Part shown: in pieces, positions 1 to 64,000 of the stretch | Layout: each line of letters begins with the position of its first letter | Numbering within the stretch: position 1 is the first letter of the stretch | DNA from: Chondrilla cf. caribensis | Lineage: Eukaryota > Porifera > Demospongiae > Chondrillida > Chondrillidae | Reading direction: 5' to 3' | Length of the DNA: 64,000 nt | Assembly: GCA_964020155.1 (NCBI GenBank) | Contig: OZ026550.1 | Location: forward strand, 2,578,352 to 2,642,351 | The notes under the pieces: generated by a model | What the model was told of the DNA's origin: nothing | Seen by the model: the letters and a program-made list of their open reading frames with translations, nothing else | Database searches by the model: none | Position numbers and translations under genes: made by a program

Positions 1-241
1 TAGGCTATAGTCCATGACCAAAAAATTAATTGAGATACATGTAACTATGAACATTTTGGCAATGTATTATTACATGGCACAAACTTCCCCTGATCTGACA
101 GAAAATCCTGCTATAATCTACTGACAGGGTAGAATATGATTTGATTAAATTACAATAATTTTATCAAAATTAATAATTTATTAATAGATCAAAAATGTAT
201 ATGTAATCAGTTCACTCAACAGTAGTTTTACCATTGTACAG

Positions 242-1234
242 GTTTTTGCAGCAGATCATCAAGATTTACAGGACATTTCATCCACCAGTAATTATTACAT
301 AGTACTGGCTGATTCACATCTTACTCCTGAAGGACTCTTGTGGAGCCGACGAATGACCATATACATCATACCTGTTCTTTTATTTGTTATATCTGGGTTG
401 ACCGTTATACTGTACATCAACAAAAAGAGAAGATCGATCCGGGATATACTCATTCATTCCTCCATGGCCAGGTACTCAGTGAGGTCTCTGATGATCGTGC
501 TATGGATGGGAACTATTCTATACCTTGTGCAATATTTCCGGACCATATCTTATTTTGACCAAAATATAGATACCAACCCAACTTCACATGCTTACGAGGA
601 CTTCTTCAAACTACAGGCTATCTTTGGATATGTACACTTTGCCATCTTTCTTACTGTATTTCTCTTCGAGGCTCCATTTCTCTGCTCTGTTTTCTACAAA
701 ATGGATGAACCTGTAAATTTGAACCATCAGAAAAGGAAATGTGCCATCATTAAAGTAATGATGGGCACATTAGGTCATATGGGGATAGTCTTCTTCATAC
801 AAATGCTGACTGTTGGTATGTTCTACCTTGCTGTATTTATGTTCGTTGTCCCACTACATGGTTTTATCTTACTATCAAGGGGCATATTAAATATTACAAT
901 ACTTTTCAGTATTCTGACACTATTCCAAGTAATGTTTCTTGAGAAAAGGAAGTGTGTGTGCTCATGTACATGCATTGTGAAGGTCTTGATTGTTGTTATG
1001 GCCGGTACCACAGCTTATTGTGTTTTGGCATTTTGGGAGTCAGTCTTTTACCGTACGAAACACAATGAAATAGAATCCACATTCAATACGGAGAATATAG
1101 TACACTCAATTGCCTCTTCTGTTTTACTTGGTGTTCTGGGCTACATTTGTAAGAAGGTGATATACCAAAGAGTAAAGAGGGAGTTGGATACAGCCAGGAG
1201 CGAATCAGAGAGACAGCCACTCATCAGTATGTAA
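242..1234 (+). CDS. 7TM array copy 1, exon 2 only (5' exon lies outside the window)
   Basis: This is the second exon of the family described in full at 6644-8524. The acceptor AG is at 240-241, after a pyrimidine-poor tract, and the exon opens in phase 0 with VFAADHQDLQD. The 330 codons are intact: a short stalk, seven hydrophobic segments and the tail ending ERQPLISM. Bases 1-241 match the 3' part of the family intron, so exon 1 should lie just left of the window. The tyrosine of the first loop (MARYSV) is shared with copies 2 and 3, while later copies have cysteine there. The loop after membrane segment 4 reads VPLHGF, against APLHGI or DPLHGI elsewhere. It belongs to the subtype with KHNEIESTFNTENIV in the last outer loop. 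I see no lesion, so it is probably functional if its first exon is. Confidence 0.85.
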   Translation, partial: VFAADHQDLQDISSTSNYYIVLADSHLTPEGLLWSRRMTIYIIPVLLFVISGLTVILYINKKRRSIRDILIHSSMARYSVRSLMIVLWMGTILYLVQYFRTISYFDQNIDTNPTSHAYEDFFKLQAIFGYVHFAIFLTVFLFEAPFLCSVFYKMDEPVNLNHQKRKCAIIKVMMGTLGHMGIVFFIQMLTVGMFYLAVFMFVVPLHGFILLSRGILNITILFSILTLFQVMFLEKRKCVCSCTCIVKVLIVVMAGTTAYCVLAFWESVFYRTKHNEIESTFNTENIVHSIASSVLLGVLGYICKKVIYQRVKRELDTARSESERQPLISM

Positions 1235-2114
1235 CCGTACCTGTGAATATACCGATTGTGCATAAACATGTATAATATTATCCACATAAGAATTAGCTTC
1301 ATTATATCTTAAGTACGTATATATTATTGTGTGATCATTATTCTGTTGTATTGTATTTGTGCTAGTATGCATGTATGTATAATATTATTACATTTATATA
1401 ATATGATATTATTATAAGTTCAAGACTGTACAACTTGGTGATTTGAACATTTTTCCATAGTTAATTCACACGTCAATGGTTTTGAAAGGAATGTTTTATT
1501 AAATTGCAAAGTATCTATGTACATAACCATCTACTTTGCAGTAGCTAACACAGAGGATACTTATGTATGCATGCATACATGTACAGTACGAGCTCTCACA
1601 GAGCATACCATGTACAATGAATGTGCATATAATATTATATCACCCAGACCTGCATGGCTGTACTGGTTCATTGTATACACAATAGTTCATTACAAATTAC
1701 GTCACAGACAGAGTAATGGACACTGGAGAGCTTTCCTATGTTCCATCAAAGATAATTTGTTTTGATGGACGAGCTGACAACCTCATCATTCGCCTTGTGT
1801 CACCAATCTATGCCAACCCTGAAGCTCAATCCTTTCGTGGGTGTAATGATGCCATTCCAAGTTCACTAACATTGCGTCCACCCTCAGGAACGCAGGTATG
1901 ACATGTTGACATCGTCAGGTTTATCAATTTACTTGTGGTTTTCAGTTTATGCAAACAATGGAAATGCCTAATTTGGAAGCAAGTCATGAGCAGTCACATG
2001 ATACTCGCACTTCTTCCAGAACCATCACAACAGCATTCCCATATTAGACGTTCAAGAAGTAATATTTTATATTATGTAACATTTAATAATATACTAAGTG
2101 TACACACCTGGAAC
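1235..2114. repeat. duplicated downstream block of the array (no gene seen)
   Basis: This sequence recurs after other array genes: an AT-rich 3' flank, the stretch around CAGCTAACACAGAGGATAC, and near 1755-1900 a conserved segment that reads DNLIIRLVSPIYANPEAQSF in one frame. The site where other copies carry a TG microsatellite (about 1485) has no repeat here. The short open frames are not consistent between copies, and I do not call a gene. Confidence 0.5.
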
Positions 2115-2116
2115 TA

Positions 2117-2291
2117 CAGTGAAGCCTCTCTATTATAAACCTATGAATTGAGGAAACCTCTATAATAAGGACACCATTCTGTGACCCAGTGTAGTACTGT
2201 AGTGCATTGAGTTACCTCTGAATTGAGGACACCTCTATAATAAGGGCTAAATTTAGGGTCCAAAAATGTCCTCAATAGGGAGGTCTCACTG
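2117..2291. mobile_element. MITE-like element with pogo/Tigger-type terminal inverted repeats
   Basis: The left end reads CAGTGAAGCCTCTCTATT and the right end, on the other strand, reads CAGTGAGACCTCCCTATT. Both ends are flanked by TA, the usual target duplication of Tc1/mariner/pogo elements. The 175-bp body contains several copies of a motif like ACCTCTATAATAAGG and no coding sequence. CAGTG-type ends with TA duplications are typical of pogo-related non-autonomous elements; the family assignment is an inference. Confidence 0.6.
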
Positions 2292-2293
2292 TA

Positions 2294-3399
2294 TCCCAAT
2301 CAGTTCGAGACATCATGGTGTGTAAGCCTGTTTGAATTCTCCACAGCTGGCGTGTTGCATGCAACATTGCAATCAATGCAATGTGACATAAGCTGTTAAC
2401 AAATCCAATAGCACAAAGCAGTATGATATGATACATAGCATAACACTCAATCAGTAAATTATCAAGAAATATTACTAACAAACAGTGATAATTTGTTGCC
2501 AGTGGCCATGGATTCAGAAGTGAGCTACAAAGATGTTTCTGGTTAACACCATCAACTCCTTGATACTAGTGTGTGAGAAGGTGGAATAAACACATTATGG
2601 GAATGTGTATATGTATAGATGCAAGTGGAGTAGGATAATGTTCCCTCAACTAATGCCTGTACATTTCAATAATAGTTAACATTCTACTATAGTGCAAGGA
2701 TTCTCTGTTTGTTTGTTCACGAATTCCTCCTTCAGTTTACACGCGATCGACGTCAAACTGTCCAATCCTCCTCAGCGGCACCCGTGGAGTGTCCTAAGGG
2801 GGTTGGTGTTTTGGTTTAGGCTTTTCTTCTAGAATTCGAACGAATCGGTACTATTCGCCATACTTGAAAGGTGCCATTTTCCATTCTAATCAAATTATTA
2901 CTCGAACAATATGTGGATACACACAATCATTACAACAGAAATGTATAAAGTAATTTTAAAAAAAAAGCATGTATGCTGCATGTGGACTACATTAATCAAA
3001 AAAAACTACATATCATGATGTACAAAATATACCTTGCATTCATTGGATGCAAGAACAACGGAATCAGGATATTTGGAAACAGATCCAATGGATGATCATG
3101 AATCAGGGATTGCAGCAGTAGCTAATCTGAGTAGAGAAAATTGAAGTCCACATCTGATCCATGATACAACCTTAGTGTACAGTTCATCTCTTCTCAGATA
3201 ATGAATGAGCCATTCCCTTGTAGGCAACTGCAGTAGATTTGCTCATGCCACCCAATAGGAAGAAAATCAAAGGGGGGAAAGAGCCCATCTCAACCTGTGT
3301 AATTTTCATTTTCACTTTCATGACACGTTTATGGACAAATTGGCCGGTAGGGCAGGTAATTCAGCTAGTGAGCTTACAATGGATAAGCCATATTTGCTC
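2294..3399. other. non-coding stretch, no gene recognised
   Basis: I see no convincing exon. Bases about 2487-2560 (GTGATAATTTGTTGCCAGTGG, then AAGATGTTTCTGG) resemble the start of the relics at 53.6 and 60.95 kb, so a diverged copy of that unit may lie here. Confidence 0.3.
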
Positions 3400-3832
3400 G
3401 TAGCAGTGAGCAGCCTATGTTCAAGGGAAACAGGGAAAACTACAGTTGTATGCGGGTAGCAGCAAGCAGGTTACATTCTATGAGAATGTCAGGCAGGGAG
3501 GAATGCGACCACATGCTGGTAGCAAACAATGGGCTACATTCTAAGAGGGTCACAAGCCGGGGGCCACAACCACATACTAGTAGCGACAGGCAGGCTACAT
3601 TCCAAGTGGCACGCAAGCAAGAAGAACCACCAACATAAGCTACTAGCAATGAGCAGGCTACATTCAGACCTATTCCCAAGCAAGGAGGACCACCAACCCG
3701 AGCTAGTAGCAACAAGCGGGCTACATTCAGACCGGCTCCCACGCAAGGAGGACCACCAACCCGAGCTAGTAGCAACAAGCGGGCTACATTCAGACCGGCT
3801 CCCAAGCAGGGAGGACCAACACCATAAAGGCA
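3400..3832. repeat. 63-bp minisatellite, about seven units
   Basis: Units begin at about 3400, 3456, 3519, 3580, 3643, 3706 and 3769, giving spacings of 56, 63, 61, 63, 63 and 63. Each has the core GTAGCAACAAGCGGGCTACATT followed by CAAGCAAGGAGGACCACCAAC-like sequence. The last two units are nearly identical, which suggests recent amplification at the right end. Because 63 is a multiple of three, open frames run through on both strands with a 21-residue period. I treat those as by-products, though a repeat-protein exon cannot be excluded. Confidence 0.75.
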
Positions 3833-4407
3833 GGTTATGTAACATTATCTATAAAGGTTGATAAGAAGTGAAACCTATAGCTAATAGATAGGTGTTCACC
3901 ACAATTGACAAACAAAGAAGCTAGTAACTGTAAACAAATTGCCAGAAGGCAAGCAGTATAGCATATTGTAATATTATATTATTAGTGAAAGTATTATTAA
4001 AAGATTGAACATATTACAAATGTGAAGAAATGAAGTTAACTATTATTATGGAACACTGAGTGGCAAGGTACCACTGCAAACTGTAGCGGAGACCCCAGGA
4101 AGCTACCCGGTAGGACATACATACCCCAAGATTTACAAGCACTGGGGGGTTAGGGGTTGCAACAGTAAACCATAACCACTGGCTAGTTGACTAATACAGA
4201 GACTTGTTGAGAAAAATAGTGACCAATTTATTACAACTAAAGCAGCATGCAAATGTACCACATATGCGTACCAACTACCGCATATATGAACATATTATGA
4301 ACGCATGGACATAAGGTATATACACCAACACATAAACATATACACTCCATACTACTATGAGGGAAGTATTGTAAACAGTACCCGAAAAATTGACCAACAA
4401 AACGTAC
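3833..4407. other. non-coding stretch, no gene recognised
   Basis: No supported gene. A GC-richer patch at about 4080-4165 (GGAGACCCCAGGAAGCTACC) stands out from the AT-rich background and could be the flank of an old transposon that also supplied the adjacent - strand exon. Confidence 0.3.
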
Positions 4408-4648
4408 CTTGGGCGTCGGAAGGGGCGTCAGAGGATGGCCCTGGAGGCGGGGGTGGAAGCGAGTTGGCCGAGGAGGACTCGAGAGCGACGGGCGACGGTT
4501 GTTGCTGTTGAATAATGCTCAACTGCTGCAAAATAGAGGCCTGAGCTACTTGCTGCTGGTCCAGCTGAGCTTTAAGCATGGCGACAACAGACATCAACTC
4601 CGTGATGGAGGAGGGGGAAAAAGGCGGAGAAGAAACTTGCTCAGCCAT
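4408..4648 (-). CDS. putative first coding exon, gag-like or regulatory N-terminus (unassigned)
   Basis: On the - strand an ATG at 4648-4646 opens a frame of about 80 codons. It has a hydrophobic/Gln-rich, probably coiled-coil stretch (ITELMSVVAMLKAQLDQQQ), then a Gln run and a Pro/Ser segment (PPPPPGPSSD). A good splice donor, CAAG|GTACGT, ends it at 4408. The exon is much more GC-rich than its surroundings. Short N-termini of this style occur at the start of LTR-retrotransposon Gag proteins, which I consider possible but unproven. I could not find the continuing exon to the left. An upstream in-frame ATG at 4675 would add nine residues. Confidence 0.35.
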
Positions 4649-5149
4649 GAGGAAACGAGATGTAAAGCCGGACAAAGACAGTCGGGGGTTTTCTGCAATG
4701 GACGTTGTTAGGAGAATGAGAGGTTGCTAACGACAATGTAACTACGTTATATTTTAGGGATTACAACAGGCGAATGGTTAGTATGGCGCTAACTTCACTG
4801 ACTATGTCCTGGAGACATATTTTGCAGAATGCGTATGCGAGCAGTATACGTATATGTGTAGCGTATCTGTATACTAACATGGGCCACCCCACCCATTGAT
4901 GCCATTGTGTCCATTAGACATTCTTAACCTACGGTTAAGCTACATACAATGTCATAAACTTTCATTCACAATGTGTCCACCACATCATACTTGATACTGA
5001 TTTGTTCAAATACTAGCAGCTAAATTCTAACTGGGCATAATCATTTGAATATTTCACATGTGTCCGTGTACGTTAACGAGTGGTATACCATTGATTGTGA
5101 CAATTGTGCATGGGATCACAAAGAGAGAATCTGGTTTGAAAGGTAGGCT
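4649..5149. other. non-coding stretch
   Basis: No gene seen. From about 5040 the sequence is shared with 19,850-20,330 (start of a duplicated block). Confidence 0.3.
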
Positions 5150-5242
5150 AACAATGAATATCGATATCGTCAAATAGAGTATCATATAGGGTGTAATCTA
5201 TGTATTTCTGTCTCGAATGTATGATTCATTCCTTGGATTCAT
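5150..5242 (-). pseudogene. antisense shard of a beta-helix/multi-TM gene (copy 1)
   Basis: Read on the - strand, this segment encodes GMNHTFETEI and, one frame on, DYTLYDTLFDDIDI. The - strand gene at 46,534-50,442 has GVNYTFEAEI followed directly by DYTLYDTPFDNVEE. The nucleotide match to about 48,343-48,407 is also visible. The shard has a frame break and nearby stops, so it is a relic. A second copy lies at 19,985-20,065 inside the same duplicated block. Confidence 0.65.
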
Positions 5243-5503
5243 ATTATGTGCACATGAAAAATAACTGTCACATACGGATACTGTTTCAACGTTAATCATT
5301 CCTGTTTTTATGGTAAATGCGGTTCATTACGTAATACCGAATTACCACTAATATGGGAATTGTCCAAATTGGTAGTGAGACTCGAATTGTGAAGACGGAG
5401 TACATTTGATACTGTAATTGTAAATTTTCCTGACCAATCAAGTCCGTCTTTTTGAAGCTATATCCGTGGATTCGGTCGGATATACGTAATCCCTGTCAGT
5501 ATG

Positions 5504-5569
5504 TATAAAAACGTCTTCCCAGGAACCCTGTCCCCTCTATCGCTTCTGGTTGTCCCTTGTTACGTACAG
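5504..5569 (+). promoter_or_regulatory. TATA box and possible 5' UTR exon with splice donor
   Basis: TATAAAA at 5504-5510 is followed by a pyrimidine-rich leader (CCCTGTCCCCTCTATCGCTTC) and a strong donor, ACAG|GTAAGC, at 5569/5570. An acceptor-like TTTTTCCTGTATAG ends at 5733. The layout is that of a short first exon, but the transcript is not proven. Confidence 0.35.
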
Positions 5570-5733
5570 GTAAGCGATTAGTACATCACTTTATAAAACT
5601 AAAATTATTACAATGAATTACAAAAAATGGCAAGTGTTTAATTCACAGACACTACTATGTGTTAGACTGCATGTTGTAGTTTCGCTAAACTTTTACGTCT
5701 TCTACTTTAATCCTATCTCTTTTTCCTGTATAG

Positions 5734-5936
5734 GCCTGCTTGCAACTGGTGTGCTACGTAGTCTGTGGCAGGATTACTATTCGAACCACTGTTCCACCTC
5801 AGTTAACTGCTCCGTTTTCACTTCAAAGCTGAGCTATGAGGACTATGCTTCCATCAACTCTGCTAATGAACTGTATAAAATGATGATGCATTGGATGAAG
5901 TTGGCTCAAAACGCAAGGCGAGTCTTCCTGGGATAG
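5734..5936 (+). CDS. hypothetical second exon, unrecognised
   Basis: After the candidate acceptor at 5731-5733, a frame runs to the TAG at 5934-5936. It reads ATGVLRSLWQDYYSNHCSTS and ends near MMHWMKLAQNARRVFLG. The composition looks more protein-like than the flanks, but I recognise no family and no start codon is certain. It may pair with the TATA/donor exon at 5504-5569, or be chance. Confidence 0.2.
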
Positions 5937-6643
5937 AAGTGCCAGAGATCACAAGAGACAATGGATATATTCTGACAATGCTTGAATGTTGCCAATGCTT
6001 AGTTAACAATGTTCACCAAATAACAGGCTAGGCAGCCTATAGGCACAACAGTGCATGCTGATACATTGTCACTGTTATTTTATGTTAGACCAAGTCTAGA
6101 AATCATCAGATCTCCCAAAATGGTCATAATATACTGCACTAAGATCGACCAGACAACTTAACTGTCCATAAACCTCTCATTTTTATTCCAATTGTTTTGC
6201 TGTGTTGACATTTTTTTCCTGAACTGTTATGGAAATTGAAATTGCAAACATAGGAAAGTAGGTAAATGAAATCTATTTTTTATTAACATCAGTATACTGC
6301 AACCACCCACTTTCAGTAACACGAATGTGCTGACATGATAATTTTACTTTAATTATTTTGTTATTAAACACACTAAAATGCTGCTACATATATATGACAT
6401 GATTGAAAATTGATCAAAGTTTGTCAGACAAACATTATTGTGTACCATTTTATTAATGTCAATCATTGAGTCATTAACAATGAAATTGAAAGTGTGTATA
6501 TATACCAAATATGGCATTAGATTACGTGTACACTACGTAATATTTAATATATTACTAGTCGGTAAGGTAACTGGGTATAATCAGTTCAACATGATTGTGA
6601 TAGTTGTGGTATCGTAGAAAGAGCATCTGGTTTGAACGGTAGA
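5937..6643. repeat. duplicated upstream block of an array gene
   Basis: This segment is shared with the upstream regions of copies 3, 5, 6, 7, 9 and 10. Conserved landmarks include TGATCAAAGTTTGTCAG, GTGTACCATTTTAT, GAAAGTGTGTA...CCAAATATGGC and GAAAGAGCATCTGG just before the start codon. It probably contains the promoter, but I see no clear TATA box at a fixed distance. Confidence 0.45.
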
Positions 6644-8524
6644 ATGAATTTGTGGATTTTGGTTGTGGTGTGCAGTCTATCAGGAGTTCCCAGTGTCTGG
6701 ACAAGAGATTGCTCTGACATTGCTTGTATCAGGAATTCTGAGGACTTGAAGGCAAACTACAAATGTGATCGATTATCAGTTGCAGGGGGACACAACTTGT
6801 TCCTTAGATATAACCTGGGATCAGCGAGAAGTGATATTCAAGCGGTGTACTACAACATCTCCATTGGGGACACAAATCATACGAGTAAACTAGAAAGTAC
6901 TTTTACCAATGAATGTTGTAACCCTTCCGACAAATACTGTAAAGTGCACTTGGTGTACTCCTCGGCTATTTTCTACAACATTCACCCAAGGATGTTGTAT
7001 TTTCTAACTTTCCTTCACTGGACCAAAACAATGGACACCTTCAATTACCCCCAGTTTTGTTGGAGTCCTTCCGCATTTTGTGATGAAGATGATGTTGAGA
7101 ATATTCTATTGGACTTCACCAGTGAGGTATGTTATAGCTGTACACCTTGAAATGTGTTCTGAAGTGAAGTCTGATAGTCTATGACTAAAACTCATTAATA
7201 ACTGCCATCTATACCTATATCGTATAATAATAACTTAAATTGTACTACTGGTATAGTGATAGGAAGGAAGATAGAACATGTTTGTGGATGTCTCTTGGTT
7301 GAAGTTGGGCATATATACTATAGGCTAGTCAATGAACAAAATATTAATTGGTGATACATGTAATTATAAATACTTGGCAAAGTATTATCATAGCACAGAC
7401 TTCCACTGATTTGACAGAAAATTCTGCTATAATCTACTGACAGGGTATCATGATTTGATGAATAAAGTTAGGGACTTACATATCAGAAATATGTAATCAG
7501 TTCACTCAATAATAATTTCACCATCATACAGGTTTTTGCAGCAGATCATCAAGATTTACAGGACATTTCATCCACCAGTAATTATTACATAGTACTGGCT
7601 GATTCACATCTTACTCCTGAAGGACTCTTGTGGAGCCGACGAATGACCATATACATCATACCTGTTCTTTTATTTGTTATATCTGGGTTGACCATTATAC
7701 TGTACATCAACAAAAAGAGAAGATCGATCAGGGAAATACTCATTCATTCCTCCATGGCCAGGTACTCAGTGAAGTCTCTGATGACTGTGCTATGGATGGG
7801 AACTATTCTATACCTTGTGCAATATTACCGGACCATATCTTATTTCGACCAAAATATAGATACCAACCCAACTTCACATGCTTACAAGGACTTCTTCAAA
7901 CTGCAGGCTATCTTTGGATATGTACACTTTGCCATCTTTCTTACTGTATTTCTCTTCGAGGCTCCATTTCTCTGCTCTGTTTTCTACAAAATGGATAAAC
8001 CAGTAAATTTGAACCATCAGAAAAGGAAATGTGCCATCATTAAAGTAATGATGGGCACATTAGGTCATATGGGGATAGTCTTCTTCATACAAATGCTGAC
8101 AGTTTCTATGTTCTACCTTTCTGTATTCATGTTCGTTGCCCCACTACATGGTATTATCCTACTAACAAGGGGCATATTAAATATTGCAATACTTTTCAGT
8201 ATTCTGACACTACTCCAAGTGATGCTTCTTGAGAAAAGGAAGTGTGTGTGCTCATGTACATGCATTGTGAAGGTATTGATTGTTGTTATGGCCGGTATCA
8301 CAGCTTATTGTGTTTTGGCATTTTGGGAGTCAGTCTTTTACCGTATGAAACACAATGAAATAGAGTCCACATTCAATACGGAGAATATAGTACACTCAAT
8401 TGCCTCTTCTGTTTTACTTGGTGTTCTGGGCTGTATTTGTAAGAAGGTGATATACCAAAGAGTAAAGAGGGAGTTGGATACAGCCAGGAGTGAATCAGAG
8501 AGACAGCCACTCATTAGTATGTAA
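6644..8524 (+). CDS. 7TM receptor-like membrane protein, array copy 2 (intact; family reference)
   Basis: Exons are 6644-7126 and 7532-8524 (phase-0 intron, GAG|GTATGT...ATACAG|GTT), 491 codons. The ATG was chosen because it starts the signal peptide (MNLWILVVVCSLSG) and is the only one conserved in all copies. The ectodomain (about 20-200) has eight cysteines spaced C..C..C..CC..C..C..C, suggesting four disulfides, and sequons NIS and NHT. Hydrophobic segments lie at about 201-220, 243-259, 288-313, 340-364, 369-394, 407-430 and 447-468. Inner loops are basic (NKKRRS, NHQKRK, EKRK, KK..QRVKR), giving N-out/C-in. The third inner loop is a cysteine cluster (KCVCSCTC). The tail holds ERQPLI, a fit to the [DE]xxxL[LI] sorting signal. 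I recognise no DRY, NPxxY or other known GPCR motif; ligand and role are unknown. The receptor label is an inference from topology. Confidence 0.85.
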
Positions 8525-8738
8525 CTGTACCTGTGAATATACCGATTGTGCATAAACATGTATATACACACAAAAATACACCTGCATGCGTGAAATAATT
8601 AGTTTCATTAATATCATGAGTATACATTATGATGCAACCTTTATTCTGTTGTATTATACTTTCTAATATGTTTGTATGCATGTACATATCTCATGCATAC
8701 ATATAATATTATTATTAGAAGTATTCAGTATACAACTG

Positions 8739-8821
8739 ATCAGGTGTGAATTATATTTGGAAAAGTGTTCAAATCTCTCAGAGTGATTTGAACACTTTTC
8801 CAAATATAATTCACACCTGAT
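8739..8821. repeat. near-perfect 37-bp inverted repeat (hairpin)
   Basis: The left arm runs from ATCAGGTGTGAATTATATTT and the right arm ends AAATATAATTCACACCTGAT. The arms are separated by about nine bases. Other copies of this flank (for example 15,090-15,130) have only the right arm, so the left arm is a secondary inverted duplication. Confidence 0.85.
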
Positions 8822-8841
8822 GGATCAACTGATTTTGAAAG

Positions 8842-8842
<1 letters not shown>

Positions 8843-8911
<69 letters not shown>
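8843..8911. repeat. (TG)n microsatellite
   Basis: About 34 TG units with one early interruption (GCG). It sits after the conserved GAAAGG motif about 320 bp downstream of the copy 2 stop codon. Confidence 0.95.
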
Positions 8912-8912
<1 letters not shown>

Positions 8913-10885
8913 GGGTAATATTACAAGCAATCAATCACTAGTATCTATATAACCAGTTACTTAACAGCAGCTAAAACAGAGGATACTTCTGCATACATGT
9001 ACACATGCACAGTACTAGCTCTCAGAGAGCATACCATGTACATGTGCATGTATTAATTATATCACCCGGACCTACATGGCTGTATTGGTTCACTGTATGC
9101 ACATTGGGTCATTGTGAACTATATGTAAAGGTAATATGGTCTGATAGACAAGTTGACAACCTCATCAATTACTTTGTGTCTCCAATCTCTGCCAACCCCG
9201 AAGTTCAATCCTTTCCCGGGTGTAATATGCCGTTCCAAGTTCAATGACATTGCATCCACCATCGGGAATGTAGGTATGACATGTCATCATCCTTGGGTTT
9301 ATCAATTAACTTGTGGTTTTGGTTATGCAAACAATGGAATCGTCTAATTTGGAAGTGAGTCAGGAGCAGTCACATGATACTCGCACTTCTTCCAGAACCA
9401 TCAAGACAGCATTCCCCAAATTAGCCGTTTAAGATTTTTGGTGTATTAATGCTCTAATGTTCTCAGGCCTACGTATAAATTTTGACAATGTTGAATGAAT
9501 GTTGCCGATGCTTAGTTCACAATGGGAATCAAATAAGAGGATAGGGAGCCTAGGTGTTACAGTGCATGTTGATACATTGTCACTGTTATATTATGTTAGA
9601 CCAACTCTAGAATTCATTAGATCTCCCAAAATGGTCATAATGTACTGCATTAAGATTGCACAGACTATCTTAACTGTACATGTACCTCTTATTACCATTA
9701 CCATTTTCTTGAAATCTTGTGGAAATTGCAATTGTATACATAGAAAAGTAGGTAAATGGAATCTATTTTCCTTAGTAATAGTGTACTGGAACCAATCATA
9801 TTTTCAGTAACATGAATGTGTTGACATGATAACAATAACATGTTTACACACTAATGAACCAGTGCATGCTAATAGGTAGAAAACATGTCCATAACCAGTT
9901 TGTCCGATGTATTTGGCATGTTACACATTGGATGTGTCCCGTGTACTGGGTGTGTTCATTGTATTCCATGTGCAATGTACTGAATATGTGCACTGTATTA
10001 GATGTATAAAATCAATTCTGGATATGTCCAATGTACTGGCTGTGTCCATAATACTGAATGTACTAGAATTGAAGCTTCATGTACAGCTGTGCTGCACAGC
10101 TACTTGATATATGATACCAATGCAGTACAGTATGCCCATGCTCTCCCTGGAGCAAGTCAGGCTAACATGCCTGTTTTCCCTCCATCGTTTATGGTTCATA
10201 TCAATCTTTCAGACAAAATTAAAAATCATACTTATACAGATAAATACATTGAATACGTATGCATGAGATGTACAAATTCTTCCTCAGCTATTTCAAAAAT
10301 CTGAGGGCTTTTGGTACTTTTGGTAAAACTTCACCAATTTTCTGTGCAATCTCACAGAAGGCTCAATTCAATTTTGTAATCTCTTCGTATCTCATGACAT
10401 CCAATGACAAGGGCTAGGAGAGGCTGAAGTTATAATCTTAAAGTTAAAGATGAAGATGAAGGTTAAGAGTAACCAAATAATTGCCTTGTGTTGACCAGTA
10501 GGGCAATATTTTCATTATGTGCATATAACATATTATGTATTATTCTATGTTATAGCCAATTCAGTTGTCAACATGAATACATGTTTTACTTTCTCTATTA
10601 TTTTGGTATTAAACACATGAAAATGCTTTTGCATAAGAAATGATGGAAAATCCATCAAAGTTTGTCAGGACTGAACATTCGTATTGTGTACCATTTTATC
10701 AATGTCAATTATTGTGTCATTGATAATGACAATTGAATAAGTGAATGTGTGTACCAAATATAGACTCAGGTCCACGTGTATACACTACACAATACCTGTA
10801 CAACTACTAGTAGCAAAAAAAAAAAAACTGAGCATAATCATTCAACATGATTGTGAGTCATAGAGCATCTGGTTTGAACGGTAGA
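8912..10885. repeat. duplicated intergenic block between copies 2 and 3
   Basis: No gene. The block matches 15,226-17,237 and 31,944-33,878. Landmarks in order are the CAATCAATCACTAGTATCTATATAACC stretch, the segment reading VSPISANPEVQSFPGCN (about 9150-9240), the TGTTGATACATTGTCACTGTTAT stretch, the 18-bp degenerate repeats (listed separately) and the promoter-side block of copy 3. Confidence 0.55.
9895..10101. repeat. degenerate 18-bp tandem repeat ending in a 17-nt palindrome
   Basis: A motif like TGTCC(A)xTGTATTGGATG recurs about every 18 bases for some ten units. It is followed by AGCTGTGCTGCACAGCT, a perfect palindrome around one central base (10,085-10,101). Because 18 is a multiple of three, a frame stays open here and in the paralogous copies; I do not regard it as a gene. 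Confidence 0.6.
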
Positions 10886-12826
10886 ATGAGTTTGTGGATT
10901 TTGGTTGTGGTGTACAGTCTATCAGGAGTTCCCAGTGTCTGGACAAGAGATTGCTCTGACATTCCTTGTATCAGGAATTCTGAAGACTTGAAGGCAAACT
11001 ACAAATGTGATCGATTGTCAGTTGCAGGGGGACACAACTTGTTTCTTAGATATAACCTGGGATCAGCAAGGAGGGATATTCAAGCGGTGTACTACAACAT
11101 CTCAATTGGGGACACCAATATTACGAGTAAACTAGAAAGTACTTTTACCAATGAATGTTGTAACCCTTCCGACAAATACTGTAAAGTGCACTTGGTATAC
11201 TCCTCGCCTATTTTCTACAACATTCACCCAAGGCCGGTGTTGTATGATCTAACTTTCCTTCACTGGGCATGGACAAAAAAAGTGGACACCTTCAATTACC
11301 CCCATTTTTGTTGGACTCCTTCCACATTTTGTGATGAAGACGATGCTAAGAATATTCTATTGGACTTCACCAGTGAGGTATGTTATGGCTGTACACCTTG
11401 GAATGTGTTCTGAAGTGATGTCTGATGGACTACAACTTGTTAATAACTGTCATCTATACCCATATAATTATGCATCTATTGAGAAAACGTCAATTGTACT
11501 ACTGGTATAGTGATACGAAAGAAGATAGTGCATGTTTGTGGACGTCTCTCGGTTGAAGTTGGGCATAATATATTACTATAGGCTACTCTAATAACAAAAT
11601 ATTAATTGTAGATGCATGTAATCATGAACGTTTTGGCAAAGTATCATCATAGTACAATTATAAATACTTGGTAAAGTATTACCATAGCACAAACTTCCAC
11701 TTATCTGACTGAAAATCCTGAAGCTATAATCTACTGACAGGGTATTATGATTTGATGAATAAACATTGCCACGTATATATCAGACATATATAATTATGTA
11801 ATCAGTTCACTCAACAGTAGTTTCACCATCATACAGGTTTTTGCATCAGATCATCAAGATTTGCAGGGCATTTCATCCACCAGTAATTATTACATAGTAC
11901 TGGCTGATTCACATCTTACTCCTGAAGGACTTTTGTGGAGCCGACAAATGACCATATGCATCATACCAGTTCTTTTATTCGTTGTATCTGGGTTGATCAT
12001 TATACTGTACAGTAACGAAAAGAGAAGATCGATAAGGGAAATACTCATTCATTCCTCAATGGCCAGATACTCAGTGAGGTCTCTAATGATTGTGCTATGG
12101 TTGGGAACTATTCTATATCTTGTGCAATATTTCTGGACCATATCTTATTTCGACCAAAATAATACCAACCCAACTTCACACGCTTAGAAGGATTTCTTCA
12201 AACTGCAGGCTATCTTTGGATATGTACACTTTGCCATCTTTCTTGCTGTATTCCTCATTGAGGCTCCATTCCTCTGCTCTGTTTTCTACAAAATGAATGA
12301 ACCAGTGAATTTGAACCATCAGAAAAGGAAATGCGCCATCTCGAAAGTAATAATCACCACATTAGGTCATATGGGGATAGTCTTCTTCATACAAACGCTG
12401 ACTGTTGGTATGTTCTACCTTGCTGTATTCATGTTCGTTGACCCACTACATGGTATTATCTTACTATCAAGGGGCATATTAAATATTGCAATATTTTTCA
12501 GTATTCTGACACTATTCCAAGTGATGCTTCTTGAGAAAAAGAAATGTGTGTGCTCATGTACATACATTGTGAAGGTGTTGATTGTTGTTATTGCCAGTGC
12601 CACAGCTTATTGTGTTTTGGAATTTTTTGGGTCAATCTTTTTCCTTATGCATCATAATGAAATCGAAACAACATTCAGAATGGATAACATACTACATTCC
12701 ATTGCCTCTTCCATTTTACTTGGTGTTCTGGGCTACGTCTGTAAGAAGGTGATATACCAAAGAGTGAAGAGGGAGTTGGATACAGCCAGGAGTGAATCAG
12801 AGAGACAGCCACTAATTAGTATGTAA
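10886..12826 (+). pseudogene. 7TM array copy 3, one in-frame nonsense codon
   Basis: Exons are 10,886-11,377 and 11,837-12,826. Exon 1 is three codons longer than in other copies: extra residues lie around PRPVLYDL and HWAWTKK in the distal ectodomain. In exon 2 the conserved SHAYKDFF reads SHA-stop-KDFF, a TAC-to-TAG change at 12,185-12,187 in the loop between membrane segments 2 and 3. One codon is missing just upstream (NNTNP for NIDTNP). The rest of exon 2 stays in frame to LISM, so this is a single recent lesion, a polymorphism or an error. The last outer loop is of the second subtype (MHHNEIETTFRMDNI), matching copies 5 and 9. Unlesioned codons match the family closely. Confidence 0.8.
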
Positions 12827-13877
12827 TTGTACATATGAATATCACAACTGTACATAACATGTATTTACACATAAGAATACAATTGCATGTCTGAAAATTA
12901 GCTTCATTATTATCATAAGTATAATATTATTATTATTATGTGATCATTATTCAGTTGTATTATACTTGTGCTCATAATATTGTATGCATGTATGCATATT
13001 ATGTTTATTATTATGAATTTCAGTATCCTGTACAACTTGGTGATTTGAACAATTTTCAAAGTTATAATTCACACATGATTAATTGTAACAAATATAATAG
13101 TATAATAGGATAATATATTATAATACTATAGTATGTAATATTAATAACACCTACATATATTGGATGAAAATTAAAATGCATGCCATGTGAGGCCATCAAG
13201 ATAAAATATTGTCAGACATACATAAATCAGATTGGTACATTTCCTTCTGCAATGATTAGTGGTATGGAATTGGGTGAATTGTATCGTGCCAATGATCTAG
13301 ATATTCTAATAGCTGTGATAGCTGTTTGTAGCAGGCTAAATGAAAAGTAGTGAAAATAGTCTCGGACCTTATAAATATTATACTGTATTGAGTGTAAATG
13401 AATTCGAATGCATCCCAATTTACTATTGCAATTTTAACACTAAAAGGTAGGTTAGTATAATATTATGTGCATGATGAATAGTAATCAACCAGTTTATGAC
13501 GTGACATTGCAAATGGCTGTCAAATGCATGAACGAATCGAAAAGCCGCTTGACATTATGCTCCATAGGAAAGTAATTGTGAGCTTTTACCTTGTTAGATT
13601 GATGAATTGCTGAGTAAAAACGCACGCACATCACAAGAACTTCAAAATCCTTAAAATGGTATGAAGGGAGTTAGAAACAATGGAGCTATGATTTATTGAC
13701 TCTCTAGTACTTTTATTGTTGTTAAATGCACGTTTTAGTAATAGCACCTTCCTCTAAAATGTTCCAGCTATAATCTACTGACAGGGTATTATGATTTGAT
13801 GAATAAAGTTAGGTACTTTCATATCAGAAATATATTATGTAATCAGTTCACTCAACAGTAGTTTAACCATCATACAG
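12827..13877. repeat. intergenic, first half shared with the flank of copy 9
   Basis: Bases 12,827-13,345 match 35,779-36,295 downstream of copy 9, not the flank of copy 5, so the array is mosaic. From about 13,345 to 13,760 I recognise nothing. The 3' part of the family intron resumes at about 13,767 (AGCTATAATCTACTGACAGGG), without any exon 1 before it. Confidence 0.5.
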
Positions 13878-14875
13878 GTTTTTGCAGCAGATCATCAAGA
13901 TTTATAGGACATTTCATCCACCAGTAATTATTACATAGTACTGGCTGATTCACATCTTACTCCTGAAGGACTTTTGTGGAGCCGACAAATGACCATATAC
14001 CTCATACCTGTTCTTTTATTCGTTGTATCTGGGTTGATCATTATACTGTACATTAACGAAAAGAGAAGATCGATCAGGGAAATACTCATTCATTCCTCAA
14101 TGGCCAGGTGCTCGGTGAGGTCTCTGATGATTGTGCTATGGTTGGGAACTATTCTATACCTTGTGCAATATTACCAGACCATATCATATTTCGACCAACA
14201 TATAGATAGCAACCCAAATTCACATGCTTACAAGGACTTCTTCAAACTGCAGGCTATCTTTGGATATGTACACTTTGCCATCTTTCTTGCTGTATTCCTC
14301 ATCGAAGTTCCATTTCTCCGTTCTGTTTTCTACAAAATGAATTAACCTGTAAATTTGAACCATCAGAAAAGGAAATGTGCTATCACTAAAGTAATGATCA
14401 CCACATTAGGTCATATGGGTATAGTCTTCTTCATGCAAATGCTGACAGTTTCTATGTTCTACCTTGCTGTATTCATGTTCGTTGCCCCACTACATGGTAT
14501 TATCTTACTAGCAACTTAAGGGGCATATTACATATTGCATTACTTTTCAGTATTCTGGCATTATTCCAAGTGATACTTCTTGAGAAAAGAAAGTGTGTGT
14601 GCTCATGTACATCCATTGTGAAGGTATTAATTGTTGTTATGGCAGGTACCACAGCTTATTGTGTTTTGGGATTTTGGGGGTCAGTCTTTTACCATATGAA
14701 ACACAATGAAATAGAATCCACATTCAATACGGAGAACATAGTACACTCAATTTCCTCTTCTGTTGTACTTGGTGTTCTGGGCTGTATTTGTAAGAAGGTG
14801 ATATACCAAAGAGTGAAGAAGGAGTTGGATACAGCCAGGAGTGAATCAGAGAGACAGCCACTCATCAGTATGTAA
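13878..14875 (+). pseudogene. 7TM array copy 4, solo exon 2 with several lesions
   Basis: The acceptor and a whole exon 2 are present, but no exon 1 lies between it and copy 3. Lesions are a CAG-to-TAG change at codon 10 (13,905-13,907), GAA-to-TAA after the third membrane segment (14,343-14,345), and a 5-nt net insertion near 14,512-14,520 that brings in a TAA and shifts the frame before membrane segment 5. The 3' part from about 14,570 is again open to the family tail. It is non-functional as a membrane protein. Its downstream flank is of the same type as those of copies 2 and 8. Confidence 0.85.
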
Positions 14876-15148
14876 CCGTACCTGTGAATATACCAATTGT
14901 GCATAGACATGCATATACACACAAAAATACAACTGCATGTGTGAAATAATTAGTTTCATTAATATCACGAGTATACATTATGATGCAAACTTTATTCTGT
15001 TGTATTATACTTTCTAATATGTTTGTATGCATGTACATATCTCATGCATACATATAATATTATTATTAGAAGTATGACAGTATACAACTGAGTGATTTGA
15101 ACACTTTTCCAAATATACTTCACACATGATGGAGCAACCGCTTTTGAA

Positions 15149-15150
<2 letters not shown>

Positions 15151-15217
<67 letters not shown>

Positions 15218-15225
15218 GTGTGTGT
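15151..15225. repeat. (TG)n microsatellite
   Basis: About 33 TG units with a TTG interruption near the end, at the site paralogous to 8843-8911, after CTTTTGAAAGG. Confidence 0.95.
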
Positions 15226-17237
15226 TACTATTACAGGCAATCAATCACAAGTATCTATATAACCAGCTACTTCACAGCAGCTTACACTGAGGATACTTCT
15301 GCATACATGTGCACATGTACAGTATAAGCACTCAGGGAGCATACCATGTACATGTGCATATAATAATTATATCACCCGGACCTACATGGCTATATTGGAT
15401 CACTGTATGCACATTGGGTCATTACAAACTATGTAAGAGACAGAGAGAATAATGGACACTGTAGATTCCATCAAAGATAAACCGGTTAGATAGACAAGTT
15501 GACAACCTCATCAATTTCTTTGTGTCTCCAATTTATGCCAATCCTGAAGTTCAATCCTTTCCAGGGTGTAATATGCCATTCCAAGTTCACAAACATTCTG
15601 TCCACCATCAGACACGCAGGTATGACATGTCAACATCATTGGGTTTATCAAGTTACTTGTGGTTTGGGTTATGCAAACAATGGAATCGCCTAATTTGGAA
15701 GTGGGCAGTCACATGATACTCACACTTCTTCCAGAACCATCACAACACGGTTCCCAAATTATCTGTCTAAAATGTAATATTTTTGGTGTATTTTAATGTT
15801 CTAATGTTCTTAGGCCTACGTATTCATTTTGACAATGTTTGAATGTTGCCAATCCTAAGTTAACAGGGGAAATTGAATTAGAGGCTAGGGAGCCTAGGTT
15901 TGACAGTGCATGTTGATACATTGTCATTGTTATATTATGTTAGACCAACTCTAGAATTCATTAGATCTCCCAAAATGGTCATAATGTACTGCATTAAGAT
16001 TGCACAGACTATCTTAACTGTACATGTACCTCTTATTGCCATTACCATTTTCTTCAAATCTTATGGAAATTGCAATTGTATACATAGAAAAGTAGGTAAA
16101 TGAAATCTATTTTCCTTATTAATAGTGTACTGCAACCAGGCATGTTTTCAGTAACACGAATGTGTTGACATGATAACAATAACATGTTTACACACTAATG
16201 AACCAGTGCTAATAGGTGGAAAACATGTCCATAACCAGTTTGTCCGATGTATTTGGCATGTTATGCATTGGATGTGTCACGTGTACTGGGTGTGTCCACT
16301 GTATTGCATGTGCAATGTACTGAATATGTGCACTGTATTAGATGCATAAACTCAATTCTGGATATGTCCAATGTTCTGGCTATGTCCATAATACTGAATG
16401 TAATAGAATTGAAGCTTCATACACAGCTGTGCTGCACAGCTACTTGATATATGATACCAATGCAGTACAGTCTGCCCATGCTCTCCCTTGAGCAAGTCAG
16501 GCTAACATGCCTGTTTTCCCTCCATCGTTTATGGTTCATATCGATCTTTCAGATAAAATTAAAAATCATACTTGTACAGATGAATACATTGAATACATAT
16601 GCATCAGATGTACAAAAAATTCTTCCTCAGCTATTTCAAAAATTTGAGGGCTTTTGTTACTTTTGGTAAATTTAACCAAATTTTCGGTGCAATCTCACAG
16701 AAGGCTCAATTCAATTTTGTAATCTCTTCGTATCTCATGACATCCAATGACAAGGGCTAGGAGAGGCTGGAGTTATTATTTTAAAGTTAAAGAGAAGATG
16801 AAGGTTAAGAGTAACCAAATAATTGCCTCTTGTTGACCAGTAGGGCAATATTTTCATTATGTACATATATCATTTGTATTATTCTATGTCATAATACCAT
16901 AGCCAATTCAGTTGTCAACATGAATACATGTTTTACTTTCTCTATTATTTTGGTATTAAACGCATGACTGTCACAATGCTTTTGCATAAGAAATGATGGA
17001 TAATCCATCAAAGTTTGTCAGAACTAAACATTCCTATTGTGTACCATTTTATCAATTTCAATTATTGTGTCATTGATAATGACAATTGAATAATATTGAA
17101 GGTGTGTACCAAATATAGACTCAGGTTCACGTGTATACACTACGTAATACCTGTACAAATACTAGTAGCTAAGAACTGGGCATAATCATTCAACATGTTT
17201 GTGAGTCGTTGAAAGAGCATCTGGTTTGAACGATAGA
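15226..17237. repeat. duplicated intergenic block between copies 4 and 5
   Basis: No gene. It is near-identical to 31,944-33,878 and similar to 8912-10,885. It contains the segment reading VSPIYANPEVQSFPGCN-like sequence near 15,510-15,590 and the promoter-side block of copy 5. Confidence 0.55.
16235..16441. repeat. degenerate 18-bp tandem repeat and palindrome (second copy)
   Basis: Same organisation as 9895-10,101. The palindrome AGCTGTGCTGCACAGCT is at 16,425-16,441. Confidence 0.6.
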
Positions 17238-19126
17238 ATGAATTTGTGGATTTTGGTTGTGGTGTACAGTCTATCAGGAGTTCCCAGTGTCTGGACAAGA
17301 GATCGCTCTGACATTGCTTGTATCAGGAATTCTGAAGACTTGAAGGCAAACTACAAATGTGATCGATTGTCAGTTGCAGGGGGACACAACTTGTTTCTTA
17401 GATATAACCTGGGATCAGCAAGGAGGGATATTCAAGCGGTGTACTACAACATCTCAATTGGGGACACCAATATTACGAGTAAATTAGAAAGCACTTTAAC
17501 CAATGAATGTTGTAACCCTTCCGACAAATACTGTAAAGTGCACTTGGTGTACTCCTCACCTATTTTCTACAACATTCAACCAAGGATGTTGTATTTATTA
17601 ATTTCACTTCATTGGACACAAAATAAGAACATCTTCGATTACCCCCAGTTTTGTTGGAGTCCTTCCACATTTTGTGATGAAGAGGGTGCTGAGAATATTC
17701 TATTGGACTTCACCAGTGAGGTATGTTATATCTGTACACCTTGAAATGTGTTCTGAGGTGATGTCTGATGGACTTCAACTTGTTATTAACTGGCATCTAT
17801 ACCCAGTATGTATATAGAAAAAAACCCTCCAATTTACTACTGGTATAGTGAGAGGAAAGAGATAGTGCATGTTTGTGGATGTCTCTTGGTTGAAGTTTGG
17901 TATAAAATATTATTATTGGCTAGTCCAAAAACAAAATATTAATTGTAGATACATGTAATTATAGACGTTTTGGCAAAGTATTATCATAGCACAAACTTCC
18001 AATAATCTGACAGAAAATCCTGCTATACTGACAGGATATTATGATTTGATTAATACGTAAAGTTTATGACTTTGTGACTCAGAAACATTATTATGTAATC
18101 AGTTCACTCAGCAGTAGTTTCACCATCATACAGGTTTTTGCAGCAGATCATCAAGATTTACAGGACATTTCATCCATGAGTAATTATTACATAGTACTGG
18201 CTGATTCACTTCTTACTCCCGACCAACTTCTGAGGAGCCGACGAACAACCATATACATCATACCTGTTCTTTTATTCGTTGTATCTGGGTTGACCGTTTC
18301 ACTGTACATCAACAAAAAGAGAAGATCGATCAGGGAAATACTCATTTATTCATCAATGGCCAGGTGCTCGGTGCGGTCTCTGATGATTGTGCTATGGATG
18401 GGAACTATTCAATACCTTGTGCAATATTACCAGACCATATCCTATTATGACCAAAATATAGAAACCAACCCAACATCACATGCTTACAAGGACTTCTTCA
18501 AACTGCAGGCTATCTTTGGATATGTACACTTTGCCATCTTTCTTACTGTATTCCTCATTGAGGCTCCATTCCTCTGCTCTATTTTCTACAAAATGAATGA
18601 ACCTGTAAATTTGAACCATCAGAAAAGGAAATGTGCCATCACTAAAGTAATGATCGCCACATTAGGTCATATGGGGATAGTCTTCTTCATACAAACGCTG
18701 ACAGTTTCTATGTTCTACCTTGCTGTATTCATGTTTGTTGACCCACTACATGGTATTATCTTACTATCAAGGGGCATATTAAATATTGCATTATTTTTCA
18801 GTATTCTGACATTATTCCAAGTAATGCTCCTTGAGAAAAGGAAATGTGTGTGCTCATGTACATACATTGTGAAGGTGTTGATTGTTGTTATGGCCGGTAT
18901 CACAGCATATTGTGTTTTGGAATTTTGGGGGTCAGTCTTTTTCCTAATGCATCATAAGGAGATAGAAACAGCATTCAAAATGGATAACATAGTACATTCC
19001 ATTGCCTCTTCTATTTTACTTGGTGTTCTGGGCTACATTTGTAAGAAGGTGATATACCAAAGAGTGAAGAGGGAGTTGGATACAGCCAGGAGTGAATCAG
19101 AGAGACAGCCACTCATTAGTATGTAA
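17238..19126 (+). CDS. 7TM receptor-like membrane protein, array copy 5 (intact)
   Basis: Exons are 17,238-17,720 and 18,134-19,126, 491 codons, with the same start, donor and acceptor as copy 2. The first ectodomain cysteine is replaced: the conserved RDCSD reads RDRSD (TGC/TGT to CGC), leaving an odd number of cysteines. The stalk is LLTPDQLLRSRRTT instead of HLTPEGLLWSRRMT. The last outer loop is of the second subtype (MHHKEIETAFKMDNI), and the third inner loop ends CSCTYIVK. An open frame extends from the intron into exon 2, but the intron part is not conserved and is not used. The gene and its 5' flank are almost duplicated by copy 9, about 16.65 kb to the right. Its distal ectodomain (ISLHWTQNKNIFDY) is shared only with copy 9. 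Confidence 0.85.
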
Positions 19127-20656
19127 CTGTACATATGAATATCACAACTGTGCATAAACATGTGTGTACATACAAGAATGCAATTGCATGTATTTAATAG
19201 TTTGCTTCATTTTATCACAAGTATATTATTATGTGATCATTATTCTGTTGTATTATACTTGCATTTGTATGCATGTGTGTATATTATGTTTATATGGTAT
19301 GATATATAATATACATTTGAGTATACTCTGCAACTTGGTGATTTGAATATTATTTATAGTGAATTTTTCCTTGTTAATATTCTTAGAACCATATAATACT
19401 GAATTTACCATAGGTTTAGGACTTTGAAAATTGGTAACTATAATTTTAAATTTTAAAGATAAATATTGTGTTTTCGATTTCCATGTTATGAAAACTAATC
19501 TACAGGTGAATTCCACTTAAGACATATTGTATATCTTGTCACAAGTGGGATTTGCCTGCCAGTTTTCATGATATTCATTCTCCAAAGGGGCTACTGTGAA
19601 CTATACTGTGCTGGAGTTTCAGGCAGATGAGACATAACATACGTATAATAAAGATTTCACAAGTTGGTTTTGCCTGCCAGTTTCAGAGACAACTGCATGG
19701 GAACTCAATACAATTGATGCAATCCGGCATTGTGTCATTAATGACTAACTTGAAAGTGTGTACATGTACCAAACAATGTCAAAAACTTTCATTCACAATA
19801 TGTTCGCCACATCATACTTGACATTGATTTGTTTGAATACTAGAAGCTAAATTCTAACTAGGCATAATCATTTGAATATTTCAGATGTGTCCTTGTACGT
19901 TAATGAGTGGCATACCAGTGATTGTGACAGTTGTGCATGGTATCACACAGAGAGAATCTGGCTTGGAAGGTAGGCTAACAATGAATTTCGATATCGTCAA
20001 ATAGAGTATCATATAGGGTGTAACCTATGCATTTCTGTCCCAAATGTATGATTTATTTTGGATTCATAGTATGTGCACATGAAAATAACCGTCACATACG
20101 GATACGGTTTCAACGTTAAACTTTCCTGTCTTTATGGTAAATGCGGTTCATTACGTCATACCAAATTACCACTAATATGGGAATCGTCCAAGTCGTAATG
20201 AGACTCGAATTGTGAAGACGGAGTACATTTGATACTGTAATTGTAAATTTTCCTGACCAATCGAGTCCGTCTTTTTGAAGCTATATCCATGGATTCGGTT
20301 GGATATGCGTAATCTGTATCAGTACGTATAATACGCATGTGTTGACATGATAACGGTTTTATTCTAATAATTTTGTTATTAAACACACTAAAATCCTGCT
20401 ACATATGACATGATTGAAAATTGATCAAAGTTTGTCCGAACAAAACATTCTTAATGTAGATCATTTTATCAATGTCAATCATTGAGTCATTACAATGAAA
20501 TTGAAAGTGTGTACCAAATATGGCCTTAGATTACGTGTACACTACGTAATACTTAATATATTACTAGTTGGTAAGGTAACTAGGTATAATCAGTTCAACC
20601 TGGTTGTGATAGTTGTGCATGGTATTGTAGAAAGAGCATATGGTTTTAATGGTAGA
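19127..20656. repeat. intergenic between copies 5 and 6, composite
   Basis: No gene. Bases 19,410-19,840 recur at 23,740-24,110. Bases 19,850-20,330 recur at 5040-5510 and include the antisense shard listed separately. From about 20,335 the promoter-side block of copy 6 begins. Confidence 0.5.
19985..20065 (-). pseudogene. antisense shard of a beta-helix/multi-TM gene (copy 2)
   Basis: This is the paralogue of 5150-5242. The - strand again contains the YTLYDTLFDDI-like coding trace next to a trace of THTFETEI type. It was duplicated together with the array, so the original insertion predates at least one array duplication. Confidence 0.55.
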
Positions 20657-22568
20657 ATGTGTTTGTGGATTTTGGTTGTGGTGTACAGTCTATCAGGAGT
20701 TCCCAGTGTCTGGACCATAGATTGCTCTGACATTGCTTGTATCAGGAATTCTGAAGACTTGAAGGCAAACTACAAATGTGATCAATTATCAGTTGCAGGG
20801 GGACACAACTTGTTTCTTAGATATAACCTGGGATCAGCAAGAAGGGATATCCAAGCTGTGTACTACAACATCTCAATCGGGGACACAAATTATACGAGTA
20901 AACTAGAAAGCACTTTTACAGATGAATGCTGTAACCCTTCTGACAAATTCTGTAAAGTGCACTTGGTATACTCCTCACCTATTTTCTACAACATTAACCC
21001 AAAGATGTTGTATTATCTAACTTTCCTTCACTGGACCACAAAAGTGGACATCTTCAATTATCCCCAGTTTTGTTGGAGTCCTTCCACATTTTGTGATGAA
21101 GACGATGTTGAGAATATTCTATTGGACTTCACCAGTGAGGTATGTTATAGCTGTACACCTTGAAATGTGTTCTGAAGTGATGTCTGATAGACTACAACTT
21201 GTTAATAACTGTCATCTCTACCTAATAATTATTCGTACGGTAAGAATACTTCAATTGTACTACTGGTATAGTGATGGGAAGGAAGATAGTACATGTTTGT
21301 GGATGTCTTGCGGTTGAAGTTGGTCATAATACTATAGGCTAGTCCATGACCACAGTATTAATTGAGATACATGTAATTATGAATATTTTGGCAATGTATT
21401 ATTACATGGCACAAACTTCCCCTTGTCTGACACAAAATCCTGCTATATATAGTCTACTGACAGGGTAGAATATGATTTGATTGAATTACAATAATCTTAT
21501 CAAAATTAATAATTTATTAATAGATCAAAAATGTATGAAATCAGTTCACTCAACAGTAGCTTCCCCATCATACAGGTTTTTGCAGCAGATCATCAAGATT
21601 TACAGGACATTTCATCCACCAGAAAATATTACATAGTACTGGCTGATTCACATCTTACTCCTGAAGGACTTTTGAGGAGCGTACAAATGACCATATACAT
21701 CATACCTGTTCTTTTATTCGTTGTATCTGGATTGACCGTTATACTGTACATCAACAAAAAGAGAAGATCCATCAGTGAAATACTCATTCATTCCTCAATG
21801 GCCAGGTGCTCGGTGAGGTCTCTGATGATCGTGCTATGGATAGGAACTATTCTATAGCTTGTGCAATATTACCAGACCATATCTTATTTCGACCAAAATA
21901 TAGATACCAACCCAACATCACATGCTTACAAGGACTTCTTCAAACTGCAGGCTATCTTTGGATATGTACAGTTTACTATCTTTCTTACTGTATTCCTCAT
22001 TGAGGCTCCATTCCTCTGCTCTGTTTTCTACAAAATGAACGAACCTGTAAATATGAACTATCAGAAAAGGAAATGTGCCATCACTAAAGTAATGATCACC
22101 ACATTAGGTCATATGGGGATAGTCTTCTTCATACAAATGCTGACTGTTGGTATGTTCTACCTTGCAGTATTCATGTTCGTTGCCCCACTACATGGTATTA
22201 TCTTACTATCAAGGGGCATATTACATATTGTATTACTTTTCATTATTCTGACATTATTCCAAGTGATGCTTCTTGAGAAAAGGAAGTGTGTGTGGTCATG
22301 TACATCCATTGTGAAGGTGTTGATTGTTGTTTTGGCCGGTACCACAGCTTATTGTGTTTTTGGATTTTGGGAGTCAGTCTTTTATCATACGAAACACAAT
22401 GAAATAGAATCCACATTCAATACGGCGAACATAGTGCACTCAATTGCCTCTTCTGTTATACTTGGTGTTCTGGGCTACATTTGTAAGAAGGTGATATACC
22501 AAAGAGTGAAGAGGGAGTTGGATACAGCCAGGAGTGAATCAGAGAGACAACCACTCATTAGGATGTAA
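20657..22568 (+). pseudogene. 7TM array copy 6, one in-frame nonsense codon
   Basis: Exons are 20,657-21,139 and 21,576-22,568, exactly the family lengths (483 and 993 nt). The only break is TAC to TAG at 21,855-21,857, in membrane segment 2 (GTIL-stop-LVQYY for GTILYLVQYY). It is the same class of change as in copy 3 but at another site. The signal peptide begins MCLWIL instead of MNLWIL. An in-frame upstream ATG at 20,495 would give a long leader, but the upstream codons are not shared by all copies. The stalk differs at STRKYYIV and RSVQMT, and the tail ends LIRM instead of LISM, as in copy 8. Translation would give a secreted ectodomain plus one membrane helix. Confidence 0.8.
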
Positions 22569-22801
22569 ATGTACCTATAAATATACCGATTGTGCTTAAA
22601 CATGTATATACACACATGGATGCAATTGCATGTCAGAAATAATTAGCTTCAATATTATAATGAGTACGTTACTATGTGATCAATATTCTGTTCACATTAT
22701 ATCTTTTTATAAACATTTGCATGCATGTACGAATATTGCTATACGAATTCTGTGCATACTGTAGAATTAAATTCACACATAATCAATCAATGGCTCTTAA
22801 A

Positions 22802-23125
<324 letters not shown>

Positions 23126-23180
23126 TGATTATTATCACAAACAATCTATCACAAATTATATAAAACCATATGATGACTAT

Positions 23181-23410
23181 TAAGATGTGTTATATCTTTG
23201 GACAGATAACGCATGTCATGCTTTTTCATCAAAAACAATTATTCAATTGTACAATGTTTCCCACACTTGGGCTTCTTCAGGTACACCTGGTACACACACA
23301 CACCACGTGTACCTGAAGAAGCCCAAGTGGGCGAAACGTTGTTCAATTGAATGTGTTTTTGATGAAAAATCATGACATGCGTTATCTGTCCAAAGATATA
23401 ACACATCTTA
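23181..23410. mobile_element. 230-bp palindromic foldback element with hammerhead-like halves
   Basis: TAAGATGTGTTATATCTTTG at the left is the exact complement of the right end CAAAGATATAACACATCTTA. The arms are about 105 bp with few mismatches, around a short CA-rich loop (about 23,283-23,303). TA at both ends is compatible with a TA target duplication. The right arm contains CTGAAGA-AGCCC-AAGT-GGGC-GAAAC, which fits the 3' part of a hammerhead ribozyme core (CUGANGA, stem II, GAAA). The left arm holds a mutated inverted copy. I found no acceptable cleavage site plus stem I, so activity is not claimed. Confidence 0.7.
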
Positions 23411-26400
23411 TTCCATCCAGCATGTCGAAGAATTTCTACAATCATATGCAGCTATGTAACAGCAGCTAACACAGCAGATACTTCTGTACGCATGTACACA
23501 TGTAGAGTACAAGCTCTCAGAGAGCATACCATGTACATGTGCATATAAATATCATATCACACAGAACTGCATGTCCGTACTTGATTGCTGCATATACATT
23601 AGATTGCAGCTCTATATGTGTCTCATGTCTCACATGTCTTTGTAAAAACACTAATTATGCAAAAGTGAATGATTTGATAATTAGAATGGCAAAGTTTTCC
23701 TTGTTTTTGTAGTTGGAAACATTTATTATTGAAATTAAAATAGGTTTAGAACTTTGAAAATTGGCCACTAACTTTGAATTTTAAAGATAAATATTGTCTT
23801 TTCGATTTCCATGTTATGAAACTAATCTACAAGTGAATTCCACTTAAGACATATCATATATCTAGAAACAAGTGGGATTTGCCTGCCAGTTTTCATAATA
23901 TTAATTCATTTTCAAAACGGTACTACTGGGAACTCTACTGTGCTGGAGTTACAGGCATATCAGACATACCATCGTATATAAACATTTCAAAAGTGGGTTT
24001 TGCTTGCCAGTTTCAGGGACAACTGAATGAACTCTATACAATTGATGCAATCATTGTGTCATTAATGATGAAATTGTGTGTGTTTACCAAACATAAACTT
24101 TAATTCACAACATGCTTTACATGAAGCTTATAAGAAAATGATAATGGTATGGTCATGCAATCTTTAGTTTTAGGGTATAGCCATCATATTTATCTTCATC
24201 AGAAGCCCTAAGTTCATGCTATGAAATAATTATCGTTTGTGTGATCATTGTACTTTAAAGTTTGTGGTTATCTTTTATTGCTGTCACTGCAGGATGCCCT
24301 TCTATCTGAATGATATACCAAACTTGTTTATCAGGAATTATTTAAAGTAAACAAAAATGAACCATAGCTTTTTTTTGTTGTACTTCACCAATCTACTGAA
24401 ATTGTTCAGTTATATGTGTTTTCAGCAGAATTAATAAATAATTACTTACCAAGCAATCTTAATGTAGAATGTGGGACATTCAGTTTTCTGAAAGGAATTA
24501 CTCGGTATGCTTGGACAGACATATGCATGTACATACACACTAAAATATTATCTGTCTCTTCCCATTTTTGTAGAATTTTGTGTAAATAGTTATGTAACAC
24601 AAAGTGTCATTATAACCAAAAACCTGTTGATAGAGTATAAGCTTTATTTAATTCAATTAAGTTTTGTAGTCAGGGTGCTTTTTCACTTCCTATGTGACAT
24701 GATATGTAGAAGAGATTCAACACAGATTGAAAACAGATAAATGGACATACAGTATCAGATTCTATGGCTGTAAAGTACAGTTGAAATACAGTACTAGAAT
24801 AGACTAGTTTCAACACTCTTTGAGAAGTAGTAGTAGAAGAAACCATTAATGGGGTGAGGGATCAGGTCCACTACATCACAAACACTCCCTAAGGTATCCC
24901 CCCAAAATATCAAAAAATTTACATGAGAGATTTTGAGCGTCATCTATTAGGGGTTAGGGTTTTAGTTAATATTAGGGCTTCGAACACCCCACATGGATTG
25001 GCTTGGTAGGGCTATAATAAACCTGGTGCTTATAATAGTATATTTTATAATATCATTGTCATTTACACAATAAACCGTCACAATGATGCTACATAATATT
25101 TAACATAGATGCATTACCAGCTGGTAACAACAAATAATAAGATCAAAGTTAACTCACAGTCCAGCCTTCGGGTCATTTTAATCTCTCGTGAATACAGCAT
25201 GGACAATACATGGACAGAAAACAGACAACTAACTGTTTTAAAGGTAGGCAGAAGAAGGCAGATTGAAAGATCCAGATTGAGATCTGAAAAGTTCGCAATT
25301 CGCAATTCAGTGCAGTAAGACTTGAAATAGAGTCACATGTACATAATAAGCCTACAGTGAGCATGTGCAAAGAAGCATGAAACGGGTCAGGGTTTAAGAG
25401 GGAATATGGTGAAGAAACCGGAGAAATGAAGTGTGGTGTCTTAACACTCCTGGTCCTATCTACAAGGGGTGGAATGGCACAAGAAGTTAATTCTATCTAC
25501 AAGAAGTTATCAGCAGACCTTGCATGCAAGAGAAAACTAGAATTCAGTGTCATCCTATGATGGTTGAGGTGTCGAATCTCATTTGCATTGCTACAATTGG
25601 CAATTATGGCCATTTGAGACTTTAGAAGTACTTCAACCACTGGAGCCCTATATCATATCCTCATTGCATCTTGTATGGGAGGTACACCCAAATCGTAATT
25701 TATTACAATTGAATTTATTTAGACCTTGATTACCACTTTTATCTACTTATTTGTTCTGTAATGACATATTCCTCAGTGTTATATATTAAATTTAGCCACT
25801 TATTTAATGAAACAGGTCAGCCAATGATATTGCACAATGTCTATGTCATATTGCATCATACACAAGTTTATTCAGATTTCGAATTTGGGGATCTAAATGG
25901 GAAAAGTATCTGCTGATTTTCTAGACACTTGCATACTACCACCAGAATGTCTGTGTGCAGCTGAGAGGCTTTAGGCTTCAAAATTGCCTTATTACTTTCC
26001 TATTAATCATCATGGTCATCTGTAGAGCATAGGAAATGCCATGCAATGACCAAGTGTTGATATTGTCAGACAAAGTGGAGGTCAACCACATTTTAGGACA
26101 TTGGTCCAAGTGACAGTCCATGCCAGGAATACTTCATTCTGTCCGGTTTTGGACAGACCATTTTTGGCTATACCTTTAGTGGATATTTCTAATATCTCAG
26201 TAATAGGCAACTCAGCTCAGTAAAAATAAAGAACTTTGAAATGGAAATTAAAAGAAATTGAAAGATGGACAGTACAGCATCTATGCGGCTTACTCCTACG
26301 TGTAAAGCATTGTTATAATATTATGTTAGACCAACTCCAGAAATTGTTACATCTCCCAAAATGGTCATATTATACTGCATTAAGATTGAGCAGACTTAAC

Positions 26401-26745
26401 TGTAAATGTATTTCTTATAGTCATTACCATGGTGAACTTCTGTTGTATTGACATTCTTTTCTGGAATCTTATGGAAATTGATAATGTAAACAGAGGAAAG
26501 TAGGTAAATGAAATCTATGTATATTAATAACAGTGTACTACAACCAGGCATATTTTCAGTAACACGAATGTGTTGACCTGATAACAATAACACGCTTTCA
26601 CACTAAAAAGGCAGTGCATGCTAATAGGTAAAAACATGTGCATAACCAATATGTCCCATGTATTTGGCATGTCATGTGTTGGATGTGTCCCATGTACTGG
26701 ATGTCTTCACTGTATTGAGTGCACAATGTTCTGGCTATGTCCATA

Positions 26746-26786
<41 letters not shown>

Positions 26787-27227
26787 AGTTATATACCAGT
26801 AGGACTGTCACAATATTATCATTATATGTACATATGTGATAATTATGTATTATTACATGTCATAAGGCCATAGCCAATTCAGTTGTCAACAAGAATACAT
26901 GTTTCAATTTCCCTGTTATTTTGTTATTAAACACTGTGACATTAAAATGCTGCTGCATATAATATATCACATGATTGGAAATCCATCAAAGTTTGTCAGA
27001 ACTAATCATTTTTATTGTGTGCCATTTTATCAATGTCCATCATTGTGTTATTAGTAATGAAATTGAAAGTGTGTACCAAATATGGCCTTAGATTGACATG
27101 TACACTACGTAATACTTAATATTGATTTTGTACAACTACTAGTAGCTAAATCAACTTGGCATAATCAGTTCAACATGATTGTGATAGTCGTGGTATGGTA
27201 GAAAGAGCATCTGGTTTGAACGGTAGA
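23411..27227. other. long gene-poor interval between copies 6 and 7
   Basis: Bases 23,455-23,560 are array flank. Bases 23,740-24,110 repeat 19,410-19,840. From about 24,120 to 26,300 I recognise no exon, element or repeat. From 26,310 the duplicated block resumes, with a shortened 18-bp repeat region at 26,640-26,750 interrupted by a TA microsatellite, then the promoter-side block of copy 7. Confidence 0.45.
26748..26784. repeat. (TA)n microsatellite
   Basis: About 18 TA units. It replaces the distal part of the 18-bp repeat block found in the paralogous intergenic regions. Confidence 0.95.
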
Positions 27228-29141
27228 ATGAATTTGTGGATTTTGGTTGTGGTGTACAGTCTATCAGGAGTTCCCAGTGTCTGGACAAGAGATTGCTATG
27301 ACATTCCTTGTATCAGGAATTCTGAGGACTTGAAGGCAAACTACAAATGTGATCGATTGTCAGTTGCAGGGGGACACAACTTGTTTCTTAGATATAACCT
27401 GGGATCAGCAAGAAGTGATATTCTAGCTGTGTACTACAACATCTCAATTGGGGGCACCAATTATACGAGTAAACTAGAAAGCACTTTTACAGATGAATGT
27501 TGTAACCCTTCTGACAAATACTGTAAAGTGCACTTGGTGTACTCCTCACCTATTTTCTACAACATTCACCCAAGGATGTTGTATTTTCTAACTTCCTTTC
27601 ACTGGAACAAAAATGTGGACATCTTCAATTACCCACAGTTATGTTGGACTCCTTCCACATTTTGTGATGAAGACGATGCTGAGAATATTCTATTGGACTT
27701 CACCAGTAAGGTATGTTATATCTGTACACCTTGAAATGTGTTCTGAAGTGATGTGTGATAGACTACAACTTGCTAATAACTGTCATCTATACCCATATAA
27801 TTATAGATAATATTATAGTAAGAAAACTTCAATTGTACTACTCATTATTAGAGGAATAGTAAGATCATACATATTTGTGGATGTCTCTCGGTTTACGTTA
27901 GCCATATATACTATAGGCTAGTCCATGACCAAAGTATTTATTGTAGATGCATGCATCATAAATATTTTTATTTATATTTACATAATATAATTATATAAAG
28001 TATTATTATGGCCCAAAATCTAACACAAAATCCTGAAGCTATAATCTACTGACAGAGTATCATGATTTGATTAATTATAATTAGTGACTTATATATCAGA
28101 AATATTATGTAATCAGTACACTCAACAGTAGTTTCACCATTATACAGGTTTTTGCAGCAGATCATCAAGATTTACAGGACATTTCATCCACCAGTAATTA
28201 TTACATAGTACTGGCTGATTCACATCTTACTCCTGACCAACTTCTGAGGAGCCACCGAACAACCATATACATCATACCTGTTCTTTTATTCGTTGTATCT
28301 GGGTTGATCATTATACTGTACATCAACAAAGAGAGAAGATCCATCAGGGAAATACTCATTCATTCCTCAATGGCCAGGTGCTCGGTGAGGTCTCTGATGA
28401 TTGTGCTATGGATGGGAACTATTCTATACCTTGTGCAATATTACAGGACCATATCCTATTATGACCAAAATATAAGTATCAACCCAACATCACATGCTTA
28501 CAAGGACTTCTTCAAACTGCAGGCTATATTTGGATATGTGCACTTTGCTATCTTTCTTGCTGTATTCCTCATTGAGGCTCCATTCCTCTGCTCTGTTTTC
28601 TACAAAATGAACGGATCTGTAAATTTGAACCATCAGAAAAAGAAAATGTGCCATCACTAAAGTAATGATCGCCACATTAGGTCATATGGGGATAGTCTTC
28701 TTCATACAAATGCTGACTGTTGGTATGTTCTACCTTGCTGTATTCATGTTTGTTGACCCACTACATGGTATTATCATACTATCAAGTGGCATGTTGCATA
28801 TTGCAATACCTTTCAGTATTCTGACAATATTCCAAGTGATGCTCCTTGAGAAAAGGAAATGTGTGTGCTCATGTACATACATTGTGAAGGTATTGATTGT
28901 TGTTATGGCCGGGACCACAGCATATTGTGTTTTGGGATTTTTGGGGTCAGTCTTTTTCCATATGAATCAAAATGAAAAAGAATCAACATTTAAAATGGGT
29001 AACATAGTACCCTCAATTGCCTCATCCGCTTTACTTGGTGCTCTTGGCTACATTTGTGAGAAGGTGATATACCAAAGAGTAAAGAGGGAGTTGGATACAG
29101 CCAGGAGTGAATCAGAGAGACAGCCACTCATTAGTATGTAA
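27228..29141 (+). pseudogene. 7TM array copy 7, single +1 frameshift
   Basis: Exons are 27,228-27,710 and 28,148-29,141. Exon 2 is 994 nt, one more than the family norm. The extra base lies in an A-rich run near 28,637-28,646, where AAAAGGAAATG became AAAAAGAAAATG, in the basic loop between membrane segments 3 and 4. Downstream the frame is open to the usual LISM end. A homopolymer location makes a sequencing error possible. The donor codon is AAG (Lys) instead of GAG. The last outer loop is divergent (MNQNEKESTFKMGNIVPS), and CEKV replaces CKKV before the tail, so relaxed constraint is plausible. An in-frame upstream ATG at 27,195 exists only here and would extend the leader by 11 residues. 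Confidence 0.75.
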
Positions 29142-30128
29142 CTGTGCATATGAAAATCACAACGGTGCATAACATGTATTTACACATAAGAATAAAATTG
29201 AATGAAATAATTAGCTAGCAGTAGTTATAGTGTATTATTAGTATTGTTATTATTATGTGCTCATTATTCTGTTTTATCATCCAAGCTTATGTTTGTATGC
29301 ATGTATGTTTATTACATTTATAAATTATAATTATTATGAGTTTAGGTATACTGTACAACTTGGTGATTTCAACAATATTCCAAAGTTAATTCACACGTGA
29401 TTAATCAATGGTTTTGAAAGGACTGTGTCAATTAATCAATCCCAAAGTGTCTATATAACCTGTTACTACACAGCAGCTAACACAGAGGATATTGCATACA
29501 CATTGAGTCATCAAAACCTATGCGAGAGTCAGAGTAATGGACACTGTAGATCTTTCCTTTCAAATTCCATCAAAGAAAATTCGTTGTGATAGACAAACTG
29601 ACAACCTCATCATTTGCTTTGTATCTCCATTCTATGCCCACCCTGATGCTCAATCCTTTTCTGGGTGTAACGATGACATACCAAGTTCACTAACATTGCC
29701 TTCACCATCGGGAATGTAGGTACGACATGTTGACATTGTTGGCTTGTGGTTTCAAGTTATACAAACAATAGAATCACTTAATTTGGAAGTAAGTCATGAG
29801 CAGTCACATGATACTTGCACTTGTTCCAGAACCATCACAACAGCATTCCCAAATTAGTTAGAAGTAATAATTTCTTGTAAAACATGCCAATAGGTAGATA
29901 TTGGATATCCAATCGTCTCAAGGATGAGTGTTGGGCACTTATCATGAGACTAGCTGTTCCAAGGAAGAAGATTGATAACAATGATGTAGTGCATAGGTTG
30001 TGACATGCCTGTGAAATGAATATATCACGGTAGATTTTCTAGTGTGGTAGATTCTTCTGGTATTCCAGTTGGTTTTGTGAAAGATAAAAAGCTGTCATCA
30101 CCTTTAAAATATAAATAAAGTGGATCCA
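29142..30128. repeat. intergenic between copies 7 and 8
   Basis: To about 29,860 this is the usual downstream block, including the segment reading VSPFYAHPDAQSFSGCN (29,605-29,665). No TG microsatellite is present (GAAAGGACTGTGTC). From 29,870 the sequence is unrelated to the array and I recognise nothing in it. Confidence 0.45.
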
Positions 30129-30270
30129 GTTTTTCACCAATAGAGTGGTTTGTATTTATTACCGTTGTTGAGATGACATAATTAAAATCCGCTTCTCCAT
30201 CTTTCTATACAACATATACGGTGACATCTCTACAATGGTGAAAAATACAAACTGCTCTATCAGTGAAAAT
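30129..30270. repeat. imperfect inverted repeat, MITE-like hairpin
   Basis: TTTTTCACCAATAGAGTGG...TTTGTATTT at the left is complementary to AAATACAAACTGCTCTATCAGTGAAAA at the right. The arms are about 48 bp with several mismatches and a spacer of about 45 bp. It lies about 65 bp before the point where exon 1 of copy 8 is broken. Confidence 0.6.
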
Positions 30271-30333
30271 TTAGATACAATCTTTGTCTATCTTTCCATG
30301 CTAAATATATGCCAGTAGCTTTCATAAAACCAG

Positions 30334-31582
30334 CAGTTCCCAGTGTCTGGACAAGAGATTGCTCTGACATGGCGTGTATCAGAAATTCTGAGGACTTGAA
30401 GGCAAACTACAAATGTGATCAATTATCAGTTGCAGGGGGACACAACTTGTTTCTTAGATATAACCTGGGATCAGCAAGAAATGATATTCAGGCAGTGTAC
30501 TACAACATCTCAATTGGGGACACAAATTATAAGAGTAAACTAGAAAGTACTTTTACAGATGAATGTTGTAACCCTTCTGAGAAATACTGTAAAGTGCACT
30601 TGGTGTACTCCTCGGCTATTTTCTACAACATTCACCCAAGGATGTTGTATTTTCTTGTTGTATTTTCTTGTTGTTGCATTTTCTTGTTGTATCTTTCCTT
30701 CACTGGACAAGAAAAGTGGACATCTTCAATTACCCCCAGTTTTGTTGGAGTCCTTCCACATTTTATGATGAAGATGATGATGAGAATATTCTATTGGACT
30801 TCACCAGTGAGGTATGTTATATCTGTACACCTTGAAATGTGCTCTGAATTGATGTCTGATAGACTACAACTTGTTAATAACTGCCATCTATATCCATATT
30901 ATATGTATAATAAAAAATTCAATTGTTACAGTACTACTGGTATAGTGAAAGGAAGTAAGATAGAACATGTTTGTGGATGTCTCTTGGTTGAAGTTGGGCA
31001 TATATACCATAGGCTAGTCAATGAACAAAATATTAATTATTGTAGATACATGTAATTATTAATACTTGGTAAAGTATTACCATAGTACAAACTTCCACTA
31101 ATCTGACAGAAGATCCTGCTATAATCTACTGACAGGGTATTATGATTTGATTAACATACTTTGTGACTTATTTATATCTGAATTATATGTAATCAGTACA
31201 CTCAACACTAATTTCACCATCATACAGGTTTTCGCAGCAGATCGTCAAGATTTACAGGACATTTCATCCACCAGTAATTATTACATAGTACTGGCTGATT
31301 CACATCTTACTCCTGAAAAACTTCTGAGGAGCCCACAAACTTGTTATGGCCGGTACCACAGCTTATGGTGTTTTGGAATTTTTGGGGTCAGTCTTTTACC
31401 ATATGAAACACAATGAAATAGAATCCACATTCAATACGGAGAACATAGTGCACTCAATTGCCTCTTCTGTTATACTTGGTGTTCTGGGCTGCATTTGTAA
31501 GAAGGTGATATACCAAAGAGTGAAGAGGGAGTTGGATACAGCCAGGAGAGAATCAGAGAGACAACCACTCATTAGGATGTAA
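30334..31582 (+). pseudogene. 7TM array copy 8, truncated and internally deleted
   Basis: Homology to exon 1 starts abruptly at about 30,334, inside the signal peptide (VPSVWTRDCSD). Upstream is foreign sequence, so start codon and promoter are missing. Within exon 1 a slipped expansion of TTGTTGTATTTTC-like units near 30,650-30,693 adds a net 35 nt and breaks the frame. The donor (GAG|GTATGT, 30,811) and acceptor (31,227) survive. In exon 2 about 660 nt are deleted near 31,340: the stalk (LLRSPQ) joins directly to sequence of membrane segment 6 in another frame. The end reads LIRM, as in copy 6. The remaining sequence is still close to the family, so the decay is recent. Confidence 0.85.
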
Positions 31583-31848
31583 CCGTACCTATAAATATAC
31601 CGATTGTGCATAAACATGTATATACACACAAAAATACAACTGCATGTGTGAAATAATTAGTTTCATTAATATCATGAGTATACATTATGATGCAAACTAT
31701 ATTCTGTTGCATTATACTTTCTAATGTGTTTGTATACATGTACATATCTCATGCATACATATAATATTATTATTTGAAGTATTCACTATACAACTGAGTG
31801 ATTTGAACACTTTACCAATTTACACATGATTGATCAACTGCTTTTGAA

Positions 31849-31849
<1 letters not shown>

Positions 31850-31935
<86 letters not shown>

Positions 31936-31943
31936 GTGTGTGT
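31850..31943. repeat. (TG)n microsatellite
   Basis: About 42 TG units with one CG interruption, at the paralogous site after CTTTTGAAAGG, downstream of copy 8. Confidence 0.95.
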
Positions 31944-33878
31944 TACTATTACAAGCAATCAATCACAAGTATCTATATAACCAGCTACTTCACAACAGCT
32001 TACACTGAGGATACTTCTGCATACATGTGCACATGTACAGTATAAGCACTCAGAGAGCATACCATGTACATGTGCATATAATAATTATATCACACGGACC
32101 TACATGGCTATATTGGATCACTGTATGCACATTGGGTCATTACAAATTATGTAAGAGACAGAGAGAATAATGGACACTGTAGATTCCATCAAAGATGTTA
32201 TGGTTTGATAGACAAGTTGACAACCTCATCAATTTCTTTGTGTCTCCAATCTATACCAATCCTGAAGTTCAATCCTTTCCAGGGTGTAATATGCCATTCC
32301 AAGTTCACAAACATTCTGTCCACCATCAGGAACGCAGGTATGACATGTTAGCATCGTTGGGTTTATCAAGTTACTTGTGGTTTGGGTTATGCAAACAATG
32401 GAATCGCCTAATTTGGAAGTGGGCATTCACATGATACTCACACTTCTTCCAGAACCATCACAACAGGATTCCCAAATTATCCGTTTAAGATGTAATATTT
32501 TGGTGCATTTTAATGTTCGAATGTTCTCAGGCCTACGTATTCATTTTGACAATGTTTGAATGTTGCCAATCCTTAGTTAACAAGGGAAATTAAATTAGAG
32601 GATAGGGAGCCTAGGTTTGACAGTGCATGTTGATACATTGTCACTGTTATATTATGTTAACAGGGGAAATTATCTTAACTGTACATGTACCTCTTATTGC
32701 CATTACCATTTTCTTCAAATCTTATGAAAATTGAAATTGTATACATAGAAAAGTAAGTAAATGAAATCTATTTTTCTTATTGATAGTGTACTGCAACCAG
32801 GCATGTTTTCAGTAACACGAATGTGTTGACATGATAACAATAACATGTTTACACACTAATGAACCAGTGCTAATAGGTGGAAAACATGTCCATAACCAGT
32901 TTGTCCGATGTATTTGGCATGTTATGCATTGGATGAGTCCCGTGTACTGGGTGTGTCCACTGTATTGCATGTGCAATGTACTGAATATGTGCACTGTATT
33001 AGATGCATAAACTCAATTCTGGATATGTCCAATGTTCTGGCTATGTCCATAATACTGAATGTAATAGAATTGAAGCTTCATACACAGCTGTGCTGCACAG
33101 CTACTTGATATATGATACCAATGCAGTACAGTCTGCCCATGCTCTCCCTTGAGCAAGTCAGGCTAACATGCCTGTTTTCTCTCCATCGTTTATGGTTCAT
33201 ATTTGATCTTTCAGATAAAATTAAAAATCATACTTGTACAGATGAATACATTGAATACATATGCATCAGATGTACAAAAAATCCTTCCTCAGATATTTCA
33301 AAAATTTGAGGGCTTCGGGTACTTTTGGTAAATTTCACCAAATTTTCTGTGTAATCTCACAGAAGGCTCAATTCAATTTTGTAATCTCTTCGTATCTCAT
33401 GACATCCAATGACAAGGGCTAAGAGAGGCTGAAGTTATATCTTAAAGTTAAAGATGAAGATGAAGGTTAAGAGTAACCAAATAATTGCCTCATGTTGACC
33501 AGTAGGGCAATATTTTCATTATGTACATATATCATATGTATTATTCTATGTCATAGCCAATTCAGTTGTCAACATGAATACATGTTTTACTTTCTCTATT
33601 ATTTTGGTATTAAACGCATGACAATGCTTTTGCATAAGAAATGATGGATAATCCATCAAAGTTTGTCAGAACTAAACATTCCTATTGTGTACCATTTTAT
33701 CAATTTCAATTATTGTGTCATTGATAATGACAATTGAATAATTGAATGTGTGTACCAAATATAGACTCAGGCTATACACTACGCAATACCTGTACAACTA
33801 CTAGTAGCTAAAAGAACTGGGCATAATCATTCAACATGTTTGTGAGTCGTTGAAAGAGCATCTGGTTTGAACGATAGA
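31944..33878. repeat. duplicated intergenic block between copies 8 and 9
   Basis: Very similar to 15,226-17,237. It has the VSPIYTNPEVQSFPGCN segment at about 32,240-32,290, a local deletion/duplication near 32,655 (AACAGGGGAAATTA inserted) and the promoter-side block of copy 9. No gene. Confidence 0.55.
32895..33102. repeat. degenerate 18-bp tandem repeat and palindrome (third copy)
   Basis: Same as 16,235-16,441 with few changes. The palindrome AGCTGTGCTGCACAGCT is at 33,086-33,102. Confidence 0.6.
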
Positions 33879-35778
33879 ATGAATTTGTGGATTTTGGTTG
33901 TGGTGTACAGTCTATCAGGAGTTCCCAGTGTCTGGACAAGAGATTGCTCTGACATTGCCTGTATCAAGAATTCTGAAGACTTGAAGGCAAACTACAAATG
34001 TGATCGATTGTCAGCTGCAGGGGGACACAACTTGTTCCTTAGATATAACCTGGGATCAGCAAGAAATGATATTCAAGCGGTGTACTACAACATCTCAATT
34101 GGGGACACAAATTATACGAGTAAATTAGAAAGCACTTTAACCAATGAATGTTGTAACCCTTCCGACAAATACTGTAAAGTGCACTTGGTGTACTCCTCAC
34201 CTATTTTCTACAACATTCAACCCAGGATGTTGTATTTATTAATTTCACTTCATTGGACACAAAATAAGAACATCTTCGATTACCCCCAGTTTTGTTGGAG
34301 TCCTTCCACATTTTGTGATGAAGAGGATGCTGAGAATATTCTATTGGACTTCACCAGTGAGGTATGTTATATCTGTACACCTTGAAATGTGTTCTGAAAT
34401 GTTATCTGATGGACTACAACTTGTTATTAACTGGCATCTATACCCATAATAAGTATGCATATAGAAAAAAACCCTCCAATTTACTACTGGTATAGTGAGA
34501 GGAAAGAGATAGTGCATGTTTGTGGATGTCTCTTGGTTGAAGTTTGGTATAAAATATTATTATTGGCTAGTCCAAAAACAAAATATTAATTGTAGATACA
34601 TGTAATTATAGACGTTTTGGCAAAGTATTATCATAGCGCAAACTTCCAATAATCTGACAGAAAATCCTGCTATAATCTACTGACAGGGTATTATGATTTG
34701 ATTAATACGTAAAGTTTATGACTTTGTGACTCAGAAACATTATTATGTAATCAGTTCACTCAACAGTAGTTTCACCATCATACAGGTTTTTGTAGGAGAT
34801 CATCAAGATTTACAGGACATTTCATCCATGAGTAATTATTACATAGTACTGGCTGATTCACTTCTTACCCCCGACCAACTTCTGAGGAGCCGACGAACGA
34901 CCATATACATCATACCTGTTCTTTTATTCGTTGTATCTGGGTTGACCGTTTTACTGTACATCAACAAAAAGAGAAGATCCATCAGGGAAATACTCATTCA
35001 TTCCTCAATGGCCAGGTGCTCGGTGAGGTCTCTGATGATTGTGCTATGGATGGGAACTATTCAATACCTTGTGCAATATTACCAGACCATATCCTATTAT
35101 GACCAAAATATAGATACCAACCCAACATCACATGCTTACAAGGACTTCTTCAAACTGCAGGCTATCTTTGGATATGTGCACTTTGCAATGTTCCTTACTG
35201 TATTCCTCATTGAGGCTCCATTTATCTGCTCTATTTTCTACAAAATGAATGAACCTGTAAATTTGAACCATCAGAAAAGGAAATGTGCCATTACTAAAGT
35301 AATGATCGCCACATTAGGTCATATGGGGATAGTCTTCTTCATACAATTGCTGACAGTTTCTATGTTCTACCTTGCTGTATTCATGTTTGTTGACCCACTA
35401 CATGGTATTATCATACTATCAAGGGGCATATTAAATATTGCATTATTTTTCAGTATTCTGACACTATTCCAAGTAATGCTCCTTGAGAAAAGGAAATGTG
35501 TGTGCTCATGTACATACATTGTGAAGGTCTTGATTGTTGTTATGGCCGGTATCACAGCATATTGTGTTTTGGATTTTTGGGGGTCAGTCTTTTTCCTTAT
35601 GCATCATAATGAGATAGAAACAACGTTCAAAATGGATAACATAGTACATTCCATTGCCTCTTCTATTTTACTTGGTGCTCTGGGCTACATTTGTAAGAAG
35701 GTGATATACCAAAGAGTGAAAAGGGAGTTGGATACAGCCAGGAGTGAATCAGAGAGACAGCCACTCATTAGTATGTAA
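33879..35778 (+). CDS. 7TM receptor-like membrane protein, array copy 9 (intact)
   Basis: Exons are 33,879-34,361 and 34,786-35,778, 491 codons. It is the closest relative of copy 5 but keeps all eight ectodomain cysteines (RDCSD). Changes from the family include CIKNSED for CIRNSED, SAAGGH for SVAGGH, and VFVGDHQ for VFAADHQ at the start of exon 2. The last outer loop is MHHNEIETTFKMDNI, and GALGYICKK replaces GVLGYICKK. No lesion was seen. The second sequon is NYT here and NIT in copy 5, so the glycosylation site is kept while the residue changes. Confidence 0.87.
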
Positions 35779-36295
35779 CTGTACATATGAATATCACAAC
35801 TGTGCATAACATGTATTTACACATAAGAATACAATTGCATGTCTGAAATAATTAGCTTCATTGTTATATCATAAGTATATTATAGTATTATGTGATCATT
35901 ATTTTCTTGTACTTTACTTGTGCTTATAATTGTATGCATGTATGCATATTATGTTTATTATTATGAATTTCAGTATCCTGTACAACTTGGTGATTTGAAC
36001 AATTTTCAAAGTTAATTCACACATGATTAATTGTAACAAATATAATAATATAATAGGATAATATATAATACTATAGCATATGTAATATTAATAACACCTA
36101 CATATATATGATGAAAATTAAAATGTATGCCATGTGAGGCCATCAAGATAAAATATTGTCAGACATTCATAAATCAGATCGGTACATTTCCTTCTACAAT
36201 GATTAGTGGTATGGAATTGGGTGAATTGTATCGTGCCAATGATCTAGATATTCTAATAGCTGTGATAGCTGATCGTAGCAGGCTAAATGAAAGTT
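35779..36295. repeat. downstream block shared with copy 3
   Basis: Matches 12,827-13,345. It ends at the junction with the reverse-transcriptase relic, after GTAGCAGGCTAAATGAAA. Confidence 0.55.
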
Positions 36296-38306
36296 AACAT
36301 CTAATCCAGCCCATCACCATCTCATAGTACTTTTCTTTTTTGTGGCAATCAGGCTTGCTAGCCTTTGGTATAGAATGGTTGCCGTTGGTCCCATCTCACC
36401 GGTTGCGAAGAAAATAAGTGGGTTAAATGAATCGTGCTTGACTCTTTGTTCGTACGTCTGTCTCATTGGTTCACATTCTATACAATTGGTCACTTCCGAG
36501 AGGATCGAGGGTAGAAGTCAGGTCACGAATTTCATTGTGTCGTGATATGATAAAACCTCCACGACTGTAGAACATTGTATGATTCACATCATTTGCTTTG
36601 TCACATACACATGTAGTTGCCATGCCATTAGAATGCCACCCGTATCACAGGGCAAGGGCATCCTTGAAGGCACCCTTGTGGAGGGTAAAACTGTGCTCCT
36701 CAATGAGTAAGGCATTTAGCCAAGCTGGTGATTACTTTGGCTAGGGAAGCTGCTCTCTTTGTTGTGTCCGCCAATGACTCGTGTATCACTTTGGCTCGGT
36801 ATTCTATCTCATTCCTATTGTCGGACTTGATGGATTTTCTTATTTTGTCCTAGTTCCATCATAGCCTTTGTTAGTGGCCCAGTAATGTTCTTGGATTCCT
36901 GACTTGCTGATCTGCCGCTTCAGGAAATATTTCAATACCCACGCCTCCCGACCTTGTGGGTAATGAGAATAGCCTTTTCTCTGCAGCATTGATTGCGTGC
37001 CTTCCTATGATTGCTTAAATAAGCTGATGTCTTATGATTTGTTCGATCGGCTGAAGGATGTGACCAATGTCTTCTGTGGTTCTCGATAGGTAACCTCTTA
37101 TTCTAAATACTATGATTTAAAGCCCAATATGCAGCATGTGGTTGGCTGTGGATAATCTTAGTTAGCTTGTCAAGTTCTGTCTTCCATTTTTTCCGCCTTC
37201 ATAGTCACAAACGCTTCTTTGAAGGAGCAGTCACCAATTTCCGACCCGAGACATCTTCCACCAGATGATGTGACCTTCATATCTGTATCCTGAAAATTTG
37301 CCAAAGTTTCTGCATAGTGTTCTTCTTAAATGATATGCAGGGTTTTACCCGGATTCGCAAAATATCCAAAGGCTGGACCCTGTTCCACAATTTTGCCCCA
37401 CCATTTCCGTAGCTGTGGTAACTTGTCACCTGCTGTCGAGTCATTGGTATACCATATTTGGTCAATTCCATTCTTGGCTTCAAGTCGTTGAATTAGTGGT
37501 AAGGTACCCATCACATACATAGACATGGCCAATGGATCCCCATTGTGTTGTTCCCTTCGTAGATGTGATAGTCTCTCCATTGATGTATATAGGTTTGGTT
37601 CAATTCGGTGAGTGTTAATTAACACTGGTAGCAAGGGATGGATAGAGACTCAATGTGTTGGCTAGTGTGGCTTTCTGGTTGAGACAGTTGAACACGTTTG
37701 AGGCATCAACAAGCAATACTCCTTCTGTGGAATCTTTCTCATAGATATTGTTAAGAGCATAAACCACTGCCTTGCACCCTGACCTCTACCCAACACATAG
37801 TTGGCATGACCAGATTGTTTCTCGAATGTCTTTACTAATAACTGCTTAAGATAACCTTGCTCATTATTCCTTGGGAAGTCTCCCCAATGCCGTCCGGTTG
37901 AACTCCTGACATTTGTTCAGGGCTACAAGTCTATTTGAAGTTTCGGTGGTATTGGGTCAAGAAATGAGGTGCACATCCTCATAGCAGTTCTCACTGGGGC
38001 TTCACACAGGTCGGTGGATGCTTTCTGATAGGATGTGCACATGCATCCACACCAGAGGGTCCAGCACCATCTATGGTTCAGAATTAAGGCCAACTTTAGA
38101 ATAGATATTCCATCAACCACCTCAAATATTCCTGGGTATACAGGGTATAGTTTGTCACTAATGGAACTGGGAGATGTGATCAAAGATGAATGGATTGGTT
38201 GTCCAGGTGGATGTTCGTCATGTAGAATGTCCCATACATTTTCCTCCACCACTCTGTCCAAGGGAATTACACCAACATTTCTTTCTTCAGATCTTTCCTG
38301 TGTTTG
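36296..38306 (-). mobile_element. degenerate retrotransposon reverse-transcriptase relic
   Basis: Read on the - strand, from right to left, the traces are VEENVWDILHDEHPPGQPIH, then TDLCEAPVRTAMRMCTSFLD, GVQPDGIGE...IMSKVIL, the palm motif VDASNVFNCLN (37,678-37,710), GDPLAMSMYVMGTLPLI, the active-site region WYTNDSTAG (37,440-37,450) and GPAFGYFANPGKT. Further left come QPHAAYWA, LFSLPTRSGGVGIEIF, LHKGAFKDALAL and the terminal RHNEIRDLTS (about 36,515-36,545). The order is that of a reverse-transcriptase polyprotein family common in aquatic invertebrates, probably non-LTR-like. The YxDD box is lost (YTND), and stops and frameshifts are many, so it is dead. It interrupts duplicated array sequence; I saw no clear terminal repeats. 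Confidence 0.8.
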
Positions 38307-40256
38307 ATCAAAGATAATACATTTTGATAGACAAGCTGACAACCTCATCATTCGCATTGTGTCTCCAATCTATGCCAACCCTGAAGCTCAATCCATTCCA
38401 GGATGTAACAATGCCGGTCCAAGTTCACTAATATGGCATCCACCATTGCAAACATATGACATGTCAACTTCATTGGGTTTATCAATAATATTATACTTGT
38501 GGTTTTCATTTGGTGGTAAACAATGGAATCACCTAATTTGGAAGCGGGTCATGAGCAGTCACATGATACTCACACTTCTTCCAGAGCCATCACAACAGCA
38601 TTTCTAAATTGCCCTTTCAAGATGTAATATTTCCTTGTGAATCATGCCAGGATAGAGAATTGCCTGAAGTAAAAATTTTGATATTCAAAATATGAAATGC
38701 AAAGTAAAAGCATGCATAAAGAGTCCAGGTATGGTTGTTGAGTTTGAAACGTCATCTTCAGAAAAAAAGCATATTAAAATCATGCAAAACTTTGGTGGCT
38801 ACTTTGTCAACACTAATAAGGTTGGCATGTCATACCAACAAAATGTTACCTGTTACCATTATGTTACCAAAATGTTATGAGAACTACAATCCTCTCACTC
38901 CAACTTTGATCCTGAAGGAATGGTTTGGTAGTGACAAAAATTGTCATCTTGTCATCACAGTTGCAATTTCAACAATGTCATGATAAACTAGTTGTAATGT
39001 TGCCAGATCTACCTAGATAGTAGGGAAAAGGTTTGAATGTTACCAAATGCTTAGTTAACAGTGTGCATCAAATAACAAGGTATATAGGCAGCCTAGGCAT
39101 AACAGTGCGTGCTGATACATTCTGATTGTTATGTTAGACCAACTCAAGAAATCATTAGATCTCCCAAAATGGTCATAATGTACTGCATTAAGATTGAGCC
39201 GACTATCTTAAATGTACATGTACCTTTTATTTTCATTACTATAACAGTTTTGTTGTATTGACATTTTTATCTGAAATCTTATGAAAATTGAAATTGTAAA
39301 CATAGAAAAGTAGGTAAATGTAATCTAGTTTCAGTAATAACAGTGTACTGCAACCAGTCATATTTTCAGTAACACGAATGTGTTGACATGATCACAATAA
39401 CATGTTTGCACACTAAGTCTAATGAATCAGTGCCTATAGGTAAAAACATGTTCATATCCTGTAAGTCCCATGTATTTGGCATGTCATGCATTGTATGTGT
39501 CCCAGGTACTGGGTGTGTCCACTGCATTGAGTGTGCAATGTACTGAATAAGTGCACTGTATTAGATGTATGAACTCGACACTGAATATGTCCAATGTACT
39601 GGCTATGTCCATAAAACTGAGTGTAATAGAATTAAAGCTTCATGTACAGCTGTGCCGCACAGCTACTTGATATAATGCTGCCAATGCTGTACATTCTGTC
39701 CATGCTCTCCATGGAGGGAGTCAGGCCAACATGCCTACTTTACTCCATCATTTATGGTTCATATGAGTCTTTCACATTAATATTTACACTTAATTACTTC
39801 ATACAAATGAATACATTACATATTGCACCAAATTGCCTAATAGTATGCAGTCTCACAGGAAGCACATCCAATTTTGAAATCTTTTCGTACCTCTTGACAT
39901 CCACAAGACAGGGGATAGGAGAGGCTGAAGTTATATCTTAAAGCTGAAGACGAAGATGAAGGTTAAACGTAACCAAATATTGGTCTCTTGTCAACCAGTA
40001 GGACAATATTTTCAATATTATACATATGTCATAATACCAGTTTCAAATAGTCCGAACTATAATATAAACATTATTATTGTGTACCATTTTAGCAATCATT
40101 GTGTCGTTAAAAATGAAATTGAAAGTGTGTTCCAAATATGATCTTAGATTTACATGTAGTAAACTACTAGTAGCTGAATCAACTGTAACATAATCAGTTC
40201 AACATGACTGTGACAGTTGTGGTATCGTAGAAAGAGCATCTGGTTTGAATAATAGA
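38307..40256. repeat. duplicated intergenic block before copy 10
   Basis: It begins with the segment reading IVSPIYANPEAQSIPGCNN (about 38,355-38,415) and continues with the usual block to the promoter side of copy 10. A stretch at about 38,640-39,000 has no counterpart elsewhere in the array. No gene. Confidence 0.5.
39455..39664. repeat. degenerate 18-bp tandem repeat and palindrome (fourth copy)
   Basis: The palindrome is AGCTGTGCCGCACAGCT (39,648-39,664). Only the unpaired central base differs from the other three copies. Confidence 0.6.
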
Positions 40257-43200
40257 ATGAATTTGTGGGTTTTGGTTGTGGTGTACAGTCTATCAGGAGT
40301 TCACAGTGTCTGGACAAAAGATTGCTCTGACATTGCTTGTATCAGGAATTCTGAAGACTTGAAGGCAAACTACAAATGTGATCGATTGTCAGTTGCAGGG
40401 GGACACAATCTGTTCCTTAGATATAACCTGGGATCAGCAAGAAGTGATATTCAAGCGGTGTACTACAACATCTCAATTAGGGACACCAATATTACGAGTA
40501 AACTAGAAAGTACTTTTACCAATGAATGTTGTAACCCTTCTGACAAATACTGTAAAGTGCACTTGGTATACTCCTCGGCTATTTTCTACAACATTCACCC
40601 AAGAATGTTGTTTTTATTAATTTCACTTCGCTGGACAAGAAAAGTGGACATCTTCAATTACCCCCAGTTTTGTTGGAGTCCTCACACATTTTGTGATGAA
40701 GACGATGTTGAAAATATTCTATTCGACTTCACCAGTGAGGTATGTTATAGCTGTACACCTGAAATTTGTTCTGAAGTGATGTGTGATAGACTAAAACTTG
40801 TTAATAACTGTCATCTATACCCATATAATTATACGTATAGCAAGAGTACTTCAATTGTACTACTGGGATAGTGATAGGAATGAAGATAGTGCATGTTTGT
40901 GGATGTCTCTTGCATGAAGTTGGGCATTTATACAAGAGGCTATTCCTTGACCACAATACTAATTGTAAATGCAGGTAATTATAAATATTTTGCCGAAGCA
41001 CTATCATAGCACAAACTTCCACTGATCTGACAGAAAATCCTGCTATAATCTACTGACAGGGCATTATGATTTGATTTATAAACTTTGTGACTTACGGTAC
41101 ATGACACGGATAACTTAAATTTCTGCACAGACATTCCGCGTAGGTATTTCGAGTATATCTTTGCGGCAATATGCAATGTCCACGTAGCAATTTGCAGACA
41201 GTCCGCTCGACAGTCCGCATGACAGGAGACAGGAAGTCACAGGAAAATGAAAAAAGGCTAGAACAAAGATGCATAAGCTTCTAGTTTGTTAAAAATAGTT
41301 CTTGCGGTTACGATCACATTGTTACTGGTCAGCCATTTTGTTAATCATCGACATAAGCAAACTGCAATGTTTGTTTGAAGTGCATGATTGTGAAGGTCAT
41401 GCACAATAATTGAATACGTACGGACGACAAGACTCAAGCAATAGGACAGCATCAAATCATTACAAAATACACGAGAAATACGTATGACGAGTTGAAGCAC
41501 ACCCGAGTGTTTACGGCAGAAGAAAAATTTCTTGTGGATACCACCACCACTACCACTAGCACCACGAACACCACTACCTATGAATCATTTACCAGAACCA
41601 CAACTCCTTTGTAGGCAGACTAGTTGCAAATGCAGACTCCGGCTCTACTAGATACTTCCAACAGAAGTGTTGGTGGTACGCAGTTACCCGAGAGGACGTG
41701 GACATGTGCCTTCTTAGCTGTAGATCGCAGATAAACCTGGCAGCTCATTTAGACAGAAAGATTTCCTCTGTACAAAAAAGAGCTATAAACAATTGTTTTG
41801 GAGTTTGTGGGAAGAGAGCCCTACTCCAATCTAAAGTAAAAGCTATTTGCATAACGTGAATGAAGCACCTTCCTTTTGAGAGACTGGAGACAGCAATCAC
41901 GGCAGAAAAGAACATGCAGAATGCCATAGATGAGGTATGCAAAAGACCAAGATAGGAATTGAAAACCAATAGTTTAATTAATTTTTGTTTCTGTGTCATA
42001 TGTACTTATGTAACTAGTCTAATACTTATAATATTCAATTTCATTTCTCTTTTTTTCAGCTGGTGTTTTGCTAACAAGATTTACTACTGTGAATTGTGTG
42101 AGCTTGATTATGTACGCAGAGTACAATTTAGAAGTATCTAGCAACTTATAAAACGAAGTATTACTAAGTAGTTAGCAAGTTCAGTCTTTAGAGAGTACTC
42201 TCGTTTTCAACAACCACATGATATTATAAGAAAAATCTTCACTGTATTGTACAGGTATTCTGCAGAAACCTACTTTCCTTTCCAAGGAAATACGTCCATA
42301 ATAATATAATAAATAATATCCACAAATTTCGGCGGGTCTGTATAAACTAGCCATGTCATGTACCGTATATCTCAAAATATAATATGTAATCCGTTCACTC
42401 AACAGTAGTTTCACCATTATACAGGTTTTTGCAGCAGATCATCAAGATTTACAGGACATTTCACCCACCAGTAATTATTACATAGTACTGGCTGATTCAC
42501 TTCTTACTCCCGACGAACTTCTGGGGAGCAGACGAACGACCATATACATCATACCTGTTCTTCTATTTGTTTTATCTGGGTTGACCATTATACTGTACAT
42601 TAACAAAAAGAGAAGATCGATCAGGGAAATACTCATTCATTCCTCAATGGCCAGGTGCTCAGTGAGGTCTCTGATGATTGTGCTATGGATGGGAACTATT
42701 CTATACCTTGTGCAATATTACCGGACCATATCCTATTTTGACCAAAATATAAGTACCAACCCAACTTCACATGCTTACAAGGACTTCTTCAAACTGCAGG
42801 CTATCTTTGGATATGTACACTTTGCCATCTTTCTTACTGTATTTCTCATTGAGGCTCCATTCCTCTGCTCTGTTTTCTACAAAATGAATGAACCTGTAAA
42901 TTTGAACCATCAGAAAAGGAAATGTGCCTATGTCACTAAAGTAATGATCACCACATTAGGTCATATGGGGATAGTCTTCTTCATACAAACACTGACAGTT
43001 CCCATGTTCTACATTACAGCATTCATGTTCGTTGCCCCACTACATGGTATTATCTTACTATCAAGTGGCATATTACAGATTGCGTTATCTTTCAGTATTC
43101 TGACACTATTCCAAGTGATGCTTCTTGAGAAAAGGAAATGTGTGTGCTCATGTACATCCATTGTGAAGGTGTTGATTGTTGTTATGGCCGGTATCACAGC

Positions 43201-43417
43201 TTATTATGTTTTGGAATTTTGGGGATCAGTCTTCCACCATATGAAATATTACTCTGTAACAACATTCAAAATGGATAACATAGTACAATCAATTGCCTCT
43301 TCTATTATACTTGGTGTTCTGGGCTACATTTGTAAGAAGGTGATATACCAAAGAGTGAAGAAGGAGTTGGATACAGCCAGGAGTGAATCAGAGAGACAGC
43401 CACCCATTAGTATGTAA
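40257..43417 (+). CDS. 7TM receptor-like membrane protein, array copy 10 (intact, enlarged intron)
   Basis: Exons are 40,257-40,739 and 42,425-43,417, 491 codons. The intron is 1,685 nt instead of about 410, fully explained by the TIR insertion at 41,095-42,365. Donor GAG|GTATGT and acceptor TATACAG are unchanged. It is the most divergent intact copy: signal peptide MNLWVLVVVYSL, VHSVWTKDC for VPSVWTRDC, and an extra codon in KCAYVTKV. Membrane segment 4 reads TVPMFYITAFMF, and the last outer loop is MKYYSVTTFKMDNIVQS with one codon less. The tail is ERQPPISM: the first hydrophobic residue of the dileucine-type signal (Leu in other copies) is Pro. All eight ectodomain cysteines and both sequons are kept. 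Confidence 0.85.
41095..42365. mobile_element. 1,271-bp TIR DNA transposon inserted at TA in the intron of copy 10
   Basis: The ends are CGGTACATGACACGG at the left and, on the opposite strand, CGGTACATGACATGG at the right, flanked by TA on both sides (41,093-41,094 and 42,366-42,367). Removing the element and one TA restores the family intron sequence (GACTTATATCTCA) and an intron of about 412 nt. So insertion site, ends and target duplication are all supported. An internal frame at about 41,580-41,857 reads FVGRLVANADSGSTRYFQQ, then KCWWYAV, Cys-rich and unrecognised. I cannot say whether it is a transposase remnant or captured sequence. Confidence 0.85.
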
Positions 43418-44326
43418 CCGTACATAATATTATTATTATAATAATGATAATGAAAAGTATAAGGCTGTGCAGAAACATGAAAATACAACACTCTGAGAAT
43501 GCAATTGCATGTCGGAAATAATTAGCTTCATTATTATAGTAAGTACACATTACTATTTGATCAATATTGTGTTTGCATTATACCTGTTAAAAGTGTTTGT
43601 ATGCATGTATGAATATTACTCTTATAAGAATTTGTGGATACTGTACAATTTTCCGAGGTTAATTCACACTGCATGATGGAACAACTGCTTTCAAAAGGTG
43701 TGTGTGTGTGTGTGTTGTTTATTACCACAAGCAATCAATCACTAAAACCTGGTTTACACTAGCGTAGTAGAGGTGTATAACCCACAAAAACAGGGTCAGA
43801 TTTCTGTGGTTTTCCAGGAACTTGTATACACTGACATGGGGTCGACTAGAACCATCTATAATGATATTATTACCCACGGACTATGACATTCACAATCAAT
43901 ATATAGCCTGGAATAGGGTGCTAAAATCCTGGTCCAACAACTTCACTGAACGAAATATCTCTGGTGAAGATATTTATAAACCTAAAAACAACACCCAAGC
44001 AATTTTGAGTGCTAAATAGGATAAATGGATAGAGGTAGGATTCTGTAATGTAGACAAGGACACAAACTGCACATTCAGAAGGCATGACTGAAATTAATTC
44101 GTATTTATACTCGGCCATAATAAACTAGGCCAGCCTCACCAGCCAAGGTTTCTAAACTTGGACCATGACATCATAACCTGACCAGTTAATAAGCGGTATA
44201 AGTATCTACAAAACCAGCTACTGTGCAGCAGCTATATGCAAAGTACGATTATGTATAAATGCATGTAGAGCATATACAAGTTCTCAGAGAGCATACCATG
44301 TACAATGAAAGTGCCTATAGTAGTTC
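43418..44326. other. intergenic between copy 10 and the copy 11 relic
   Basis: This is array flank to about 43,745, with a very short TG tract. A unique insert then covers about 43,746-44,195, with no recognised gene; a short open frame (43,822-44,019) is not supported. Array flank (TCTCAGAGAGCATACCATGTAC) resumes at about 44,280. Confidence 0.4.
43699..43714. repeat. short (TG)8 tract at the paralogous site
   Basis: Eight TG units after CTTTCAAAAGG. It is the short end of the size series seen after other copies. Confidence 0.9.
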
Positions 44327-44640
44327 GATTCAAAGTGATGCTTATTGAGAAAAAGAAATGGCTGCACTCTTGTGCATCTTTTGTGAAGGTGTTAGTGTGT
44401 TGCTTGGGCGAGTATCACAGCTTATTGTATTTTGGGATATTGGACTCAGTTTTGAACCATCTGCATCACAATGAAATGGAACAGAATTCAAAATGGACTA
44501 CGTAGTACACTTCATTGTCTCCTCCATTATACTTGGTGTTCTGCATGGGCTACATTTGTGAAAATGTGATATAATACCAAAAATGGAGTGGGATGCAGCC
44601 TGGAGTGAATCAGAGAGACAGCCAATCTTTACTATAATAA
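44327..44640 (+). pseudogene. 7TM array copy 11, old 3' fragment
   Basis: The segment keeps traces of the last third of exon 2: KVMLIEKKKW for QVMLLEKRKC, then HNEME...KW, LGVLHGLHL-type sequence and SESERQPI in broken frames. Several indels and stops are present, and the cysteine cluster is largely lost. The start of exon 2, exon 1 and the intron are missing. It is much more diverged than copies 4 and 8 and marks the old right edge of the array. Confidence 0.75.
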
Positions 44641-46533
44641 CCATATTATAATAATACATACCATGGATACAAATGTAATCATGTAAATACATGTATTATA
44701 TATACGACGAAGTATAAAATTGGAAACCTGAAAATATCACTATAATTAATACACACTATATTTTATTATGTCATCATATTTTTTCTGTTGCATAATTATA
44801 ATTCTATAATGTATACATGTACACTTATTTTATTTATAGAAGTGTTAGCATATACGTACTGTAGAACCAAGTGATTTGAACGTACGTACATGCTACATCT
44901 ACAAACATTATATAATATTCTGGGTGTATATATAGTAAAATGGGCATGTATGGTATACGTAGCCTTACATTCATAATAATAATAGCCACATGTGCTTGTT
45001 TAGTGGATTTTTATGTCTATACATTTGTAACTATATGGGTGTGATACTTGGTACATAAAATTATAGTCAAATGTACTCAGATGCAACATGGGAGGATAGA
45101 GGGAAGTTATCATATAAAAATGAAGATGATAATACTAAAGTTTTTCAAGGGTTATTATACTTATATGTGATGTCATGGATATTGTTACTTTGCGTTATGA
45201 AATTACAACTTCGCTGTAAGCATTATTATGCATTCCACCAGTCGGTTGTCACAGAATGGCTGGAAAAGCACCATGTTTGCTATTGAGCACTGGGTAACAA
45301 GTGTAGAAGAAGGCCCTTAGCTCTAGAAGATACCAATATATGGTTGTCAAAATATAGCTACGTACATGTTTAGCCGGTATTATGGAACAGATTGGTTAGT
45401 TAGTAAGGTATAAAATATAATCTAATCCAAAGAATTTCCATTGCTTCCAAAGAGGTATATTGTACCACATCTTCTGCAATGGGTACTATCATCCTCAAGC
45501 CCAACGTACATGTTTTCACAGTTTGTCAGCAGCTATCATTTCTGCCCTAGTCTATTATTGGGGTAACGCTCGTACGCGTAACGGCAACAATGAATTTATA
45601 TTATAATTTATATTGCGCGAAATATAAATGGCCGATTTCGAACGCCACTAATTACAAATTGGGCTAGAATTCATGCTCTGAAGCTTTGCCGAACGTAATA
45701 ACTTCAGCGAAGGTTCTTCTGAACCTACAAAAGACGCCCAAGTAATTCGAGTGCGGGTGGCGGCAGCCCCATGAGTTTTTGAACTCAAATCACTTGTTTT
45801 TTTTGTACTTATTTGTTATATTAATCCTATTTAATTGCTTGCATGATCATAATATTATAATTATTAATTAATTTCATCTTAATAAAATTATTATTCCAAT
45901 TAAGTACTGTATTTCCACTTATTGTGTATGAAGACCATAGTGCATTTTTATTTCATTACATTAGTACTGTATATAATATACAATATAAAGTACAATAATG
46001 CAGGACCAATAACTAAAAATTAGGTGAATAAAAAATTTAAAATTAATATACCTTATATCTATATATAGATGTACATAGGAAATTTAGACCTGCATGAATA
46101 TAGTACATACAACGTGCACTATCTACTGGACTTCCATGTACATGTTAAGCTAAAAATGTTTGTATGTCTGTTATATGATCATGATTGAACAATACTGCAT
46201 GGTTTATGTGATTTACTGTAAACCTTAGTATACAAATGAATGCCACATATTGTATTCTGTTCTTGAATTCTCAAATTAATCATTAATATAATATTATTAT
46301 TTCAACTTATAATATTAATAGCATGATACACATCTATGAGACAAAAACCCATTGCCATACCAAAACTGCGAAAAACCTTAAATATATGGGTTATAGTCCA
46401 ATTAAGTGATATAATAGTACTATGTTGTGTATTTTAATTAAATGCATCAATACAATAAGAAGTAGTCTTTAAGATGATAATAATTATATTTAGGTCAGTG
46501 GAGGTGATCAATTGTCGTGAAGACGTCTTATAA
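44641..46533. other. gene-free AT-rich interval, edge of the array
   Basis: No exon, repeat or element recognised. A less AT-rich patch at 45,545-45,780 (GTAACGCTCGTACGCGTAACGG) is different in composition but not identifiable. The right end is the 3' flank of the - strand gene. Confidence 0.4.
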
Positions 46534-49500
46534 CTACATCTCCGTTGTTTCTATTCTCATCTCGTGGTCAGTTTCTTCTCTTTCTCTTGTCTTGTCATTG
46601 TCACAGTCTTCTCCACTGCTACTACTACTGCTGGTGTAGTCATCACTGTTGAAGCACATGCTAGCAGACAAGTAGGTGATCTGTACTGGAGTACTATCGG
46701 CAGCATCTACTGTGTTCCTTCCAGCTCTCCTCTCCTTCATTCTTCCTCTAAAGTCAGCGAATCTCTTTCCAAGTTCTTCCACTTTCTGTGATGTGCTCTC
46801 GGGTAGAGGGAAATAGTGGGAGGTATGGTGGACAGTGACTGCAATGAGTTGCGTTATGGCTAACGCCACAGACAGACACACTCCAACAGTGGTGTATGTA
46901 GAACTGATATCATTTGAGATGAAAACTGCTGCAGTCATAAACTGCAGGTTGTACAAGAACAAACTGTCAATGACTTTTGGTCTGAATATCTTCGATAATT
47001 TCGCTTTAATCAAATCTCTTCGGGTGATCTTTCTCTCTGGATCAGGTCTATAAATAGTGACATTGTCTGTTCTGAAAGGTTCCATCAGCAGTTGCAGTAG
47101 AATAACGCATCCTGTTGTCAGGAATATGGCGTATGCTACCACGGGTGTGTTTGTGGTGATGTTAAGAACTATGAATACAATCCTGAAGAGTAGCCTAGTT
47201 CCAAACCAAAATCCAAATGGATATCGGAATGCTCCATGGAATACATCAAGAAAATGGCTGTACCACAGATTGCGTGAACAGATTCTGAATATGTCTCCAA
47301 ATAGTGTGACTATTGTGAGTGGGAGAAGGTAGAAAAGAGTAACCAGAAGACACAAAATTCCAAGGGCAATGTGTTTCCCCTTAAAGTATTCCAGTTCCGG
47401 CTGATGTAGCCAAACCACTTGAGGATTTCCAGACTCTATATGGTACATGCGTGTGTACTGTAATCCGTAAATGACAGCATTGATGAGCCCCGAATATGTG
47501 AGCAGCATGATAGTGGCCAGTACTGGGACTGATCTCCTGGCTACAAATCTTATTCTGAAAATCTTCAAGTTGTATTTGTGAGCAGCAATAATGATGATGG
47601 ATGAGAAGAGCAATCAAATAGAAAGGGAAGATGAACTGTATAATGGCTTTGGAAAATTCATCCATTCCGTCAAAGAAGCATGTTTCGAACCCAAATCCAA
47701 AGTTGATGAGAGCCAGAAATATGTAAAAGGGTCTGATGGAGTACTTCAGTAGAAACTCATCCATGATCCCGACAATGTTAGCATAAAATACAATTATACC
47801 AATGATGTCTCCTTGGAGTACTGTAAAGTTGAATAGAAATAATAAAATAATGAGTACAATCCCTGCTACAGCTAATAAAGGCACCAGAAGTCGTCCAGCA
47901 TATGTACATTGAGTACATCGAAATGATCCAAACTGTGAACTGGTTCCAGGAGTACATTGACTGCAGAGTAGTCCCTTTCGGTTGCTGTTGGGATCACACT
48001 GTATTGTAGTGTTGATGTCTTCTGATCTCAATCCACTAGTTGACATGATGGAGTTGACTGTGTTGCAGTAATGTGGGGGACAGTGGTCAGAGAAGACTAG
48101 CTGATGACCCAAATACCCCATCCAGTAGTTGTTAGCTGGTGATTTGTATGTGATCTCTGCTTTTATCCCTCTGGTAGTGATCGTACATTTAAAGTGACGA
48201 TTTAACAATATCTGATTGCAGACACATACTGTCCCATTGCTTGACGGTGTTGATTGAAATCCCGGAGGACATTTTGTACTGACAAGTACTATTATTCCCT
48301 TTAATAAATTGAATTTCAGCATATTCAATTCTTCAACGTTGTCGAATGGGGTATCATATAAAGTATAATCTATTTCTGCCTCAAATGTATAATTCACTCC
48401 TGGAATTAACATATCTGTTTTCAGCAAAATCAATTCAGTACAGCCTTTCTTGTCTACTTCTACATTTAAATGCTCTTTTCTCCTTTTTGATTCAGATACT
48501 TTATTCAGTTCTGTATGAAGGTAGAAATGTGCCTTCCTCACAAACCCAAAATATCCAAGTGCCACAAGGCTCTCACCAATTGTCCTGGGTAAACGGTGCT
48601 AGTGATATCCCCATGGCTGCAATCCCAAAGGGTTGTGTCCTCTGGTTGAGTTGGATCACAAGAGCAGATGTGGTAAGCCGGATGTACTAATGAGAGTGTG
48701 GTGTTATCCCATGAATCAAGTTTAAGAAAGGTTCTCTTTTCACCTTCATCTATGCTCTTGTTCCTTTCTCTCAATGTCAGTGTACAGTTCTGAAGATTAG
48801 CATTGTATAGTAGGTAGTGTGGTCGTGGGTCTTCACTGGTCTTCTCTCTAGAACCCCCATTGGACAGTATAATGCTGGCATTGAAGTATTGTAGGTCATC
48901 TTCAGCTATGTACACGCCATTGTCATCAACAAACTGAAATAAACATCTTGGATCACAATCATGCACATAACACTCCTTAAGAAATTTTTCAAATGTGTTG
49001 CGTGAATAATAAACTAAAACCTGTGTCGTTGTCTCAGGTTTGCCATTATTATCTATTCTCAATTGAGAGTTGTTATGAAGTAGTATTTTAGACTTTGGTG
49101 ATAATGTCATTGCTGCAACATTCATCTCATTGTGTTCTATTCTCACCATTCCTGATATTCCAACAAAGACATTATTCATTGCTATAACGAAATGAAATCC
49201 ATTGTAATCAATACTGTCATCTACACCTTCATCTTCCTCAGGTTTGTTGTTTGTAAAGATGTTGTTGCCATAGAAAGCAATGTTGATTGTATTGTCTTGC
49301 CTTGATAGTATACCAGATTCATATTCAATATTGATCAAGGCCGATCCTGTTATTATATTGTTCACAAATGTACAATTGTCAATGATGATGCTAGGAATGT
49401 AGTGAGTTTTGTCATTCACAGTGTAGCGATTTGCTCTTGGACCATATTGTACTTCAATGATGCAGCGTACGTGATTATTGGTGAAATGCGTATTTTTTAC

Positions 49501-50442
49501 TTCTACGTGGTGAGGCCCATTCAACATGATGCTCACGGCTCCCCTCAATCCATTGTGAATAAAAACACTGTTTGAAATTGTTACTTTACTACATGGTGAT
49601 TCTGCATTGAAATACAGTTCCAGTGGTAATGAGCTGTTCCTGAAAATACAATGGCTGAAGTGCACAAAAACAATATAAGGGGAATCAGGACATTGTACAG
49701 GGATTATGTGAGATATATTATATTGCCCTGTATCAGTAATCGTAATTCGATTTGCCCCATACTCTCCTAGTTGAAATGTCGAATTGAATATAATAACATT
49801 GACCCAGACCAGTTTGCAAGTTATATTAACTTTATTGGATAGATCCTCACACTCTGCTGAAGAAGGCAGTGTGTTATATGGCCTAGTAATATACATCACA
49901 AGGTTTTTAGTGGTGAGTTCACTAATGAGAACAGATCCTTTTGGCTTAGTTATCCTCAAAACAGCCCCATCATCTACTAGTACAGCCCTGATTGTCAAGT
50001 TGAGTATAGACTTCAACGTAAGCCATACATGTGAGTATTCGGTGGGTGAAAATCTCATATCCGCCATCACCAAATCTGTCACATTATGCATGCGAATAGG
50101 ATCGTCCCAGTCTTGCCGAAGTAGAATACTACTGCACAGATCCCTTCTTAGACTTCTACAGGGATACTCACCCATCAGTGTGATATTTTTTGCATGTTCA
50201 ATCACAATATAGCGATTACCTGTCAGATGATGTTGTCCTTGAAGGAATATCCACCTGGTGTGTGATGTTGAGAAGACTGAGGCATTATCCCTGGTGTAGG
50301 CATTCAGTGTTTTACAAGGTGTCCGACCCCCACACTGTGAGGTACGAGGTGCTATCCAGTAGGTGTGATGACCATATACTCCACATAGTAGGATCAGGTG
50401 TACTACAAGGGGAACTGTACCGTAGCTGGTACTCACCGACAT
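46534..50442 (-). CDS. large signal-peptide / beta-helix / Cys-rich / multi-TM protein, split by two frameshifts
   Basis: Three overlapping frames form one intronless gene of about 1,220 residues: 50,442-48,538, 48,565-47,381 and 47,613-46,534. The N-terminus is a signal peptide (VPLVVHLILLCGVYG). About 550 residues with short Asn-rich strand repeats (ISNSVFIHNGLRGAVSI, IDNCTFVNN) suggest a right-handed parallel beta-helix. Then come CPPGFQSTPSSNGTVCVCN and a Cys motif, NRKGLLCSQCTPGTSSQFGS. Several membrane segments follow, including SVPVLATIMLLTYS, and an acidic Ser-rich cytoplasmic tail (TSSSSSSGEDCDND). This architecture is, as I know it, widespread in sponges and some other invertebrates; the function is unknown. 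The breaks lie near 48,575-48,585 (after TVYPGQ) and 47,612-47,625 (after FIFPFYL). Each is one small indel, so this is a young pseudogene or has assembly errors. Confidence 0.75.
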
Positions 50443-51590
50443 TGTCTTCGGGTAGATGATTATTTGCAGTACGGAATTTCTTAAGAAGTGTACTTACTGA
50501 GTTAAACTTCAGAATTAAATAGGTAAACTATAGCTAGTTTCAGTTTAGGGGTGCACACTTACTGATTTATCCACAGATATAACGTATAGTACATAGTTAT
50601 AAGTATTGCTATATTATCCACAGTGTTTGTACGATGATTTTCCTCCACCCAGCAAAACACATTACAATATTATATGTGTATAATATCCTTCAATGATATC
50701 AGGTTGCTGCAGATTTAAATCATGACCTAATATGGTGTTGGGTTGTTAGGGCAAAGGTCCCTTATAAAATTATGCAAGATGAAATTGAAGTTAAGATTCT
50801 ATGAATTCTATCTATTGTAGATAGGCATATTGTCTGTCATGAAACTGTGTTTGAACTATGTTTTCATAATCACTTGTGTACATATTGACCATTGTATTCT
50901 ATAGGTGTGTTGTTATATTATATAACTGTAGTATTGTCATTATTGTATTGTAGAATACTGTGTGGCACCATAATTCAATAAGATCATTTAGTTCACCAAT
51001 GTGTATTCTGTTGGCTTGAACTACTAAACTACATCGATGATAATAATGATATATTGTATATACTACTATATAGTATTATTATAATACTACACATACTACA
51101 AGTATCTATTATATCACACATAGATATGCATATTATTACTATTCAACATTGTCATGTGAATTGTAGGGGCAAAGGTCACCACACAATGTTCATATACTGC
51201 TAAACACTTGAAATGCAATTTTGTGGTTTTTGTATTTTTCTCTCATGAAACTATGTTTCCTCATTCTTGGTTGTCCTCTGGGGAATTATACAAATAAGAA
51301 CATCGACTGATTTGAAGAAAGTATTATTTACGGGAAATTCCAATATCTGCAGGATACGTACTGGCCCCAGAAGGCTGAATTTCCGTGTGCAATGGAGAGG
51401 CTTTAGGGCTTTTTGTGCACGACTTTCTAAATTGTAGCGAGAATTCGTACGATCAAATCATCAATTAACTAAATCGGTCAGTTTATCAACTCAAGGAACA
51501 CGTGTTGGCCTATGCGAATTAAATGGTGAACCATATCAATCAAATGCTCTTACTGCGCTCGCTGCCAGCCTCTTGGTTCAGGTGCAACAG
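50443..51590. other. 5' flank of the beta-helix gene, no gene seen
   Basis: AT-rich. No supported exon or repeat. A TATA-like signal for the - strand gene is not clear. Confidence 0.35.
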
Positions 51591-51594
51591 CAGA

Positions 51595-51720
51595 TGAAGG
51601 CTTCTTTGGATATTAATATGTCCACAATATCTAAGTCGCCAATCTTGCAAGCATAATGATAAGCTGTATGGCTTTCGTTAGTTTTCCGATTGAGAGAAAT
51701 GCCAAACAAATAGGCACATG
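51595..51720 (-). pseudogene. isolated ankyrin-repeat fragment
   Basis: On the - strand the frame reads NRKTNESHTAYHYACKIGDL followed by DIVDILISKEAF. This fits the ankyrin consensus (TxxHxACxxGxxxIVxxLI). It is bounded by stops, so only about one repeat is left. It may belong to the same decayed gene as 52,903-53,460. Confidence 0.6.
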
Positions 51721-52902
51721 CACGTCACTTCTGAGATGAAAGGTGAACTCCTATTTAATGAATGTAAAAATATGGAATAATTGGTGCAGGTTTACCACTT
51801 TTTGTGACAGACGTAAACTGTGTACAAACTTTATCTTATTTTAAGTTTCAAGGAGATCTGGACTCACGCATCTACACTCTATTTCCAGTTTACTGCACAT
51901 TGTCAATAGAGATACACCCCTCCACCACTCCACCTCCCTTAACGTGGTTGTGCATGTGTTCCCGGATGCTGCTTAAAAGGAATGCAATCTCTTCTTATAT
52001 CTTGGACTGTTTATCAGTAAGGATTCTCTAAATCCCTTTTTGGGGGGCTGATTGTTCTGGAGAGTGAACATCCTTTCACATCTTCCAACATGTGGTTATA
52101 AACAATAATTTTCAATCCACATATTATAGTGTGGTTATCAGCAACCTGATAGTTACTTGGTGCATTTCTGGCCCTAGATTACTAAGTGGAGTAGAAATGA
52201 AATCTTGATGAGGTCCGCACCTACACAGATTGTTTACACTGTCTACACACTCTATGGGTTGAAAGCTAACTAATGGACTGATTAAGCACTCAGATCTGGA
52301 AACAAGCTGGGCCCCTTAATTTTAAGTATATTGGTAGCTACCTGTCTATTGACGATAGCAACCATAATAGTCTCAGCTAGGTATGACTATTAATTCAGAC
52401 TTTGCTGCACCAAAGAAAGTGAGAGCGACTGTACCGTTAGAACTGACGGCACAGATCAGAATTGCAGTTGAAGTTCTCCATGCACTCAGAATCAATGTAA
52501 GATCAGCAGCAGTTTGATCTAGGACAGATTCATGTGTGCAAACTGGACAAAATTAACGGTGATAAATTTTATTATTAATACAAAAAACATAATTATTATG
52601 TTATACAAGAATTAAGATAAGATAATTATAATAATATTATTATAATAAAAATATATAATAATGTCAATAGGTACATAAATATGAAAAAAAAACAATTAGA
52701 AATTGTAAATTAAATGTACTGTTTTAATAATACTCATCTTCACAAGAGAGTAAACATGGAGTAAACAAGTTCCTTATAATGTGAAATGTGCTTCAAGCCA
52801 TTCAAGCCGCCCTGTCAACAGATCAAAGGACAGAGGAGATTAAGAAGAGGAAAGAGATTCCATTCCACCAGACGCTGCAGCAGTGTTCCTTGGTGTTCCC
52901 AC
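51721..52902. other. no gene recognised
   Basis: A pyrimidine-rich, GC-richer piece at about 51,840-52,040 could be another part of the decayed - strand gene, but I found no domain signature. Confidence 0.3.
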
Positions 52903-53460
52903 CTAACTGGTGGTGAAAGACTTGATGAGCTGCTCGACGAAGGCAATCAATGTACTCTTACCACTGCCTGCATTACCAATGATACAAATGGACTTAATTC
53001 TTGCAACTAAAGGAATTTTTTTTTCAAAAGCTGCTTTGAACTGTGCAGATGCATAACCCATAGGTGTTTATCCACTTTGATCTCTGATTTGAATATTTGC
53101 GCTGCCTTCAACAAGCAAGATTGTATGTGGTTGATAGTGAAGAGTTCTTCAGCCATGCCCGTCATTGTGACTTACAGGATCCCCAATTAGTAAAAGGGTC
53201 TAGAGTTGTGAATCCTGTCCTTCCCACACCACCTGGTGCACAAAAGCTGCCTGTGACTCTTTTGAAGTGTTACTCATATCAGTACCTGCTTCTATTAGGA
53301 GACAGCTACACTTTGCACCATCTTTGGCTCTAGCGGCATAATCAAGAGCTGTTCAGCCTCCCTCATTCTGTTTGTTGAGAGAAGTTCCACATGAAATACG
53401 CACATCCACCACTGAATGGTGTCCATCCTTTGACAGCAGTACCAGGTGGAGGAGGCAGGG
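52903..53460 (-). pseudogene. ankyrin repeats followed by a P-loop NTPase segment, with nonsense codons
   Basis: On the - strand, from 53,460, the frame reads LLHLVLLSKDGHHSVVDVRI, then SLNKQNEGG-stop-TALDYAARAK, an ankyrin repeat broken by TGA at 53,353-53,355. Another trace, NIQIRDQSG-stop-TPMGYASAQ, is broken by TAA at 53,068-53,070. It continues without interruption into KSICIIGNAGSGKSTLIAF, whose GNAGSGKST (52,951-52,977) is a Walker A motif. The frame ends at TAG, 52,903-52,905. Ankyrin repeats directly before a P-loop domain resemble NACHT- or Roc-type signalling proteins; which one is open. The absence of introns fits either one exon or a processed origin. Confidence 0.7.
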
Positions 53461-53647
53461 TCTATATGTAGTTCTTTTACATCACCAATCAGGTGCAATA
53501 ATTACTATTATGACAATCATTTCATGTGAACTGTTGAGTTACAACATCTACAAGCACAATAATCTATAGCATAACACTTAGTCAATAACGTATATAATAA
53601 TATTACAGTACAAGCAAATAGTAATAATTGGATGTCAGTGGAATCGT

Positions 53648-53932
53648 TTGAGAAGAAATCTACAAACGATATTACTGGTTGTCACCCTCAATGCTGGAAA
53701 TTACATAGTTGGTAGGTTAAACTTCTATAGAGAAGAAGAAGGAATGCTTGAATACAATTGGACCAATGCAGTGGAGAACTGTGTGAGAACTGAACTGAAA
53801 CACAAGAACCTCTTTGACCTGAGAGAGAAACAGGAGCCTCAGGATATACTTGATCGACTAGGACCACAAGGAACCTCTAGACATCAAGGAGCACTAGGAG
53901 ATGCCGAGGCTACACCAATGAATGCTTTTTGA
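53648..53932 (+). pseudogene. small conserved relic upstream of collagen gene A (unassigned)
   Basis: A frame contains VTLNAGNYIVGRLNFYREEE and ends KHKNLFDLREKQE...GPQG...GDAEATPMNAF before a stop. A diverged partner lies at 60,950-61,516, likewise about 1.2-1.8 kb upstream of a collagen gene. The GPQG/HQGALGD traces hint at a collagen-like ancestor. The two copies do not share one continuous frame, so I treat it as a decayed exon pair. Confidence 0.35.
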
Positions 53933-54541
53933 AGGATTCAGTCTAACCTTACAATAGGCTAATGACATTATGGGAAGTTTATTTCATTAGTTGAGCAACT
54001 AATCATACCTTAGTAAATCCGTTAGCTTTATAGTAGCCATAAAAATGCTATGCAAGTATAATTAAATTATAAGACAATTCAGGTAGTCATTGTGACTGCA
54101 TAGTTCAATGAATTGTACCCCATGAATAGACCAAAGAGATGGTTATACTCTAGATCTGACTAAGTGAGTTTGCAGCGCACTTCAAAAACTACTAAGAATA
54201 CCATGTCCAACAAGATCATATTATGATACCTTGGGTTGAAAGGAATTCCTAGCCTAAGATTCCTATGAGTGTTAAGCTCAAGAATACTATAATGCTCACA
54301 TGAGAATCATGAAACTACTTCTCTACATGACATGTTGTTTGGATTCCCATTTTCTTTACAATTCACTTCAACACTTTAGGTTGCACCACTTGCTGCATCT
54401 CCTACAACATCAAATCTTACTACAGTGTACAGAAATATGAGGAAAATACTACATCGCTTAGTTATGCATTTTATTGCATAATGTCGTATCACAATGTCAT
54501 TAATAATTATTATTACAGAAAATTACATAGATCCTGAAATA

Positions 54542-54581
<40 letters not shown>

Positions 54582-54874
54582 CACACACACACACACACAG
54601 ACTTAAATCAACTTGTTTACACCAAGTCAGAATTACTATGAATTCCACATTAATGTTGCGTGCGGCTATGGTCCTCATTTCAATTCCCATTCTCTATCAG
54701 TATCAATGAAAACACCATACACATAGCCAAACATTGTGAAGAACTAGAAATACACAATGAATATCATTAAAAGTGGACCTGTTCTCCCAGTGACTATCCT
54801 ATAAACTGCCTGGTCTCTTGTGGTTACCACAAACTAGCACTGAGAAATTTAGAGTATTGACTGGAGCTACAGTT
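53933..54874. repeat. 5' flank of collagen gene A with (AC)n
   Basis: Duplicated at about 61,517-62,716. A CA microsatellite lies at 54,541-54,599. The 160 bp before the ATG (from AATTACTATGAATTCCACATTAATGTTG) are strongly conserved between the two collagen genes and probably hold promoter and leader. No other gene. Confidence 0.5.
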
Positions 54875-56254
54875 ATGGCTCCAAGCATTCAGGTCTTTGT
54901 ACAAGTGGCTCTTTTGTTTTGTGTGGTGACTACCAGTATGGGGGGTATCACTGATTTGCATAAGAGAGTTTCAGAACTCGAAGACGAGGTGAAGCTGTCA
55001 CAAGAAGAAATCAAGTCACTTTACCAGTTGATAGAACAGTTGGAGAAGAGACTACAACATCTTGAAGCCAAAGGTGAGTTTGGTGGGCTCAAATACAACC
55101 AGTGGTCCCTACTCTTCATGGCTGTTAGTCAGGACTATCCTCCTGTTGATTATATCTAGTATGAAACTCTCCCTTGTGAGTGGCAAGAAAATAAACTATT
55201 GAATAGAATTGTACATATACATGAATGTATCATTTTATATGTACATATATATACATATACGCATATAGTATTTTGTTACATAAGAATACAATGTCCAACT
55301 CAATCTATAAAAAATTATAAAGAGGTCAGAAAACCTCTTTATACTTTGGTAGAGGCGAATATGTCTCTGTTTTTCCAAGGATATGTACAAACTAATAATC
55401 TATACTGAAAAAAGTATGTTCTATTATATTCATCTAATATTATCATGTGATTTTGAATTATGTAGACTCATTGTTTTTAACCAGACAAATTCCTAGAAAG
55501 AAGTAGACGACAAGATGTTTGCAATTGTCCAGCTGGACCAAAAGGGGTTAGAGGAACACCAGGACTGGATGGGATGAATGGAACGAAGGGGGTAAAAGGA
55601 GACCCAGGACCACATGGGGAGCAGGGTGAAAAAGGAGAGCTAGGACTGTCAGGATTGCGAGGACCCCAGGGACCACCAGGGGTTAATGGAACAAAGGGCG
55701 AACATGGAGAAACAGGACAACCAGGAAATGTTGGAAAGAAGGGTGAAGCAGGACTGAAAGGAGACACAGGGGTGCCAGGATATAATGGAACAAAAGGTGA
55801 AAGAGGAGAAACAGGACAACCAGGAAGTGTTGGGAAGAAGGGTAAACCAGGACTGAAAGGAGACACAGGGGTGCCAGGATATAATGGAACAAAAGGTGAA
55901 CGTGGAGAATCAGGAGAATCAGGAAATGTTGGGCCGAAAGGTGAACCAGGACTGAAAGGAGACACAGGAATGCCAGGGCTTAATGGAACAAAAGGTGAAA
56001 GAGGAGAAACAGGACAACCAGGAAGTGTTGGAAAGAAGGGTAAACCAGGACTGAAAGGAGACACAGGGGTGCCAGGATATAATGGAACAAAAGGTGAACG
56101 TGGAGAAACAGGACAACCAGGGAATGTTGGACAGAAAGGTGAACCAGGACTGCAAGGAGACACAGGGGTGCCAGGACTTAATGGAACAAAGGGTGATAAA
56201 GGAGATGTAGGACCACAAGGACCACCGGGACTGGATGGGATTTTCGGGAATTGA
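54875..56254 (+). CDS. collagen-like secreted protein A (two exons)
   Basis: Exons are 54,875-55,073 and 55,485-56,254 (phase-1 intron, AAAG|GTGAGT...AACCAG|AC), 322 codons. Residues 1-23 form a signal peptide (MAPSIQVFVQVALLFCV). About 25-66 is a heptad coiled coil (LEDEVKLSQEEIKSLYQLIE), a likely trimerisation region. C79 and C81 (DVCNCP) could link chains. From residue 84 there are 79 uninterrupted Gly-X-Y triplets to the last two residues; no C-terminal globular domain follows. Five 11-triplet modules (99 bp each) make up triplets 18-72, each containing GTKGE and LKGDT. Every module carries an N-G-T sequon. The protein is probably an extracellular short collagen; partner and tissue are unknown. 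The ATG starts the signal peptide and is conserved in gene B; an upstream in-frame ATG at 54,818 has no signal-like sequence. Confidence 0.85.
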
Positions 56255-56366
56255 GCGTTAAGTAGAGCTATCATGCAAACACCATTGGTCACTATAATTA
56301 TAAATTACTGTCTGAAATGCCAGACTGCTAGATTGCTGGATTGCTAGCTCGCTGACTGACAACTAA

Positions 56367-56372
56367 AATAAA
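56367..56372 (+). terminator. polyadenylation signal AATAAA of collagen gene A
   Basis: AATAAA 113 nt after the stop codon, in CTAAAATAAACTTGG. Its position is suitable for 3' end formation; usage is not proven. Confidence 0.45.
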
Positions 56373-56532
56373 CTTGGTTAAATAGAACATACATGAGTCA
56401 CACATGTTAACTGACAAAATATTGATAAAGAAATGATTGCAAACAAATAATATCACACGGACACAGTCCATAATTTTAATAATCACTTAATAGTATACAC
56501 TTAAGAAATAGTCCGTGAGTATCCACTACAGA

Positions 56533-56577
56533 ATAAAGGGAGAACTAGGAGATCAAGGATGCAATGGATCAACAGCA
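56533..56577 (+). pseudogene. collagen-like remnant
   Basis: A short frame reads GELGDQGCNGSTAK: four Gly-X-Y-like triplets with a stop directly after. It is probably debris of another collagen copy between genes A and B. Confidence 0.4.
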
Positions 56578-59383
56578 AAATGACCAGGGGAGGGTGGACT
56601 TTTAAATGCAATAACAAGAAAAGTAAGGGCTGTCAATGAATTTACAAATGTTTCATCTCAAATTAAAGGAAAGGAACATATAAACAACTAAGGTGAAAAT
56701 ATATAGATAATTTAGTGGTAACATGCATCATTCATCATAGTTAACACCTTCCATTTTGTAATGCACATTCCCATTATAAAAGGAATCAGGCATGGGTACA
56801 CCAATATGCAAACCCATAGAGGCATGAGCTGCAACAGCAATTGCAAGTTTATTGAACAAATTGATTATTGTTATTTGTTTCGTGTTTTGTATGTTTTTAT
56901 ATAAACACTCTTTTATCTCCCTTTGATCTTTGTGGGTTTGCAAAATTGCGAACCCATGCTTGATTCCTTTTTCTAAAGGAACTTTAATTATGAAGTTTAT
57001 CAATTTAAATTATGATTAGTACCCGCTATATTAATTTTATGCAATGTTTAATAGAGCACCTGTGAAAGTATATACAACATAACATTGTTGTGTACTGACA
57101 GTAGATATATGCTTTTTTCAGTATGCAAAATTTTACATTACAAAGTAGATGTGTAAATGTACCAATTAAATCCTGGTCACTTACTATTTATTATTAATTT
57201 GAAGGCCATATTCTGAAACCAACATTGAATATCTCACAAAACTGACACATTTGACCCAAATTATAATCCAGGCATACATTATCAGCAACGATCTCTCACT
57301 TTGCAACTCTGTATAATAACAATGCATATATTATGTATAGCGCATAGTATATATAATACGTGATACGTGTAAATAATCTACTATAATTATACTATCTAGT
57401 AATATAATATTCATACATTGTAGGCTTCGTGCACTGAGTTCTTTTAGTTTAAGAAACAATTCTGGGGAAATTAGTAGCCTAAGGTTTCAAAGCCATGCAG
57501 GTGAGCACAAGCCAATTCAGTAGGTTACCATCAAAATGAAAGTACCAAAAGTTCAGTTCAGCCTCAGTTCACAGTTTATCCATCAATACAGACTACAGCT
57601 ATAATGCACAATAGCTATTATATCCATCTTACACTATACAGGGGCCAGGGCCCACTTGTACTGTATCAGCGAAGCATTCCTCAATGGGAAATCACTGAGA
57701 ATTACCCAAAGGAACAGCTGGTATGCATAAATATGAAAAGCTGCCCAATAATCCGTGCAAGCACACTAGAGGAGAGTAAAAGAACACACTATTTTTTCAG
57801 ACTGTAGTACACACAGGTTGGTCAGCATAGCGTGTGATCATTACAGTTTTCACACAGACGGAAGACTGATTTCAACCCTATCAGCTGTATACCAGCAACT
57901 CTAGGTATCAAAATGATCGCAGAGAGCAAGTGTAGTGGGAAATCTAAGCGCAGTTCTCATTTCTCAGACACAGCTGGTGTCGTTTTCCTTTGAATTTGAA
58001 ATTTTCCGAAATTGCCCTAATCTGCCCATAGATCAAGGAACTTACTCACAGAGCACTTCAGATTTCTCAGGATCCAAAGACATGGTTGAGGTGAACAAAA
58101 CCAGATATATATCTTGAGAACAAAGCTTTATTTTCCAAATCCACGAATGTAAATCCAAGAAAACATGTCGCGAAGCCTATAGAGCCTCTTAGTTACACTT
58201 TCATTTCAGCCGTTGAACAGCTATACGGACAGACGGACAGACAGACGGACGGACACACACACACACACTACCGTATGCTGCTGATCTGCGCATGCACAGA
58301 CCGAGGCATAATAAACACAGGATAACTGAAATAGTGGCAAATGAGTTCAGCAGAGGCTAGCCCAGGTAACCAATGGGAACACAGGTTCACACAGCTAGAA
58401 ACAATGCAGGTCAACTCAGACTATAACACAGTTAGTAAGGAACCAGTTCAACAAAAACAAAAACCAGCTAGAAGGAACCCAGATGCACACAGCCTAGGCA
58501 ACATAATGCTGCATAGGAACAGAGCATGTTAACCAAGTAATTGACTAAAAGATGGCCATAACATAGAAATATACATTTGTAGCTCAGAGAGAGCTCTTTA
58601 TTGAAAATAAGGAACAAAAATAAGACATATCCACTGGTGCATACACTTATTGATAAAGCGAGCACAATTTATACTGTACTGTGTAGTTATATTTAAGGAA
58701 GATTCTGTGTGTGGTACCTTACTGGTGAATCCATGCAGAGAAGCAAAGTTCAATCTTAATCTTCTAAATAAGGTCGTGGCTGTAGTACCCTTTTGGGTAA
58801 GTATATTGGCTATCTAGTGGTTGTTAAACTGTACACCAAGCTACCTTTAGTCAGTTAAACAAGTTCAATAGCACAGTAACACTCTGTGAACAAAAAAAAT
58901 TAATAGTCACTATTGTCCATTGTTACTACTGCTGCTTGAAAGTTGAATGAAGATACAGAAATTACTATGAAAAATTGACAAAAGAAGATAATCAGCTTAT
59001 TGAAGTATTATATAATTACTACGCAGGTATGACATGTGAGATTCGAGGGCGTCGACTGGAATTTGGTGATTAAGGTGTTATGTAAACAATTAAACCGCAG
59101 GTAGTGTGGGCGAGTCACACGCAACCCGCATGATGATCAGCGACATTGAAACGCACGAAATCAGTTGTACGAATTCGTAGCAGTAAGCGAACGTTTTTCT
59201 ACCATTTATAGTTCGTCTATTATCAAAATGTTTTCTTTGAGAAAGATTTGCCTCTTCTTATGCTTATTATGTACGAAAGACACCGTCGTACGAATTTCAT
59301 ATTGGTGCTTACGTAATCCGAACCTCGTGACAGTAACGTGATCTGGAGGCGCATTCTGGGGTTTGAGCATAGCTGAACTTCTC
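56578..59383. other. gene-poor interval
   Basis: No supported gene. A GACA/GACG repeat followed by CA units lies at about 58,226-58,269. The open frames here are short and have no recognisable domain. Confidence 0.4.
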
Positions 59384-59676
59384 GGAGAATGCGGAATTTT
59401 TAAGTGAAGCCCAGAGCTACGTATTCGTCGACATTGGGTAGAAGAAGGGTAAAGCTAACTTTTCACCGCGGTGCTTCTTGATATTCGCTTCCGTTGTCAA
59501 CATGTGACGGTTTATGTTTTCTACCTCTTGCCGTAAACCAACAAAAACCGTCATATCTCAGGAATAAAAAAAGAAATCAACAAGCACTGCGGTGAAAAGT
59601 TAGGTATCATTATTGCGAATATTTCGAACTAGAAAGTTGAGCTCGTGCCTTCCATCAAAAATTCCGCACTTCGATA
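59384..59676. repeat. large imperfect inverted repeat (foldback)
   Basis: Outer arms: GAATGCGGAATTTTTAAGTG at the left against CAAAAATTCCGCACTTC at the right. Inner arms: TAACTTTTCACCGCGGTGCTT (about 59,456) against AAGCACTGCGGTGAAAAGTTA (about 59,583). The nested order is that of one element of about 290 bp folding on itself. No coding sequence. Confidence 0.6.
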
Positions 59677-60949
59677 AAAGCCTTTTTCATAGGTATGACG
59701 GCATGTCGAATATCTCCATCAAATGAGTGAAGTACAACCCATCGAAGGGATTGAAACATAGCTATAATGTATTAGAAGTCTAGACGCCATTCGTTCGTGC
59801 ATAAAACCGGTCCTGGAGAAAGGAAGAGGCAGAAAAAATAAGAGCAATTTTCCGGCGGCCATTTTGTTTACGGAACCGATCTCACATGTTCTACCTGCGT
59901 ATGATATGTATGATGGCAAAGTTTGCTTAAGCCAACCTTACTATACTATACTATACATGGGTAAATTTCATCAATCTATACATGCAGAGAAATGGGCTGC
60001 CATTTTGTTGAGTTCCAGATCACATGCTCTGTCATGGCGTGTGAAGCACCAAATGTTTTTAAAAAATATAAACACTATAGCTATGTTTAACCAAATGCGT
60101 TCCTGCCATCACCACAAGAGCGAAGTTGACCAGTTGAGGCAATCTGTGTTTTCATGGCCTGTATCATTTAAAAATGGATAGTATAAGTTTTTGGAACGAG
60201 GTATGAATTATCCGTATGAAAGTTTCTCAATTTACTTGTCAACCAATCAATCACACAACAACATGATCCTCTTCAGCTTAGTCGAAGATTCATTTCATTC
60301 CCTCGCAGGTTTCTGATATTCTCAGAAACCTCGGATCAATTTTTGCCTCCAATATTAAATGTATGCAGTGTACATTGAGGTTTAGCATCCAACATTACAT
60401 CAGCTATAGCAATGAGGAACTAGAAACGGGGTGCTTGGTTACTATAAGGATGACGAAATTATAATAACAATACATGAAGTCCTTCAGTGCTGAAAGGTTT
60501 GATGTATTATTGAAATCTTGAACTTTTCAATACATATGATGGAATAATTAATGAATGAATATTGAATATTATTAAAAGTTTTAATATATGTAACTGAAAT
60601 ATGTAAAGCAAAAGTGAAAAATCAAATTCTACTGTGCCTCTATTATACAGGGTTTTCTAGTATCTTGAATAGTTGTTAAGATTAATAATATTATTGAAAA
60701 CAAGTTATTGGGATCCGGACGGGTAAGCAGAAAGTCAATTGTTTGACAGCAGTACTCGTAGATGAGACGGTGTCTATATATAAATTGATTGCATAATCAA
60801 TTGGGAGCAATAATAATAATCATCATAATATATGAACTGTTAAGTTACCATACATATCTACAAGCACAATTATCAAAAGCGTAACACTTAGTCGAGAACT
60901 TATATAATAAAATAAAAAAAACTGCAAACAGTGATAATCTGATGTCAGT
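59677..60949. other. no gene recognised
   Basis: Two GCCATTTTGTT sequences (59,860 and 60,000) and short open frames only. From about 60,830 (ATGAACTGTTAAGTTACCATAC) the sequence is the duplicate of 53,520 onward. Confidence 0.35.
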
Positions 60950-61516
60950 GGAATTGTTCAAGCTATACATAAGATGTTTCTGGCTGACACCCTCAATGCT
61001 GGAAATTACACAGTCTCTAGGGTTAACCTGTGGGGAGGAGAAGGAGGAATGATTGAATGCAATAGGACCACAGACCTATGCAATAGAAAACTGTGTGTGT
61101 ACAGATGTAAGTGGATCTATACTTGAACTTAAATATAATAGTATATTCAACATGTTTTGAACATACTGGTCTGAATATATTATTATGTGTATATTTTGTA
61201 CGTACTGGTCTACTTGTACACACATCCCCATAGGTACATGTATGCATGTGCTCGGCTTCTGTGACATAAAACTGGCAACATGTACAGATACTGACAAAAA
61301 CATATGAACATGTGCTAAGAAGGAGAAAGTAGGTCCAGATGGACATACTGAAAGTGAAATGATGCGTTGAAAGGTCACGAGAATCACAAGAACCTCTTTG
61401 ACTTGTCAGAGAAACAGGAGTTGTTGGATATACTGGATCAACGAGGGCCTCAAGGATGCCATGGACATCAGGAAGCACTAGGAGATGCTGAAGCTACACA
61501 GATGAGTGCTTTTTGA
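60950..61516 (+). pseudogene. second copy of the small relic upstream of collagen gene B
   Basis: Traces are TLNAGNYTVSRVNLWGGEGG near 60,985-61,050 and, after about 320 bp of inserted or intronic sequence, NHKNLFDLSEKQE...GPQG...ALGDAEATQMSAF, ending in TGA at 61,514-61,516. A potential donor (CAGATGTAAGT) near 61,107 suggests that the insert could be an intron absent from the 53.6-kb copy. The two copies differ in frame, so function is doubtful. Confidence 0.35.
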
Positions 61517-62099
61517 AGGATTCAGTCAAACCCTACAATAAGCTAATTACATAATTGGAAGTTATTTTATTAGTTGAGCAACTATGCATGACTTACTAAA
61601 TCTGTTAGCTTTATAATAGCCATAAAAATGCTATGCAAGTATAATTAAGTTATAAGACAATTCAGGTAGTCATTGTGACCGGCAGTGCATAGTTCAATGA
61701 GTAGTACCCCATGAACAGACCAGAAATTGAAGATGTTTAGTGACCAAGTACTTAGAGTGAGTGAGTTTACAGCACTCTTCAAGGATTACTAACAATGTGT
61801 ATGATGTCCAACATGATATAATACCTTGGGCTGTCAGGAAGTCCTAGCTTGAAGTGTTAACCTCAAGAATATTATAATGTTCAAATGTGAATTATGAAAC
61901 TATTTCTCTACATGACATGACATTTAAATGCAGATTCTCTTTACAATTCACTTCAACAATATAGGTTGCACGACTTGCTGCATCTGCTACAACACCAAAT
62001 CCAAATACTGTACATCGTAATCACACAAATATGTACGGCAAAGCACTGTCATAATGTCATTAATATTAATTATTACAGCAAATTACATAGATCCCGAAA

Positions 62100-62237
62100 T
62101 GCACACATACACACACACGCATGCTTGCTTCACACATGCATCCACACACGCATGAATATGCACACACACATGCATACACACACACACACACACACATGCA
62201 TGCTTCACACATGCATCCACACACGCATGAATATGCA

Positions 62238-62288
<51 letters not shown>

Positions 62289-62334
62289 GCATGCATACAC
62301 ACACAAATGCACATACATGCTCTCACACACTCAA

Positions 62335-62416
<82 letters not shown>

Positions 62417-62426
62417 ACACACACAA
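62100..62426. repeat. CA-rich microsatellite with internal 60-80-bp duplication
   Basis: (AC)n interrupted by CATGCATG-type pieces. The segment GCTTCACACATGCATCCACACACGCATGAATATG occurs twice (62,127 and 62,201). The pure (AC)n core is at about 62,336-62,410. Counterpart of 54,541-54,599. Confidence 0.9.
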
Positions 62427-62716
62427 AGGACACATACAAACACTTGAATCAACTTGTTCACACCAAATCAGAATTACTATGAATTCCACATTAATGTTGT
62501 GCGTGGGTATGGTGTCCTCATTCAATTTCCATTCTCTATCAGTATCAATGAAAACACCATACACATAACCACACATTGTGAAGAACTAGAAATACACAAT
62601 GAATATCATTAAAAGTGGGACTGTTCTCCCAGTGAATATTATATAAACTGCCTGTTCTCTTGTGGTTACCACAAAGTAGCACTGAGAAATTTAGAGTATT
62701 GACTGGAGCTACAGTT

Positions 62717-64000
62717 ATGGCTCCAAGCATTCAGGTCTTTGTACAAGTGGCTCTTTTGTTTTGTGTAGGGTCTACCAGTATGGGGCGTATCACTGATTTG
62801 CATAAGACAGTTTCAGAACTCGAAGACGAGGTGAAGGTGTCACAAGAAGAAATCAAGTCACTTCACCGGTTGATAGAACAGTTGGAGAAAAGACTACAAC
62901 AGCTTGAAACAAAAGGTGAGTTAGGTGAGGTTAAAATACAACCTGCAGTCCCTACCCTTCATACCTGTTAGTCAGGACTATCCTCCTGTTGATTATATCT
63001 ACAGTACAGTATGAAACTCTCCCTTGTGAGTGGCAAGACAATAAACTATTGAATAGAATTGTATTATACATGTGTTATCATTCATATTACATGCATATAC
63101 GCATTATTTTACATGAGAATACAATGTCCAACTCAATCTATAAAATTTAATAATGTGGTCAGAAAACCTCCTTAAACCTTTAAGATAGATGAGAATATGT
63201 CCTTGTTTTCTCAGGAATATGTACAAACTAATAATCTAAAACAGTATGTTCTATTTCATATAATATTATCATACATCATTTTGGATTATGTACACACATT
63301 GTTTTTAAACAGATAAACTCCTGGAAAGAACTAGACGACAAGATGTTTGCAATTGTCCCCCTGGACCAAAAGGGGATAGAGGAACACCGGGACTGGATGG
63401 GATGAATGGAACGAAGGGGGAAAAAGGAGACCCAGGACCACATGGGGAGCAGGGTGAAAAAGGAGAGCTAGGACTGTCAGGATTGCGAGGACCACAGGGA
63501 TCACCAGGGGTTAATGGAACAAAGGGTGAACGAGGAAAAACAGGTCAACCAGGAAATACTGGACAGAAAGGTAAACCAGGACTGAAAGGAGACACAGGGG
63601 TGCCAGGATATAATGGAACAAAAGGTGAACGTGGAGAATCAGGAGAATCAGGAAATGTTGGACCGAAAGGTGAACCAGGACTGAAAGGAGACACAGGAAT
63701 GCCAGGGCTTAATGGAACAAAAGGTGAACGTGGAGAATCAGGACAACCAGGAAATGTTGGACAGAAAGGTGAACCAGGAGTGAAAGGAGACAAAGGCGTG
63801 CCAGGACTTAATGGAACAAAAGGAGAAAGAGGAGAAACAGGACAACCAGGAAATGTTGGACAGGAAGGTGAACCAGGACTGAAAGGTGACATGGGGGTGC
63901 CAGGACTTAATGGAACAAAAGGTGAACGTGGAGAATCAGGACAACCAGGAAATGTTGGACAGAAAGGTGAACCAGGAGTGAAAGGAGACAAAGGCGTGCC
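62717..64000 (+). CDS. collagen-like secreted protein B (3' end beyond the window)
   Basis: Exons are 62,717-62,915 and 63,313 onward, with the same phase-1 intron and the same exon 1 length (199 nt) as gene A. The signal peptide and coiled coil are nearly the same (SMGRITDLHKTVSELEDEV). The CxC motif and about 70 Gly-X-Y triplets are visible without a break. The modules are again 99 bp with one N-G-T each. Differences from gene A include GKT/GNT in the first module and VKGDKGVP in two later ones, so the module order is not the same and modules have been shuffled or converted. The frame is open to the last base. It arose with gene A by tandem duplication (start codons 7,842 bp apart). Confidence 0.85.

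Follow-up and report, generated by a model that had tools for sequence, protein, structure and literature searches.

Layout and integrity of the gene array

The window, that is, the whole 64,000-nt stretch of the Chondrilla cf. caribensis genome that we analyzed, contains a tandem array of ten gene copies and one relic, all of them at the positions proposed in a preliminary description of this DNA. The copies share a two-exon plan in which exon 1 encodes a signal peptide and an ectodomain, and exon 2 encodes a stalk, seven membrane segments (7TM), and a tail; every window feature given below lies on the + strand. The array begins upstream of the window and comprises 14 exon-2 loci in total. 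Exon 1 measures 483 nt in six of the seven copies with an identifiable start (copies 2, 5, 6, 7, 9, and 10) and 492 nt in copy 3, while exon 2 measures 993 nt in copies 1, 2, 5, 6, 9, and 10 and 990 nt in copy 3. The lengths given earlier for most copies were thus borne out, as was the phase-0 intron. Donor sites read AGTGAG/GTATGTTA, with the variant AGTAAG in copy 7, and acceptor sites read TACAG/GTTTTTG.

Copies 2, 5, 9, and 10 are fully open within the window (161 + 330 codons). In copy 2, exon 1 (6644..7126; 161 codons) encodes the signal peptide and an eight-cysteine ectodomain, and the open exon 2 (7532..8524; 330 codons plus stop) encodes the stalk, 7TM, and tail. Both exons of copy 5 are open (17238..17720 and 18134..19126), and its ectodomain has lost the cysteine C23. 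Copy 9, also open in exon 1 (33879..34361) and exon 2 (34786..35778), served as the reference for cysteine numbering (C23, C28, C41, C91, C92, C99, C139, C146) and for helix boundaries. The open exons of copy 10 (40257..40739 and 42425..43417) are separated by an intron of 1,685 bases, compared with 405 to 459 bases in six other copies, and its tail carries ERQPPI instead of ERQPLI. The earlier count of four open copies holds for the window itself; however, copy 1, whose open exon 2 (stalk, 7TM, and tail) lies at 242..1234, is a fifth open copy once its exon 1, located outside the window on the upstream side (C5:2577670-2578152), is included.

The remaining five of the ten copies are broken. 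Exon 1 is open in copy 3 (10886..11377; 164 codons) and copy 6 (20657..21139), and exon 2 of each carries one in-frame stop (11837..12826 and 21576..22568, respectively). Copy 7 combines an open exon 1 (27228..27710) with an exon 2 (28148..29141) that is frameshifted near 28.64 kb. Of copy 4, a remnant of exon 2 is left (13833..14872), split between two frames and carrying several stops, and exon 1 was not found. Copy 8, which has a large internal deletion, consists of a frame-shifted exon-1 remnant whose start was not found (30309..30811) and an exon-2 remnant without most of the helices (31186..31579). The relic (44317..44634) corresponds to the 3′ part of exon 2 in three frames and is a weak match, at 29 to 52% identity.

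Positions 1..8695, which hold exon 2 of copy 1 together with copy 2, form the downstream part of a 10.85-kb segmental duplication whose partner at C5:2554089-2564910 is 97.0% identical. Tandem birth of copies, as suggested earlier, is supported by this duplication, and their death by copies 3, 4, 6, 7, and 8 and the relic. As judged from the sequences, likeness by chance is excluded because the other copies share 77 to 96% identity with copy 5 across segments of 52 to 358 codons and because genes with the same two-exon plan are found at other sites of the genome, at 13 to 41% identity to the array. A transposon origin was considered, and retrocopying was rejected, since the copies retain their intron and duplicate in blocks.

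The ectodomain and the membrane module

The eight ectodomain cysteines of the preliminary description are the state of the array clade, with the open copy 5 lacking C23, whereas other clades have six to nine; four cysteines are invariant. Of 28 members, 26 carry C91 together with C99, and the other two have neither. Of 23 database rows, 20 have the pair and 3 lack both residues; one of these 3 (P0051) does not correspond to any gene of this genome. Because C91 and C99 are lost jointly, we predict a disulfide between them. A paired loss was also considered for C23/C41 and proved unclean on checking, so that only C91/C99 is clean and a C23-C41 bridge is no more than suspected. A signal-peptide-like segment scored above threshold in only 8 of 11 ectodomains. 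Five of the 11 contain an internal hydrophobic stretch that would change the topology if it spanned the membrane. The structure model of exon 1, which is weak (pLDDT 56.3, pTM 0.53), mixes helices and strands and is not an all-beta sandwich.

For exon 2, the N-out/C-in orientation that had been read from basic residues on alternate loops was recovered in 15 of 15 members, in which K+R was higher inside than outside with helix borders set by hand; with automatic hydropathy borders, the charge bias was reversed in 1 of 13 (C5:375 kb). From hydropathy alone, 9 of 13 members had the expected seven segments and the other 4 had eight; the stretch assigned to TM4 spans about 32 residues. The structure model shows seven long helices at low confidence (pLDDT 62.1, pTM 0.48). 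Collectively, these data point, with reservations owing to the eight segments given by hydropathy in some members and to the internal hydrophobic stretch of some ectodomains, to an extracellular N terminus, seven membrane segments, and an intracellular C terminus.

The third inner loop is rich in cysteine (48 Cys in 213 residues), the next-highest segment reaching 4.3%. With hand-set helix borders, the outer loops of 15 members contain no cysteine in 519 residues, and the TM4-TM5 loop is about 3 residues long. An acidic-dileucine-like motif, [DE]xQPL[IV], occurs in the tails of 8 of 15 members; 5 of 15 have a tail with neither QPL nor another acidic dileucine, and copy 10 has QPPI.

Comparison with known receptor and transporter families

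In line with the earlier impression that the array belongs to no known class of G protein-coupled receptors (GPCRs), a Pfam search with 15 exon-2 and 13 exon-1 members and a PDB sequence search with the profiles of both exons returned no significant match. The Pfam matches of family members at E values of 0.03 to 1.1 (Pam17, TRAP_beta, DNase_II, RhoGEF, and others) were scattered over unrelated families and were taken as chance. The best PDB match of the exon-2 profile was a cytochrome bd subunit (E value of 0.38) and that of the exon-1 profile an uncharacterised protein (E value of 1.1); both were rejected.

The family resembles class A and class B GPCRs in its seven helices, N-out/C-in orientation, extracellular N-terminal domain, and tandem expansion in animals, but it lacks their sequence features. 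The 7tm_1 model (PF00001) matched none of 15 members at an E value of ≤1, and 7tm_2, GPS/GAIN, and HRM were absent from the hmmscan matches (E value of ≤1) of the 15 exon-2 and 13 exon-1 members. Searched against the genome, 7tm_1 found 34 places at an E value of ≤0.001 (21 over the cut-off) and 7tm_2 found 92, none of them at family loci. Pattern scans found neither a DRY motif where TM3 ends ([DE]R[YFHW] occurs in 1 of 15 members, within the stalk) nor an NPxxY motif in TM7 (NPxx[YF] occurs in 3 of 15, before TM3). A disulfide between ECL2 and the top of TM3 is usual in GPCRs of classes A, B, and C, and the cysteine-free outer loops make it impossible here.

Frizzled/Smoothened (class F) proteins likewise place a signal peptide and a cysteine-rich ectodomain ahead of seven helices. 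The KTxxW motif that marks Frizzled was found by pattern scan in none of 15 members, and Frizzled gave no Pfam match among the 15 exon-2 and 13 exon-1 members. Moreover, the cysteines of the family ectodomain follow another pattern, whereas the Frizzled cysteine-rich domain is described as having ten (PMC6938638). The choanoflagellate RSF, GPRch1-3, and GPCR-TKL/K proteins are also heptahelical and stand outside the classical classes (PMC12716839). By their descriptions in that survey, however, RSF, a 7TM protein without a further domain and absent from metazoans, and the GPCR-TKL/Ks, which carry kinases, are set apart from the sponge family (PMC12716839).

Among alternatives to a receptor, it is possible, though rather unlikely, that the array encodes a transporter-like or lipid-handling family resembling organic solute transporter alpha (OST-alpha)/TMEM184, in which an N-out, seven-helix protein with an acylated inner loop would use its ectodomain as a module for capturing a partner or substrate. 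OST-alpha has a cysteine-rich inner loop, and this loop, the seven helices, and a weak fold similarity over 174 to 186 residues are what the two families have in common. There was no sequence match, the sponge family has an extra cysteine-rich ectodomain, and the fold match is within noise for helical bundles.

We consider it less probable still that the proteins act in endomembrane trafficking in the style of GOST (GPR107/108, TMEM87, TMEM145, and GPR180) or Hi-GOLD proteins, with a lumenal domain and seven helices that escort cargo rather than signal. The shared plan of a secretory signal and a small domain immediately N-terminal to the 7TM region fits this idea, the dileucine-like tail motif would suit endosomal sorting and the trafficking roles of GOST, and Hi-GOLD proteins are reported from sponges (PMC12716839). 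However, no GOST or GOLD model matched any of the 15 exon-2 and 13 exon-1 members at an E value of ≤1, and the ectodomain model, at low confidence, is of an alpha/beta type rather than a beta sandwich. A genome search with PF06814 was silent in this genome and equally so in all controls.

The family in the genome and its likely role

The preliminary description covered a single array, whereas the genome has about twelve sites with family members. By hand count, about 47 exon-2 loci, mostly clustered in tandem, are spread over these sites on four contigs, with identities down to 13 to 20%, and all 28 exon pairs that were assembled follow the same two-exon plan. Among the matches listed, genome searches from distant members returned the same set and relic pieces. 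Reverse-transcriptase-like ORFs adjoin two of the paralogues. Three protein database searches (E value of ≤1) returned 20, 28, and 23 rows, or 51 distinct proteins, whose source was ENA, or none for some encoded by the window itself, and which had neither a name nor a Pfam domain. All 51 match family members of the C. cf. caribensis genome: 16 are at least 97% identical to one of the genes identified here, and the other 35 are 71 to 96% identical. The database seems to consist largely of prokaryote-style gene calls (single-exon ORFs), so its rows do not establish absence from other animals. A search of the open-access literature by title and abstract did not find a paper on this family, which is large and apparently unnamed.

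The evolution of the exons is, to judge by the coding sequences, one of constraint and not of diversifying selection, because pairwise dN/dS was below 1 in 96 of 96 exon comparisons (maximum, 0.81). The core cysteines, the intron, and the loop cysteines are conserved. A hypervariable array for self/non-self or pathogen recognition under diversifying selection is therefore improbable, and the part of the preliminary description that likened the array to fast recognition clusters was not supported. Such an array would account for the tandem clusters, the 97% segmental duplication, the many pseudogenes, and a faster ectodomain between older paralogues: six comparisons with C5:3.10 Mb gave a dN of 0.24 to 0.27 in the ectodomain versus 0.13 to 0.15, and in 10 of the 12 comparisons between C13 and C5:365 kb exon 1 had the higher dN. 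Close array copies, however, have a similar dN in both exons. That the copies are mostly nonfunctional repeats, open by happenstance within a duplicating segment, is highly improbable: half of the window copies are broken and reverse-transcriptase-like ORFs lie next to two paralogues, but the constraint is consistent, core cysteines and charge pattern are kept at 13 to 41% identity to the array, and the 35 database proteins below 97% identity are other copies or genomes that keep the frame.

The best explanation, to which we assign a probability of roughly one half, is that the array represents a single clade within a large family of seven-helix proteins at the cell surface, which would be receptor-like, acyl-anchored, and, in some clades, endosome cycling; surface/endosomal 7TM receptors are the best reading of the protein features. 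The disulfide-braced ectodomain would bind an outside ligand or partner beside the membrane, and the helix bundle would relay its state inward in the manner of other heptahelical receptors. S-acylated cysteines may anchor the third inner loop in the membrane, and the tail of clades carrying [DE]xQPL[IV] may recruit clathrin adaptors, so that the receptor would cycle through endosomes or lysosomes. Sponges have no nervous system, yet they tell microbes apart and respond to cues. In such a filter-feeding animal, we would guess that microbial or dissolved matter is the likeliest cue or cargo, and a role in chemoreception or allorecognition is likewise a guess. More tentatively, the proteins might form a class of heptahelical receptors that falls outside every described GPCR family and is perhaps limited to one sponge lineage. 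In this class, an exon for a disulfide-braced sensor domain of its own would be joined to an acyl-anchored seven-helix exon, and expansion to approximately 47 loci would provide the animal with an independent repertoire for chemical or microbial sensing and uptake.

As described, a GPCR survey of Amphimedon relied on the Pfam GPCR_A clan (PMC4302439), and the choanoflagellate survey combined this clan with GPCRHMM (PMC12716839). Since no Pfam model matches the family, a receptor count based on Pfam would miss it. Tests could use the conserved cysteines, the cluster of cysteines in the inner loop, and the tail motif as direct handles. If the proteins do act as receptors, this animal would have a larger sensing repertoire than Pfam-based counts indicate, and the family may represent a class of sensing or endocytic receptors that has been overlooked.

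Copies in the window and growth of the array

A translated search of the window recovered ten exon-2 copies, eight of them with exon 1, and a relic at window 44317-44634, in agreement with the preliminary description; the four fully open copies with a phase-0 intron that it had reported are copies 2, 5, 9 and 10. These consist of 161 codons, the phase-0 intron and 330 codons plus a stop, without interruption, and share the borders AGTGAG/GTATGT (donor) and TACAG/GTTTTTG (acceptor). Copy 1 is likewise uninterrupted, its exon 1 lying outside the window at C5:2577670-2578152 (C5 being the contig that contains the window, which spans C5:2578352-2642351). One in-frame stop each was found in copies 3 and 6 and a frameshift in copy 7, while copies 4 and 8 are remnants. 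The intron measures 405-459 bases in six copies, whereas that of copy 10 (window 40740-42424) has 1685 bases, an excess of about 1.25 kb over the others that resembles an insertion.

The tandem copies first seen in the window are part of a larger array, as four more exon-2 loci upstream bring it to 14. The array enlarges through block duplication at the DNA level, because the segment C5:2554089-2564910 is 97.0% identical, over 10.85 kb, to a second one at C5:2576240-2587046, which ends at window 8695, and a 3.4-kb block is common to copies 5 and 9 (94.8% identity).

Large glycoprotein-like open reading frames (ORFs) of 651, 405 and 359 codons overlap in different frames on the minus strand at window 46534-50493. 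They combine several membrane segments with an EGF-like cysteine stretch, and their sole Pfam match was a weak one, to DUF7630 (E 1.8). A fragment similar to them (C7:2935851-2936297) adjoins the family cluster at C7:2.93 Mb. Downstream of the array, collagen-like sequences with 99-base repeats occupy window 55481-56254 (Pfam Collagen, E 9e-44) and 63504-64000, and another collagen-like ORF (L015 1662-3215; E 8e-77) lies within the C5:1.95 Mb cluster.

Distribution of the family

We searched the genome (137 Mb, 37 contigs) at the protein level with an array member and then with successively more distant members. Further sites were found on C5 (365-375 kb, 379-388 kb, 1.93-1.98 Mb, 3.10 Mb, 3.43 Mb and 3.67-3.70 Mb), C7 (1.68 Mb and 2.92-2.94 Mb), C13 (3.30-3.35 Mb and 3.78 Mb) and C16 (3.53 Mb). 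By hand count, broken loci included and smaller relic pieces extra, the genome holds at least about 47 exon-2 loci (14 in the array, 20 on the rest of C5, 4 on C7, 7 on C13 and 2 on C16), a lower bound since only the best-scoring candidates were evaluated. Among the matches listed, the later, more distant queries returned the same loci and a few relics, and no family locus overlapped a 7tm_1 or 7tm_2 place in the genome. Long clusters of weak 7tm_1 matches (C4:1206734-1288098) and of strong 7tm_2 matches (C9:4548830-4641016) represent separate tandem GPCR-like arrays. The 7tm_1, 7tm_2 and collagen matches are at least consistent with an animal as host, probably a sponge. Reverse-transcriptase-like ORFs adjoin two paralogues (L012 3-1670, matching Pfam RVT_1, and L031 4722-7760, recognized by eye).

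Exons 1 and 2 could be paired in 28 genes, the ectodomain exon preceding the helix exon in all. In the array, at C5:3.10 Mb, C5:1.93-1.98 Mb and C5:3.69 Mb, and in one C13 member, the phase-0 borders were read directly from the genomic sequence; those at C5:365 kb and C5:379 kb and on C7 and C16 are assumed on the basis of the protein pattern. At C13:3.78 Mb and C7:1.68 Mb, where the adjoining stretches are N, exon 1 was not found.

A database of 5.8 billion predicted proteins, which speaks to presence rather than absence in other animals, yielded 51 distinct matching proteins without a name or Pfam domain, 16 at least 97% identical to a gene in this genome and 35 at 71-96%. One of them, P0027, is 79.4% identical to the C7:1.68 Mb gene, whose next-closest match within its own genome, among the matches listed, reaches just 37%; judged by these identities, the family is present in at least one related genome. 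An Amphimedon survey counted GPCRs via Pfam clan CL0192 (PMC4302439), and a 2025 choanoflagellate survey added GPCRHMM and reported six families outside earlier classes (PMC12716839); the two-exon ectodomain plus 7TM plan is absent from the portions of both surveys covered here. Full-text search of the open-access literature returned no other candidate description.

Ectodomain and selection

In an alignment of 28 ectodomains (copy 9 numbering), cysteines C28, C92, C139 and C146 are kept in all 28; C139 and C146 are absent from two truncated database rows. C91 and C99 are jointly present in 26 and jointly absent in two, both C16 members; these have two cysteines specific to them at other positions. 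Among database exon-1 proteins the pair is jointly present in 20/23 and jointly absent in three, two being C16 genes of the same genome and the third, P0051 (71% identical), not. As disulfide partners would be lost together, we infer a C91-C99 bridge, with two further bridges probable among C28, C92, C139 and C146. C23 occurs in 13 and C41 in 14 of the 28 ectodomains, the odd one out being copy 5; the database figures are 13/23 and 14/23, and the exception there, P0037, corresponds to copy 5 itself (99.4%). In copy 5, which is open (exon at window 17238-17720), arginine replaces C23 and leaves C41 without its presumed partner, as in P0037, probably the same gene. The C23/C41 pairing is less clean than the alignment columns imply: in the C5:379-388 kb genes a cysteine lies one position away from C23 with no counterpart at C41, and in P0044, P0046 and P0048, which are related to these genes, one or two cysteines occur near C41. 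All 11 ectodomains scanned carry one to four N-glycosylation sequons.

We calculated dN/dS (Nei-Gojobori, 48 comparisons per exon) for 7 array-type, 7 C13/C5:365 kb and 4 C5:1.95 Mb genes. Close copies have similar dN in both exons. Between older paralogues the ectodomain diverges more rapidly (dN 0.24-0.27 vs 0.13-0.15 in the six comparisons that involve C5:3.10 Mb), and in 10 of the 12 comparisons of C13 with C5:365 kb exon 1 had the higher dN. The likeness to birth-and-death, self/non-self clusters drawn in the preliminary description holds for the turnover of copies, but dN/dS was below 1 in all 96 comparisons (0.09-0.81). The profile is thus that of constrained genes with turnover and does not clearly match that of an allorecognition locus, as judged by gene-wide pairwise values rather than single sites or alleles.

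Topology and proposed function

Hydropathy gave seven exon-2 membrane segments in 9/13 members and eight in 4/13, the eighth falling in the long TM4/TM5 stretch in three of these and within the stalk in the fourth. A signal-peptide-like N-terminal segment was above threshold in 8/11 ectodomains, and 5/11 had an internal hydrophobic stretch close to the strand that follows the CC pair. With helix borders hand-set on copy 9 and transferred via the alignment, K+R was higher inside than outside in 15/15 members, by a margin of 1 (C5:375 kb) to 12; with automatic borders the order was reversed in 1/13, the C5:375 kb member. Taken together, segment counts and charge bias on balance fit the originally proposed N-out, seven-helix, C-in topology, although not uniformly across members.

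The third inner loop contains 48 cysteines among 213 residues over 15 members (22.5%), at least one in every member and at least three in 12/15; the next-highest segment has 4.3%, and none occurs among the 519 residues of the three outer loops. A cysteine-rich inner loop is usually read as palmitoylation; these cysteines may instead bind metal. Close to the C-terminal end, 8/15 members carry [DE]xQPL[IV], two C7 members another acidic-dileucine form and five neither; the copy 10 tail has QPPI. QPL followed by I or L was present in 21/28 database exon-2 proteins, which are close relatives of the array. Acidic-dileucine-type motifs bind clathrin adaptors in animals.

The main rival is a role in transport or trafficking, the two together having a substantial though lesser chance of being correct. 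Most likely, the family constitutes cell-surface and endosomal seven-helix receptors, in which the disulfide-braced outer domain would bind, the helix bundle would transmit, the inner loop would be acylated and, in several clades, the tail would direct sorting.
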